A DNA stretch of 64,000 nucleotides from Anadara kagoshimensis (lineage: Eukaryota; Mollusca; Bivalvia; Arcoida; Arcidae), in the NCBI GenBank assembly GCA_021292105.1, contig CM037870.1:43976576-44040575 (forward strand), given 5' to 3'. Positions 1 through 64,000 of this stretch are shown in pieces. The position numbers and the translations under genes were made by a program. Positions within the stretch are counted from its first letter, which is position 1, and each line of letters starts with the position of its first letter. The notes beneath the pieces were generated by a model. That model saw only the letters and a program-made list of their open reading frames with translations, made no database searches and was not told where the DNA came from.

Positions 1-106
1 TACAGGGCTCAGTTTCAGAATTATTCCTTAGTGAAGGTTTTCTTTAACTTAAATCTAGAAATAATTTTGTCAGCATTCAGTAATTTAAATTGTCATTATA
101 CCCCTG

Positions 107-300
107 CAAATGAAGTTTAGGAGGTATATAGGAATTGCACTATCTGTCTATCCATTGCATATATCCATATGGCAGTTATTGACTGTTTGTCCCAGTATCA
201 TGCCCACTGTATATCTCACATGTCTGTGGATGGATTTTAATCAAATTTGACAAAAGAAGTAAACCAACATGAGACAATGTGTCACAGGATCTCAAAAACT
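107..300 (+). repeat. Dispersed element C, copy 1 (diverged)
   Basis: This segment matches 6140-6345 in order and orientation. Shared blocks include the start (aagtttag, ggtatataggaat), a ctatctgtct stretch, and a tail reading ccaacatga then acaatgtgt. No ORF, terminal inverted repeat or tRNA-like box is visible, so the class is unknown. A related shorter fragment sits near 45392-45480. It is probably a non-autonomous interspersed repeat. Confidence 0.6.
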
Positions 301-437
301 TTGAAAAATTGAGTGGGAGAGTTAACTCCATTCAATCAATCTATCATATATGAAGGAGGCATATGTGTTATATTGATAATTTTACTCTTGTTTTAACAAT
401 ACTGTAGCTATGTTACACATTTAAGCCACAATCTTTA

Positions 438-672
438 TAGACTTAGACCTTAGTGGCCAAATAGTCTCAAGCAGCCACTTATACAGATCAAATCCTTAGG
501 TTCAATCTAATCCCACTTGGACAGATGATTGTGTGAGAAAGTATGTCATTTCACTTGCTGAAGGTTGGTAGTTTTCTCTGGGCACTCTGGTTTCCTCCAC
601 CATTCTGAAATTGAAAATGCCTCAATATAAGTGAAAGAATCTTGACTGGGATAAAACACCATTTATCCAATC
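438..672 (+). mobile_element. SINE-B copy (tRNA-headed SINE)
   Basis: The head reads cttagtggccaaatagtctc, like a long-variable-arm tRNA A box, and is followed by ggttcaatctaatccc as a B-box-like segment. The body has the family hallmarks: gaaggttggtagttttctc, ggtttcctccaccat, atataagtgaaagaatcttg and a dataaaacaccat-like tail. The same order recurs in more than ten places on both strands. The copy is diverged and has no coding capacity. Confidence 0.75.
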
Positions 673-689
673 TAAACCTTTTGTACATA

Positions 690-868
690 CAGTCAAACCT
701 GTCTATCAAGGCCACCCAAGGGAACTAGTAAAATTGCCCTTTATAGGCAGGTGGTCTTTATATACAGGTTTTAATAATATGAATAAAGAACAATTGGGAT
801 GCAATTTTACTGGCCTTTTTAAGCAGGTGGTCCTTTTATAGAGGTGGCCTATATGGCAGGTTCCACTG
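690..868. mobile_element. MITE-1 copy, TA-flanked
   Basis: The element starts cagtcaaacctgtct and ends ggcaggttccactg. These are inverted repeats, and TA stands immediately outside both ends (688-689 and 869-870). The inside repeats ggcc, ttata and caggtgg blocks in both orientations. A CAGT end plus a TA target duplication is typical of non-autonomous Tc1/mariner derivatives. Sister copies lie at 14320-14484 and 20663-20841. Confidence 0.8.
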
Positions 869-1359
869 TATTAACATACACTTGATCTGTAAGTAAATCA
901 GAATAACTAGATGCCAATATTTTCCAAGCTTGAAGTTAATCTATGACATAATATAATATCATACACTGACACACACACAGATCAATGCATTTCTGCCTTA
1001 ATAACTTAATTTCATTCAATCTATTTTGAAAGAGCTCTTTGATGTCTGAAGGTAAAAAAAATATAAATGTAAAATGCCAGGTTATTTTATCTCGGCAGTC
1101 CTAAATGGATTTATTTTTAAGTATTGACCAAATATCTTTCTGATAAATCCACATATTAATATATAATGTGAATTTTTATGTGATTGATATTTTTGATGAG
1201 GTTTTTGACTTTGTTATATAGCTAATCAATTGAGGTGTTTGTTGTACAACCCCAAAGTAAACACCACCCACCTATCTTACATTAGCATGGAGGTTCAATA
1301 AAATATTGTATCGGTAATTAGTATGCATGAAAAATGTGTCATATATTGTCATCCTTCAG

Positions 1360-1645
1360 TAAATACAAGGAGTGGAGTGGCATAATTCAAAGTTGAGGTT
1401 TAACGCACATGTCAAGATTTTTTTATCTTATATCGAGATGGTCAGTTCAGGGATGGAGAAAACCAGAGTGTCTTAAAACACTACTGACCTTCAGCAAGAA
1501 AACTTAACACAAAGAGGCAATAGTGGCCTATTGAGGTGATCATCTTAGAAATGGTGGCTGGAGGAAACCAGAGTGCCTGGAAAAAACCACCAACCTTCAG
1601 CAAGGAAACTAACACAAAAGGCAATAATGGTCCAAGTTCATCCCA
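1360..1645 (-). mobile_element. SINE-B fragments, reverse, partly duplicated
   Basis: Read on the minus strand, this holds two successive copies of the SINE-B body. On the + strand, gaaaaccagagtg with ccttcagcaag occurs near 1458-1500, and ggaggaaaccagagtgcctgg with ccttcagcaag near 1560-1605. The overlapping 85-codon open frame is a by-product of the repeat. Confidence 0.6.
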
Positions 1646-1732
1646 GGATGGAGGTTGTGAAAAGTTTGAGATTGCCCATTTGGAGGGCAAACAGTAAATG
1701 AAATTTTGTGTACTTGATGATGTGGTAAACAT

Positions 1733-1975
1733 GCCCACTCAACAAAATGTTAAACTTGCCCTCTCAAAGATATGCCCTCTAGATAAAATATTTTTATTAT
1801 GTTAAACTTGTCCAGTAAATGAAATTTGTGCACTTGGTGTAGCGTTAAAGTTGCCCACTCAACAAAATGTTAAACTGTCCTCTCAAAAATATGCCCTCTG
1901 GATAAAATGTCTAACTTGCCCATTCAATGAAATGTTAAACTTGTCCATTCAACAAAATTTTAAACTCGTCCAGTC
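1733..1975. repeat. Short imperfect tandem duplication
   Basis: The block cactcaacaaaatgttaaac, with a ctctcaaa(a/g)atatgccctct companion, occurs at about 1736 and again at about 1855. Shorter echoes (gttaaacttgtcc, attcaaca) run to 1960. It is an imperfect repeat of about 118 bp, apparently non-coding. The 83-codon frame over it shows no recognisable domain. Confidence 0.6.
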
Positions 1976-1979
1976 CATG

Positions 1980-2594
1980 CACTCTTCTCCACTCAAAGGC
2001 TCAGAGAAGATTTGTAACTTAAAACCATTTGAAAGGTTTGAATTCAAAACACACCTGTTATTTCATATAGGTAAAATCCAGGTAACTTATAAACAAAAGT
2101 AATTGTTGCCTCTAGGTTTAGCATTTAATGACCTAATCCCCTAAGATATAAATATATTATTGTATATTGCATAAGTGTGTATTGTAGTTCCTGTGACCAG
2201 GTAAAGACCAGGCAAATACTGGGTTATCTGGGTAAATATGTTTGTATTTTGAGTATTTATTTTTAGCACTAATCTTCTTAAAATATTAAATAAAATATTA
2301 TCAAAGTGGATAGCTATAAGTAATACTTATCTTTAAGATAATGTAGCAATTCATTCCTTACTTTTGTCATTGCTAACTGAGATATGATTAAATAAACTAA
2401 ATCTTAATTTTTTCCGATTGACCGAATCCTTAAAACTTATGTGATTTTGTTAAGCGTTTCTTTACACCATGTGTTAAATAGTATGTCATTTATGCCATTA
2501 AAGTTTGCATACATTGTAACACTATTAACTATTAATGCATGCATGCATTAGCTGATGCAATATTTTGTATCTTGCGTGTTTGATGTATTAATTG
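1980..2594. other. No feature seen
   Basis: AT-rich DNA with no convincing exon, repeat family member or tRNA-like box on either strand. Confidence 0.6.
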
Positions 2595-2596
2595 AA

Positions 2597-2815
2597 TGTG
2601 GTTTTACATCCTAGTTAAGAATATTTCACTTATATCAAGATGTCACCAGCTGTAAGTAAAGGGGCAGAAATTTTTACCTTTGCAGTGTGCTAGGGGCAAT
2701 GTGCAGGGAGGGTTATTTAATGTTCCACGCTTCACATGACTTTTCCAAGGTCCCAGTGATTTGGTGAAAGAACAATCACTACCTACCAAGTTTGGGTCTT
2801 TAAACCCATTAACAC
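2597..2815 (-). mobile_element. SINE-A copy, reverse, degenerate
   Basis: The reverse complement carries the SINE-A body in order. On the + strand this shows as aagaatatttcacttatatc, then aagatgtcaccagctgtaag, gcagaaatttttacc, cagggagggtt and a gtgaaagaacaatcactacc block matching the family's mid-region. The tRNA-like head is eroded or missing on the right side. Confidence 0.65.
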
Positions 2816-3376
2816 TATATACTTCTCATTTACACTCTACCCACAGTGAACTGCCCCGAGTTCTAAGAACTATCATAGAAAAAAACCCATCATATGATTC
2901 TAAATGTATTCATTTGGGTTTTTTAAAGGCACAGTGTAACAGCCCTGCTCTATAATGTGTCATTGTGCAACCCTAAGGATTGCAAAAGTAGTAACCCACT
3001 GTGCAGGAGAATCCTGGTTTCATTACTGGTCTGAGTATACTCTTGATTTAATTGGGATGTACCATATTTTATTAGCTTGTCTGTACAGCATGCAGGTGAT
3101 CTTATGTTGAAAAATTTATTTGTTTGAACAATTCGGTGAAAAATAATTCTTCCTAAAGATTTACAACAGAATTCAATTGATGGGGATACAACAGGAAGTC
3201 CTCCCGAAAAGTTTTATTTCAGTTTTTCGGATGGTGCACCCTACTGTTTTTCCAACAGCTCTTGTTAAAATTACTTCATAATACTATAGTTCCATTTTCA
3301 TTGCATCAGTGGTTAGAAACAACCCCCAGGGGAGAGAGATTGTCCTCAATATTGTTTATAAATTCTCTTTTACTTG
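2816..3376. other. No feature seen
   Basis: No gene or recognisable repeat. The short open frame covering the left part is AT-rich and lacks domain signatures. Confidence 0.55.
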
Positions 3377-3610
3377 TATAGGCAAACAACATTGACCTGT
3401 CTGCTTGACCTTTAATTTAAATATTTATGATAGACCAGTATATTTAGGTATAGGGAATACAAGTGTATATTTTTGCTACATCATGGGAAACATGCATTAT
3501 GTATGTATCAACTGCGAATCCAAACATTACCCATATATTGACTGGACCATTGTATATGAATAATACCTAATGAAAGGTCAAGCGGACAGTTCAATGTTGT
3601 TTGCCTGTAT
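3377..3610. mobile_element. MITE-3 copy with long inverted ends
   Basis: The left end reads ataggcaaacaacattgacc and continues tgtctgcttgacctt. The right end is its imperfect inverse (aaaggtcaagcggacag, then ttcaatgttgtttgcctgtat), giving terminal inverted repeats of about 36 bp. The interior has no ORF. A second full copy is at 15817-16058 and a partial one at 15673-15780, so it is a mobile family. The transposase superfamily cannot be decided from the sequence. Confidence 0.75.
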
Positions 3611-3862
3611 TTGATATGAATCACACTAAATTTTATTTATCATTGTTGTCACATCTCATGAATAATTAATGAGCTAATGTCTACATGATAATTGAATTTT
3701 TATTATTGTTTCCTCATTGAGTGTTTTCTAACATGTTTACTATTTTACATATTTTGCTTATTTTATTGTTGAGGTATCTATTTCTTTGTTAGCTCATATT
3801 TAATTTATTAGTTGAGTGTTTACTACAAAAAGTAAAGGCAATATGACAGACCAGGATTGATT

Positions 3863-4170
3863 AGTGGCCAGGTAGCTCAATTGGTAGATCACCCCACTAG
3901 TATTTGGAAGGTCTCGGGTTTGGGTACCAGTTTGGTCACTGCATGAATGTTTTCCCATTTCAGTTACATTTGGGAGCTCATCTGACCTTGGAAAGTGGCA
4001 GACCAACAGGTTGGTCCCAGGGTGGTACCTGGGTGGTTTGGATTCAAGATAGTTGAGTCCAAAACAAGGAAGGATGGAATGTGATGAATTGGGCTCTATT
4101 GGTGCTGAGGTAGCTCAGTCAGTTAGGCTTCCCTAGTCCTTGTTTCAAGTCTGAGATTGACTGTTGCATT
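3863..4170 (+). mobile_element. Two degenerate tRNA-like SINE heads
   Basis: There are two tRNA-like segments in the same orientation. One near 3868-3935 has ggtagctcaattggtagatc followed by ggtctcgggtttgggtacc. One near 4106-4165 has gaggtagctcagtcagttag followed by gtttcaagtctgagattg. The second is followed by a pyrimidine tail (tttttccctttcctttt), as in the copies at 14530 and 14757. Neither folds as a plausible tRNA with intact loops, so they are SINE relics. Confidence 0.6.
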
Positions 4171-4745
4171 TTTCCCTTTCCTTTTACACACATATATATA
4201 AGGTTAGGGTTAAAACAAATGTATCTCATACACCTGTGGCAGGTAAAGATCTCTGTATTCCATGCAATCATCCCAAATGATATACCAATAATCCTTCTAA
4301 GTTAATTACCATAGTTCAACTAAATGTTTGAAATTTAGAATTAGTTGGTTTGTTTGATCATAGTCTTATATATGTACTTCTTATTAAAAATACAATCCAG
4401 TTTAAAGTTCACTAACTTATGACTAATAGTTATTTACGGCAATAAATCAAAATTATTTTATGTTATCAGTCTGTAATCAGAATATAATGGAAAAAATAAG
4501 AAAAAAAAGTGTGATTTTTATTACTACGTGGATTGATCAGCATCGATTTAAATTACAATTTTTATAATATCATATCCACATGATTTAAACATAATATACT
4601 TAATATGACTAAAAGTTAAGTAAAGTTTTTGTTCTGTGCTCTTGAAGTATGAAATTTAATTGAATGGGTGTTTATGCAATTATGATATTTAAAATTTTAT
4701 TCATGTAGTATTAAAAAAATTGTAATTCACAAATGTACTCATATA
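4171..4745. other. No feature seen
   Basis: AT-rich DNA with no gene or repeat family recognised. Confidence 0.55.
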
Positions 4746-4751
4746 CTAAAA

Positions 4752-4960
4752 CCACTGCAGTAGCTCAGTTGGTAGATTGCTCGCTCCGTAAGTGGGAGGT
4801 TGTGGGTTCGAGCCCTGACCAGGTCTGACTCGAGACTTGGAAGTGGGTAGTGAATGTTCCTTGTCCAAGCACTCAGCATTACGAAATGAAAGTCACAGTT
4901 CTTTCGGATGGGAACTTAAAATAGTCTCGACTGGGGCATTAAACACCTTTACTCATATAC
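4752..4960 (+). mobile_element. SINE-A copy, internally deleted
   Basis: The head is a well-preserved tRNA-like unit: gtagctcagttggtagattg (A box), then ggttgtgggttcgagccc (B box). The family body follows (gacttggaagtgggtagtga, ccaagcactcagcattac, ttcggatgggaacttaaaat) and then jumps to the tail (ctcgactggggcattaaaca). The middle part, with gcaacacacaggc and cctatagctgg, present in longer copies is absent. This is an internal deletion or a short subfamily. Confidence 0.85.
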
Positions 4961-5159
4961 TAAAATTCCTGTTTAACTTTAGGATATAAATATAGAAATG
5001 GGGTTCACTGGTTTACCCAAAAATGAAAACTAGTTTTCAATAAAATTGAAAATGATATGAAATTAGATATTACACATTCACAGAATAAAGCTATTTTTAT
5101 GGGAAAAATATTGAATAATGCAATTGGGTATATATATCACATACTGGTAATACACTTGA

Positions 5160-5350
5160 AAACCCCATCCCAGATCTTGAAATTTGAAGGTTTTAATGTC
5201 GGTCAAAAAACAGTGTGAAAAGATTGTCAGTTTGTTTGCAAATGGTCAATGGCTTTCTCTAGGCACTTCATTTCCTTCCATCATCCTTGAACTCAGGTGA
5301 CCTCCAAGATAAAGGGGTGCAAAACTCAATTACTCCACTCCATTCCATAT
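5160..5350 (+). mobile_element. SINE-B copy, degenerate
   Basis: Family body blocks appear in order: gtgtgaaaagattgtcagt, caatggctttctctaggcac, ttccttccatcatcc and a tail near cactccattcc. The head is not recognisable. A separate 20-bp-scale duplication (ttttacaggaaaaatgaata) lies just downstream, near 5378-5418. Confidence 0.55.
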
Positions 5351-5354
5351 TGGC

Positions 5355-5800
5355 ACATGTCTGTTTTTAATAGTTTTTACAGGAAAAATGAATAGGTTTT
5401 TACAGGAAAAATGAATAGTTTTTACCTGAATGTTGAATGTAAGTGGTAGTTTTAAGATTTTACATGTATCATTGATATATCTGACAGGAATTGTGTCATC
5501 TGTGGAGCATACATAATGATTTTGTTGATCTATCAGGGGAATAATTTGGTGATTCGGATAATGAATAAATTACTAATATCACATTAAAGAAATACTGACT
5601 TAGTTAATGATGTTGTTGTATGTTTAAGGATAATTTTGATCAGTATATTGGTAGATGATGCATTATGGACAACTTTATATTAGGACTCTCTGTGCTGTCC
5701 CAGAATTGGGGGGAAAACATTGCCAGATACCAGATCAAAAATAAACATACTAATCCATGTCCGAATCATAATCCAGAAGCAAAGTAAAAACTTTGGAACC
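5355..5800. other. No feature seen
   Basis: Apart from a short direct repeat near 5378-5418, nothing is recognisable. Confidence 0.55.
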
Positions 5801-5805
5801 AACAA

Positions 5806-5925
5806 GTTAGGTTAGACACATGAACTTTCACCAGGGAAATGAGGCGAGGTGCCTGGAACGGTAATCACCTCCTGTTTAGCTAGCTACACCTGCCACATGT
5901 GTAATCACATTGATAAGCCTAGGCT
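5806..5925 (+). repeat. Dispersed element D, copy 1
   Basis: This segment matches 37038-37145. Shared blocks are aggtta, acacatgaactt, cctcctgtttagc/ccttcctgtttagc and ccacacctgcca-like sequence. No ORF or inverted ends are seen. It is an interspersed repeat of unknown type. Confidence 0.6.
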
Positions 5926-6137
5926 TGCAATATCCCTGAGTCAACAATTTATTTGCAAGCAGCCTGCTTCGTTGTACAAGGTCCCCATAGTGGGAACAAG
6001 CTCTACCATAGCGTGTTAATTGTGAAACAATGTCAAATGCACCATAATCAGGTGAAGCAGGTATATTGCTGCATAGGAAAGGAAAGTTGACAATAGAAAA
6101 AATGAAGTCATCACGTTTGGTTTCTTTATACCAATAC

Positions 6138-6345
6138 CTCTGCAAACAAAGTTTAGGGAGGTATATAGGAATCACCCTGTCTATCTGTCTGTCCATCCTA
6201 ATATTGTGTTTGCTTCATATCTTGTTTGCATATGCATGGATTTTGATCAAACCTAAACCAACATGAAACAATGTGTTACATACAAATTCAGGGGCATAAG
6301 TCAAGGGTCAAGGCCACAAGGTCAAATGTTGGAAATGGGCAGAGA
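6138..6345 (+). repeat. Dispersed element C, copy 2
   Basis: This is the better preserved partner of 107-300. It starts aaagtttagggaggtatata, passes ctgtctatctgtctgtcc, and ends with tcaagggtcaaggccacaag. The two short frames overlapping it on opposite strands are accidental. Confidence 0.6.
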
Positions 6346-6349
6346 GGAG

Positions 6350-7245
6350 GTATTTGTCTCTCAAGAGATTGCTCTAAGTAGCATTAATAAACATATTAAA
6401 TTGTTGAATTGGTCGGCAAAACCACAGTGGCAAAAGTCAAACAACATCTAGGCTATCAAGACCTAATTAGAGAATACGATTGTTTATTTAACTAGACCCT
6501 ACCTTTTAGAATATTCGATGATTTGACATGAATTTCAAAGATATGTAATGAAACCATTATATAAACTGATTTCTGTTGAAATAATCAGAACTTTACTAGA
6601 AGATAACAATTGTTTTAATAGATTGTAGAAAAATGATATTTTTGTGTGAGGGGGTGTGTCATTGAAGATTCATTTACTGACATTGTGGTTGATTGAACAC
6701 AAGGCTGACATCAAAGTAACGGAAATACCTGATTTAAATTTAAACAGGTATATTCATTACAAATACCAGAGTTTTATTTGTTCAGAGATTTACTGACTCT
6801 GTTGTGCTAGTTTAAAATTTTTACTTCCACCAGGAGACAAAGATAGCATTATATGTAATTTGAAATTGTTTTTGGATGAACTTATATGCAAGCATTTTCA
6901 TGCATAGATGTTGTTGTGTGATTCTGATATAGAACTAAGGAATTGGTAAGGTTAATATCATACTTTGAAGGTTTAAAGGTTCTACTAAACACACAAACAC
7001 CCACACATACACACCACTTGACCTATCTATGCAAAACTTTGTAAAAACACATGGCATTCAAACACACTGGTATATTGAAAATTGTTATGCTTTGTTGCCA
7101 TAAATAGTTTTTTATCATCAGGTCATGGTAACAACTGTGATTATGACAAGATGGAAGTCGTGGGTTTGACTCTGGTTGACCAACCACATTTCTATTAAAG
7201 TGGTTTTTGGTTGTTATTTATCTTTACTGATTGGCTTACTGATGA
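6350..7245. other. No feature seen
   Basis: AT-rich DNA with no exon or repeat family recognised, except a short CA-rich stretch near 6990-7015. Confidence 0.55.
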
Positions 7246-7248
7246 GGT

Positions 7249-10200
7249 AAGGGGCCTTGGTGGCCAAGTGGTCTAACATTATTGATCACAGCACCTGTCA
7301 TCACTTAGGTTCAAATCCCACTCAGGACGATTCTAGCGTGAGAAATTTGTCAGATAGTTTGACCATGGTCAGTAGTTTTCCAGTTTCTTCCACTATCCCT
7401 GGATTGACCATTGATATAAGTGGTTAGTAGTTTTCCAGTTTCCTCCACATATCCCTGGATTGATCGTTGATATAAGTGGTCAATAGTTTTCCAGTTTCCT
7501 CCACATATCCCTGGATTGACCATTGATATAAGTGGTCAGTGATTTTCCAGTTCCCTCCACATATCCCAGGATTGACCATTGATATAAGTGGTTAGTAGTT
7601 TTCCAGTTCCCTCCACATATCCCTGGATTGACCATTGATATAAGTGGTCAGTAATTTTCCAGTTCCCTCCACATATCCCTGGATTGACCATTTATATAAG
7701 TGGTCAGTAGTTTTCCAGTTCCCTCCACATATCCCAGGATTGACCATTGATATAAGTGGTTAGTAGTTTTCCAGTTCCCTCCACATATCCCTGGATTGAC
7801 CATTGATATAAGTGGTCAGTAGTTTTCCAGTTCCCTCCACATATCCCTGGATTGACCATTGATATAAGTGGTTAGTAGTTTTCCAGTTCCCTCCACATAT
7901 CCCTGGATTGACCATTGATATAAGTGGTCAGTAGTTTTCCAGTTCCCTCCATATATCCCTGGATTGACCATTGATATAAGTGGTCAGTAGTTTTCCAGTT
8001 CCCTCCACATATCCCAGGATTGACCATTGATATAAGTGGTTAGTAGTTTTCCAGTTCCCTCCACATATCCCTGGATTGACCATTGATATAAGTGGTCAGT
8101 AGTTTTCCAGTTCCCTCCACATATCCCTGGATTGACCATTGATATAAGTGGTCAGTAGTTTTCCAGTTCCCTCCATATATCCCTGGATTGACCATTGATA
8201 TAAGTGGTCAGTAGTTTTCCAGTTCCCTCCACATATCCCTGGATTGACCATTGATATAAGTGGTTAGTAGTTTTCCAGTTCCCTCCACATATCCCTGGAT
8301 TGACCATTGATATAAGTTGTTAGTAGTTTTCCAGTTCCCTCCACATATCCCTGGATTGACCATTGATATAAGTGGTTAGTAGTTTTCCAGTTCCCTCCAC
8401 ATATCCCTGGATTGACCATTGATATAAGTGGTTAGTAGTTTTCCCAGTTCCCTCCACATATCCCTGGATTGACCATTGATATAAGTGGTTAGTAGTTTTC
8501 CAGTTCCCTCCACATATCCCTGGATTGACCATTGATATAAGTGGTCAGTAGTTTTCCAGTTCCCTCCACATATCCCTGGATTGACCATTGATATAAGTGG
8601 TCAGTAGTTTTCCAGTTCCCTCCACATATCCCTGGATTGACCATTGATATCAGTGGTTAGTAGTTTTCCAGTTCCCTCCACATATCCCTGGATTGACCAT
8701 TGATATGAGTGGTTAGTAGTTTTCCAGTTCCCTCCACATATCCCTGGATTGTCCATTGATATGAGTGGTTAGTAGTTTTCCAGTTCCCTCCACATATCCC
8801 TGGATTGACCATTGATATAAGTGGTTAGTAGTTTTCCAGTTCCCTCCACATATCCCTGGATTGACCATTGATATAAGTGGTTAGTAGTTTTCCAGTTCCC
8901 TCCATATATCCCTGGATTGACCATTGATATAAGTGGTCAGTAGTTTTCCAGTTCCCTCCATATATCCCTGGATTGACCATTGATATAAGTGGTCAGTAGT
9001 TTTCCAGTTCCCTCCATATATCCCTGGATTGACCATTGATATAAGTGGTTAGTAGTTTTCCAGTTCCCTCCACATATCCCTGGATTGACCATTGATATAA
9101 GTGGTTAGTAGTTTTCCAGTTCCCTCCATATATCCCTGGATTGACCATTGATATAAGTGGTCAGTAGTTTTCCAGTTCCCTCCACATATCCCTGGATTGA
9201 CCATTGATATAAGTGGTTAGTAGTTTTCCAGTTCCCTCCACATATCCCTGGATTGACCATTGATATAAGTGGTTAGTAGTTTTCCAGTTCCCTCCACATA
9301 TCCCTGGATTGACCATTGATATAAGTGGTTAGTAGTTTTCCAGTTCCCTCCACATATCCCTGGATTGACCATTGATATAAGTGGTCAGTAGTTTTCCAGT
9401 TCCCTCCACATATCCCTGGATTGACCATTGATATAAGTGGTCAGTAGTTTTCCAGTTCCCTCCACATATCCCTGGATTGACCATTGATATAAGTGGTTAG
9501 TAGTTTTCCAGTTCCCTCCACATATCCCTGGATTGACCATTGATATAAGGTTAGTAGTTTTCCAGTTCCCTCCACATATCCCTGGATTGTCCATTGATAT
9601 AAGTGGTTAGTAGTTTTCCAGTTCCCTCCACATATCCCTGGATTGACCATTGATATAAGTGGTTAGTAGTTTTCCAGTTCCCTCCACATATCCCTGGATT
9701 GACCATTGATATAAGTGGTTAGTAGTTTTCCAGTTCCCTCCACATATCCCTGGATTGACCATTGATATAAGTGGTTAGTAGTTTTCCAGTTCCCTCCACA
9801 TATCCCTGGATTGACCATTGATATAAGTGGTCATTAGTTTTCCAGTTCCCTCCACTATCCCTGGATTGACCATTGATATAAGTGGTCAGTGATTTTCCAG
9901 TTTCCTCCACTATCCCTGGATTGACCATTGATATAAGTGGTCAGTGATTTTCCAGTTCCCTCCACATATCCCTGGATTGACCATTGATATAAGTGGTCAG
10001 TGATTTTCCAGTTCCCTCCACATATCCCTGGATTGACCATTGATATAAGTGGTCAGTGATTTTCCAGTTCCCTCCACATATCCCTGGATTGATCATTGAT
10101 ATAAGTTGTCAGTAGTTTTCCAGTTCCCTCCACTATCCCTGGATTGACCATTGATATAAGTGAAAGAATTTTGGCTTGGGCATAAAACTTAATCACTCAA
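7249..10200 (+). mobile_element. SINE-B copy split by an internal minisatellite
   Basis: The left flank is a SINE-B head: gccttggtggccaagtggtc, then ggttcaaatcccactcagg, then gagaaatttgtcagatag. The right flank (about 10162-10195) is the family tail: gatataagtgaaagaatttt, then gcttgggcataaaact. Everything between is tandem copies of the 56-bp SINE body (see the array entry). The structure is one SINE whose middle has been expanded about fifty-fold. Confidence 0.85.
7363..10165 (+). repeat. 56-bp minisatellite, about 50 copies
   Basis: The unit contains tggtcagtagttttccag, ttccctccacatatccc, tggattgaccattgatataag and repeats with few substitutions. Common variants are gtcagt/gttagt, cacatat/catatat/cactat and ccctgg/ccagg. 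Period is 56 bp over about 2.8 kb. Outermost units are more diverged than central ones. The unit is the internal part of SINE-B, as the flanks show. Open frames across it on the minus strand (period not a multiple of 3, so all frames cycle) are by-products, not genes. Confidence 0.95.
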
Positions 10201-10585
10201 CTGATGATGTAATATGATCGAGTGCAATGATAGTAATTTTGGATACTAATGAGTGCTACCATAGGTCTTCAGAGTTGCCAGTAATTGCATTTTATGAATG
10301 TATAAATCTGACTGCTTTAACTTTGGATTTAGTTTTAATCTTTGAGATTAATATAAACTGTAATCTTATGGTAAATTGCCAATACAACATTATTGTTTAC
10401 ATACAGAATTAACGAGCACCTGTTCTCACCATTATTTCTTGAGCTTCATTTGTTTTGCTCAAAAGCTTTTAGTTTTTACAAAGGTATTGAAGACTTTGTG
10501 TCATAACCCAGGTATTAGTGTCCATTGTGTTAAAATGATGCACAAGATGGGCAGACAAGTTTTGCTGTTTGATTTTGAATGCTCT
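10200..10585. other. No feature seen
   Basis: Unique-looking AT-rich DNA. Short frames here lack any domain or codon-use signal. Confidence 0.5.
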
Positions 10586-10589
10586 TGTT

Positions 10590-10832
10590 TGCATCAGACC
10601 TCAGTAGTCAAGTGGGCTAAACCATGTGCTTACATATTGCTAAGGTTGAAATTCCACATGGGCTGATCCTGGTTTGAGAAAGTGTGTAAATTATCTTGTT
10701 TTAGGTTGGTTGTTTTCCTCAAGTATTTTGATTCCATCCTCATCATCCTTCTGATAAACTGACTGACTTAAAGTAAGTGTAAGAATCCTGACTTGGACAG
10801 CATACAATACCATTAGTCCATTCCACTTTTGT
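10590..10832 (+). mobile_element. SINE-B copy, full length but diverged
   Basis: The head (cagacctcagtagtcaagtg), B-box-like region (ggttgaaattccacatgg), body (gagaaagtgtgtaaattatc, taggttggttgttttcctc) and tail (gtaagaatcctgacttggac, ataccattagtcc) are all present in order. Confidence 0.7.
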
Positions 10833-10834
10833 TT

Positions 10835-11255
10835 GCTAATACATTCCTAAATTAAAAAAAAATGTTTTTGTAAATATAATTCATAATATCATGAGAAAAA
10901 ATGTGTATAGTTCATGGGTTCATGGTGTTAATCATTGAAAAAAAGAAGAATTACAAAACATTAAGAAAGTAATGCCCGGTCTTATTTATTCAATATACAC
11001 TATACCATAATTAAACACTTTGTGTAAAGCTTTCAACTTTTTAAATATATAAATATTTTTAAAGAGAGGATATACTATTTCTAACCTTGGTTAATCTATA
11101 ATATTCATAATTTAAAATATATATGGAATTTGTCTTTAGTGGCGTCCAATGTACTTTTTAACTTATGGGTTAAATCCCTTTACTAGGTGTAATGTAAAAT
11201 CTGGACCTGTCAAACATGTTCCATTTCTGAGTAATATATCTGAGATTTAGTTTAT
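10835..11255. other. No feature seen
   Basis: AT-rich DNA, nothing recognised. Confidence 0.5.
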
Positions 11256-11256
11256 A

Positions 11257-11442
11257 CAGTAAAACCTTGTTATAATGCCTTTCTATAACTTTGCCACCTC
11301 GCTTATTGCCACACTATTTTGAAGTCCCAAAATTCATTTTGTTTATGTTTTTCTTTATCTGCCTTTCCAATTTATCACCAAACCCCTTTATAATGCCAAA
11401 ATCTGACTGAACAAATGGTGGCAATGAATCAAGGTGTTACTG
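11257..11442. mobile_element. MITE-2 copy, TA-flanked
   Basis: The left end cagtaaaaccttgttataat and right end aatcaaggtgttactg are inverted repeats, with TA just outside each (11255-11256 and 11443-11444). The inside alternates ccttataatgcc and gtggcaatga motifs. Related copies are at 22572-22766, 29582-29771 and 52927-53190. The ends resemble Tc1/mariner-type ends, like MITE-1, but the interior differs. Confidence 0.8.
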
Positions 11443-11444
11443 TA

Positions 11445-11950
11445 GTAACTTTTTAAATTTTAAATTTGGTTCATAACACAGCTCAGCTGCGGCTTGAACT
11501 TACCACACTTGAACCATAAGGCTACAAGCCTTAACCCCTGGGGCATGTGTCTCCCTATGGACACTGTATGCAATCGATGTTTTATAGAATGCCTTATATA
11601 TGACAAAACTGTAGACTTGAGACTCCAATTAGCAAAGCTGTCTTCACAATGAAATTTCAAATTGAAATTCCTATTGACAAAATTCAGTGTTTAGATATGA
11701 TTAAATAAATTATGACTAGACTGATAATAATCTGTATTTAACAGTTTTAACTTGTGTTTTCTCCTGTTTCATTGAACTGAAATTTATGACATAAAATGCC
11801 AATTGTGATTATTTAAAGATAATTTAATAGGAATAATGTTTCTTTTTTAACATGTTATAACATTATTGTAATGTATGTGATAAGTTGTCATCAGCTGCCA
11901 GAGTAGTTCAGATAAAAAACAAGTTATTTCCCACTTCATGTCAAATCAAC
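11445..11950. other. No clear feature
   Basis: A weak reverse-strand tRNA-like trace (gcggcttgaacttaccac near 11489) may be a SINE relic. Nothing else is recognised. Confidence 0.4.
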
Positions 11951-11954
11951 TGGA

Positions 11955-12115
11955 TATATCCGGAGTTGAGTTGAATAATGGTTTTTGATGCTCCAGGTAA
12001 GATGTTATCACTTTGATCAAGGGGCTCAGTTCTGTGATGTTGGAGGAATCTGGAGTACCTGGAGAAAATCAATGACCTTTGGTAGGTGAACTGACAAACT
12101 TTTTCACACTAGGAT
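11955..12115 (-). mobile_element. SINE-B fragment, reverse
   Basis: On the + strand the inverse body reads ggaggaatctggagtacctg, gagaaaatcaatgacctttg, gtgaactgacaaactttttc, acactagg. This is the reverse complement of the family's central blocks. A ccaggtaag near 11992 looks like a splice donor, but all upstream frames are closed. Confidence 0.6.
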
Positions 12116-12334
12116 ATATACCTTAGTGGAATTAAAAGCTTTGTGTTTAGAGGTGAACACTTTAGTCCACCCTGCCGTCAAGGCTCCATGGATTGGAGTA
12201 TTGGAATATTGGAATATAATGATTATGAAATCACAATTTCCTATCACAACAGCAACAGTATTATACAAAAGTTAATCATTTCAAAAGTTGAGAAAAAAAT
12301 TCAATACCACAGCAAACAAGAAACTTAAAAAACA

Positions 12335-12450
12335 AAGCCATTTATTCAATTTCATGCACAGACTCAAACAAATTTGCAGGCTCAAACACTTGACCTTTCA
12401 TGCTATAGGTCAATGCTCTAAAAACTGAGCTACCAAGACCACAACATTCA
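12335..12450 (-). mobile_element. tRNA-like SINE head, reverse
   Basis: The reverse complement begins ggtagctcagtttttagagc and is followed by gacctatagcatgaaaggtc, then a degenerate B box (tcaagtgtttgagcc). The body is missing. It resembles the short-type heads at 14530 and 14757, so it is a SINE relic rather than a tRNA gene. Confidence 0.55.
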
Positions 12451-12579
12451 TCTCATATTATTTGTATATGTATTTTGTACAGTTCTGTATATCTTGCACT
12501 AATCCTTCAGATAGATTTGGACATTTAAACAATCTTAACTGTTTCAAGAGAACCAAGTTGCTGCAAAATTTTAACAAAA

Positions 12580-12685
12580 TGGAGAAAATACAAGATCGGT
12601 CAGGGACTCTAACCCTGAACCACCTGCACTACAGACATTAGTACTTTACCAGCTGAACTACCCAAACCACTTTGCCACAACTGTC
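12580..12685 (-). mobile_element. tRNA-like SINE head, reverse
   Basis: The reverse complement begins ggtagttcagctggtaaagt and has a B-box-like stretch ggttcagggttagagtccc. It is a second reverse head of the same type about 240 bp after the first. The acceptor-stem complement is not evident, so it is not called a tRNA. Confidence 0.55.
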
Positions 12686-12689
12686 CAAT

Positions 12690-13290
12690 CCAATTAACTC
12701 AACAGCTACTAAATCTTCAAAACATTCTTTAAAACAAGTAGCATGCTTGTTTACAGTGACCTAAAATTTTAGTATGAATAAAAAGATAAATATAAATAGT
12801 TAAGTTTTGTATTTGAATTGCAAAAAATTTTTATCATAGTTTTTGTAAAAGGTTATTGGTTATATGTGAGTGGTCTCATGTAGACTCAATCATCCCTTTT
12901 GGCCCTTTATCACGAACGTTAACACGACATAACCCACAAACAAAATATATTACATAGACATTAATCAGTTATGATAAGATTGTCTTCTTGTGAAGATTAT
13001 AACTTAATCATTGCCAATCAAGACATATATATTATTTATATACATAGATAATAACTAAAAGTGTATGTTAAAGGCATGTAAAAAAACACGCACAGAGGTG
13101 TATTTGAAGAATTTGAATTTGTAGCTTACCTGGCACAACACATACCTTATACATGACTGCTAGAGGTTCTATGATTAACACTTTATTGCATTAAAGACTG
13201 AATCTGCAATGTGAAGCATATGTACACAGAGATGTGTTTGATGAATTGGGCTTTGTAGCTCACCTGACACAACAGAAACCTTATACATTG
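12690..13290. other. No feature seen
   Basis: AT-rich DNA. A direct echo (cacagaggtgtatttgaaga / cacagagatgtgtttgatga near 13091 and 13225, with caca/gaaaccttatacat) suggests an old duplication of about 135 bp. Confidence 0.5.
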
Positions 13291-13295
13291 CTCTT

Positions 13296-13585
13296 GAATT
13301 GATCAATTGATTGAATGGGGTTTTATGTCCCATTCAAGAATATAACACTTATATCAAGACATCACTGGCTATAGGAGAAATGGCAGAAATTTTGACTCTT
13401 GCAGTGTGCTCAGGGGAATGTACAGGGAGGGTTCTTTAATGTGCCATGCCTGTCATGACAAAGGACATTATTTTTAGTGTCTCTGTGACTCTTAATGCCA
13501 AGTACTTGGCTAAAGAACAGTTGCTGCATATTCTCAAGCCTTGATCAGACTCTGGGTTCGAACTCCTGTTTAATACTGTAGATGC
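13296..13585 (-). mobile_element. SINE-A copy, reverse, nearly full length
   Basis: The + strand shows the inverse of the family body: catcactggctataggag, gcagaaattttgactcttgc, gagggttctttaatgtgcc, gccaagtacttggctaaaga. A degraded head follows (tgatcagactctgggttcg). The order matches the long copies at 17044, 22800 and 24000. Confidence 0.75.
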
Positions 13586-13589
13586 ACTT

Positions 13590-14315
13590 TATAATTTTAG
13601 AGAGGGAATCCATAATGTAAAGCAAAGACATACTGAGGTGTTTTTGAAATAAAATATATTTTGAAACTTTCTTGACTTTGTGGCAATTGTCTCTAAAAGA
13701 CTGCTCTAGTTCCCATAGACATCTATTTATGTAGTTAGTAGCTCAATGCTATCTTGAAGTTTTAGTATTTTGTGTTTAATTTGTGTGTTTTATTTGAATT
13801 CCTTTAGCCTTTGTATAAAGTTTATACTTGTATGTATTTGGAAAGTTTTGAATTAATTTATAACTTGTTCAGCACAACCTGTAATCAGGATACCAAGTGT
13901 TAATTAACACTTGTATAAAGTAAAGTGCCAAATAGTGTGGATTTATTGATTAAAGTGTAGGGATGGTGGATAATAATTACAATATCTGTACCATTGTGGT
14001 GGGTGTTAAATGTAATAGCCTGGGGATGTATAATTTGAATCATGACAATGTGAAATCAACCCAAGAATTTAAATGTACTAAATTGGTAAAATAAAAATAT
14101 TTGTGGTTGGCAGATTAAAGCTTCACTAGAATTCAGTTGGGTGGCATCTTGGGCCAGTGATACTGAAAATATTTACCACAATTTTTCATCCAATACTTGT
14201 AATTACCTGCAACTCAAACCAGTGTGACCAAGTGGTACAGTATGGTCATTATAATACCATGTACATCTTTATCAGAATCTTGTTGGAAATATTGTACTTA
14301 TGAATAAAATTGAAG
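13590..14315. other. No feature seen
   Basis: No exon or repeat family recognised. Confidence 0.5.
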
Positions 14316-14319
14316 ATTA

Positions 14320-14484
14320 CAGTCCAATCTGCCTATATAAGGACCACATGCTTTTAAAGGCCAGTGGAATTGTATCCCAATTGTTCTTTATTCATATTAT
14401 TTGAACCTGTATATAAAGGCCACATACCCATAAAGGCCACTTTTACTGGTTCCATTGGGTGGCCTTTATAGACAGGTCTAACTG
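14320..14484. mobile_element. MITE-1 copy, TA-flanked
   Basis: It starts cagtccaatctgcctata and ends ggcctttatagacaggtct then aactg, as inverted ends with TA at 14318-14319 and 14485-14486. The interior aaaggcca motifs match the copies at 690 and 20663. Confidence 0.8.
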
Positions 14485-14527
14485 TAGTTTTTAATTTTGT
14501 TGAGTTTTTTTAAATGATTGGGTTCTT

Positions 14528-14640
14528 GTGTAGCTGTCTTTGTAACTCAGTTGGTAGAGCATTTGCCTATAGTGTGGGAGGTCCTGGGTTCAATCCCTGA
14601 TCCAACCTTGCATTTTTTCCTTCCTGCTACAGTTTGGTGG
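14528..14640 (+). mobile_element. Short-type tRNA-headed SINE
   Basis: tRNA-like head: gtaactcagttggtagagca, then gaggtcctgggttcaatccc. A pyrimidine-rich tail (gcattttttccttcctgcta) follows. It is the same subfamily as 14757-14860 and lies 230 bp from it in the same orientation. Confidence 0.75.
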
Positions 14641-14756
14641 CCACTGGACAGTATTGTCCTCTGAAGTGGTGGACTGGCAGCTGATATGGGAATTTGGATA
14701 GGATTTCCCACTTGGGACCATGGGAAACTAAAACATTAGAATGGAAGAATGTACCA

Positions 14757-14860
14757 GTCTCAATAGCTCAGTTGGTAGAGCATCACCTGTAGTGCCAGAG
14801 GTCTTGGGTTCGATACCCGGTCCAACCCTCCACTTTTTCCTTCCTGTTACACTTGTCTTA
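14757..14860 (+). mobile_element. Short-type tRNA-headed SINE
   Basis: tRNA-like head: atagctcagttggtagagca, then aggtcttgggttcgataccc. The tail is ccactttttccttcctgtta. A and B boxes are close to consensus. The 3' half of a tRNA acceptor stem is not visible, so it is called a SINE. Confidence 0.75.
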
Positions 14861-14864
14861 AAAA

Positions 14865-15670
14865 CAGTTGACAATGTTGACAATACTGAAATAATCTTTC
14901 TAGTACAAACATGAAATGTTAACATAAGCGTTTGATGACATATCATGCAAATAACTTTATAACACTGTTAAATTCAAATGTTCAAGAGAATGTTAGTTTT
15001 TGGCAGTAACTTATTATGAAATTGGATTCTATTTGACATTTTTGCTATATATCATGATGTTTGAAACTTATATTGCAGTAATCGATCGGAAGCCTATTGA
15101 ACTGGTTTTACAGGTATATCTGTTACTCCCTATAGTATGCGCTAAACTTGTTTTTCTCTTATACACCCCCTTAAAGTATTCATTTCAAACAATCTTTAAA
15201 TTTTCTTTTTCTTTTAATTGGTTCTAACAAAGACAATAAAAACGGCATTTATGCCAAGTTAAAAAGAATTTAATTTTACTATGATAAATGAGACAGTTAT
15301 GATGTATTGCTTCTTGTAACAAAAATCCGCAAATAACAAAGATTGCTCAATTTTAACATACAAAAATATTATAAAACAGGGCACAGAAATAATTGTTTTT
15401 TTCTTAAATGTGATTGTGTCAAATAGTTTATGCTATTTGTATACAAAGAAAAAATAGATTTAATGCTATTTGTTTAACTGAATTCTCTGATTGCTCAGAT
15501 TACATAGATTCCGATAGACAATTTTCCGTAATTTAAGACAACACAAGTTAACACGGCTAATTTATTCCTACTATACAAAAAATAACCCAATTAGATGCAT
15601 GAGTAGGTTGTTTTTCAAGTTCTGAATTAATATTATTGTACAAGGTATTGTTTATTTTTACAAGAATACT
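14865..15670. other. No feature seen
   Basis: AT-rich DNA. The open frame at 15000-15227 is hydrophobic and phenylalanine-rich because of the base composition and has no domain signature. Confidence 0.5.
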
Positions 15671-15672
15671 TG

Positions 15673-16058
15673 TATAGGCAAACAACATTGACCTGTCTCA
15701 TTGAACTTTTATTAAGAATATTCATATATGAGGATTCTCCCAATACATGGATAGTGTTAGAATTCGCAGTTAATACATTCCCTTAGTTGTGGATGAAATA
15801 AACACTTGCGGTCGCTATATAGGCAAACATCTTTGACCTGTCCGCTTGACCTTTCATTTAAAAAATTAATCACAGACCAAGTACATCTATGTATAGGAAA
15901 CACAGGTGTTTATTTTGTATACATCATGAGATATACTACCTGTGCACTGTGTATGTATTAACTTAATCTTAACACTACCTGCGTATTGGGTAGACCCTAC
16001 TATATGCATATTCCTAATAAAAGGTCAAGCAGACAGGTCAATGTTGATTACCTACAGT
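15673..16058. mobile_element. MITE-3: one full and one partial copy
   Basis: A partial left end (ataggcaaacaacattgacc) is at 15674. A full copy runs from about 15817 (tataggcaaacatctttgac) to about 16058 (aaggtcaagcagacaggtca, then atgttgattacctacag). The interior shares gtataggaaacacaggtgt and ctatatgcatattcctaat-like blocks with 3377-3610. One copy may have inserted beside the remains of another. Confidence 0.7.
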
Positions 16059-16064
16059 AGTAAA

Positions 16065-16540
16065 TGTAATTTTTCACGCTCATTCATACAATCGCCCTTG
16101 TGTATATATAACACCAGCCCAGATCACACTGTTTGAATTGTTTATATATCTTACTATGCAATCTTGTGACTAATAATGTTTACATGACTTTGTAGACTAA
16201 ATGTTTACCAATCTACTTATTAAACTTCAAACAAATGATTGATTTTGACATTTATGATTCTCAATCTTATTAAATTTACAATACTGGTAATTTAAAATTG
16301 ATAAGATAGAGTTATTCCCCTTTATCTATTAAAACCTAGTGATGGTTGTCATTTATTAAACTTCTTGGTAGATCTTCAGTATTGCTTTCTGCTCTAATGG
16401 AAACAGAAAGTCTATCTTGATAACAAGCTTTATACAGCCTGAATATGTCGAGGAGATGGAATTCAAAGACAAACTCAAGTTTGTCAATGTAAAAGTTAGT
16501 GACATACCACCAAACCATATCTGTCCTTAAATGACAGTTC
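16065..16540. other. No feature seen
   Basis: No gene or repeat family recognised. Confidence 0.5.
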
Positions 16541-16645
16541 AAAATCTTGGTCAGTCTGCCAACCCCTTACATGGAACTCTTTAGCTGGTCAGTTCAAAAT
16601 CTTGGTCAGTCTGCCAACCCCTGACTTGGAACTTTTCAGCTGGAC
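16540..16645. repeat. Two-copy tandem duplication, about 55 bp
   Basis: The block cagttcaaaatcttggtcag, then tctgccaacccct and ggaac, occurs twice head to tail (about 16538 and 16590) with minor substitutions. Confidence 0.85.
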
Positions 16646-16839
16646 CTGTAACATTTTGTAAACTATAATCATGTTATTACAGAAACATGAAATTTGGAAT
16701 TTTGACTACCAGTAGTAAGAATTTAATTGACACTTCCTAATACACTAGAAAGTGATGAAAAACAAAGACACTGTGCATTAGGTATCAATTAATCACTATG
16801 CTGTTGATTGAACCTGGTCCTTCTGGAAGGGGGGGGGGT

Positions 16840-17043
16840 GCTTCAGTAGACAGGTGGTCCAAAGTGTGTGCTTACTGATTAATGTTACCAACTCTCATTC
16901 AACCTATATTTTGTATCTCACTTGGGACAGATGATCATAGTTTTTTCAGTTTGCATACAGAAAGTCTCTGGGCACTTCGGTTTCCTCTACCATCCCCTCA
17001 CTGAGAACTGATGGCCTTGATATAAATGAAAAAATCTTAACTG
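16840..17043 (+). mobile_element. SINE-B copy, abutting a SINE-A
   Basis: Body blocks are in order: tctcacttgggacagatgat, cagaaagtctctgggcactt, ggtttcctctaccatcccc, gatataaatgaaaaaatctt, aactgggg. The tail runs straight into the SINE-A head at 17044, so one inserted beside the other. A run of G residues near 16830 precedes it. Confidence 0.7.
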
Positions 17044-17385
17044 GGGCGACCTCTGTGGTACCTCAGTTGGTAGAGTGCTCGCTCCGTAATTGAGAGGTCG
17101 TCAGTTCGAATCCCGATCAGGTCTGACCCAAGACTTTAAAATGTGTAGTGATTGTTCTTTGCCAAGCACTCGGCAATATGAAATGAAAGTCACAGTTCAT
17201 TGTATAGGAACTTAAAATAGACGAGGTCTTGTGCCTTATGGCTTGGCACAATAAAGAACCCTGCTGTATAATGCCATCAGTGCAACACACAGGCAAAATT
17301 TCTGCACCTGTGCCTATAGCTGGCAACATCTTGATATGAGTGAAATATTCATGACTGGGATGTTTAACTCCATTAGTCCTCTCCA
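17044..17385 (+). mobile_element. SINE-A copy, full length
   Basis: The tRNA-like head (gtacctcagttggtagagtg, gtcgtcagttcgaatcccg) is followed by the complete body: gacccaagactttaaaatg, ccaagcactcggcaatatg, ggcttggcacaataaagaac, cagtgcaacacacaggca, cctatagctggcaacatc. The tail is gaaatattcatgactgggat. It is about 340 bp and a reference copy for the family in this window. Confidence 0.9.
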
Positions 17386-17389
17386 TTCA

Positions 17390-18762
17390 TGTGAACTTGT
17401 TACCAAGTTTGTATTAAATCACACTCCACAGTTAACACTCATATTGTAAATTATGTACCAATAAAATGGCATCTGTATTAATAGAATCATTATATTTATA
17501 GTGGTGTTGCTTAGGAGAGTGGTCAATAAAACTATGATATGTGATTTATTTATATCTTTGTTCACACTTGAGTGACAGCAGGGCCCCCAGGTGTAAACCT
17601 TGACATGTTATCACCTATCTGATAAACACATAACTCTCTGATATCATCATTTTGTCTCCATTTAACCAGAGATTACTCTGTGACATGGCAAATTGAGCAG
17701 AATATTAGCATTTAACTTGAAAACATTGGAAAATTACTCTTATTAAATTACATATATCATATACATTTTCAGCTTGACACATTTGTATCATATTAAATAT
17801 TGTCAGCTTGACACATTTGTATCATATTAAATATTGTCAACTTGACATGGGTATTGTCGCCATGGTTATTGAGATCTTCATTTTTCCGTTACACTATCTT
17901 ACAAAATAGCTAACTTCTGCTATTGTTTCTTGCTGTAAGTCAAATCTGTTTTCTTTAGTCCATTTGTAAGGAAATAAGAAATAGTTAACATCATCTATTG
18001 AATTTGAGTGAAACAGAGTTGTCAATTTAGTCATAAGAAGGGAGTGGGAAGAGGGGTGGGGTGGTGGATGTTAGATAACTTGTACAATTTTGCTTTTTGT
18101 TTAATTACAATTTATCTTTATTTTGATTTTCTTACTACATGTATAACCAGAGGAAAAATGCATGAAGACACTGTCTGGAAAATATTACCTATCTGAAGAA
18201 TGTCTGAAGAGATTCTATCAACTTGTGTATAAAATTTATTCCCACCTACAGTAAATTTTCTATAGTTTCCCATTTGGACATCGTCACTTACTCAATTAAA
18301 CCCCATTATTGTTGCATCAACATTTCTATACAGTATAAATTTTATGCCAGTAGTTCCTAAGTTACCCTTCATTACCCTCTAAAACCCATTCTTGTTGCAT
18401 CAAAATATTAGTGATGCAAATTTCAAAAATAAAGTGCAAACTTTTATGACACTTCTTCTATTCATTTTGTTATATCACAAAATTAGAGGCTTTGGTTTGG
18501 AAGATAGCTATGGTAAAGCAGAAAGTCTTGTGGTGTCTTACCAAGATTTGAAAATGGATGTTTACTGTACTGCTGTGCTCAACATTTTAGTAGACCAAGT
18601 CATAGTTTCTTTAGATGAAACTTGGTTGCTTTGAGTACACTTTGAAGAATCGTGTTTGTGAAAATTTTCATTGCTCCTTTTAAAAATGTTTCACAATGCA
18701 CCAACTCTGTAGTAAATTGTAAAAAACTTTAAAATTACATAGCTGATTTATTTATTTTGTAG
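17390..18762. other. Intron-like DNA upstream of the C1 exon
   Basis: No exon recognised. A 34-bp unit (cagcttgacacatttgtatc, then atattaaatattgt) is repeated between about 17771 and 17850. The open frames at 18008 and 18392 have no domain features, and neither ends in a credible donor. Confidence 0.5.
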
Positions 18763-18874
18763 GTTGAGGAGGCACCCAAGTTAAAACACAGATTTCGTCA
18801 TTATTACTTTAATAGATCCAGAACTTGTTTTTTGTGTAAACAGAAGGTCTTAAGTCAAGGAAGTGCTTGTCAAG
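18763..18874 (+). CDS. Exon 'A': first part of a C1 zinc-finger domain
   Basis: This is a 112-bp internal exon between the acceptor tttattttgtag and the donor caag/gtaggt. It opens in phase 0 and leaves one base over. The 37 codons read His-12 residues-Cys-x2-Cys-10 residues-Cys, including RTCFLCKQKVLSQGSACQ. This is the N-terminal half of a C1 (phorbol-ester/diacylglycerol-type) zinc finger: first His, the first CxxC pair and the first Cys of the second pair. The spare base joins in frame to 22339-22376, which supplies the rest. C1 domains bind lipid or protein at membranes. The 10-residue gap is the shorter, atypical form, as I recall it for tensins. A GA microsatellite begins 12 bp after the donor. 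The exon is very likely real; the family name is tentative. Confidence 0.87.
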
Positions 18875-18881
18875 GTAGGTT

Positions 18882-18886
<5 letters not shown>

Positions 18887-18932
<46 letters not shown>
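18887..18932. repeat. (GA)n microsatellite next to a splice donor
   Basis: About 23 uninterrupted AG units lie on the sense strand. They start 12 bp inside the intron that follows the C1 exon ending at 18874. Confidence 0.97.
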
Positions 18933-18936
<4 letters not shown>

Positions 18937-18944
18937 GGGAGAAG

Positions 18945-19100
18945 AGTAGGAGTAATGGAGTTTTATGCCCCAGTCAAGATTCTGTTACTTAATATATATT
19001 GAGGTAGTTATGATGGAGGAAACCAGAGTGTCCTAAAAACACTGCCCTTTGACAAGTTTACTGGCAAGAGAGAGAGAGAGAGAGAGAGAGGGGAGAGAAG
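18945..19100 (-). mobile_element. SINE-B fragment, reverse, ending in GA repeats
   Basis: The inverse tail and body (gttttatgccccagtcaaga, gaggaaaccagagtgtcct, tgacaagtttactggcaag) are interrupted at 19062 by a second GA tract (19065-19091) and GA-rich sequence to about 19140. Confidence 0.65.
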
Positions 19101-19149
19101 ATTGAGAAAGAGAGACAGAGGTAAAGAGAGACAGAGGAGAAAGAACTAT

Positions 19150-20655
19150 ACAACTATTGATGTTTTGACTTCTTTGCTGGAAGGGTAGAAGGTTAGAAGT
19201 GTAAATTGTCATATCACTAGTATTAGCATTTATCAATTGTCTATGTCCATGCATCCCAGTTATGTTTCTTTCCAGTTCTAAATTTGGATAGATCTTGTTT
19301 TATCAAATGCATCGACCTTCAGGCTTGCTAGAGTAATTCTCTGTTTATGTTACAAAGTTATTTTTCATTCATGGTCATAGTCAATTATTTGACACTTTTA
19401 CCACTGTTTTCAGTGACCATTAAATGATAAATCTGCCATGATAGTTTTAGAAATCCTAGGGCATAACCATGGTCATTTCACATCAGTGATTTTCATACTC
19501 AGTGCTGTTTTATTTTATTGAAAATGGTAATATTTATAACAAATTTATGAAGGATGCTCAGATTTAAGGTCTATAGATAATAGACCAAACAGTTTGGTCA
19601 AACATGGGTCAAACTAGGCCAACCCCATTACTAAATGGTAAAAACAAAGCTTATATACCATCAAATGTTTCTAAACAGTCTATATTCACAATAAAGGTCA
19701 AACGGTCACATATTAAAACCATGTATAACTCAACTACTGGTAATTCTAATGGTAAAATGTCCTTGTGAATTTTATTTTTAGCTTGCTTGCATAATAGGCA
19801 GTATGGCTTAGTAATAAGCCTGACTTACTCACTTTAGGATTGACATCTAGTTTTAAAGATGATGTTAAAGTTGTTGAATGCACTATTGTTCGTCTTTTAT
19901 ACTTAGAGACAGTCCTTAATTAAATTTGCTATAGTATCATTTGGTGTCTCATAAAATAATAACAGTATATGTGTTTAAAAACAAAAATACTAACAAGGAA
20001 AAATACACGAAAAATGGAAATAATTACATTTATTTCTGTATATAGAGAAAAAAATCAGCAAATTCACAAATATCGCGATTAGACTAAGAACTAAAACACC
20101 CGTTATGGACCTCATGTTCTAAACCTTTGATATTCAAGCCTGAATCACGCCTGTGTCATAGACTAAATCAGTTTGTCCACTTTCAAAAATTGTGACCCTA
20201 ATGCTTTTTCACAAATGAAAACACTTCAAAACTACATACTTCAAGTCATCTGAAATATTTCTTCTCCATGATTTTGTCAAAACTGATGACAATAATAATT
20301 GTGATATATAAGTGATTTACATTGTAATTGTTGACCTTAGTTGAACCTTTTAATATATGCATATGGGGTTACCTAGGGAACATACTACAGCTGAATTTTA
20401 GTGAAAAATATATAATTTTCTCTATGTAGGAGAATAACGGAAAAAGTAAAAATAAAACTAAAAATATTTTTAGATGCGCTTTTTGTTTCCAAAACAAAAT
20501 ATGATTGTTAGGTTTTAAAAATTTAAAAGGTATAAAAATTATTTATGAAAACGACTGTCTCTAAACATTAAAGATGAACAATAGATGTGCAAAATATATA
20601 ACACTAGATGCTTTTCAAATAGTGTATACCCTAGATTACTGTAATACCTAAAACA
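19150..20655. other. No feature seen (intron-like)
   Basis: AT-rich DNA between the two C1 exons. No further exon, repeat family or RNA gene was recognised. Confidence 0.55.
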
Positions 20656-20662
20656 GCAACTA

Positions 20663-20841
20663 CAGTCAAACCTGTCTATAAATGCCACCCAATGGAACCC
20701 ACACAAGGGGCCTTTATGGACAGGTGGTCCTTATATACAAGTTCAAATGCCATGAATAGATAGCAATTAGGATAATGGTGTACTGGCCTTTAGAAGCAGG
20801 TGACTCTTATATAGAGTTGGCCTTTAAGGCAGGTTCAACTG
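20663..20841. mobile_element. MITE-1 copy, TA-flanked
   Basis: It starts cagtcaaacctgtctataaa and ends ggcaggttcaactg, inverted, with TA at 20661-20662 and 20842-20843. It is the best preserved copy of the family and contains ggacaggtggtccttatata and its partial inverse. Confidence 0.85.
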
Positions 20842-21059
20842 TACTGGTATGTTTGATATGCCAAATCTGAAAACCTGTATAATGAAACATTTTGACAGGA
20901 TTCACTACTGTTATAATTTATATGCACTTGTTTATTACATAGGTATATTATTGTTTACTGGGATATAAATATAGATCCCAATGGAAATAATTTAAGTGTC
21001 AACGTATCATAAATATTTACATGATTTAGATAGCCAGAGTTTGATTTTTGTTAATGATT

Positions 21060-21480
21060 CATCAAATAATCACCATGATAAAGTCCTCACTGCTTCAACA
21101 ATTCTACATCCATTTCTTCTAATCCCATACCCTAGTGGATGTTTTGGACATCACATCTGAATTGGTGCTCTATGTTGGATTTAATAGTTGCCATGATAAA
21201 ATCCTTACTGCTTCAACAATTCTACATCCATTGCTTCTAATACCATACCCTAATTGGTCATCCATGCATTCACATTTGAGTTGGTGCTCTATGTTGGATC
21301 CAATAGTTACCATGATAAAATCCTTACTGCTTCAACAATTCAGCATCCATTGCTTCTAATACCATACCCTAATTGGTCATCCATGCATTCACATTTGAGT
21401 TGGTGCTCTATGTTGGATCCAATAGTTACCATGATAAAATCCTTACTGCTTCAACAATTCAGCATCCATTGCCCCTAATT
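21060..21480 (+). repeat. 119-bp tandem repeat, about 3.5 copies
   Basis: The unit contains ccatgataaaatccttactg, cttcaacaattcagcatcc and gttggtgctctatgttggat. The last two full units are almost identical; the first is more diverged. Degraded echoes (gatagaacctttactgcttc, catccatgcattcac) continue to about 21780, past a G11 run at 21528. Overlapping open frames at 21135-21478 are products of the repeat. Confidence 0.93.
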
Positions 21481-22074
21481 ACATAGTTACCCTAATGTTT
21501 GTTTGTTTGTTTTTTTCTTTTTTTTTTGGGGGGGGGGGTTATGTTCATCATGCATTCACATTGAGTTGGAGCTCTTTATGGTATCCAATATTCACCTATG
21601 ATAGAACCTTTACTGCTTCAACAAGTCTGCATCCATTGCTTTTAATAAATACCTTTAATTGTTTTGCACATGTACATCCATGCATTCACGTTGAGTTAAG
21701 TGTACATATGTGCATTTACATTCAGTTGATGATCCTCTATGTAGGGTTTGAAATTTTTTACAAATCCTTTAGTGCCTAAAAATTAAAATTTTGTACTCAA
21801 CTTTCAGATCTTCAGAAAGTTCACTTGGACTTTCTTTTTAGTCCACCATTTTTAACAACACCCTATGAGCAATTTGTATGTATTTTGCTTTGATAATGAG
21901 TTTGGTTAAAAATATTATTGTGTGAATTCCATGGTATCTCTGTTTCCAGAGATAATATTGTACATCAGTCTGGCCTTTGCAGATAAACAAGACCCATGTT
22001 TAATGGCTGAAAAATAAATAAATAAAGCATTTTTTCATGAGCAATCATTAGCTTTTAAAATTTGGACAGCATTT

Positions 22075-22265
22075 TGGAGTGGAGTGGAGTAATATTATTT
22101 GTTTTACAACCCAGTCAAGATTCTTTCACTTATATTGAAGCAGTCAATTCAGGAATGGTGGGGGAATCCAGAGTGCCTGGAGAAAACCACTGACTTTGGC
22201 AAGCTAACTGACAAACTTTCTCACATTAGAAAGTGTTTTAAGCTGGATTCAGACCTAGGCACTGA
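22075..22265 (-). mobile_element. SINE-B copy, reverse
   Basis: The + strand carries cccagtcaagattctttcac, then cagagtgcctggagaaaacc, gctaactgacaaactttctc and a degraded head (ttcagacctaggcactgag). It lies just upstream of the second C1 exon, with its 5' end toward the exon. Confidence 0.8.
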
Positions 22266-22338
22266 GATGGAGTAATCTATGCTATTTGATCTAAGATGGC
22301 TTTGTTTTTGAATAAACAGATATTTTTTTTCTTTTCAG

Positions 22339-22376
22339 TTTGTAGATATATATGTCACAGACAATGTGAGAATCAG
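22339..22376 (+). CDS. Exon 'B': second part of the C1 domain
   Basis: This is a 38-bp exon with a textbook acceptor (tttttttcttttcag) and a consensus donor (cag/gtaagt). Two bases complete the codon left by 18763-18874, then 12 codons read CRYICHRQCENQ, ending in phase 0. The joined peptide supplies the second CxxC, the x4-His-x2-Cys and part of the final loop. The last zinc ligand of a complete C1 (Cys, eight residues after the previous one) is not here and must be in the next exon, which I could not find. The two exons lie about 3.5 kb apart and are compatible in phase and domain order, which makes chance very unlikely. The gene would be a C1-bearing signalling or adhesion protein; tensin is my leading guess. 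Confidence 0.87.
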
Positions 22377-22571
22377 GTAAGTGTTTTAATTATAAATATA
22401 TATTCATAGCAACTGTATCCACATAAATTAACTAATACAACAACACATATTGTAAAAATGTACAATGCTGTTTTTAAAAATAATCTTAGAAATCATGGAT
22501 TTGTGGGAACTTTGTGGGCATGGCCGATGATCAGTCAATTGATATAGTAATTTCTTTTTCATATACATGTA

Positions 22572-22766
22572 CAGTGAAACCTTAATTTATTGCCATCTTT
22601 TGCTCAGTCAAATTTTGGCAAAATAAAGGGGACTTGGCAATAAATCTAGAGAGTCTTTTAAAGAAAAAACAAGTTGTAGAAGAAACAGATTATGGAGTTT
22701 CAAAATCAGGTGGCAAAAAAGCAAGTTAGCAAAAGTATTCGCAGGCATTATTACAGAGTTTTATTG
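22572..22766. mobile_element. MITE-2 copy, TA-flanked
   Basis: It starts cagtgaaaccttaatttatt and ends attacagagttttattg, with TA outside both ends (22570-22571 and 22767-22768). Interior blocks (ctcagtcaaattttggca, gagtttcaaaatcaggtg) recur at 29582 and 53020. It lies about 200 bp downstream of the C1 exon donor. Confidence 0.75.
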
Positions 22767-22799
22767 TATGTATAGGCATTTATCTCTTGTAATTACAGA

Positions 22800-23145
22800 A
22801 CCACTTTGTCAGCTCAGCTGGTAGAGTGTTCACTTTGTAAGTGGGAGGTTGTGGGTTCAAACCCTGACTCAGGGTCTGACCAAAGCCTTAAAAGTGGCTA
22901 GTGACTGTTCTTTCGCCAAGCACTTGGCATAACAAAATGAAAGTTGCAGTTTTTCAGATGGGAACTTAAAATAAACAAGGTCCTGTGTCACAGTAGGCTT
23001 GGCATGATAAAGAACCCTACAGTATAATGCCATCAGTGCAACGCACAGGCAAAATTTCTGCACTTTCACCTATAGCTTTGTGATGTCTCGATATAAGTGA
23101 AATATTCTTGACTGAAACGTTAAACACCATTACACAACTCAACTC
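22800..23145 (+). mobile_element. SINE-A copy, full length
   Basis: Head: cagctcagctggtagagtgt, then gaggttgtgggttcaaaccc. Body: gtggctagtgactgttcttt, caagcacttggcataac, gtaggcttggcatgataaag, gtgcaacgcacaggcaaaa. Tail: gaaatattcttgactgaaac, then cgttaaacaccatt. Confidence 0.9.
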
Positions 23146-23149
23146 TCTG

Positions 23150-23995
23150 TAATTAGATTGCATACCTGGTGTATGCTTAAGAATTTGAGTTTGGATTAGT
23201 TATTGCAGGTATTTTTACCATCCAATGTATACATGTACCTATCATGCATTCACTTGTTATATACTTTCTATCCAAATTTGTACTTTAAATTCATGATTTA
23301 TTTATAAAAGATAAATATATGTGGGCTGTTATAGAGCTGTTTTGTAACAAGATTACATAATTTTAGACAATTACCTCTTATCTTTGTGACATACAGAATG
23401 GTAAATTGTACTAGGGTTAAACATTTGGTATTTACCAGTTTGAAATAAAATTTAAATTGTTTTGAAGCTTCCTGTTTGTAATATAATGTTGAGTATTTGT
23501 TTGAATTAAGGAACGGTAATAAAAAGCTAAAATTACTTCAAACTCTTGTAGAAAGTGCATTTTATTAGATTTTAAAAAGATGATTGATGAAAATTTAGAT
23601 CAATTTTTGGAAAAACTGTACTTTAAGTACCATATTTAAGAGTTCCAATTTAAGCAAGCTGGCTGCAAATTTGCATATTAAGGATTTCACAATATATCAG
23701 CATATTTAGGTCTTGTACAAGAAATTCAAAAATGGTTCAAGTAATATGTCTATAGCTTCAGTGCAAATGTTGATGTCTTAAGTTTAAGGTTTTAGTCAAA
23801 GGTTTCTTTTTGTGGATGAGCTAGACGTGGCAGTTATCTATGACTCTGACAGATCCTTTTCCCTATTCTTATTGATGGTAAAGTTTTTCTTTAGCTTTAC
23901 TTTGACCTAGATTTGAATCCCACAAAAAGCAAATCCTATTCTGAGAAAGTTTGTCTTTTTGCTTACCATTTTCTCTGGTATTTATCCACCATTTC
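23150..23995. other. No feature seen (intron-like)
   Basis: AT-rich DNA; no exon, RNA gene or repeat family recognised. Confidence 0.55.
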
Positions 23996-23997
23996 GT

Positions 23998-24335
23998 AAC
24001 CACTGCGGTAGCTCAGTTGGTAGAGTGCTCTCTCCGTAAGTGGGAGGTTGTGAGTTTGAATCCCGACCAAGTCTGACCCAAGACTTGAAAGTGGGTAGTG
24101 ACTGTTCTTTTGCCAAGCACTCGGCATTAAGAATGAAACCCATGGTTCTTTCAGATGGGAACTTAAAATAAACAAGGTACCGTTTCACAGTAGGTTTGGC
24201 ACGATAAAGAACCCTTCTTTATAATGCCATCAGTGCAATGCACAGGTAAAATTTCTGCACTGCCTATAGCTGGTGACATCTTGATATAAGTGAAATATTC
24301 TCGACTGGGACGTTAAACACCATTACTCAACTCCT
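23998..24335 (+). mobile_element. SINE-A copy, full length
   Basis: Head: ggtagctcagttggtagagt, then gaggttgtgagtttgaatcc. Body: gaaagtgggtagtgactgt, ccaagcactcggcattaag, gtaggtttggcacgataaag. Tail: gaaatattctcgactgggac, then gttaaacaccattactcaac. It is the best head of the family and is not a functional tRNA. Confidence 0.92.
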
Positions 24336-24745
24336 ATATCTGACCACCTTGATATAAAGAATTTGGCATGGAGTGTAAGGCATCATGATTCCAGTCCACT
24401 CTAATTTGGACTGAGATTGAATCTCATGGTACTGGTAACTGTCTTTAGGACTGAAGATGGACACTGTAATTGACAGAGATTGAAATATCATTGATATAAA
24501 TAACTGTAGTTTGTATTGGAGGGTTGGATACTTTGTAACACTACATAACCTGTTGATTGACAGGTAGTTAGTATGGAGTATTATTGATCAGCTGTGTGTA
24601 ACTTCCTATTAAGTAATTCATTCATCATGTCATGATGAGTTTATCAAAAGAGAAATACTTCATTTAGACCTTTGAACAGCCTCTCTTTATGTCTCATCAT
24701 TATCTAGCAGTTGGGTGGCCAGAGATGTTACTTTGTTTTACCTTT

Positions 24746-24970
24746 GAAATCAAGATATTGGAAAGAATTTTCCCCCCTTTTTCAGAGAATTTTATATGCT
24801 CCTTAATTGCCCAAGTGTCTGTGAAATCAAGATTTTGGCAAGCATTTTTCTCCTTCTTTTTTCAGAAAATTTTATATTCCTGTTAATTGCCCGAGTGCCT
24901 GTGAAATCAAGATTTTGGCAAGCAATTTTTCACTTTTTTCAAAAAAAAAATTATATGCCTGTTAGTTGCC
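24746..24970 (+). repeat. Tandem repeat, about 78 bp, three copies
   Basis: Each unit starts gaaatcaagat(a/t)ttgg, carries cttttttcagaaaatttta and ends ttgccc(a/g)agtg(t/c)ctgt. The starts are at about 24746, 24823 and 24903. The third copy runs into a SINE-B. Confidence 0.9.
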
Positions 24971-24971
24971 C

Positions 24972-25186
24972 CAGATTTTTTGCCCAGTCAAGATTCTTTC
25001 AGTTATAAAATGATTGTGGAGGAAAACAAAGCACCTGGAGAAAACCACCAACTCTTTGGCAAATGAATTGACAAACTTTCTCACACTAGGATCTGCCCAA
25101 GCAAGATTTGAACCTAGGCAGTGAGAGGTACTGTGATCTATCGGCAGGTGCTTTAGCTAGACCACTGGACCACCACACCCCTTTAG
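24972..25186 (-). mobile_element. SINE-B copy, reverse, full length
   Basis: On the + strand: gcccagtcaagattctttca, cacctggagaaaaccaccaa, gaattgacaaactttctcac, actaggatctgcccaagc, aagatttgaacctaggcagt (inverse B box), then gctagaccactggaccacca (inverse A box). The head resembles a serine- or leucine-type tRNA with a long variable region. Confidence 0.88.
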
Positions 25187-25189
25187 ATA

Positions 25190-25785
25190 ATAAAAAGATG
25201 TGGAAGAATAAAATGTAAAAAAAGTTGGGGAAATTTTTATGAAGATGAGTGGTTTTAAAAAGTTTTTTAGAGTTAAAATAAGCATCTTATACACGTTTAT
25301 TACTGTACATTCTCTTTTTTTTACAACCTAAATGCACAACTAGTGTAGAACATAGCAATGAACTGCAATGGTAATATATCATTTGAGTAAGAAGAAATAA
25401 ACGAGTCAGCTGTTCTGTCTAATTACTGTGAAATAGAAAAGTTTACAAGTTGTTATAGTGATTTGCAAATGATCCAGAATAAATCACTACACGGTACCAA
25501 CCCTCCTAATCCGTGTTGCTGACAAGTTTTATGTTTTACTGTTCAAATTTGTTAATAAGTTACTAAACATAGCAGCATCATCAAGGTGCAGCAACCATTA
25601 GTTGATACTTCTGCATGACTAAGTTAAGTTAGAGAAATTCACTTCCTGTATTGGCTTTTTCCTTGAAATGAAGGAATGTCAGATGTAGTGTTAATATCTT
25701 CAATCCTGTTCACATTTTGTCAAAACACTTTGTTCACATAATCATGGATGCACACATGGGCATGCAGACACAAATTTATAGAATC
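25190..25785. other. No feature seen (intron-like)
   Basis: No exon or repeat family recognised. Confidence 0.55.
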
Positions 25786-25788
25786 TTA

Positions 25789-25911
25789 CACCGGCAACAG
25801 TGTAAGACAGAGGATGAATATTTTCCTGTCCAGAACTCACTAAAGCTTGTTCTGGACATTGAAAATATTTATCCGAGTTTTAGATATCTCTGCCTTACAC
25901 TGTTACTGGTG
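25789..25911. mobile_element. 123-bp palindromic element, TA-flanked
   Basis: The left end caccggcaacagtgtaagac mirrors the right end ccttacactgttactggtg. Nested inside are gaatattttc/gaaaatattt and tgtccagaac/gttctggaca. TA stands outside both ends (25787-25788 and 25912-25913). The whole element would fold into one long hairpin. No second copy was noticed in the window. A tiny MITE is the simplest reading. Confidence 0.75.
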
Positions 25912-26112
25912 TATGATTCTTTTTGTCACAAATTTGAAGCAGAAAAACATGTTTTGTAAATAAAAAATTGCATCAAACATTCAGTTTTCAGGCCATCATC
26001 GGTACCTGTTGAAAAAGACATAACTAATTTTGTTGAAGTCCTCACATAAAATGATTATGACGCTATCAATTAAGCGTGTGTGATTGTGACATTGAGAAAT
26101 TGTTGGTTGAGA

Positions 26113-26250
26113 AAAGTGATCTCATCCCTAGGGTGAGACAGAAAAATCTCACATGGGTAAAAACATGGTATTTCCATGTCTCATGTGTGAGAAATGGCTG
26201 TCTTGTATATAGCACTTTAGACCACTTTACTACCAAAGCCCCCTGTGACA
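26113..26250. repeat. Segment with nested inverted repeats
   Basis: gatctcatccctagggtgag, tctcacatgggtaaaaacat and ggtatttccatgtctcatg, then tgtgaga, form overlapping palindromes (tctcac...gtgaga; aaacatggta...ccatgt). Similar tctcacatatgtgagat motifs appear near 41350-41560. The overlapping 95-codon frame has no recognised domain and spans the palindromes. Confidence 0.5.
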
Positions 26251-26369
26251 TGAGAGCCTTTGTCTATCAAGAGTTCATACTTCTACTTGATGTTATGTGC
26301 CCTGTTTATATCAGAAGCCTTAGAGCTGAAATATTGCTTATTCATGTTCTTCTAGATTTATAACGCACT

Positions 26370-26960
26370 GTTCATTGAATTTACCCAACCTTTTTCGTTC
26401 CCAGAATTGCCTTGGTATCAAGGATCTGTCAACATCAAAGTTAAATTAAAATTTATAATTTTGAATTTTCATTTTACCTTTTATTATCATAAAAGTCTGA
26501 CATTACTTAAAGCAGGTTAGAGTCTGTTATATAAGTTTAAATGAAGCCTCTGTGTAAGGGGGTAGAAAATTGCATATAAAATATTATTACATAAATCACA
26601 GCTAGGTTCTGTGTAGGTGTAAAATTCATTAGAAAATCTGAATAAGTAAACTGGATTTTGTCGCTTTTATTTCATGCTGTAGTGACTCTCTAAAGGTTCG
26701 CACATTACAATTTCAAATGCAACGTTTTGATAAGGTAAATTTTATTACACATTTAAGTGAAGTTTAATAATTATGAATTCTTTTGAGTAACCATTTTGAA
26801 ATAAAGATAGTAATTTGTTTTTTATTTTGCCAGTAATCTGATTTAAGTTGCTAAATAAGAAATCTGAACTTTATGAAAGCTGAAAACATAAATCAAGCTT
26901 TAGAGCATAAAATTTGAATATTTTAAAAATATGTTCAACCAGTTTTAAAGTTTTCATCTC
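26370..26960. other. No feature seen (intron-like)
   Basis: AT-rich, no feature recognised. Confidence 0.5.
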
Positions 26961-26965
26961 CTTAA

Positions 26966-27376
26966 GATATTCAAATTTTATCATGTAACCCTGTTATATT
27001 AAGTGGGTTGTCAGATACTCAGGTAGATTCATTTTATGAAGAAAAAAAAACTTGCTCAGAAAAAACAGTACCATATAAATGGGTCTTTGAACAGCAGGGA
27101 AATATATCACTTTATAAGAAACCAGTCACACATTCTTCTTTTTTAGTTGTGGATTTTTATTTCGATGATAAGGATCTTAATATTACGATGGATTTCTTAA
27201 GATTTAGTTATTCACACCCTTCGTCTGGATTTAGTAATTTTGGAATGCATAGAACAGAGGACCTATATACCCGTCGAAAAAAGAGAAAACAAGGTTATTT
27301 ATATTTTTATGATATATATATATTTCTTTTAAAAATTCAGGTAAAAAATCAACCCCACTTTGAAATTTTAATTTAA
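26966..27376 (+). other. Open frame of uncertain status (possible exon)
   Basis: This frame is open for 137 codons after a stop at 26963. Its middle is of higher complexity than surrounding DNA: mixed polar and aromatic residues, then DLYTRRKKRKQ. The only internal ATGs are at 27188 and 27245. Possible acceptors are attaag near 27003 and actcag at 27021. Two possible donors are caag/gttatt at 27294 (weak) and ttcag/gtaaaa at 27341, which would end in phase 0 like the other candidate exons. The last 15 codons before 27341 are AT-driven and unconvincing. No domain is recognised. It could be a cassette or alternative start exon, or chance. Confidence 0.25.
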
Positions 27377-27379
27377 TAG

Positions 27380-28240
27380 CATTAATAAGAATGCAGAATA
27401 GGTGTGACAGACGGAAAAATTTTGAGACTTTATGAAAATTTTTAACCAACAGTCTAAAAAATATTTTAGCCTTTTTAGAGATGTAATTGACATCCGAAAA
27501 AAAGGTAAAATTGAAAAAAAAAAAATATTGCAAAATTTTCTTTGCTAATGGTTGTAGAAGTTTAGTAAAGAGGTGGATCGGTGTAACTATAAAAAATGAA
27601 TAAATAAAAAAAAAATAAAGCTTAAAAATTCAGTCTTAATTGGAGATGTCCATCCATAAATTCAAGTAAAAACTTGCACAATGTTGCTAAAACACTTGCA
27701 TTTCCCTATACAACAACCTTGTAATACAAAAATCAGGTTTGAGGCTAAGCTCATGACCTTGAGCTTTTAGGTCAAGGTTTGAGTTTAATATGTCAGAGAG
27801 TCCCATACGGATCTATATTGTGATTTTGACATGGAGTTATGTTGCATGTTCACAACATATGAAAATAATCATAAGATTTATATGAACATCATATTATTTA
27901 TATATCCTATACATACCATGTATAATTATTTACATTAATGCAGGATTATGTTGTAAAGAAACAGCTCTGTGATATGATGTAGAAAAATGGAAGAAAGTCA
28001 AATAGTGTTATTAAATGTAGCAGGCTCTCTTAATTCTAGTTTACATAGTTCCGTGTTTGTACTATGAACGGTGCTGTGATATTATGTCACAAGAATTTCT
28101 ATTAGCTTTTCAAGGACTCGACGATTTATTTCATTATAAGCATACACTCATTGGATTTGCACCTATATGCATGAAACATTTGACAAAATAGCAAAGTATT
28201 GTTTCTAAAAATAAAAATAAAATAGCGTTATGAGGCATCA
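27380..28240. other. No feature seen (intron-like)
   Basis: AT-rich DNA without recognised features. Confidence 0.5.
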
Positions 28241-28246
28241 TCAGCG

Positions 28247-28249
28247 TCG

Positions 28250-28287
<38 letters not shown>
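28247..28287. repeat. (ATC)n microsatellite
   Basis: About 13 consecutive catcat units follow gcgtcgt. A short (TTA)n run is also present near 28386-28400. Confidence 0.95.
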
Positions 28288-28288
<1 letters not shown>

Positions 28289-28294
28289 ACATCT

Positions 28295-29575
28295 AGGAAT
28301 GTTATGTATCTATCTAAGGGAAGACAACTCACCAATATATGTTATAAAACACATACAAATTATAAAACTTCAATGCATACAATAATATTATTATTATTAT
28401 GACAGTTCATTTAAAGAGTATAAATGTTTAGTTAGTTGTGTTTGTTTTCATCAGCACTTTAAATAAGCATGTCAGATACATAAGACATATATCTGTCTGT
28501 GGTTGATCACTGGCTAGATGCCGTCCGCACCTTTACCACTTGGCAGTCTAACCAAGTTTGAAGGCTTTTGACTAATACCTTTACTTACCACTTGGCTGTC
28601 ATAGCATTTTTATGGACTTTGTAAAGTGATCACCAAGTATATCGAAGGCATCTTGTATCATGCCTAAAAATGTAAATGTGGCTGTCTTAAAAGTTGCAGT
28701 AAAACTTGAGGAAGTTGAAAATACATGATTATAATAATATTCTGTATACCGGTAATAATCCAAAAAGGTGCTACAAAAAAGCTATTTATTTCTCCTAATT
28801 TTGTTTACACGTATACAAGAGTAATTTGGATGACTAACCAGGCACATTCACACATATATTTTTAGAAGTGTATTTCGGTGCAGATGCAGTTAATTGTGCA
28901 TTCTTGTATAGTTATTACCCAGCCAGTTATACATACATCACAAAAAATCGCAGTTACATCATTTTTTGCAGACTTGAATAAACAATAATACATAGTTACA
29001 AAAGAGAAATTGTTCACGTCTTGTAAGCTGATTACCAGTAGTGTTGCTTTAAATAAACTCAGCTCTTGTGGCAATACAAAAAACCTTAAGAAAAATGTAC
29101 CTATATTTACTTATATAATGATGAAAAGGGATTTTAAGTACAATAGCACCTGTTGTAGCCATGTCAGAAGTCAGCTATCATACCTACTTATATTTTATTG
29201 TGTTGCAGTTGCTTCAGATATATGTAATAAACAGTTTCTTTTTTTACATGAAATATTTCCTTTGAGTTATTAACATGATAGACTTTATATGATGTTGATA
29301 CGGTTATAAACACAACCATCACATCTTCTTAAATATGATAGGTAAAATCAGTTCCTTGCCTCTTCTTCCAATCTTATTCTCTCTCTTGGTAAAATCAGTT
29401 TTTCTCTTTCTCTCTCTCCAGATATTCTTGTTTCTTTCAGCAGTGCAATCATATAAACAGAGCACTTGCACACTTCTGATGAAATTCAATTAACTTGAGG
29501 TATTTTTGTCTTGTAGTGGTTTTCTACTTGACGTGTTTGCAATATTAAGGCGTTCTGGAACATAAACCAGCATTG
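28295..29575. other. No feature seen (intron-like)
   Basis: No gene or recognisable repeat family apart from TC-rich stretches near 29380-29420. Confidence 0.5.
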
Positions 29576-29581
29576 ATAGTG

Positions 29582-29771
29582 TAGTAAAATCTTGATTTAT
29601 CACCATCAATTGTTCAGTCAAATTTTGGTGTTATTAAGGGGTATAACAATAAAGGGAGGGGAGGTGTATACAAAGAAAAACAGGAAAAAATGGAATTTGT
29701 GACTTCAAAATACAGATGCAATTTGCAAGATAGTAAACTTATCGAGAGGCATTATAATGAGGTTATATCTT
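29582..29771. mobile_element. MITE-2 copy, diverged
   Basis: It starts tagtaaaatcttgatttatc, carries tgttcagtcaaattttggtg and gtgacttcaaaatacag, and ends near attataatgaggttatatc. Ends are eroded and the TA duplication is unclear. Confidence 0.6.
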
Positions 29772-29913
29772 AACATTATTGGATTTGGGCTGAATTAATA
29801 AAAAAAAGGTAAAATGTAAAAAATTGAAAAAACAATAACAAAACAATGTAATGCTTAATTAATTTTTTAATTCTGTACTTATTGCAATACATTTAATACA
29901 TTTCTATGTAAAA

Positions 29914-30166
29914 GACATTGTCTGCCTCGCTGTTTGGAAGACATCATCAGTCTCGCTGTTTGGAAGACATTATCAGTCTCGATGTTTGGTAGACATTGTT
30001 AGTCTCGCTGTTTTGAGGAAATTGTCTGTCTCGCTGTTTTGAGGAAATTGTCTGTCTCGCTGTTTGGGAGACATTGTCAGTCTCACTGTTTGGAAGACAT
30101 TGTCTGTCTCGCTGTTTGGGAGACATTGTCAGTCTTGCTGTTTGGAGGACATTGTTTGTCTCACTG
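29914..30166 (+). repeat. 26-bp minisatellite, about 9.7 copies
   Basis: The unit gacattgtctgtctcgctg, then tttggaa, repeats in strict 26-bp register, with variants (tcagtc/tctgtc, tttggga/ttttgag). Since 26 is not a multiple of 3, a tandem array keeps different frames open on both strands. The 85- and 123-codon frames here (repeating CLAVWE- and TDNV-like blocks) are therefore artefacts. Confidence 0.95.
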
Positions 30167-30169
30167 TAA

Positions 30170-31205
30170 TCAATACCTGTATGACATGATGGAATGTTTT
30201 CCAATGATTAGATTTCCATGTCTAGCTTACAGATTAAATTTATATCTGTCATTGCCTGTTCATGAATTACCACATGATAATTGCAGAAAATTTTCAAATT
30301 ACGAGACAATTGATTTTGATGTGTTGCAATTTCAAATCAGTTTCTTATTTAAGTCTGATGCGGAGATTATTTTCAGGCATGTTCCAGATAATTTACAGTG
30401 CAGAAAATAAGTAATCGTAACATTTTTCAATCAAAGTTATCTCATGATTACGAGGGATAATTTCATTTTTGGTATCTGAATTGACGTTGCTGTAATTTTT
30501 ACAATTTTGCTCATCACCTTATCTTATGATTACACGGGATAATTTAATTTGGGGAAAGTTTTATTTTAAAGGTAAATAGCAAAATGTTGAAAGGTCAGAA
30601 AACGTTTGAGATATAATAGTTGTGTTACTTGTTAGGAGGAAAGATAGGGGCTTTTAACTCGCCAACATCAACCCACAAGGATGTACCGTAACCTTTATTT
30701 ATTTAATCATACTGCATACATTTACTTATGACTTATTTCTAGAAAGGTTTTAAAAATAGATCAGTGATTTTTATCTGTTACATTTTACCTGTACTTACAT
30801 ATTCACAGCTGGATTGGTCAGTTAATCCCTTGACCAGTAGAGATTATCAGCGGTCATTAGCATACCACCGGTTTTATTTTCAAGGTCTGTTAAGAGACCA
30901 GTTAGCAGATGAATTGTGTCTTGGGAGAAATTGTTTTATTTATTTTGGTGATTAACCCTAATGAATCTTAATTAATGAACACAGGAGAATTCATTATACC
31001 TGTTTCAAATGAGTGACTATTGTGCGTGATTATGTGTATTACGACATTATATTTATAGTTTAGTAACTCTGCTATATTTATAGATTAAAAACACATGGAT
31101 ATAAACTTACTATATGTGTGAAGTCAAAATTCATGATCATTTGAAGGATTAAAAAATTCAAGCTGATTTGACATAGATTTTGGGATTTTTTTTTAATTCC
31201 CTGAA
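30170..31205. other. No feature seen (intron-like)
   Basis: The frame at 30039-30410 continues past the minisatellite to about 30410, but that part shows no splice signals or domain. Near-duplicate blocks (tcatgattacgagggataat / ttatgattacacgggataat) at about 30443 and 30522 suggest an old duplication. Confidence 0.5.
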
Positions 31206-31600
31206 ATATGTGAACTGGAAATAGTAGTGCAACGACACCAACATCTTTATTTCACTGTTTATTATAGGAGATGTAGCTGTCTTTTAAGCTTTTGGTCCTA
31301 GAGTGGGCCTTCATCAGGACAGTGTGTATTTCTTTGAAACATGTGCAAAGGATTTTTCCAACTTTGATTTAATAGATTTGGCTATTTTTGTTATTTCTTG
31401 GAATATGTGCAAAGTTTTAAGGATTAAAAAAGGGTTCAAACTTTGATTCAACATAGACTTGGATGTTTTGTAATTCCTTGAGATATGTGAAAAAAATTTA
31501 AGGATAAAAAAGGTTCAAACTTTGAAATTTTGATTTGACACAGATTTGGTTATTTTTGTAATTCTGTGCAGTTTTTTTTATGGATAAAAAATAATCCATA
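31140..31600. repeat. Degenerate repeats with a possible SINE relic
   Basis: A unit of about 110 bp (tttgacatagattttgg, then aattccctgaaatatgtg) recurs loosely at about 31165, 31365, 31450 and 31530. Within it, 31285-31325 (gcttttggtcctagagtggg, ccttcatcaggacagtg) resembles the conserved core of some animal repeats. That part is only an impression. Confidence 0.5.
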
Positions 31601-31885
31601 AGAATTGAGGGGATAAAGAAGTTCCAATATTTGATTGTATGGGACAGGTTGCTTTTCAGCATACAGACCACACTAATTTGTTTTGAAACAAAATATTTGT
31701 TAAGATAGCAAGAAACAGTTCGGAGAATGCTACACATCCTATCAGGACATATGGAATATATTTAGTTTCAATATACATAGATATGTCCATCTGAAGCGTC
31801 TCGTATCCAACCTTGTAAAATACATTTGTACGACCTTACGGAAAACCGATGCCAAAACATTGATAGGTGAATTTACCTGCCTTTT

Positions 31886-32072
31886 CAGGTTTCATTCAAA
31901 GAGGATTTTACATTTTATATTGTAAAACACATTTCTCCATTTAACTGAAAAACTGTCAAAAATATCTGTACTTTTACAGGTTTCATTCAAAGAGGATTTT
32001 TACATATATATTCTAAAACAAATTTCTCCATTAAACTGGAAAACTGACAAAATACTGTACTTTAAACAGGTT
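31886..32072 (+). repeat. Two-copy tandem repeat, about 100 bp
   Basis: The block caggtttcattcaaagagga, then acacatttctccatttaac or an equivalent and gaaaaactg, occurs at about 31888 and 31977. Confidence 0.85.
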
Positions 32073-32074
32073 AT

Positions 32075-33860
32075 TTACTTAATTGATAGATGTGATTTTT
32101 GCGGCTAATTAAGAAAGTAAAAATTAATGCTCCAGTGTTAGAACATGGTTTACAAGTATGCTGTGATAATTTTATCAGTAAAGTTCTGTGATACAACATT
32201 GTGTGTGATAATTTCGTTATGTGGAGGTCTAGTTTGTTGTGATATAACCACGTCTTGTTTACAAGTGTTCGTTAAAATCACACTTAAATAGATTGTGTTT
32301 CATCAGAGGAGTACATGAAGAGGGATATACCGTTCTTCCTGTTTTATGGGAGACAGGTATAGGATATGATTACCTTGAGTTATTTACGAGTCTGACCATA
32401 AAACATATATATGGACATCCTTGTTTTAATCAGAAAAGGCAGATGTACTAACTTCAGAGAAAAAATACTAAACTGTCCATTGACCAAGATAAACCATGAC
32501 ATCGTAGGATTATTCCGGGTTATTTAGATGCTTCAGATTCTTTACAGCTATCATGGACCTTTGTAGACCTGGATAATTAACTTGTTTTCATGCTCATTAT
32601 ACCTTGTTAGACCTTTTGTTTGAAGTTCATTAAAATCTGCTGGTTGTGTTGGGATGTATAAGTCCAAAAGTGCAAACTTTTATTTAAAAATTATTAGATA
32701 ATTCAAGGATATACTTGACTAGGTTAAGATAAACTGCAGACATTTAATTTAGCAGAAAATTAAAACTTTATTGTGGAGATGCGAGAGAAATTACTTCTAG
32801 ATGTGTAATTGAAAACATATATAAGATTTTATGTAATTTATTGTCATCTCCAAAGATGAGCTTCGCGAACAGATGTGTAATTCTTAGCAGGAAAAGTGTG
32901 CCGAACGCCAAGAGTGGATTTTAAATTAAGACATGTGGTATAACTCTGAAGGTAATAGAAATATGGTGCCCCATAACTATTTGATGAAAGGTTTACAGCT
33001 TTTTGATCCATATACCAGACGAGACCAGCAAATATCAATTAATATTTTTAATGTAATAAGTATGTTTCACCTCTAGGCTTTTAGGAACTTAAGGTAACAA
33101 TTTATATCATTTTCAAAAATAGATTTTTTTTCCAATGAATTTTCACATATGGATAAAGTTTTTATAAGAATATAAAAAAAGGAGATAGAGATCCAGAGGA
33201 GATAACTATCCGATTCAGTTAAAATAACTGGGATAAATTTCCTGCAAAGTAAATCTATTCCACGCTGATGTAAAAAACCTTCTTCATTCAATCATCTTTT
33301 GTATATACATCTGGAGCATAAGTTTATATTAAGTGAAACATTTTACCATCATTGCAATTACTCTTCTTAGAATAGATTGTTAAAATCAGGAACTGAAGTA
33401 TAAATAATCTTCTACCTGTGTGATGTATACAGCTTTGGAAGTCGAAAATATGTCGATATTTTGGTTTATGTATAACTAGGTGCCTCAACCAACTTTCTGT
33501 TTCCTTGACAGTTAAATGTTTTAACCATATGCAGTGTATGCATGCTAAGGCCAAGCTTTTGAACGACCAAGACTGTTTGGTTGCCAAGTTTGAGTTTCAG
33601 TTACCTTCAGTATACAAATAAACATTTCATTATAGAGGAAACATTTTACTTGGCAATTTTTGTGTACTAAAGGAAGGGATTAATTGCCAAGTGTAACATC
33701 TTTCGAATGTTGTGGACTTTACCCCTTCCTTTTTTAAAAGAAAACTTGAAATCTCTTGTCTTGTCTAATGAGATGGATTACATTTAACATCAGTCAAAAG
33801 AATGCCAATTAATGGACAAATTGATATGGCAAATTACCAACAAGTTTAAACCATACTGCA
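32075..33860. other. Upstream flank of the large exon; no feature proven
   Basis: The promoter or 5' leader exon of the transcript beginning in the large exon could lie here, but I see no clear TATA box or splice donor. A possible acceptor (ccatactgcag, ending 33860) precedes the ATG by 30 bp but lacks a good pyrimidine tract. The minus-strand frames at 32844-33587 have no domain features. Confidence 0.45.
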
Positions 33861-33889
33861 GTTAAATAACGAAACCTGTTACTGCAACC

Positions 33890-36614
33890 ATGCTGAAGTT
33901 TGTATCTACAAAGCCACCAAAAGGCAAATCTGTGGACGGTGTCATGGAGACACCAAAGACACACAAGACAAGAGGACCTTTTCGTTTCAAGTATTTCTCA
34001 AAGGAAAAAGTAAAAGAGGATGGAATGGATTCTGATGGAAATGAATCTGGTCGTGATGGTGACAGTACAATGGAGGATGAGGGTGAAGGTCATTATGATA
34101 ATATTTCTAAATATAAAGGTAAGCCTAGTTATGAGTCAGGTCAAGGGTCATTAGACAGAAAAGATTTGAAACGTTCACGATCTCATAGTTCTTCTAGTAA
34201 TGTTGACTCGCCAAAAGGAAGTCTGCTTAGGCGGACTAGATCTAACGAAATGAAAGAACCAAAGCGTCAGGGTGTTTTTCGTCATGTGACTTGGGGCCCT
34301 GATGTTATGGATGGTGATGTGTTTGATAATGTTGATGGAAAAACTGTAAATGGACAGGAAATGACGGTAGGCATGGTGATAAAAAGCAAAAGGAACATCA
34401 TATTATGTTATGGGTAGTGCAAAACATAAAACTAGTGAATCTCAATCTGTTGATCATAAACCTAGCAAACCATCTTATGTCGGGACCGGACCTCATCACT
34501 TCACAAGTCAACCATATGTTACTAGTCAACCATATCATGTCACAAGTCAACCATATCATGTATCTAGTCAACCATACCAAGCAATTAGTGAACCGAGCCA
34601 CATTACTAGTCAGCCATACCAAGTAACAAGCCAACCAAGTCAACCATACCATGTCACAAATGAATCACATCGAGTCACATTTAGCCAACCATATAAGATG
34701 ACAAGTGAATCAAATCACATCACGAGTCAGCCATATGTCACAAGTCAACCACACCATGTCGCATTTAGCCAACCTTATAAGGTGAGCGAACCAAGTCAAG
34801 CATATGTCACCAGTCAACCAAATCATGTTGCATTTAGCCAACCATATAAAGTGAGTGAACCACAACATGTCACAAGCCAACCATATGTCCCAAGTGAACC
34901 ACATCGTGTGACATATAGCCAACCATACAAGGTGACAAGCGAACCAAATCACATCACAAGTCAACCATCTATCAGAAGTGAACCACAACATGTCACAAGC
35001 CAACCATATAATACAAGTGAACCACAACATGTCACAAGCCAGCCATATGTCACAAGTCAACCATATGTCACAAGCCAACCATATAAGGTGACAAGCGAAC
35101 CAAATCACATCACAAGTCAACCATATCATATCACCAGCCAACCATACAAAGCAACAAGTATTTCTGAGCCTATTGAATCAAGGGAAACTTTAACTAGCAG
35201 ACATTTGGATTTGAACAAACCCTCGTATACAATACCGCGACCCTACTTTCCAGTTAGTGACACATATAATATAACTAGTAATGAAGCCTCAATGGCAAGT
35301 AGTGAGACAACTACCTTGTCAAATCAATCAATGTTTGGTGATTATGATGAACTTATTAGTGAACCATCACATTTCAAATACTTTTCAAATACAAAGAAAC
35401 CAACAGGACACAAAAAACTAGATTCCAGAGGCATAGTATCAGAACAAGTTATAGTCAGTAAGCCAAGTTATAGCCAACACCAGCAATCAAATGTGTGTCT
35501 GTTGTCTAATAAACCACATCACTTTCCAGGAGATTTTCCACCTCCTACATCTAAAACGGATTCAATGGGGGATTATGATGATGCATCAGGTGAAGTTGAT
35601 CATAGGACTAAGTTGGATAATGTGACTACCACATTTCAGCCTGTATATAGTGCACCTTATCCTGTAACTAAGGAATATAGCCGCATATCAAGTGATTCAT
35701 TTAAAACTAAGGATCCGGTGACTGTCAAATCATATCATATTACTAGTATACCAGATCTGGTGACCACGAAACCACAGCCGTTATACAGTGTTCCATATTC
35801 AGGTACAAAGGGACATAATCATGCCACTAGTCAATCATTTCCGATGACTTCTGATCATCAGAATACAAAAAATGTCTTCCAGCCATATGTTCAGAATTCT
35901 TTTGTTCCCGTTGTTAGTCACAAAGAAACTGAAGTGAACCACATTACACAGGACACATTGTCAACAACAAGTTTGTCTGTTACAGAACCACAGCTTATTG
36001 CATCATTGTCCAATAATGTCACCAAACTCAATCCAGAGAATAGTCTAAATTATCAGACAGAAAGATCTCATTCAATTAGAAGTGTGTTCAAATCACCAAT
36101 TGACTCACCAATTAGGCCATATTATACTCTTCCGTCATCGAACAAGTTGATATTTTCACCATCTATATATAGTACACCAAGACGTAATAAATTCTCTCCT
36201 GAGGTACGGGATGTACCCTATCACAAAAAATCCTTGGACCCAATGTGGCATCAAAAACCACATGTACCTGAGTACGAGGAAATTGATACGACCAAAATAA
36301 AAACATTCCAAACAAGCAAACAAATATCCAGTGACCAGAAACAAAAGTCAGATCAAGCATTATTTGAAAGTGAGGACTATGACAATTTTTCCGATACAAA
36401 AAAGCAGGATGATAAAAACCTGTTTGACCGAATTCCAGTTTCTTCTGGAAAAAATCCATGGTATAAAGGAAATGTATGGAAACGATACCATGACGATTTA
36501 AAAATAAGTAGAAGTCAAGAAACTCAAAGGCCGCCAGATGCTTTGGCTCACATTCCACAGGAGTCGGAGAACCTGTCATTGCCAGAATGTAGAGGGTACC
36601 AAGGTTCATCACTC
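33890..36614 (+). CDS. Giant N-terminal coding exon, repeat-rich, one frameshift
   Basis: The ATG at 33890 has a good context (aaccATG) and an in-frame stop 27 bp upstream (33863). The first frame runs to a TAG at 34415-34417; the second opens after 34382 and continues to 36647. Removing one A from the A5 run at 34381-34385 joins them without a stop, giving about 908 codons. Coding probably ends at the consensus donor ctc/gtaagt (36614/36615), in phase 0. Residues 1-164 are basic and acidic blocks with RSRSHSSSS and RRTRSNE. About 200-423 is a repeat domain with roughly 18 SQPY motifs (TSQPYHV, FSQPYKV, SEPQHV). The remainder is Ser/Thr/Pro-rich with PVYSAPYPVTK-like and SPI/SPS motifs. Cysteines are rare and there is no signal peptide or membrane segment. 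It is probably disordered. I do not recognise the family. Confidence 0.85.
34381..34385 (+). other. Probable 1-bp frame break (A5 run) in the large exon
   Basis: Upstream codons read ...GMVIK in one frame; downstream codons read AKGTSYYVMGSAKHK in the frame of the repeat domain. The downstream frame has a stop at 34380-34382, so the shift must fall within or just after the A5 run. One surplus A explains it. It could be a homopolymer sequencing error, an allelic frameshift, or a real start of a shorter protein at the ATG at 34410. Confidence 0.75.
34499..35160 (+). repeat. Coding repeat region (SQPY units)
   Basis: The DNA repeats acaagtcaaccatat- and agtgaaccacaacatgtc-like units of 18, 21 and 42 bp. 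Spacing stays in multiples of three, so the protein frame is preserved. Several 40-60 bp blocks are nearly identical (for example acaagcgaaccaaatcacat near 34935 and 35090), showing recent unequal exchange. The long minus-strand frame here is a shadow of this repeat. Confidence 0.93.
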
Positions 36615-36714
36615 GTAAGTAACTACGTCTTCCATCAAGCATGTTAATTATATAATCCATGTTAAAGTATACTGTCATTGACGACATTTATTGTTATGTT
36701 TTTTGTCACTTAAT

Positions 36715-36968
36715 GCATGACTTGAAAGTCCTTACTGCAAATAAATGCACGACTTGAAAGTCCTTACTGCAAATAAATGCACGACTTGAAAGTCCTTACT
36801 GCAAATAAATGCACGACTTGAAAGTCCTTATTGTAAATAAATGCACGACTTGAAAGTCCTTACTGCAAATAAATGCACGAGACTTGAAAGTCCTTACTGC
36901 AAATAAATGCACGACTTGAAAGTCCTTATTGCAAATAAATGCACAACTTGAAAGTCCTTACTGCAAAT
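36715..36968 (+). repeat. 32-bp minisatellite, about 8 copies, just past the donor
   Basis: The unit gcacgacttgaaagtcctta, then ctgcaaataaat, repeats with few changes; one copy has a 2-bp insertion (gcacgagactt). It begins 100 bp after the donor at 36615 and sits within the first bases of the inferred intron. Confidence 0.96.
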
Positions 36969-37037
36969 TGTATTGCTAAAGCTGGAATGATGTTAAAGAT
37001 TATATTGTTCTTTCCCCCAAACCAATTGTCAGTTAAT

Positions 37038-37145
37038 TAGGTTATAAACACATGAACTTCCACAAAGGAAGTGAGGCAGGGTGCTCCAGAAGGGGTAAAT
37101 CCTTCCTGTTTAGCAAGCCACACCTGCCATGTTTGCATTCCAATT
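37038..37145 (+). repeat. Dispersed element D, copy 2
   Basis: It matches 5806-5925 through aacacatgaacttccac, gtgaggcagggtgc, ccttcctgtttagcaagcca and cacctgcca. No coding capacity or inverted ends. Confidence 0.6.
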
Positions 37146-37149
37146 TGGA

Positions 37150-39285
37150 AATGGAGTTTGGACTAAATATTTTTTATGACAAAAAAAAATTGGTTGAGTA
37201 TGATATAAAATGAAGACAACTAATGTTAGAGCAATTATCAAGTTTGGATTAAACTTTGCCATCTCTATAATTTCATCGTCTAAATCAAAGTATCCCTAGT
37301 CAAAAAAATTTGCTTAAACTTAGGAATTGCTGTAGGGTTACATTTAACTGCTAATTCCCCATGTCAAATTATTGATGAAGAATTTGAGATAGTAACAACA
37401 AAATTCATATTGTGTCTGGTGATATCAGAATTCGAACCGGATTATATAATTTTTGTCATTTGAAAGTGTAACCCAGTGAAATTATACAAACATCTCCACA
37501 TCAAGCGGCAGATTTCAAGTTTTTTTTTTACAATGAAGTCATTTCTTCTATTCCTTATCTAAAATATAACTGTTTATCAGTTGTAATTCTCGTTTATAGC
37601 CATGTTTTTCTCATTGATATAAGTGGCTTATCACTAACGACCTGAAGAAGACAAAGGCCAGATACATGCAAATATGTAAACTCGTGTTTATCTGACCAGG
37701 TCTTCTCCAGAAACATATTGTGAGGTAACCATTGCAAGACAAAAAATTATAGATTTATGTCTCGAAATACTGTAAACATGTTAATTTTAGTGATTTACTT
37801 ATTTTAGTAATTTTGGCAATGATACAGCAGTGCTAATTTTAATCCACTGCAAAATTAATTCTGTGAGTTGATGCTGATAAGCCCTTCACAGTATTCCAGT
37901 AAAATTAAAAAAAGGTGATCAAGGAGTTTCTTGCTAATTCAAGTCCATGTGAATTCATCGAAATTGGGCTAAATTTGTGTATTTGTACACGAAAAATTAA
38001 TACATTTACAAAAAAATAAACATATTTTGTGTAATTTAAATTTTTTTTTTTTTTGATAAGTTTCCATAGACCCCACACCCTGCAAAAAATATTAATTTTC
38101 TTTAATTCAGAAAATTGATAAAATAATTTGTACAGTGACTGAATTTTGGTTCAGTAAGTAAATTATCGTACAGAATGAATGATTGATACAGTTTGAGTAA
38201 TACACTATCTCACTAGTTTTTAGAAACTAATGTAAACGATGCTATTTTTAGTCCAACAGTTCTGATTTTTTTTGGCAACAGTTTGATAAAATGTCTGGTG
38301 GGGGCATCTTGCATGCTCGACAATGGTCTTGTTGAATGTTTAAATTCAGATTTCCGTAACTAGTTTTTTTTATAAATTTAATGTACAAATGCTATTTTAA
38401 GTCCAGCAATTCTGAAATATTTTTTGCACCATTTAAACAAACCTTTGGTAGGGGAATTGTGCATGCATGACAGTGTTTAAATTCAGATTTCCTTGAGATT
38501 CTCCATGTTATTTGTTGAAATATTTTGTTTATGTTAGCTTCCTGTTTTATCAGAGTTTTTCTATGATAAATTTGAAGTACTTGTCAAACCTGAAGTGAAG
38601 CGTCTAATTATAACTCTAAGTTGTATCTTCTGTTTTATCCTAACCTTTCATTCTGACAAAATCCAGAAATGCGGTGTTACTTTTCCCTTCCCTGTATCTT
38701 GTATCTTACAGATTATATCACTTATTGTGTAAGAATTTCATGATAGCAAAAAGGTACTTGTTTAAAACAGAGATGTTATTTAAATGTTATCAAATGAAGC
38801 AAGAAAATAAAAAATGTTACATGTGCAAAAATGACCACTGACCATTTATTGATATTGGATGGTGGAGGGGGTGGGGAGGTTTGTGAATGGATTTTTTGTT
38901 CAAAGGGAGATAACTGTTGGTAAGAAGGTTGCAGAGTTGTAGAAGTTGAAACTTAATGTATGGTAACTTTGCTCTCTCAACACAAAAGAGACATTTTCAT
39001 TGCCTTCCGATGTTTTGGTCAGCATCAGCATCCATTGTGAAGTTAAGGGGAGCCTATATAAAATGATACAAGCTAGCTAGCTAGCTATCCTGAGGCATTA
39101 CAATCTGTATTTAATATACTATTTCTACTTCGGTGCAATTTTAAATACCATGAGTGACTAGATGAACATCTCCAATCAAATTAGAGATGATAAAGATTTA
39201 AGTCAGTACTTTTTGTGGCAAAGATTTTGATCGATATTTTTATGGCAATTCTGCTAAGCACATTTTACAAAATTCTTTCTTTCCC
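37150..39285. other. No feature seen (intron-like)
   Basis: A loosely repeated block (gctatttttagtccaacagt near 38240 and gctattttaagtccagcaat near 38391, each followed by ttgcatgc) hints at an old duplication of about 150 bp. Nothing else is recognised. Confidence 0.5.
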
Positions 39286-39289
39286 TTTT

Positions 39290-39480
39290 ATGGGTTCGGA
39301 ACTTAAAATATACGAGGTCCCATGTCACGGTAGGCTTGGCACGCTAAAGAACCCTGCTGTATAATGCCATCAGTGCAACACACAGGCAAAAATTTCTGCA
39401 CCTTCCCCTATAGCTGGTGATGTCTCGATATAAGTGAAATATTCTTGACTGGGACGTTAAACACCATTACTCAACTCAAC
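39290..39480 (+). mobile_element. SINE-A copy, 5'-truncated
   Basis: It begins in mid-body (ggttcggaacttaaaatata) and continues gtaggcttggcacgctaaag, gtgcaacacacaggcaaaaa, cctatagctggtgatgtctc, gaaatattcttgactgggac, then gttaaacaccattactcaac. The tRNA-like head is absent, a typical 5' truncation. Confidence 0.88.
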
Positions 39481-39484
39481 TCTC

Positions 39485-41300
39485 TCCCTCTAATTGTATA
39501 TATATATATATGTACATTAAAATTACATACCAGTTGACAAAGAAGAAAGCTGTTGTTTTATTAGTATCAGATATGACTAAGTGTCAATATTTTGGACTGT
39601 TGATCTGTTTATATGTGGGCCTTTTTAGGTACTTGTACTATTAATGTTATGGTTTAAAGATAAAATTTATCAATTTATTGACATTTACAAGTAATTGAAG
39701 GGTTAAGTCAAGTGCTGGTTTCCATCTTGAGACATTGAGAAGTTCTTATAGGTATTGGTGGAATATATCTATAGTGGTTGGTCTTTTATAAACATATACT
39801 GATAAAAATTAAGATCAAATACCTTGGCTTGTATTTTTCTTCTGGACTGAAATATCTGGACTCCCTGAAGAGTCAGAAAATATCTGGACTCCATGTTGAG
39901 ATGGATTAATTGATCCCTTGTACAACAGATTGTTTCATATTTGTAATCAAACAGTATCGGAAACAAACAATGAAACACTGTTGTTAATATCAATTTTTAT
40001 CTGTAATGTAATTTTTACATCACCCGCCCATACAAAGTACAGAAAACCTTGCGTCACAACTTGGTGTGTGTCTGTGTGTTGAGAGAGAGAGAGCATGTTT
40101 GTAAATCTTATTGTCAGCATGTTGGCCAAAGTTAAGATTCTGGTTAAATGTTTCTTATTGATCAGGAAAAACGTCAAAGTTTGTTTATGTTTGCTGGTAT
40201 GCCAACAAGATTATAGACTGTCCTGATGAAATGATGATGTGACTTACTGGTACTCTTTCAGCAGAAAATTCATCTTTAAATGAGTAGATTTTGATTCAAA
40301 AGATAAGCATATCAAGAATGGTATCATCATCTTATAAAATTTCTGTTCTATGGCCAGTAAGTGATGTTTCACTCGACCTGCTGACAAGGTTTGTGTTTGA
40401 ATTCTGGAAAGCAAAGACGATTTGTTTCAAAAATAATTTGGTGCTTTTTTTGTAGTATTTTGTCATTATTGCTGGTTCTGTTGTAAAAGATTATTCATCT
40501 CAAAATGGTTTATCTTATGTTGTGTTTTCTATTTGTTTTGTTGTTTTGTTATGACTGGCTTTTGTCTTAAAGCATTTTTATTCTGCTCCAGTGTTCTATA
40601 ATTCATCACCAAAAGAGTTCAATTAAACCTTTATCATTTTTACACTTATTTCACTCTCGATATCTCCTGTTTTGTTTTTTCCCTGAGGATGTCAGTAAAA
40701 GATATCTCTCAAAAGCTTTGTAAACGGATGCTTCCTACACTAGGTACATTTATATCTGAATCACTCATCAAACCAATAAAGTAAGGTTTTTCTGACTTTC
40801 ATCAGAGATAATTGGTAAATAGGCCTTTATTTCTGTTAGTTGTTTTTTCTGAGATAACTGACAAATTATGGTGCCAGTATTTTATTGTTGTTCTGATATA
40901 AATCTCCAATACACATTTTTTCATGATTAGTTTTTTGATAAATATAGTAACAAAAATCTATTTGAAGGTTAAAAAATAATGTTTAGTATTGGCAAGATGC
41001 GATACATTTTGCATGGCTAATTAAAGATGATGCCTTAGCTATTAATCTATTTGCCAAACATTGAGCTCTCCTCAACTTGCCCATAACATACTCTGATTTA
41101 GTAATCAGAATGTAATTCCAGAAGATAAATTTCAGTTTTCGGTCTTTTACCTGCAATAAAGTACATAGATTTCTGATTATTCATTCATTTTTTTGGAAAT
41201 TTAAGAACAAGGATGAGTTGAAATGGTTTCCTTATTTTTCATTTCAAAATTATAAAAAAAGAGATGAATGCAATCCTAGAATGATTAACATCCTTCCATT
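39485..41300. other. No feature seen (intron-like)
   Basis: Short TA and GA runs only (39501-39512; 40080-40093). No exon recognised. Confidence 0.5.
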
Positions 41301-41304
41301 TTCA

Positions 41305-41600
41305 AACTTGTTGCCTAGCAACTAAAACAAAATTGTAACATTCTTACATGTGTAAGTTTCTAATGCCAATAGAGTTGAAATATACAAAAAATGTTAGCAG
41401 CAGTTAAAACAAAATACCCCAAATTGTTGTATTCTTAAAAAAAATACATGTGTGAGATTCCATTTTTTATACCAATAGAGTTGAAATATACAAAAGTATT
41501 TGCAGCAACTAAAAATGCTAAAAAAAATTTCAATCTCACATATGTGAGATTCATTTTTTTATACCAATATAGGTGAAATATAAGAATTTGATGTTTGAAG
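41305..41600. repeat. Repeat of about 115 bp, three diverged copies
   Basis: The block ccaatagagttgaaatatac, preceded by a short palindrome (ttacatgtgtaag, tacatgtgtgaga, tctcacatatgtgaga), occurs near 41350, 41470 and 41550 with intervening A-rich DNA. Confidence 0.7.
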
Positions 41601-41604
41601 TTAA

Positions 41605-43950
41605 CATTTTGTTTGAAACTTAGTTATCTATCAATTATTTTTCATAAAAATATGAAATATAAATAATTGAAATGAATTAAAAGTGTTGCAAAATGATGAA
41701 AACTTGGTTACAGGATTATCGGAAATCCAAATATTGACAATAAAACCTTTTTGGTTTATCATACAGACAGAAATGTTGTGATGGAGGTAATGGTAGTTAA
41801 GGCTTTTAATAAGTTTATCTTGGTACTTTACGTCTACTCTTTAAGCATTCATCTGACACATTTAATTTAGATAGCTCTGACTTTTAAAATATATCGGAAC
41901 TTGTCTGATCTTTAACTATCAATTATGTCAATTAATTTTGTTTATCTTCCCCGACAGGTGTTGCATCATCTCTGACCGTTTTTCTGAAAGTTTTATGAGA
42001 AGCTGAGCTTCATTTCTATTTGTTTTTTGCACATTTAATTATTTTCCTAACATTCTTAACATTTTCTGATGAGGTTAATTTTAAAAATAAGTCAAAATTT
42101 ATTTTAGGTGAGTCATTAGTTAAGAGATGTTTCATGTGGATTTCGTGAGGTTTGCTTTTACTGACTTCTTATGAAATGCAGGTGCAGGGAATTATCATGT
42201 GTATATCGGTTTAATATATTCACAATATGTGTAATAAATTTTTATTCATCTATATGAACAAAGAAAATATCTTGAAATAATCATACATTAAATGAACTAC
42301 CGTTACCATGTTAGAAAAACAACATTTTTGTTGATTTCTTATAGACTATTTGATGTTTGTTTTATAATCAATGTCTGGGTTGCATGTGCATTTTATAGAG
42401 TGTTTATTTGCCAGATTGCTGCTATTTTATCAGAAATTATGCATGAAATGATAAATGTTCTGGTAAACATACATTGATATCATTTTTGTTTTATCTTTTC
42501 ATGTGTGTATCTAGTTCTTTTCAGTTTTTGTTTTATATTCTTCACATTTTGTTTGTCTTACTTCAGATGGTTTTTATTTTAATGATCTGCCTTCAGTACT
42601 TTGAACATCTTGATTGTACCTAAGAAACTGTACCTATGGTAATTGCTATTCTTGTTCATGTTTCAGAAGCCAATTTATTATTATTAGAGTCATATAGTCC
42701 AAGTGAGCCACTAGTTGCCTACTTGGTTAGATACTTTAGTCTTACTTAGTCTTTGGCTAGTATGGACCATTGACTGCAAATAATGAACATCTTGTTGATA
42801 CCAAAAATGTTGCTACCGTCTAGCTATAAGTTGTATGTCTTAGCTAAGCAGGTGGTCACACTAGGACAGATCTTAACCCCAAGGTTGTTCTTGTGAAAAT
42901 GACACTGTCTGGCACTTACTTCACAGTGTTGCAGTTGGTTTTGACAGAGAAAGAGATTTTCATTGAAGATTTGCATTGTTCTTATTTTATTGGGTGACTC
43001 TTACTTATTTTATTACTTTTGGTGGTATCTGATTCTTTATAGAACCACATGTTGCTTAGAGAGAGTAAGCAAAAAGTAAATATAATTAAACTTATGAATT
43101 TTTCCCATTACAAATAGATTAGCTGAATTAACCTATTAAGGACATTTGTTGATGAAAGTATACCATTTGTTGTTAATAAAGGTATATTAATATATATAGC
43201 ATATATAAATTTAAAGTCCTCAACCGCCTTCAGATACATCAATATTATAGTTGAACTTACCTGATATAGAAAGAGGTACCTTTAAGGGAAATCAAAATTA
43301 TTTTTTTGAAAAAATCACTCATAATATCAGAATAATTTCTTTAGCTATTTATATATTATTGTAATTGAAGGTAGATTTTTTTTTCGAAATATGTATACAT
43401 ATGTGCATGTGTTATGATAAAATCAAGTAAACATATTATAAAACTCCATTCAATAGTTAAACCAGTCCCTAACATGAAGTGTTACAAGGCTCTCTGTGTT
43501 TTTTTGAATTCTTTGAACTTTAGGTTTTTTAAAGCTATTATTTACTCTCTAGCTTGTAATTAACAGTAAACTGTGAACTATTACATTACAATAGGCAGAT
43601 AACACCTTAAAGGTTATAATTCCTGATTTAAGTTAGGGTATGCCTTTGATGTTACAACCAGTATTGACATATACCCCCTCTGTGTACCCACATACATGAT
43701 AACCCAATTGAAGTAAGAATCAACATTTTATTTTCACCAAGTTGATCATAGTTGTAATTTAAGAGGCTCTACACTTTTTTGTGTTTTTAAAAATTTTTGT
43801 CATTCTTAATAAGGGTTCAGAATTTAGGTCAGTTCTGGGTGGCTACAGGTGGTCATTGGTTGGTGGCCTGGTGCCTTTAACTTTTCATCTAATAAAGCCA
43901 TTTCAAGATGTTGCAGTTATCACTTTTTCTACATAACCATAGTGTTACCC
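41605..43950. other. No feature seen (intron-like)
   Basis: AT-rich DNA; no exon, RNA gene or repeat family recognised. Confidence 0.5.
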
Positions 43951-43956
43951 TTTTCC

Positions 43957-43958
43957 AT

Positions 43959-44005
<47 letters not shown>

Positions 44006-44009
44006 TTTT
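43957..44009. repeat. (TTTA)n microsatellite
   Basis: About 13 uninterrupted ATTT units. The 81-codon frame containing repeated Leu-Phe-Ile-Tyr across it is a product of the repeat. Confidence 0.96.
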
Positions 44010-44134
44010 TGCTTCTATAATCTTTATAGATTTACTTGTTATAATTTTCTTGTTTTATCTTCCTTGCATGCTGATTAATTATACAGGGATATAAAATAGT
44101 TATGCAATGTGTCCAATAACCTACAGTGTCTTAA

Positions 44135-44328
44135 AAGAGAGGTCTCTGCCACCAAGTGATCACAGAGCACATCACCTCTCACCACGTAGGTTTGAATCAC
44201 AAGCTTCCCAAAGGTTGGCGGTTTTCTCCAGGCACCAGTTTCCTCTACCATCCCAGAACTGATATCCTTGCTATAAGTTAAAGAATCTTACTGCTTGTAT
44301 ACAACATCATTACTCTACTCTTTGAAAT
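44135..44328 (+). mobile_element. SINE-B copy, diverged
   Basis: Head trace ctctgccaccaagtgatcac, B-box trace gtaggtttgaatcacaagc, then body caaaggttggcggttttctc, ccaggcaccagtttcctcta, and tail taaagaatcttactgcttg, then acaacatcattactct. Confidence 0.75.
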
Positions 44329-44334
44329 AAAGAT

Positions 44335-44990
44335 CATTTGAAACTTTGATACGCCTAACTAATGCATTGTCAAAATATTCAAACAAACACCAACATTTTA
44401 AAAAATTCAAAGCAATAGTCTTCAGTAAATGGCTAAAGTTACATACCAACTATGATACACTTAACTTATGCATTTTCAAAATAATCAAACACCAAATTTT
44501 TTTTTAAAAATTCAAAGCAACAATCTTCAGTCAATCACAGAATAAATGGCCAATGATAAGGTAAGTTACATACCAACATGCCTTCCTGTCCATTCTTAAT
44601 TCCCTTGGTATGTCCCACTTCAACCATTTTACAAATTTTTCATTAAAACAATTTTAAAATTGATGAGAAGATAAAACCGTTTGGAGCCTCACTTAAGACT
44701 TGCTTAGTATTATAGGACATTACTACTTATAGTTCTGTGTACTACTGGTTCCTTGATAGGAAAGTAAACAAATGCAAGTCCTACTATCCAGGTGTATAGA
44801 GATAGTACTGTTCTCGGTCACCATATTACTGTGTGTGCAACACAGTTTTGTTTTTGTCAACTACTAGCATTTTAAATCGGAGTTTACCATGTGAGGATAT
44901 TAATTTCTGTGTTCTGTGAAAAATTTATACATTCAAATATTTGGATTTCAAATGTTGAAAACAGAGGATACAGGGAAGTAATTAAGAGAG
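44335..44990. other. Flank of the small start exon; no promoter recognised
   Basis: A loosely repeated block (aaattcaaagcaacaatcttca / aaattcaaagcaatagtcttca near 44406 and 44508) is present. A gataag/gtaagt site near 44564 has stops in upstream frames. No TATA box can be assigned to the start exon at 44998. Confidence 0.45.
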
Positions 44991-44997
44991 TGTTGAA

Positions 44998-45045
44998 ATG
45001 GCAGGTTGTTGTGGCGGTAAACGGTCATCTAAGACCAAGGACAAG
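44998..45045 (+). CDS. Short alternative start exon (Cys/Lys-rich)
   Basis: ATG in a good context (gaaATGG) opens 16 codons, MAGCCGGKRSSKTKDK, followed by a donor (aag/gtatgt) in phase 0. The block is more GC-rich than its surroundings. The Cys pair next to glycines and then a lysine-rich run looks like a short membrane-anchoring N-terminus (palmitoylated cysteines plus basic residues). Residue 2 is Ala, so classical N-myristoylation is not expected. The phase matches the C1 exon at 22376 and the giant exon at 36614, so all could join one acceptor downstream. Some vertebrate tensin transcripts also start with short Cys-containing exons. It is too short to prove by itself; chance is possible. 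Confidence 0.6.
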
Positions 45046-45600
45046 GTATGTCACACTTTTATCAGTTGTCATTGCAAGTTCTGATTTTTTTCTGTTTCTA
45101 CACCATTAATAACCTCAACATGGTAGCACTTGTAACTATTAGTCATCATTGGTTCTGAATTAATTATCCATTTCTACACCATAATTTGACAAAGTATGTC
45201 ACACTTAGAACTATCAGTTGGCATTGCAAGTTCAGATTTTTTTATCCATTTCTACATCATATCTTGACAAAGTACTGTAACACTTTGAATTATCAGTAAA
45301 TGCCATTGGTTCTGTGTAAATTGTCTACATTTTTGGGTACATCATACCTTGACAAGGTAGTACAATTGGAACTTTCAGTCGGCATTGTTTTTTTCTTATG
45401 CTTCCCAAAGGGAGAGCATATATGGTTGTCACTTTGTCTGTCCGCTAATCCTGTTTGTTCATTTGAAGGTTCTGTTTTAATTGTCAATTTCATTTGACAA
45501 AGTATTCACACTTAGAACTATCAGTAGGCATGGCAGATTCAGTTTTTTTATCCATTTCTACATCATACCTTGACAAGGTAACACAGTTAGAACTACCAAT
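45040..45600 (+). repeat. 77-bp tandem array copied from the exon-intron border
   Basis: The unit begins gacaaggtatgtcaca, as at the donor of the start exon, and continues cttagaactatcag, ggcattgcaagttcagat and tccatttctacatcatacc. Starts are at about 45040, 45188, 45266, 45351, 45496 and 45572; a weaker unit lies near 45117. Between 45351 and 45496 a fragment resembling element C (tgcttcccaaagggagagca) interrupts it. Two units keep caagg(g)ta-type donor-like sequences. Confidence 0.85.
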
Positions 45601-46056
45601 CTGTATTGGGTTTAATTGTATGTGTCTACATCATACCTCAAAATATAGTCTATATATTAGTAAAGCATTGAAAATTCCAAACTGCAAAAATAGTAACACA
45701 AATACATTGAGCATTGTCAAGCAGAAAAAAATTGACATAAGGCATAATGTAGTAGTGACATCCTCTTTTAGAATTGTCACCCGATTTGAAAATTTTGGTC
45801 ATTTTCTTCTGCTAATATTTTTCACAGACCATTTTATAAATTGAATCCCCTTATATATAGTTGGTTGAGGGATTGCATCCTGGAAGCTGTGTTTATAGGT
45901 TATGTTTCAGCCAGCAGATTGTTGGCTCATTTGAAAAGTCCAGTCAATTTTGCTTCTTTTATTAAAAAATAATGTGACTAATTGGCCAGGAAGCATTGTT
46001 TTTGGAAATGTTTTTTTCTTTGAAATTAACAACTTAATATGGCATTTGCATAATTG

Positions 46057-46057
<1 letters not shown>

Positions 46058-46096
<39 letters not shown>
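46058..46096. repeat. (TCAA)n microsatellite
   Basis: About 10 uninterrupted TCAA units. The Ser-Ile-Asn-Gln repeats in the frame across it are by-products. Confidence 0.96.
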
Positions 46097-46097
<1 letters not shown>

Positions 46098-46099
46098 TG

Positions 46100-47310
46100 T
46101 ATTATGGATTATTGAAAACTGGACACAGTGTAACCACAATACTCTCTCTCTTTCTCTCTCTGCAATGCAATGTATAAATAGCTAAAAATATCAGTTAGTC
46201 TGGAGTCTGAGAATGGTGTAGCAGGCTTGGTCATTTTCAGGCATGGCTGTTAAATTTTAATGAAGTTAAATTTTATATTAACAGTGTATTTAGAAACAGG
46301 AAAAAATGTATTCATTTTTATCAAGATATTCTTTCATATAAAGAAAGGAGAGATGGTATTTATGTTTGTGTACAGGTATTCTAGATTTTAAAAAGTAAAA
46401 CTTATAATAACAACTTTTAATGGATTTATGTTATAAGCATCTTAATTCAAGTGATTTGTAGAAGTGAAGATTAAATAATTTGATTGCTATAAGATAAAGG
46501 GACCCAACTTAAATTACAGATTGAGCAAATAACGACACAGACATCAAGTCGTTTTACCTCAAGTGTAATATGATAATGCAGATGTATTTATATTTTACCT
46601 GAGCTTAGGTATGCATCAACATGCAGATTAAGTTAGTTTTTAATATGTGGGAAAAATTCTTAAATTGTCATCAGATTGGTTTGTCTGTTAGTGATTATGG
46701 TATGAGGTTTAAGATCACCACGTCATTTTGCGGTTTCTACCAAACAAGTTCAAGTACTGGTTTTTGTAAGATTGTAAATATGTAATTTGGAACACTTTTT
46801 TATCCTCCGACAGAATGCCGGTGTGATGATATCGTAAACCACAAGCAAAAAATCCAGGCAGATCATTTTGAGTCATTACTGAGTGGGAGTTACCATAATA
46901 AATTATACTTCTGTCACAGTTTAATGTAAAATTATGATTAAAAAGTTTTATACCTTATAAGGAAATTATCGTTTTATTTTACACAAGTGCAGATGGAATT
47001 TAAACTTGTTATGTTATTATTTTATGAAAATAGAAAGTAATTATGATGTAGTTATTGACATTTGAACTTTGTAAGTACCAATATTATGAGTAACTAACAA
47101 ATTAATTTTGATTTATTTCATGAGGAGATAAATAATTACACCTAATTAGTATAGTTTTATCAGTACCTACTTATTATAACAAAGACTTAAAAACGGTCCC
47201 CTCCTTGTGTGTGATTTTCTGTTTGACTCCTCCCCAATTTTTAAAGACCATCTTGAGATTTAGACTGGATTTGCATTTATTGACTCCATTGTTTTTTAGT
47301 TCTATATATA
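46100..47310. other. No feature seen (intron-like)
   Basis: AT-rich DNA; nothing recognised. Confidence 0.5.
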
Positions 47311-47312
47311 TA

Positions 47313-47652
47313 TACCACTGCATTAGCTCAGTTGGTAGATTGCACGGTCCGTAAATGGGAGGTCGTGGGTTTGAATCCCGACTGGGTCTGACCCAAGACT
47401 TGAAAGTGGTAGAAACTGTTCTTTTGCAAAGCACATGGCATTACAACATGAAAATCACAGTTTTTTTGGATGGGAACTTAAAGTAAACGAGGTCCTGTGT
47501 CACTGTAGGCCTGGCACGGTAAATAACCCTGCTGTATAATGCCATCAGCGCAACACACAGGCTAAATTTCTGCACCTTCACCTATAGCTGGTGATGTGTC
47601 GATGTAAGTGAAATACTCTTGACTGGGATGTTAGACACCATTACTCAATGCC
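47313..47652 (+). mobile_element. SINE-A copy, full length
   Basis: Head: attagctcagttggtagatt, then aggtcgtgggtttgaatccc. Body: gacccaagacttgaaagtgg, gatgggaacttaaagtaaac, gtaggcctggcacggtaaat, cacacaggctaaatttctgc, cctatagctggtgatgtg. Tail: gtgaaatactcttgactggg, atgttagacaccattactc. Confidence 0.92.
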
Positions 47653-47659
47653 TTGGTTC

Positions 47660-49350
47660 TCTGAGTGTCTGCAACCTTTGTACTGCTCCACTTCTACTAA
47701 CTCATATTTCACCCTGTCACTGTGGAACATTATCATCATTTCTAAGGGTATGTGATAATTGTTTATGTCATAATGAAAAGGACTTATATTTATATAACAC
47801 CAGCATGATATAATTTACTTCACATATATTTAAAGGAGAGTTATTTCAGACATTTAGGTCCACAGGTGATCTAAAAAAAATACCTGGTACATCTCCGACC
47901 ATTGGGTGTGGATTACGCCACTTGTTTATTTTAACAAGCTTATGTTACACTATCCATGTCATGGTAACTTAATAGTATTCTGGTTACTTCAAGACATCTT
48001 TGTTCTGGCATTTAAAAAAATTGAGGAGTTGCTTCATTTTATCAACCATGGCACCACTAAACTTGACCTCTGCTCCATCAAAGCAATATTACCAACATTA
48101 GGTACAGTAAGTTATTGGAGTGATTTACTGCCACATATTTTGAATAGGATCTTTGATTTTAGCTTTTTGGAAGAGCTATCACTTTAATCCAAAAGTGCCA
48201 GATTCTTGACGGAGGCACTCTTTTTCTGGTGTCTCCTCCCACCTGTTACAATAGGTTTGAAATAAGTTGAAGTGTGGAAAAGAAACGGTTGTTTATAAAA
48301 ACACAAATCTTTTATTAAGAACAGGTGGTTTTCCCAAATACTCTATTTTCTTGTATGTGAAACATATTGAATGGGACAAATCCCTTGGAATGGTCAGTCA
48401 TTGACCTTACAGTGTGGTATCTCCTATCTTTATTAGTGTGTAGTATAGTTAGATTTTAACTAAAATATCTTAATTTATAGTATAATACCTCATTAAATTT
48501 ACTGGTTTTATGTATAAATAGCCTTTGGGGTAGGTATGGCTGGCTATCTTTATGACCAGAGTTTGGGGTTTACTGGGCTCGGAATGGTCATTAATCCATG
48601 TCATCTTCCCACAGTTTGTGATTGTCTGACAAATTTTAGGACTATCCTTCACCTCTGGCTTCATGCTCACCAGCACACGACAGCTCATGCATAATGGCTC
48701 ATCCATGACAGCCCTGACACCACAGCTCATGCACGCTCTGTATCATATTTTAAATCCTACACACTTTGAGTGAGTGTGGTATTACATCAAATGAACGCCA
48801 CCAGCAATATCTGATGATGTAGAAATAAAAATATCTAAGTTGTTTACCCACAGGCTAATAAAGTTTCAAAAATTCAAACGACAAGTTGTTTACCAATAGC
48901 AAATTAGGAAAATCTTCAGGCGATGTTTGAAAGGCTAACATGAAATAATTTTCATTTTAACTGTTAGGAAGGAAGCTTGACTTTTAATGTATGTAAAACA
49001 CTAATCTTAGTCCTACAAATTTCCTTAAGTTACAAGTAAACATAAACAATTTCCTGGAGCCAGAACAAACAGGTTTTTATAATTTATTCTCATTATTATC
49101 ATAATATTTTCAGCCAAATAAATGCTGAGTAACTTACCTTAATTCATAACAATTTATGCTAAAAATTTGAAATTTTTCCAAAATAAGAAAAAATACATGT
49201 GCATAAATAAACATTACCTGTGAGTATCTATTTGCAATTCAGCCATATAAATGACTTTGAAAGTGTTCAATTACACAAAAAATTAATGATACACTAAAGT
49301 ATACACCTAGCTAGCTAACTTCACAAGTGGATATACTTTTTTTATAAAAT
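47660..49350. other. No proven gene; one minus-strand frame of uncertain status
   Basis: The 86-codon minus frame at 48470-48730 is somewhat GC-rich, has several Cys and overlaps a duplicated octamer pattern (cagctcatgca, twice). No splice signals or domain support it, and it may be an old repeat relic. The rest is AT-rich and featureless. Confidence 0.4.
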
Positions 49351-49356
49351 CGTCAG

Positions 49357-49428
49357 TTGATATATAGTAAAGATGACACTGCTATGTCATATGGTGTCAC
49401 AGCTCAGCGCTTTGATGATACACAGCAG
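49357..49428 (+). CDS. Candidate 24-codon internal exon
   Basis: This 72-bp block lies between a pyrimidine-rich acceptor (tttttttataaaatcgtcag) and a donor (cag/gtaaat). It is open and in phase 0 at both ends, so it could be included or skipped without changing frame. Codons 5-24 read KDDTAMSYGVTAQRFDDTQQ, polar and balanced, unlike the AT-driven peptides around it. GC content rises sharply inside the block. An internal ATG (49384) would also allow a start here. No domain is recognised and the first residue pattern does not supply the missing C1 cysteine. It fits a linker cassette of the same gene. Confidence 0.5.
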
Positions 49429-49434
49429 GTAAAT

Positions 49435-51965
49435 ATATACAGCCCAGGCGGGGAGTAAGAGGCGTTTTTTGATAAACATGTGTATCATAAAATAGTCTCA
49501 GTGTTTGTTTTTAGCCAAGTGTATCAGACATTCATCTGTGACCTACATCACCAAACATTTTCGATTGATTTTTGTTTTTGTTTCGTAGAGTGGTGGGAGG
49601 TTTTTTCTGGATTTCATTTACTTAAGATGTTATAGTTTTTACAGCAAATTTGAGTGAAGTTTAAAAAAGTGAATTTTATTTTATTTTCGCAAATTGGATT
49701 TATTAACAAAAAAAATGATGGTAAGTGATCATTTTGATTAAGCAACTTTTTCTAGATTTAGACTGTTTTAAAAATTGTTGTAAAGAAAGAAATTTAAAAA
49801 ATGCTAATACTGAACTAGCTTGACTTATGTTATTACAGATTGCTTGTCCAAAGACTGTTATTTTTTTTTCTTGAGAGTAAAAATGACTTTCTGGTCTTTT
49901 CACAGTATAAAACAAAAGGTTACTTATATTGAAATACTGGATTTTAAAATTTAAATTCTTTCTGCCATAAGGTAATTTGAGGCTTAAAACAGTTTGATTA
50001 CTGTGCACAACACTGGTATTGAAAAATTTTACAAATAAATTGCCAGTTAGTACTACAATATTTTAATGTTACAGTGTCCAAAGTTGGAATTACACATGTA
50101 GATCTATAACATACACCAGTAGTCAGTCAAAATGGGATAAAACATCTGTGACATTGAGATAATTGAAGATTTAACTTTAAAAATATTGATCAGAAAATGC
50201 AAACGCTTTTTTAGTTTGTTTAGATGGTAAAATTTTCTTTTTCTCTATGACCTATTGGTTGGCTAGGGTTGAACCGGGTATTTCTGGGTACCTGTATAAA
50301 CTACAGGGAATTAGATATCTTCACAAAGCCTGAAGATGATATGAGCAAACATGTTATACCTTAATGCATCATCTACATAAAAGAAATATTGTATTACATC
50401 ATATTTTAATTGTACCCTACTTATATTTATTGTATCAAGTGTTTTAAAGTCAGATTATGTGACAAGAACATGCTAATAAATGTTTGTGTTGACTTGTATT
50501 ATCATGTAAACATTAATGATATCTCTTTTAACTTTATTTTTTTTTTAAATTATTTATTTTAGTTCTCTTTAAAGAGTGTTTAGAGATTACAAATACTGCA
50601 AATGGACTATCAATTAATATTTTCATTAATTAATTTAAGTCTATAATTGAATTCACTTCATGACATGTATATCTGTGGTCTAGTACAGTTAACATCACTT
50701 CAAAAATCTTTCACTTCAAACTTGAGTTATCTCCCTTTTTGCATCTCATTCTAAATGCAGTTGCAGTAGAGATATAATTTGAAAATTAAAATGTTGTAAT
50801 AAAATGTAATTTATTAAAACTGAGTGTAAATCCTTTATTTAGTTCAAACCTCTTCAATGTCTTATTATTTCTAAATGTATTTAATTCAAGTGGACTCTGT
50901 TTGAGACTAACATATGTTACACTTCAAAACAATAATCCATTTTGAATGTGATGAATTGGGTTTTATTTTGCTGCATTTTGAGTGGGTTCATATTTACACA
51001 CACAATACACATACAAAAAATAGTTTAAAAAAAAAAAAAGTTGCACTACCAGTTTTAATATAGGACACTACTCAGGCATGAGAGATACTCAGTTTTTTGT
51101 GTGTTAGAATTCCAGATTAGGGTCCCCCTCTGAGAAAGTATTCATCTTATCATATTAATCTCTATCTTTTTAAAAATGTCAAACCAAGCCACATAAAACA
51201 TTTATACATGCTATTTGAATAATAATGTTACAAAAATTTGCATAATTTATTCAGATTTTTTTTTCTGTTTATGGATCACTGCAGTTGATATTAAATTTGA
51301 AGTTATTTTCTCTGGGGCATTCAGATTGTGTATGTATCAATGTCTTTTCATCTTTCCTTTTTTTCTCTTGTTTTTTTTTTTATTTTTGAAATTTTTAATT
51401 TTTACTATTTAATGTCTTTTTAAAATTGCATGTTCCACAAAATTATAAAAAATGCATTATGCTATATGCCTGGAGAATATGGGTGAACAACTAAAACATG
51501 CTTGGGCTTGTGTGCAAAAAGGAAAATATATTACACATACATACATTGCTCATTGTTTTTTAAATGAACAAACTGTATTAATAAAAAACTTTATTACTGA
51601 GTGGTAAGGCCACAAGTAACACCCTTCTGATGAATGTATGAGCATCTGGTGGACCGTGCCAGGGTAGCTTTTAAAGGGGCGTCTCACCACTGTGGGTTCG
51701 ATCCTGGTCAATCACAAGAGGGAAAGGGGTTTTTGTTAACATGTGCCTCGAACTACTTTTAACATTGTACTAGTGTATGGTCTAATAGGTTTACACTGCT
51801 AACCTGCAACATTGTTGGCAAGTGCACTAGCAAAGCTATGATAAGCTGCCACTAGTAGAAAACAGATTAGAAACACTTGCACACCACATAAACTTGTGTC
51901 TAGATTAATTCTCGGGATTGATAAAAAGACGAATAGCTGGAAATTGCTGATGTAGAAGAATAAGC
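49435..51965. other. Intron-like DNA with one degenerate SINE head
   Basis: A tRNA-like trace occurs at about 51645-51715 (ccagggtagcttttaaagg, then actgtgggttcgatcctgg). It keeps a good B box but an eroded A box. Otherwise AT-rich DNA with T and A runs and no exon recognised. Confidence 0.5.
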
Positions 51966-51967
51966 AT

Positions 51968-52055
51968 AAAAGGCACTTCTGTATAAAGACAACCTGCTTA
52001 TAATGACCAGAGATATAGGTTTTGTTCAAACCTGTAAATAAAGACCAATCACATA
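51968..52055. mobile_element. MITE-1-like fragment
   Basis: gtataaagacaacctgctta and gttcaaacctgtaaataaag, then accaatcac, resemble the interior and one end of MITE-1. It is truncated, with no TA-flanked ends. Confidence 0.4.
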
Positions 52056-52059
52056 AAAG

Positions 52060-52920
52060 GGAATTTTTTTTTCTTTTTTTATCTTAATTTCCTTTTACTT
52101 AATTCCCTTTTTATTACCCTTTGTAGAGCTTATTTCCAACCTTATGAAAGGGGGACATGAATTTTTTCCGTAGCAGGTGCCCCTGTGCATAGGTTCTATA
52201 TGTTCCTTCCTTTCATAATTGCATAAGGTAGTCTTTTAACAAGATCCAAGTCAGGTTTTAATTCAATTTATATTACAAAAACAGGTTGTCAATGGTTTTA
52301 TTTTTCCTCGGGGACTTGTACTGACAGTTAAGGAAGACCTACTTTTATATAATCAAAATATCTAACTCATTTAAATTTCAAATGAAGACAAAATTGTAAT
52401 ATGAAACGAACCAACGACTGACACTTTAAAATGTCATATTAGATAAGTTCTTTATCAGTTCGTGAACACTCTCGTTCAGATAAAAAACAACTCCTGTTAT
52501 CAACAAATTTTGGACTGACAAAATGCATTTTTTACACAGAATTTGATACCAAAAATTATTTTGTTGTGCAAAAAATAATTCATATTAATCCAAATTGATA
52601 CTGAAAATTACTTTTTTTAAGCGAAATAAAATGATTAAAATTTTTGACACCTGTTGTCAATATAATTCATAAATATTAATGTACATGCATTCTTTGTGAA
52701 TGAGGATGAATTTTTATCTTTGTTGAACACAGGACATTATTCTTCTGTAATAATTGTGTAAGTGTTATCTAATGAATAACAACTTAACAACGGGTAAACA
52801 ATGAATGCACATGCATGTACTGTGTGTTCCACTTGACAATTTATGCACCCAAGGTGTGATGATCTGGTCACAGCTGTTGAAGTGATGAACTAACAGTCTA
52901 CTTTCTTAACCTTTAATTTA
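52060..52920. other. No feature seen (intron-like)
   Basis: AT-rich DNA; nothing recognised. Confidence 0.5.
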
Positions 52921-52926
52921 TACATA

Positions 52927-53190
52927 CAGTTAAGCCTCGATTCATCACCACAATTTTGGGGAAAATTTGGCATTATGAAGGGTTTTGGTGATAAATTGAT
53001 AGAGAACTTTTCTTAATAAAGTTAAAACTTAATTCATCACCATCAGTTGTTCAGTCAAATTTTGGCATTATAAAGGGGTTTGGTGGTAAATCGAGGGAGA
53101 CTTATATAGAAAAACATATAGAAGAATTGGATTTGAGACTTCAAAATAGTTTCTTACTAAGTTATCAAGGGGCATTATAACATGGTTTTA
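52927..53190. mobile_element. MITE-2, composite of two nested copies
   Basis: A left end (cagttaagcctcgattcatc, after TA at 52925) is followed at 53020 by a second, related left part (gttaaaacttaattcatcac, then tgttcagtcaaattttggca) and the shared right interior (gagacttcaaaatag, aggggcattataac). A tandem or nested insertion is likely. Confidence 0.65.
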
Positions 53191-53194
53191 AAGT

Positions 53195-53645
53195 AGTTTA
53201 AATTATAGTTTGATTTGTTCTGTTTATTTTGTAACATTGCTTTGGTTTATCAATTTATGCCATTTGCAAAGTTCGTTGCTAATTATATGTAGTTAATTTA
53301 GACCATTGTTTTTATAAACCTCCAAATTAATGAAAACTTTTTATACAAAATTTTACCATTATTTTGTGAATCTTTGTCCACCACAGGCAGAAAATTATCA
53401 AAAATTCCTCAAACTATTGAAACAAAAACTTTCATTTTGACTTTTTCACCACCACAAAAAAAAGAATTTTATACATAGATAAAGTTGATGTAACACACAA
53501 CACAGTGGTTGATAATTACTGCATACATACACTATAACATACAGTCAGCCTCCCAGCAATCATATGTACTAAGTAACTGAACTGTTAGATGATACTCTCC
53601 TCAGAGATACAGTACTGTACTGTGTGTGTGCTATATTTGACATAG
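53195..53645. other. No feature seen (intron-like)
   Basis: AT-rich DNA; nothing recognised. Confidence 0.5.
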
Positions 53646-53648
53646 CCA

Positions 53649-53655
53649 TATAAAG
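53649..53655 (+). promoter_or_regulatory. Possible TATA box (tataaag)
   Basis: A TATAAAG lies 34 bp before an initiator-like ttcactctct at 53680-53689. The pair precedes the block that ends at a GTAAGT donor (53936). It is weak evidence alone, because TATA-like strings are common in this AT-rich DNA. Confidence 0.25.
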
Positions 53656-53682
53656 ATATCCACATTGTGTACATACTACTTC

Positions 53683-53935
53683 ACTCTCTCTCTACTGATT
53701 TCCAACTACAAGGAGTCTGATAGGTGAATATTCGGAATCTCTCATAACATCCTGTGTCGAATAGAGCCTTCTGGTCTAAAATTGGCTGGTATTCCCGAAA
53801 CACACTTTTTCTACTTCCTGGAACCGATTCAAGAAAAATTAGACTGGTCACTGAAAGGTACTCTGGTGTGTATATTGCCCCTCCCTGATTACTGAATCCC
53901 TGGGGGATGGAATAAGTAACTTGGTACATTAGAAG
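53683..53935 (+). other. Candidate non-coding 5' exon ending in GTAAGT
   Basis: This GC-richer, unique-looking block of about 250 bp ends at a consensus donor (agaag/gtaagt) on the + strand. All three + frames contain stops close to the donor, so it could only be leader sequence. On the opposite strand it holds an 82-codon frame with ATG at 53929 and varied composition. No splice signal supports that reading. I favour a + strand leader exon of an alternative transcript, but both are open. Confidence 0.27.
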
Positions 53936-53939
53936 GTAA

Positions 53940-54515
53940 GTTATAATTGGCTGTTACTTACATAATTCATTTGCATATATTACAGTATATGTCATAAGAG
54001 TTTTACTTTTAGTAACGGTGCTTTAAAGCAAGGTGATATCATTAACACAGGTTATTAGATTTGAGTGAAAGTGTAACTAAGATACCAATTAAGCCATAAA
54101 AATGTTACAGCCCTCGGTGTCTACAGTTCAACAGGTCATCTCTTTAATAAATGTTTATAAAGGAAGTTGTTTTAGATGGATTACACAGATAAAGGGGAGT
54201 TAATCCACATTTTTTTGAAGTTCACACACCTGTTTGTCATGACCTTGACAGGGTGAGACATTAAGTTCTTGATTTATTAAGGATAAAGTCATTAAACCTC
54301 ACCACATATACCAAATTATCTTTATGTCATTATACATTGTTGTCATACTGTTGTATGTTGTTTATAAATGTTTTTGTTTTGAGAAAAATATGTGTATTTT
54401 ATCTTGAAACTATTTTTGAGTTTAACTTTAATCAGAAGTTTAGGTCATTGCTATATATAAACCTTGTTTTGGTTGATAGATATGTTATAGTAGAAGATTT
54501 ATGATTCAAAGTGCA
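53940..54515. other. No feature seen (intron-like)
   Basis: AT-rich DNA; nothing recognised. Confidence 0.5.
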
Positions 54516-54524
54516 TGTGTTCAT

Positions 54525-54665
54525 GCTCTGGCTGGACTGTGTTCATGCCCCGGCTGGACTGTGTGGCATGGCCCGGCTGGACTGTGTTCATGCCCCGGCT
54601 GGACTGTGTGGCATGGCCCGGCTGGACCGTGTTCATGCCCCAGCTGGGCTGTGTGGCATGCCCTT
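54525..54665. repeat. GC-rich 45-bp minisatellite, three copies
   Basis: The unit ggctggactgtgttcatgcc, then ccggctggactgtgtggcat and ggccc, is made of two half-units of about 22 bp. It is strikingly GC-rich in an AT-rich setting. Frames on both strands stay open because 45 is a multiple of 3; they are repeat artefacts. Confidence 0.95.
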
Positions 54666-54669
54666 GGGC

Positions 54670-56635
54670 AAGACATTTGATTTCAAACATTGCTTCAGTC
54701 TGTACTAGCTTAAAACTGTAGAAATGTTGTGACTTCACCTTCAAATTGGTTGGAATTGCATCAAAATGGTAGTTGAACACACTCAGTTCCCTTACATCAC
54801 TGAAACAGGGCTTTTTGTATGGTTCATACAAAGTTAGTACCATAAGATATCATGATTCCATTTCTAAGCCAAGTCTGAGTCTAGACTTCAAAATGAGGAT
54901 GTGACTGTTCTTTGCCATTCAAAATTAACAGACATTTGTAAATTGTTTGTAACTTCATGATATAAATTAGGAACATTGTTGCTCAAAATTGAAGAACTTG
55001 TGACAGGGCTCCAGACTGCATGTAAAATGTGACCCCAAACTGTTGTTCTTCACGATACTATAAAGCTACTTAAATCTCTCAACATGAGATTATGAAAAAT
55101 AATATTTTGGAATTTTGTAAACAAATTTGTTTTATCAGGAGGACTGTGTCATTGTTGATGGGTTTATCTGTCACTGACCTTACAGAAGATAATTTTAGGG
55201 CCATTTCACAGCTTCGTAATTTAAATTTAAGGGTCCTTGTTGATTGGTTTATCTGTCACTGACCCTAGGGGAGATAATTTGATGACAGCATAACCTCAAC
55301 ACTGGTCATGATGACCACATCACATGACCACACACAAAGTAGTGATAACCCTATATCTTGTTGTATTTATATGAAGTTTTGGGTGACAAACTAGATCGAG
55401 TTCAGAGTATCCATACACAAGTACCACTTGTGGATAAGTAGGTTTTCTGTTCCATATAATTGATTAAGTAATTACTTTTTGAAGGATAAATGTTTTGTCA
55501 ACAAATTTGAGAAACATCAGAACAAAAAAAATTGTTGTGTCATCTTGTACTCATTAAAAATTTCTGAACCACGGGTATCTGTTAGAATGGTTTGATTAAG
55601 TGTTATTAAACTTTAGTATGACAATCTTTCCATCATTGACGTTTGAGATTGAAGGTTAAATACTCTATACTTATAATTATATACCCTGGTTGGTCTAGTA
55701 GGGCTGGGTTGTGTGGTAGTAAAGTAGACAAAACAACTCTTATCTTAGTATACAGTTACTGTAAAATCTGCCTCAAATGAAAAAGTAAAATAATAAAAAA
55801 GCAATATAATATACTATTTTTTTATTTATACCAGTGGAATTTCTCAAATTTGTTTTTAATTTGAGTTGATCAAATGGAAGGCGAGACCAACCCCAATGTA
55901 CTGCATGAGAAAAATGTGTTCCTTGCCACTGTTTGTCTGCTTATTGGCAGGAGCATTGTCACGGAAATGGTTTGAGTGATTTAGGATGACATTGTTGCTC
56001 ACTTAGCTAATACATTTATAAGTCACAATTGGTATGCTTGACCAAAAATCCTTGCATAGACCTAACATATTGATTACATTAACAGGGATTGTCTTTGCAA
56101 AGCAATGCAACAAGTACAACAGCATGAAGGGAAAACAGATATTTTTATATGCCCCCTTTTTAAAATTAAGTAATGAGTGATACTACAAACAAAGTAATTG
56201 CCATTGTTTGACACTATGATCTTCAGTAGCGTCTAGTTACATGAAATGCCTTTGATTGTGAAGAATATAGGACTTGATTTTACTAATTGATAGTGTAACA
56301 GCTGAAAGCCATGGTTAAAATAAAATAGATAAAGTTAAACTGGTAACACCCATACATTGCCTGTGAGACATTATAATTGGAATGTCTTAATGATGCTGCT
56401 CACTCACTGGTGGTGTAACACTTATATACTGAGGTTTTTCAGTGTGTTTTGAAGTGTCCAGAGAGTTATGAGTACCACCTTTGTTGTGTAACTAATTACA
56501 TTGCTGTATAACTAATCATAGTGCCTAAAAATTATGGGTATTTTAAATACCTGGGTGTTTAAATTCCTAAATTCTTGGTAAATTATGACTATAATTTAGT
56601 TACTGCTCAAAGTCGCACTTAGCATTTTGCAGCCA
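54670..56635. other. No gene seen; one short direct duplication
   Basis: A block of about 105 bp is partly duplicated at 55148-55285 (ttgttgatgggtttatctgt / ttgttgattggtttatctgt, then cactgacc and gagataatt). Otherwise featureless. Confidence 0.5.
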
Positions 56636-56639
56636 TTCA

Positions 56640-56875
56640 CCACTGGAGCATCGGTGGTCTAAAGTATGGAACACAGGGCTTCCTACTGCCTAGAATCCCA
56701 CTCTGGTCCTATCATAGCATGAGAAAGTTTGTTACTTGATTTGTTGAAGGTTGGTTTTTGTCTGGCGCTCCTGTTGCCTCCACCATCCCTAAACTGGCTG
56801 CCTTGATAAAAGTGAAAAAATCTTGACTGGGACATAAAATTCCATTACTTCACTGCACTCCATTTCATTCATGGC
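56640..56875 (+). mobile_element. SINE-B copy, nearly full length
   Basis: Head trace gagcatcggtggtctaaagt, B-box region ctagaatcccactctggtcc, body gagaaagtttgttacttgat, gaaggttggtttttgtctgg, gttgcctccaccatccc, and tail gtgaaaaaatcttgactggg, then acataaaattccattac. Confidence 0.85.
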
Positions 56876-56879
56876 CGAT

Positions 56880-57840
56880 TTTTGAAAGTGCTCAATTAAT
56901 AAAGATGATCATGTGATCCACTGAGGTCAAGGTTGAATTAACAACTATATCAGTAAATTTTCAATTCATTGGCAGGTTTATAATTGGAAATTACTTACTA
57001 CAGTAGTAGTGTTAGGTTTATTTGCTTATTTCCTATGATATTAATTACAACTTGTTATTAAAAACTTCAATGATAAGAGTTTCCTGTGTGTAGCCTTATC
57101 CCAGGCATTTCATATTGGTTCTCTGTGCACAGTGTGATAATTTTCCTCTATAATCCAATTGAAAACGATATTACTAACTTTTTGACAGATTGCGGACATT
57201 TGTGTGACTACTATCAGTTGGTTTCTGGGATATTATGGATTTAATAATGATATTTGGAATTTACTAACATATTTTGTAGGATAACAGAATCAATAGCAAG
57301 GTATTATTTATATAGGCTAAAATACATTATCAAGTTGTTACAATGACATCAAGATTGTTCTAGGTTAGTAGGGGTTTAGCTTGCCTATTACATTATGTTG
57401 TATCTTTGGCGTGGGTGTCATTTTCAGACTGAGTGTTGATGTTCAATGTTAAAGTTTTCTAAAAGGTAAAAAATGTTAAGGTGGATGTCTAGTTTCATTG
57501 TCATCATTTGAGTCTTGATGGCCAAGTGTACACATGTACATAGTTTATCCTTGATGCAATGTCTGATTGCAGATTGTTATCAAGTAATGAAGTTGAAGTA
57601 GTCTAAAGGCCCGTTTACACCATAAGATTTGTCATATAAAATTTGTTATATAATACAAATTTTATAGTGAAAAAACCCCTTATGACTCAAAATAATTGCA
57701 GGCATGATTTGCCATGGCAAAATAGAACATGAACTTCTTGAAAACTTTTAAGCATGATTGTGCTATATGGTTCCCCTCATCATTTAGGTTTATTTGTAAA
57801 TCCTACTCTGACAGGTCTTAGTTTTATCAACTTTGTCAGT
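56880..57840. other. No proven feature (intron-like)
   Basis: A possible 21-bp microexon lies at 57280-57300, with a TACTAAC branch-like motif and ttttgtag acceptor upstream (see findings). Otherwise nothing is recognised. Confidence 0.4.
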
Positions 57841-57849
57841 TGCTTGCCA

Positions 57850-58138
57850 CAAGTTTTCTGTGAATTCTGGTTTCCTGCACCATCTTTACAATTGGAGGAT
57901 CCCTGTTACACATTATTAATGTAATGATGTAAGACTGGCTATGACACTGATTTCTTTGTCAATTAAGCATTTTATCTTCAGAAGTGGTTCGCTGTTTCCG
58001 GAATTCTGGTTTTCCCCACCATCTTTATACTTTGAGGATTCCTGTTACACGTTATTGATGTAATGATATCAGTCTGCATGTGACACTAATTTCTTTGTCA
58101 ATTAAGCGTTTTATCTTCAGAAGTTGTTGGTTTGTTTC
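57850..58138 (+). repeat. Two-copy tandem repeat, about 138 bp
   Basis: gaattctggtttcctgcacc, then gttacacattattaatgtaatg and ttctttgtcaattaagcatt, recurs as gaattctggttttccccacc, then gttacacgttattgatgtaatg and ttctttgtcaattaagcgtt. The first part of the unit (gttttctgtgaattctggtt) echoes SINE-B, so it may derive from a SINE. Confidence 0.88.
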
Positions 58139-58139
58139 C

Positions 58140-58613
58140 TGTAGGAAGTCGGTGGGATAATTGGGTGTGTTAAGATTATCTTAAATATTCAGCATACAGT
58201 ATCTCCTTGTTATGTTTACAAATGACATCACTGTACCATACTTAACATTTTTGTATGTTTACATATTAAATGATAAATTGTGTAAGAAAATATGAAAATT
58301 TTAATTCTTAAATAAAAAATGAATTAAAATTCAGTTAACGTACACTATTGTCTACAAATCTTTAATATTTTACTTTAAATGTTAATTATACTATTGGTAG
58401 TATTTGTTTAATGTAAATATATTTGTATTTAGAATTAATTTATTTTATTTCTCCCAATTTCTGCCTCTTCTGAATACAATACTGCTTTCTTTTTTGCATC
58501 ATGTATGTGAATTCATGTATGAATTTTAAGTGGTATTTGTAACAGCCCACATGTGCATTTCTTGTCAATATTTATATTATAACAACACTAACTTGTCAAG
58601 TTAGTTAAAGTGA
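58140..58613. other. No feature seen
   Basis: AT-rich DNA upstream of the candidate start exon; no promoter motif can be assigned. Confidence 0.5.
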
Positions 58614-58676
58614 CAAAAAGACCCAAATCCAATCCAAATATTTTATAATCGTTACAAGGAAATTGACTATAAATTA

Positions 58677-58742
58677 ATGGATCCTGTTTCTGGTTATGAC
58701 AACTGGGAGGATACACTACTGCTTAAAATTGCTACCAATGAG
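58677..58742 (+). CDS. Candidate start exon, acidic and aromatic
   Basis: ATG at 58677 (ttaATGG) opens 22 codons beginning MDPVSGYDNWEDTLLLKIA. A donor (gag/gtagga) follows, in phase 0 like the other candidate exons. The composition is coding-like and clearly above local background. The same frame is open upstream to 58614 and also reads plausibly (…YKEIDYKL…), so the exon could instead be internal, with an acceptor near 58620 or 58658. Neither acceptor has a good pyrimidine tract. It contains GYDNWED, recalling the acidic-tyrosine motifs of the giant exon. No domain is recognised. It is the last candidate exon before the window ends. Confidence 0.5.
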
Positions 58743-58744
58743 GT

Positions 58745-59735
58745 AGGAGATATATTTCCATGCTGACACATGTTGATATTACTATTTTGTATTGGGTTTA
58801 TCAAGTCACTGTCATGTGTTAATACATTACTGTAATCAATGTTGTTCATACCTTGAAGTTTCAGTTAAAACTTTTGGGTCCCTATTGAGTGTAAATACAC
58901 TAGTGCTCTAAGGTAGACAGAATTTCCATTTAAAACTGCTGGGAACTTGGTATGTATACTTTTTAGACCAGTTCTGTGAAGCATTAGTAAAAATGGACAG
59001 TATGAATTTCCCCAGTCGTCTCTGAATTTGGCTGATTGAGTTATGTAAGATAAATATAAAGAAGCTTGTAAATTTTACACTTGGAAATTAGCTCTTTTGT
59101 TGTATCGATATTGCTCATCCGGTTATCACAGAAGACTTTTACTGATACACTTATATCCTAAATACAATGTATATAGTTTTTATTGGGCGTTGAAGCTGTA
59201 TGTTTACATGGGGGGGGGGGGGGGGGGTTCCATCAAATGAAGTACGGTAAATGTAGATTTAAATTCAGCTACAGATTGGCTCCACATTCACATTAGCTAA
59301 AACCAAATTAACTGTGCATTTTTGAGCTTTTTAACTTTCATTTGACTACATGTAGATTTAAACAGAATTTAACCAAGTTAACTGTAGCTTTCAGCTTTTT
59401 GGCTTTCACTGTTTTGGAATTTATTTTGCTAACTCACTTCAGTCAAAACTGTATATAAAACCCAGTTGGATTACATTTTGCCTGTAAATGACCTTGACAC
59501 ATGGTAATTTACCAGATGTTACAGTATATATGTCAGTACTGTAAACAGAATGTCCTGGTCAAATCATATTGCCACAAGTAAAACTATAATTTATGATAGA
59601 GTTTTAAGGTCAGTAAGGACACTTATAAGTAGATTTCAGAATAAGATTTATGTCAGCACACTGTCTTCAGATGGAGAGAAAAGGCAACACTTCCTGACTT
59701 GATAGCAAGCTGCATATACTGAACAACTTTTCAAG
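58745..59735. other. No gene seen; G18 homopolymer at 59210-59227
   Basis: A pure run of 18 G residues is the only notable feature, preceded by tgtttacat. Otherwise AT-rich, intron-like DNA with a weak echo (catgtagatttaaa...gaatttaaccaagttaactg) near 59243-59390. Confidence 0.6.
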
Positions 59736-59738
59736 TAC

Positions 59739-59808
59739 ATGTGTAGGTACATGAAAATGGCTTGTGTAGGTACATGAAAATGGCTTGTGTAGGTACATGA
59801 AAATGGCT
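59739..59808 (+). repeat. 23-bp tandem repeat, three copies
   Basis: tgtgtaggtacatgaaaatg, then gct, occurs three times in succession. Confidence 0.95.
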
Positions 59809-60534
59809 TTCTGGTATGTTTTATTCAATGATGGATAATTCAGTATTATTAAGAATATTATACACCATATTAGTTACCATCTCTTGCACATTTCATGGAA
59901 TAACAAAATGAACTTAGAAAAGGTATGTTTTGTAAAATAACTAATGACTAATGTTATAGCGTTATCATAGTAATTCCAAAATGGACAAACTGCTTATCTT
60001 TGCTTCTGTTGTCTGGTCCAGTAATTGTCTAAAACTAAACAAAATTCAGATGAGATATATGAAATGCCATGTAAGGCATTAGGTACAGCATTTTGTTTTT
60101 GTTTCCATGCTAACCATAAAATGGAGAAAAACGACTTCAAGCTGGATTCTGACTATATATGTTGGGAATTATTTTGAAATGTATTAGCAACTGAGTTTAG
60201 AAATTTTAAAGCCAAGATTTAACTTTTAAGGTGATTCATAAAATGTTTTATATGTTCCTATAGAAAATTTGAGATTTTGGCTAGTTCTAATTTCAGACAC
60301 TATAATGTAGCAGACCCTGTTGCATGCTGTATACTTCAGCTATTGATGTTATAAAGGGTTTCTTGTACTACATTTAAGAAAAACTTGTAAAAATACCCAA
60401 CAGAAATGGCATTGCTAAGTAACAAAGTATATCAAGTAGCTTTATAATGAGTTTTTATTGTACACCTAAATGTTATAGCATTACACATTAAAAAAACACC
60501 ACCTGATAAAATGAGAGTGTTAATGTTTATCTGT

Positions 60535-60650
60535 CGGAGTTTCATCTTCTGAAGATGATGTTCATCTGATAGTGTTCTTACTCTGTGTCTGGTTTTACAT
60601 GTAGGAGTTTCATCTTCTGAAGATAGTGTTCTTATTCCGTTTCTGGCTTT
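60535..60650 (+). repeat. Two-copy duplication, about 70 bp
   Basis: ggagtttcatcttctgaaga, then tgttcttactctgtgtctggttttacat, recurs after about 68 bp with small changes (ttattccgtttctggctttacat). Confidence 0.85.
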
Positions 60651-60789
60651 ACATTTTAAATACAGACTTTTAAATGATGTATATTTATATGAAAATCTAG
60701 ATTTTAAATATGTAAAGCATATATTTTATTGGGTTTTATTTTGACCATGCATAAAATGGTATCTATGCAACAGGTCTTTAAGGTCAAAT

Positions 60790-61000
60790 TTTATTGGATT
60801 CCTCAGATTTTGTTAAATCCCACAGATTTTTTTCAGATTTTTGCTCAGACTATGTCAGATTGCTCAGATTTTGTTGAATTGCACAGATTTTGTCAGATTG
60901 CTCAGATTTTGTTGAATTGCACAGATTTTGTCAGATTGCTCAGATTTTGTTGAATTGCACAGATTTTGTCAGATTCCTCAGATTTGTTTTTGAATTGCCT
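60790..61000 (+). repeat. 38-bp tandem repeat of two 19-bp half-units
   Basis: Units alternate cagattttgtcagattgct and cagattttgttgaattgca. The 38-bp unit is clear from about 60850 to 60990 (near four copies), with degraded half-units before it. The 74-codon open frame across it is an artefact. Confidence 0.93.
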
Positions 61001-61004
61001 CACT

Positions 61005-62490
61005 GATGATTTTTGCATCTACTGATATCAATGCTTGACTGTAGTTTCTGCCTATTGATGGCTCTTTCTGTTAGCTGTAGTCAGGGTTTGCAAATCCTCT
61101 TTATTAAAAAACACATTTGCAGACTTGTTTATGTTTCATCAAGAGAAATTCGAATTGACTTTCTACTAAACATTTCTGCCATTCCGTAAGCATTATTCGG
61201 GGTTTGCAGATCCATTGGATTTATAATCCCTTTTTGCTTTCTTGTTTATGCTTCCTTAAGAGAAATTTGAGTGAGTTCTAACATCATTTCCAATTGATTC
61301 ATGATACTGTTCTCTGCTGCTAAGAAGTCATTTTATTCCATTGTTGTCTGTTTGCAATTTTAAACAGAATCATCAACCTTTCACCGTGTTGAGCTTGCTT
61401 AGATGTTTAAAAACGTTGGTGTTCTATAATAATAAAAATTATGTTTTTACACTCCAATTTACAAGTTTTATGCCATATATTTGGTACATTAAATACTTAA
61501 TTACTATTAATAGCCATACTTATTTTTTCGTTGAGGTGGAGTAAAATTTACTGTAGGAACACCCATATTAGAGATGTTTTACACTAGTTTTATAAATCCT
61601 TGTACATGCCAGATTTATTGGCGAGATAAACAAAAATTGATACACATAAAAATACACTGTAAATTTATCTGAACTAATTAATGTCATGTAGTGCATGGGG
61701 GGAAATATGTGAAGCTTTTCTGAGACCTTTTGAACTTGGTTCAAATAATATTTGGTGATCATTGGACTATGGATAATGGTGAAGAGAGATTTGGTCGGGC
61801 TATGAAAAGTGGTAAAGAGAGATTCAGGTATACAAGGGAGATTGGGTCTGTACAATTAAAAAAAATGTAGGAAATGCTTATGATACAATGGTCTTATAAT
61901 GAGTTTCGTGAAGGAATACAGTTCTATTAAAAGGAGGAGCCTCACAAACATTCTATACCAATATAGGGTATGTATAATATATGATTAAGAGTTATTTGAA
62001 AGGAGTCTTGAGGCCATTTTTGCATTCAGAAATAAAAGTTTTCAGAATCTACATGTTCTTGCATGAAATCGAGATAACTGCAGCAGCTGTGTACCATACA
62101 TGTACATACAAATAAACAGAATTTTGAACAGAGCTAATTACAGCACAAGTTTTTGCAATTTTGCAATCCGATTTCAGTGTTGTTTAGATCTTTGACATTC
62201 CCCAGTATTAGTTTGGGTGTAGTCTTCTTCAAATATATGAGAATGACCTATTTCTTCATACTTACAATTGTTTTAATTTGTTTTCCACAAATATCAGTAT
62301 ATAATGGGATTTTTGTAATATTAGAGATATTTACAGTCCTTATTTAACATAACGACCATTATGGTCCAAGTCTTTAATACTTGATAGGACAGAGAATTTA
62401 TGATGAGCTGGCCTTGAGAAATCTCCCCTTTCTCTATTAATTAGTAAACCTATATATTGTGTACATGTTTGTAAAACTGGCCAATCAATC
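61005..62490. other. No feature seen
   Basis: AT-rich DNA with no exon, RNA gene or family repeat recognised. Confidence 0.5.
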
Positions 62491-62496
62491 ATTGCC

Positions 62497-62573
62497 TGGT
62501 GTCCTTACTCTGAAGCCTTGACTGGTTCCCTGTCTGGTGTCCTTACTCTGAAGCCTTGACTGGTTCCCTGTCC
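62497..62573 (+). repeat. 38-bp direct duplication
   Basis: ctggtgtccttactctgaag, then ccttgactggttccctgt, occurs twice head to tail with no differences seen. Confidence 0.96.
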
Positions 62574-62574
62574 T

Positions 62575-64000
62575 CCTTCCTGATTAATTATCCCAATTAA
62601 GTTGATGTTTCTATATCAAGTAGGTCCATATTTCTACTGCTCATCCTTGTCTGAAGTATCCTAGTCCAGTACCAGTGTACAAATTACTGTCAGTTTGTTG
62701 TAAACATATAACAATTACAATAATGTGTGATAGTAGGACCCTAGGGTCATTTATTTAGACTGAAATAAAAGAGCATATGGCACTGACCAGTGAGTGGACA
62801 CTATGGTCAATAACTTTGCTAAAGGTGACATTACTTATTGTAGAATATTGCTAAAGGTGATTTTGACAGTTTTTTTCAGTTGTTTTTGAAAATTAAGTTA
62901 TATCTTGATAAAAGATCACTACTGAATACTGTCAAGGACAGATATGTGTCATTGTTTCTACACATCAATTTAATTTAACCATTTTTCTTTACCCCTTACA
63001 CAACTTCTCCTTCTGTCACTCTTTTCCCACAAATGTATTTACCGTAATCCCTCTAGGTTGCACACCTGAAGCCCCCAAAAATGACAGAATCATAAGCCTT
63101 TTAACACATTGAAATATGTTTTCATAGAATTTAATAAGTGGGGGTACAAAAGGAAGACATACCCTCTTCCATAATTTATTGATCCTCACTTTAACTTCAC
63201 CTTCTGTCCCTCGTTAATCCACAAATTATCTCATCACTGAAGTAAATTCATTGCGGGTATAGATATCCAGGGTATTGAGTTGAAATGGTGTAGTTTCTTA
63301 CTATAGTATATGAATGTCCTGAAAAGGACTGGATGTGATCACCTCTATATATGAGTGATTATCTCTGGTGGTCATCTGAACATACTAATTAAGCTGGACA
63401 TCTGACATCCAGGTCTGTCAGTTTAAATAGATATGGTGTTATAAGTGTAGTACTGGCCTTCAGAACTGGACATTTTATATGGACTTGTCCATCATAAAAA
63501 CTCAAGGATCTGAAAGTTTTAAAGTAATTCTGTGATGATGATCAACACAAAAGTAGTGGTTATATGGCTGAGATGACACTTATCTGATATTTTTATGTTT
63601 AGTTTTGTAATGTTGATTACAGTATCAGATTTCCTTAATAACTGTGTGGTCTAGATTTCAAAATCCTTGACCAGTCAGTGCTCTACTTTTCGTCAATTGG
63701 GAATAACTTCAAAATTACTCTGTCTGGAAAAACAGAGGAGGATTTTTTGTTTGTGATTTTTAGTTATTTTCAATTAATGATCACTCATGTGTAATTATTA
63801 CTAGGATTCTTTAATGGATAGTTGGACTTGAAGTCTTTGTTGGAGAAAATTGAAGCCAACATAATCTGTTATTGTTATTTATACCCGCTGGATAATGTTT
63901 TTATCTGCTGGACATTGTTACGATCCTACAAACTTTGTTTGGGATGCTTTTAGAAATTTATTTTTGATTTAGTAGTAAAAACTAGTAAAACAAAACTGAT
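62575..64000. other. No feature seen up to the window end
   Basis: AT-rich, intron-like DNA. If the gene continues on the + strand, its next exons lie beyond position 64000. Confidence 0.5.

Follow-up and report, generated by a model that had tools for sequence, protein, structure and literature searches.

The window, a stretch of 64,000 nucleotides from the bivalve Anadara kagoshimensis (C14:43976576-44040575, + strand), is probably the 5' region of an invertebrate tensin gene on the + strand. Its putative features are two exons of a C1 domain (18763-18874 and 22339-22376), a long exon (33890-36614) and three short blocks that end at GT donors farther downstream. Tensins link cell adhesions with the cell skeleton; they localize to integrin adhesions and bind actin. 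The genome searched comprises 1.115 Gb in 36 contigs, and the flanks were read for 50 kb upstream and 200 kb downstream of the window. Positions past 64 kb continue the numbering of the window, and upstream positions are negative. The original prediction named five GT donors and three ATGs (33890, 44998 and 58677) as signs of alternative first exons of one gene. All eight signals are present; a simple donor matrix gives scores of 9.0 (22377), 2.2 (36615), 5.2 (45046), 4.7 (49429) and 5.3 (58743) for the donors. The first codon model was trained partly on pieces of the window, and a later one used 1343 codons from predicted exons downstream, without window pieces, these exons having been chosen by the first model. 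Ten other open reading frames of the window, for which 59 are listed, gave no Pfam match above the family cut-off. In the window ARAGORN found 0 tRNA genes, and 0 Rfam families reached gathering scores.

Beyond 64 kb, PTEN-like phosphatase, C2, SH2 and PTB regions are encoded on the same strand. The + strand exons were chained by a small splice-and-codon program with the start fixed at 85056, which gave 1422 residues and left a gap of one or two exons in the interval 86697-93716. The first phosphatase exon (85056-85191, + strand, phase 0 in) reads SSFSGSTTQQPAAMSTLRDMIHRSHDQTEDDHQVLDLVYITERII, and its end, LDLVYITERII, continues as SMSFPSEG in the next exon. In Pfam searches the chained exons matched PTEN_C2 (E 3.5e-20), SH2 (E 3.6e-12) and PTB (E 9.2e-22), with SH2 followed by PTB on one strand, and the phosphatase part scored 20.7 bits against Y_phosphatase, slightly below the cut-off of 20.9. 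Compared with solved structures, the phosphatase part matched 14 distinct sequences (PTEN, auxilin, voltage-sensing phosphatases and TPTE2), the best being PTEN at E 4.9e-28; no tensin chain is among these 14. The two marks of a tensin, a PTEN-like phosphatase region with C2 and a C-terminal SH2 followed by PTB, were both found, and the domain order of the predicted downstream exons is that of tensin. A plakin identity was considered and rejected: none of the 33 CH-domain matches listed genome-wide is on C14, and the downstream exons are those of a tensin.

A query of the genome with the phosphatase part returned one tensin locus with three exon matches, and four other matches that were weak (35-42% identical). 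A second copy of the 3' part of the gene, reaching from the long middle exon as far as PTB, lies downstream at a distance of about 1.53 Mb (C14:45616283-45643864) and is 97.7 and 99.0% identical to the tensin in two blocks of the 8 kb that were read (45637001-45645000); no second phosphatase copy in that interval is among the phosphatase-query matches listed. This copy is compatible with either a haplotype duplicate in the assembly or a recent segmental duplication. Its long exon is broken into two frames, which shows that coding indels are present at other places in the assembly. A separate observation on the assembly concerns four COX1 matches with in-frame TGA at C4:4487676-4537603, on a contig of 59 Mb, which are either mitochondrial insertions or misassembly. 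In the one match that was read, the longest open stretch under the invertebrate code spans 555 codons, extending beyond COX1, and holds 11 TGA, 7 AGA and 10 AGG; its codons fit the invertebrate rather than the vertebrate mitochondrial code.

The expectation that a single gene would have a phase-0 acceptor past 64 kb is borne out by the exons 75836-75874 and 85056-85191, both of which start in phase 0 and lead into the tensin. The single shared acceptor that was envisaged is replaced by two candidates, 75836 and 85056. The exon at 75836-75874 (39 nt, + strand, phase 0 in, VMTSCVPQVNHEV; acceptor 7.7, donor 6.3) was first picked out by splice signals alone. Among the 53 open acceptor candidates between 22.5 and 85 kb it is the sole one with an acceptor of at least 7 and a donor of at least 6, a combination present in 0 of 300 control candidates, which were taken from the minus strand, from both strands of the upstream 50 kb and from both strands of 142-264 kb. 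Of the 53 it alone has a cysteine at the required fifth codon, which is weak evidence by itself because 16 of the 300 controls carry it. What counts is the joint fit, in that the best splice candidate is the one bearing the cysteine, about a one-in-twenty coincidence if the two were unrelated. With codons added, the combined score of this exon is 16.2, and two internal-exon candidates on the minus strand reach 20.1 and 16.5.

The required cysteine is that of the C1 domain, which would be encoded by two internal exons on the + strand. The first part lies at 18763-18874 (phase 0 in, phase 1 out; acceptor 4.8, donor 6.5) and the second at 22339-22376 (acceptor 5.2), ending in phase 0 at donor 22377. 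Both score negative on codon usage (-3.3 and -3.1, respectively), which counts against the C1 route. When spliced straight to 85056 the two exons give 31.1 bits against Pfam C1_1, when joined through 75836 they give 34.5 bits, and with 49357-49428 in place of 75836 they give 31.6 bits, so that the match exceeds the curated cut-off (26.5) with and without 75836. Against solved structures, the two exons alone found one match (E 9.7e-4), and the two exons plus 75836 found 31 matches at E of 0.01 or less, the best at 2.7e-5; the alignments with PKC beta and RAF-1, the two displayed, extend to the last C1 cysteine when 75836 is included. The complete set of C1 zinc ligands, including that last cysteine, would arise only by splicing to 75836, a junction that we infer. 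Direct joining of 22377 to 85056 was judged less likely, as it leaves the C1 without its last cysteine. Exon 18763 opens in phase 0 as an internal exon, and its first exon should therefore lie elsewhere; none was established in the 50 kb read upstream, where -31697 to -31590 is a candidate for such a first exon. Upstream of the C1 exons the window also holds a minisatellite (7366-10162) of 50 copies of a 56-base unit with 97% matches.

The long exon (33890-36614, + strand), probably a first exon, would encode a repeat-rich N-terminal region. It had been described as one coding block from ATG 33890 to donor 36615, which does not hold for the sequence as assembled: there are two overlapping open frames, 33866-34417 and 34383-36647, ATG 33890 belongs to the first, and it is only with the second that donor 36615 is in phase 0. 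Up to that donor the second frame provides an open stretch of 744 codons, and the coding score of 34410-36614 is 238 bits. The codon signal switches frame by one base near 34370-34400. The possibility that an intron separates the two frames was rejected because every AG in 34380-34700 scores -1.4 or lower as an acceptor; an indel, real or of the assembly, appears to fit better. A frame change of this kind with no splice site would be seen with an assembly indel, a broken allele or a real frameshift. Upstream, an in-frame stop at 33863 and the absence of any AG between it and ATG 33890 make the block read as a first exon. Donor 36615 is a weak GTAAGT, the open frame ends 33 bases beyond it, and stronger phase-0 donors occur within the second frame, e.g. 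at 36204 (5.3). SQPYHVT-like repeats abound in the predicted product, for which Pfam gave no match at E of 0.1 or less. In the genome search with the long exon, 60 of 995 candidates were scored and 57 matches listed, of which one is full; the other 56 cover residues 12-312 only, at low identity. Acidic tyrosine motifs of YDN type (HYDNISK, DYDNFSD, GYDNWED) were noticed in 33890-36614 and 58677-58742, possibly by chance.

All five donors were said to fall on a codon boundary. For 22377 this stands through the C1 domain and for 36615 through the frame 34383-36647; for 45046, 49429 and 58743 it is conditional on the ATG or frame that is assumed. The common phase is thereby one of two anchored donors with two acceptors, the three short blocks being frame-dependent. 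Two of these blocks are possible short first exons with their own ATG on the + strand: 44998-45045 (MAGCCGGKRSSKTKDK; phase 0 at donor 45046, total score 10.1) and 58677-58742 (MDPVSGYDNWEDTLLLKIATNE; donor 58743, total 8.4). The third, also on the + strand and ending at donor 49429, is either a possible cassette exon, 49357-49428, or a first exon from the in-phase ATG at 49384 (MSYGVTAQRFDDTQQ). As an internal exon 49357-49428, which is open and in phase 0 at both ends, scores 18.0 and ranks second on the + strand in 1-85.5 kb outside the long exon, with 20.1 as the minus-strand best.

There is close to an even chance that, of these pieces, the tensin gene includes only those of the C1 route and perhaps the long exon, the short blocks being ATG-to-GT stretches that occur by chance in AT-rich introns. 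Counted over the window, ATG-to-donor blocks with a length of 14 aa or more and a donor score of 4 or more number 12, 5 and 8 in phases 0, 1 and 2 on the + strand and 4, 7 and 5 on the minus strand, and half of the 12 (6) are inside the 34-36.6 kb exon. In a control with the long exon hidden, covering the 50 kb upstream and 1-85.4 kb, blocks with a total of at least 8 were distributed over phases 0, 1 and 2 as 7, 3 and 2 (+) and 6, 5 and 5 (-), and those of at least 10 as 2, 2 and 0 (+) and 4, 3 and 2 (-). The masked phase-0 blocks at totals of at least 6, 8, 10, 12 and 16 amount to 12, 7, 2, 1 and 1 on the + strand versus 15, 6, 4, 2 and 0 on the minus strand, and ten Markov sequences gave means of 7.3, 3.3, 1.0, 0.3 and 0.1 at the same thresholds. 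As a set, the three short blocks do not go beyond chance or the minus strand, and 45046 and 58743 individually are not above the minus-strand control. Against a chance origin, however, 49384-49428 taken as a first exon scores 16.5 and is the sole one of the three above the minus-strand best (15.3), and each of the three stretches occurs once in the genome, none being a known repeat here.

The view of the blocks as alternative first exons holds in part: it is probable for the long exon, a cassette is possible at 49357-49428, and 22377 fails it as the end of the second of two internal C1 exons. An alternative, in which the blocks are consecutive or cassette exons of a single long N-terminus, is unlikely. 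The internal position of 18763-22376 and of 75836-75874 agrees with such an arrangement, as do the open frame and matching ends of 49357-49428, but the stop at 33863 and the missing AG bar internal use of the long exon at its ATG, and the AGs between the upstream stop of 44998 and its ATG all score below -10. More doubtful still is a long exon that forms a separate gene or broken copy within a tensin intron, in line with the lack of a Pfam match, the frame change and the weak last donor, but at odds with a single full match among the 57 listed in the genome and with an open frame that closes so soon after a phase-0 GTAAGT.

The arrangement considered likely is a single tensin gene with a common body to which several N-terminal pieces are spliced in phase 0. 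The sequence itself identifies the gene, gives the frames and shows that the two anchored donors agree in phase with the two acceptors; we infer the use of the junctions, the internal promoters, the exon status of the three short blocks and the consequences for the protein. For the C1 route there is good support for the predicted single gene, with its phase-0 acceptor past the end of the window; the long exon is a probable part of the tensin gene, the 49429 block a possible one, and the 45046 and 58743 blocks are only possible parts. The C1 route would run from 18763-18874 through 22339-22376 and 75836-75874, which would supply the last zinc cysteine, to 85056-85191. The other routes, the clearest being that of the long exon (33890-36614), would start at internal promoters and join the acceptor at 75836 or 85056, skipping the C1. 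Promoter choice would in this manner give an adhesion scaffold an N-terminus with a C1 domain, with a long flexible tail or with a short one. Provided that the first exons are real, a single gene would switch such a scaffold among C1-bearing, long-tailed and short N-termini through its promoters.

A tensin gene that combines a C1 domain with a very long N-terminal exon looks new, the phosphatase part of this gene having been found once in the genome; among the open-licence titles listed on tensins none concerns a mollusc tensin or a C1 in an invertebrate tensin. The C1, if joined as proposed, suggests an origin older than TNS2. A 2025 review, in the text available, describes the C1 as exclusive to TNS2 and suggests its late acquisition (PMC12383349); a C1 in frame with an invertebrate tensin body speaks against both. 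A bolder and tentative proposal, held with well under even confidence, is that one invertebrate tensin gene makes, through promoter choice, C1-bearing TNS2-like forms, C1-free TNS1/3-like forms and forms with a flexible tail of about 900 residues. If true, the C1 would be ancestral to tensins instead of having been gained late by TNS2, and what one gene did by alternative N-termini would have been divided among the vertebrate paralogues.

Among known tensins, the gene shares the order of phosphatase-like, C2, SH2 and PTB regions with vertebrate TNS1 and TNS3, which the available text of PMC12383349 describes without the C1 domain that is predicted here. Alternative promoters are described for mouse Tns3 in excerpts of PMC9596163. 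From the accessible part of PMC10379045, in which the term "C1 domain" has 0 occurrences, worm tensin has all domains of TNS1-3, and fly blistery, unlike the gene here, has SH2 and PTB only. The closest parallel is human TNS2 (C1-TEN), for which excerpts of PMC5122378 report alternative first exons 1a, 1b and 1c that give the isoforms V1-V3 and add 35, 25 and 19 residues, differing among the isoforms, at the N-terminus ahead of a C1 that they share. The authors saw no difference in localization among the isoforms in that text (PMC5122378), which argues against a large functional effect of short N-termini. As in the excerpted account of human TNS2 (PMC5122378), alternative short N-termini would be combined on one tensin with a C1 ahead of the phosphatase-like region. 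Unlike the three human first exons, which in that account all lead into the C1 and add 35, 25 or 19 residues, the candidates here are located 3' of the main C1 exons, so that a complete C1 would be skipped; one candidate spans about 900 codons.
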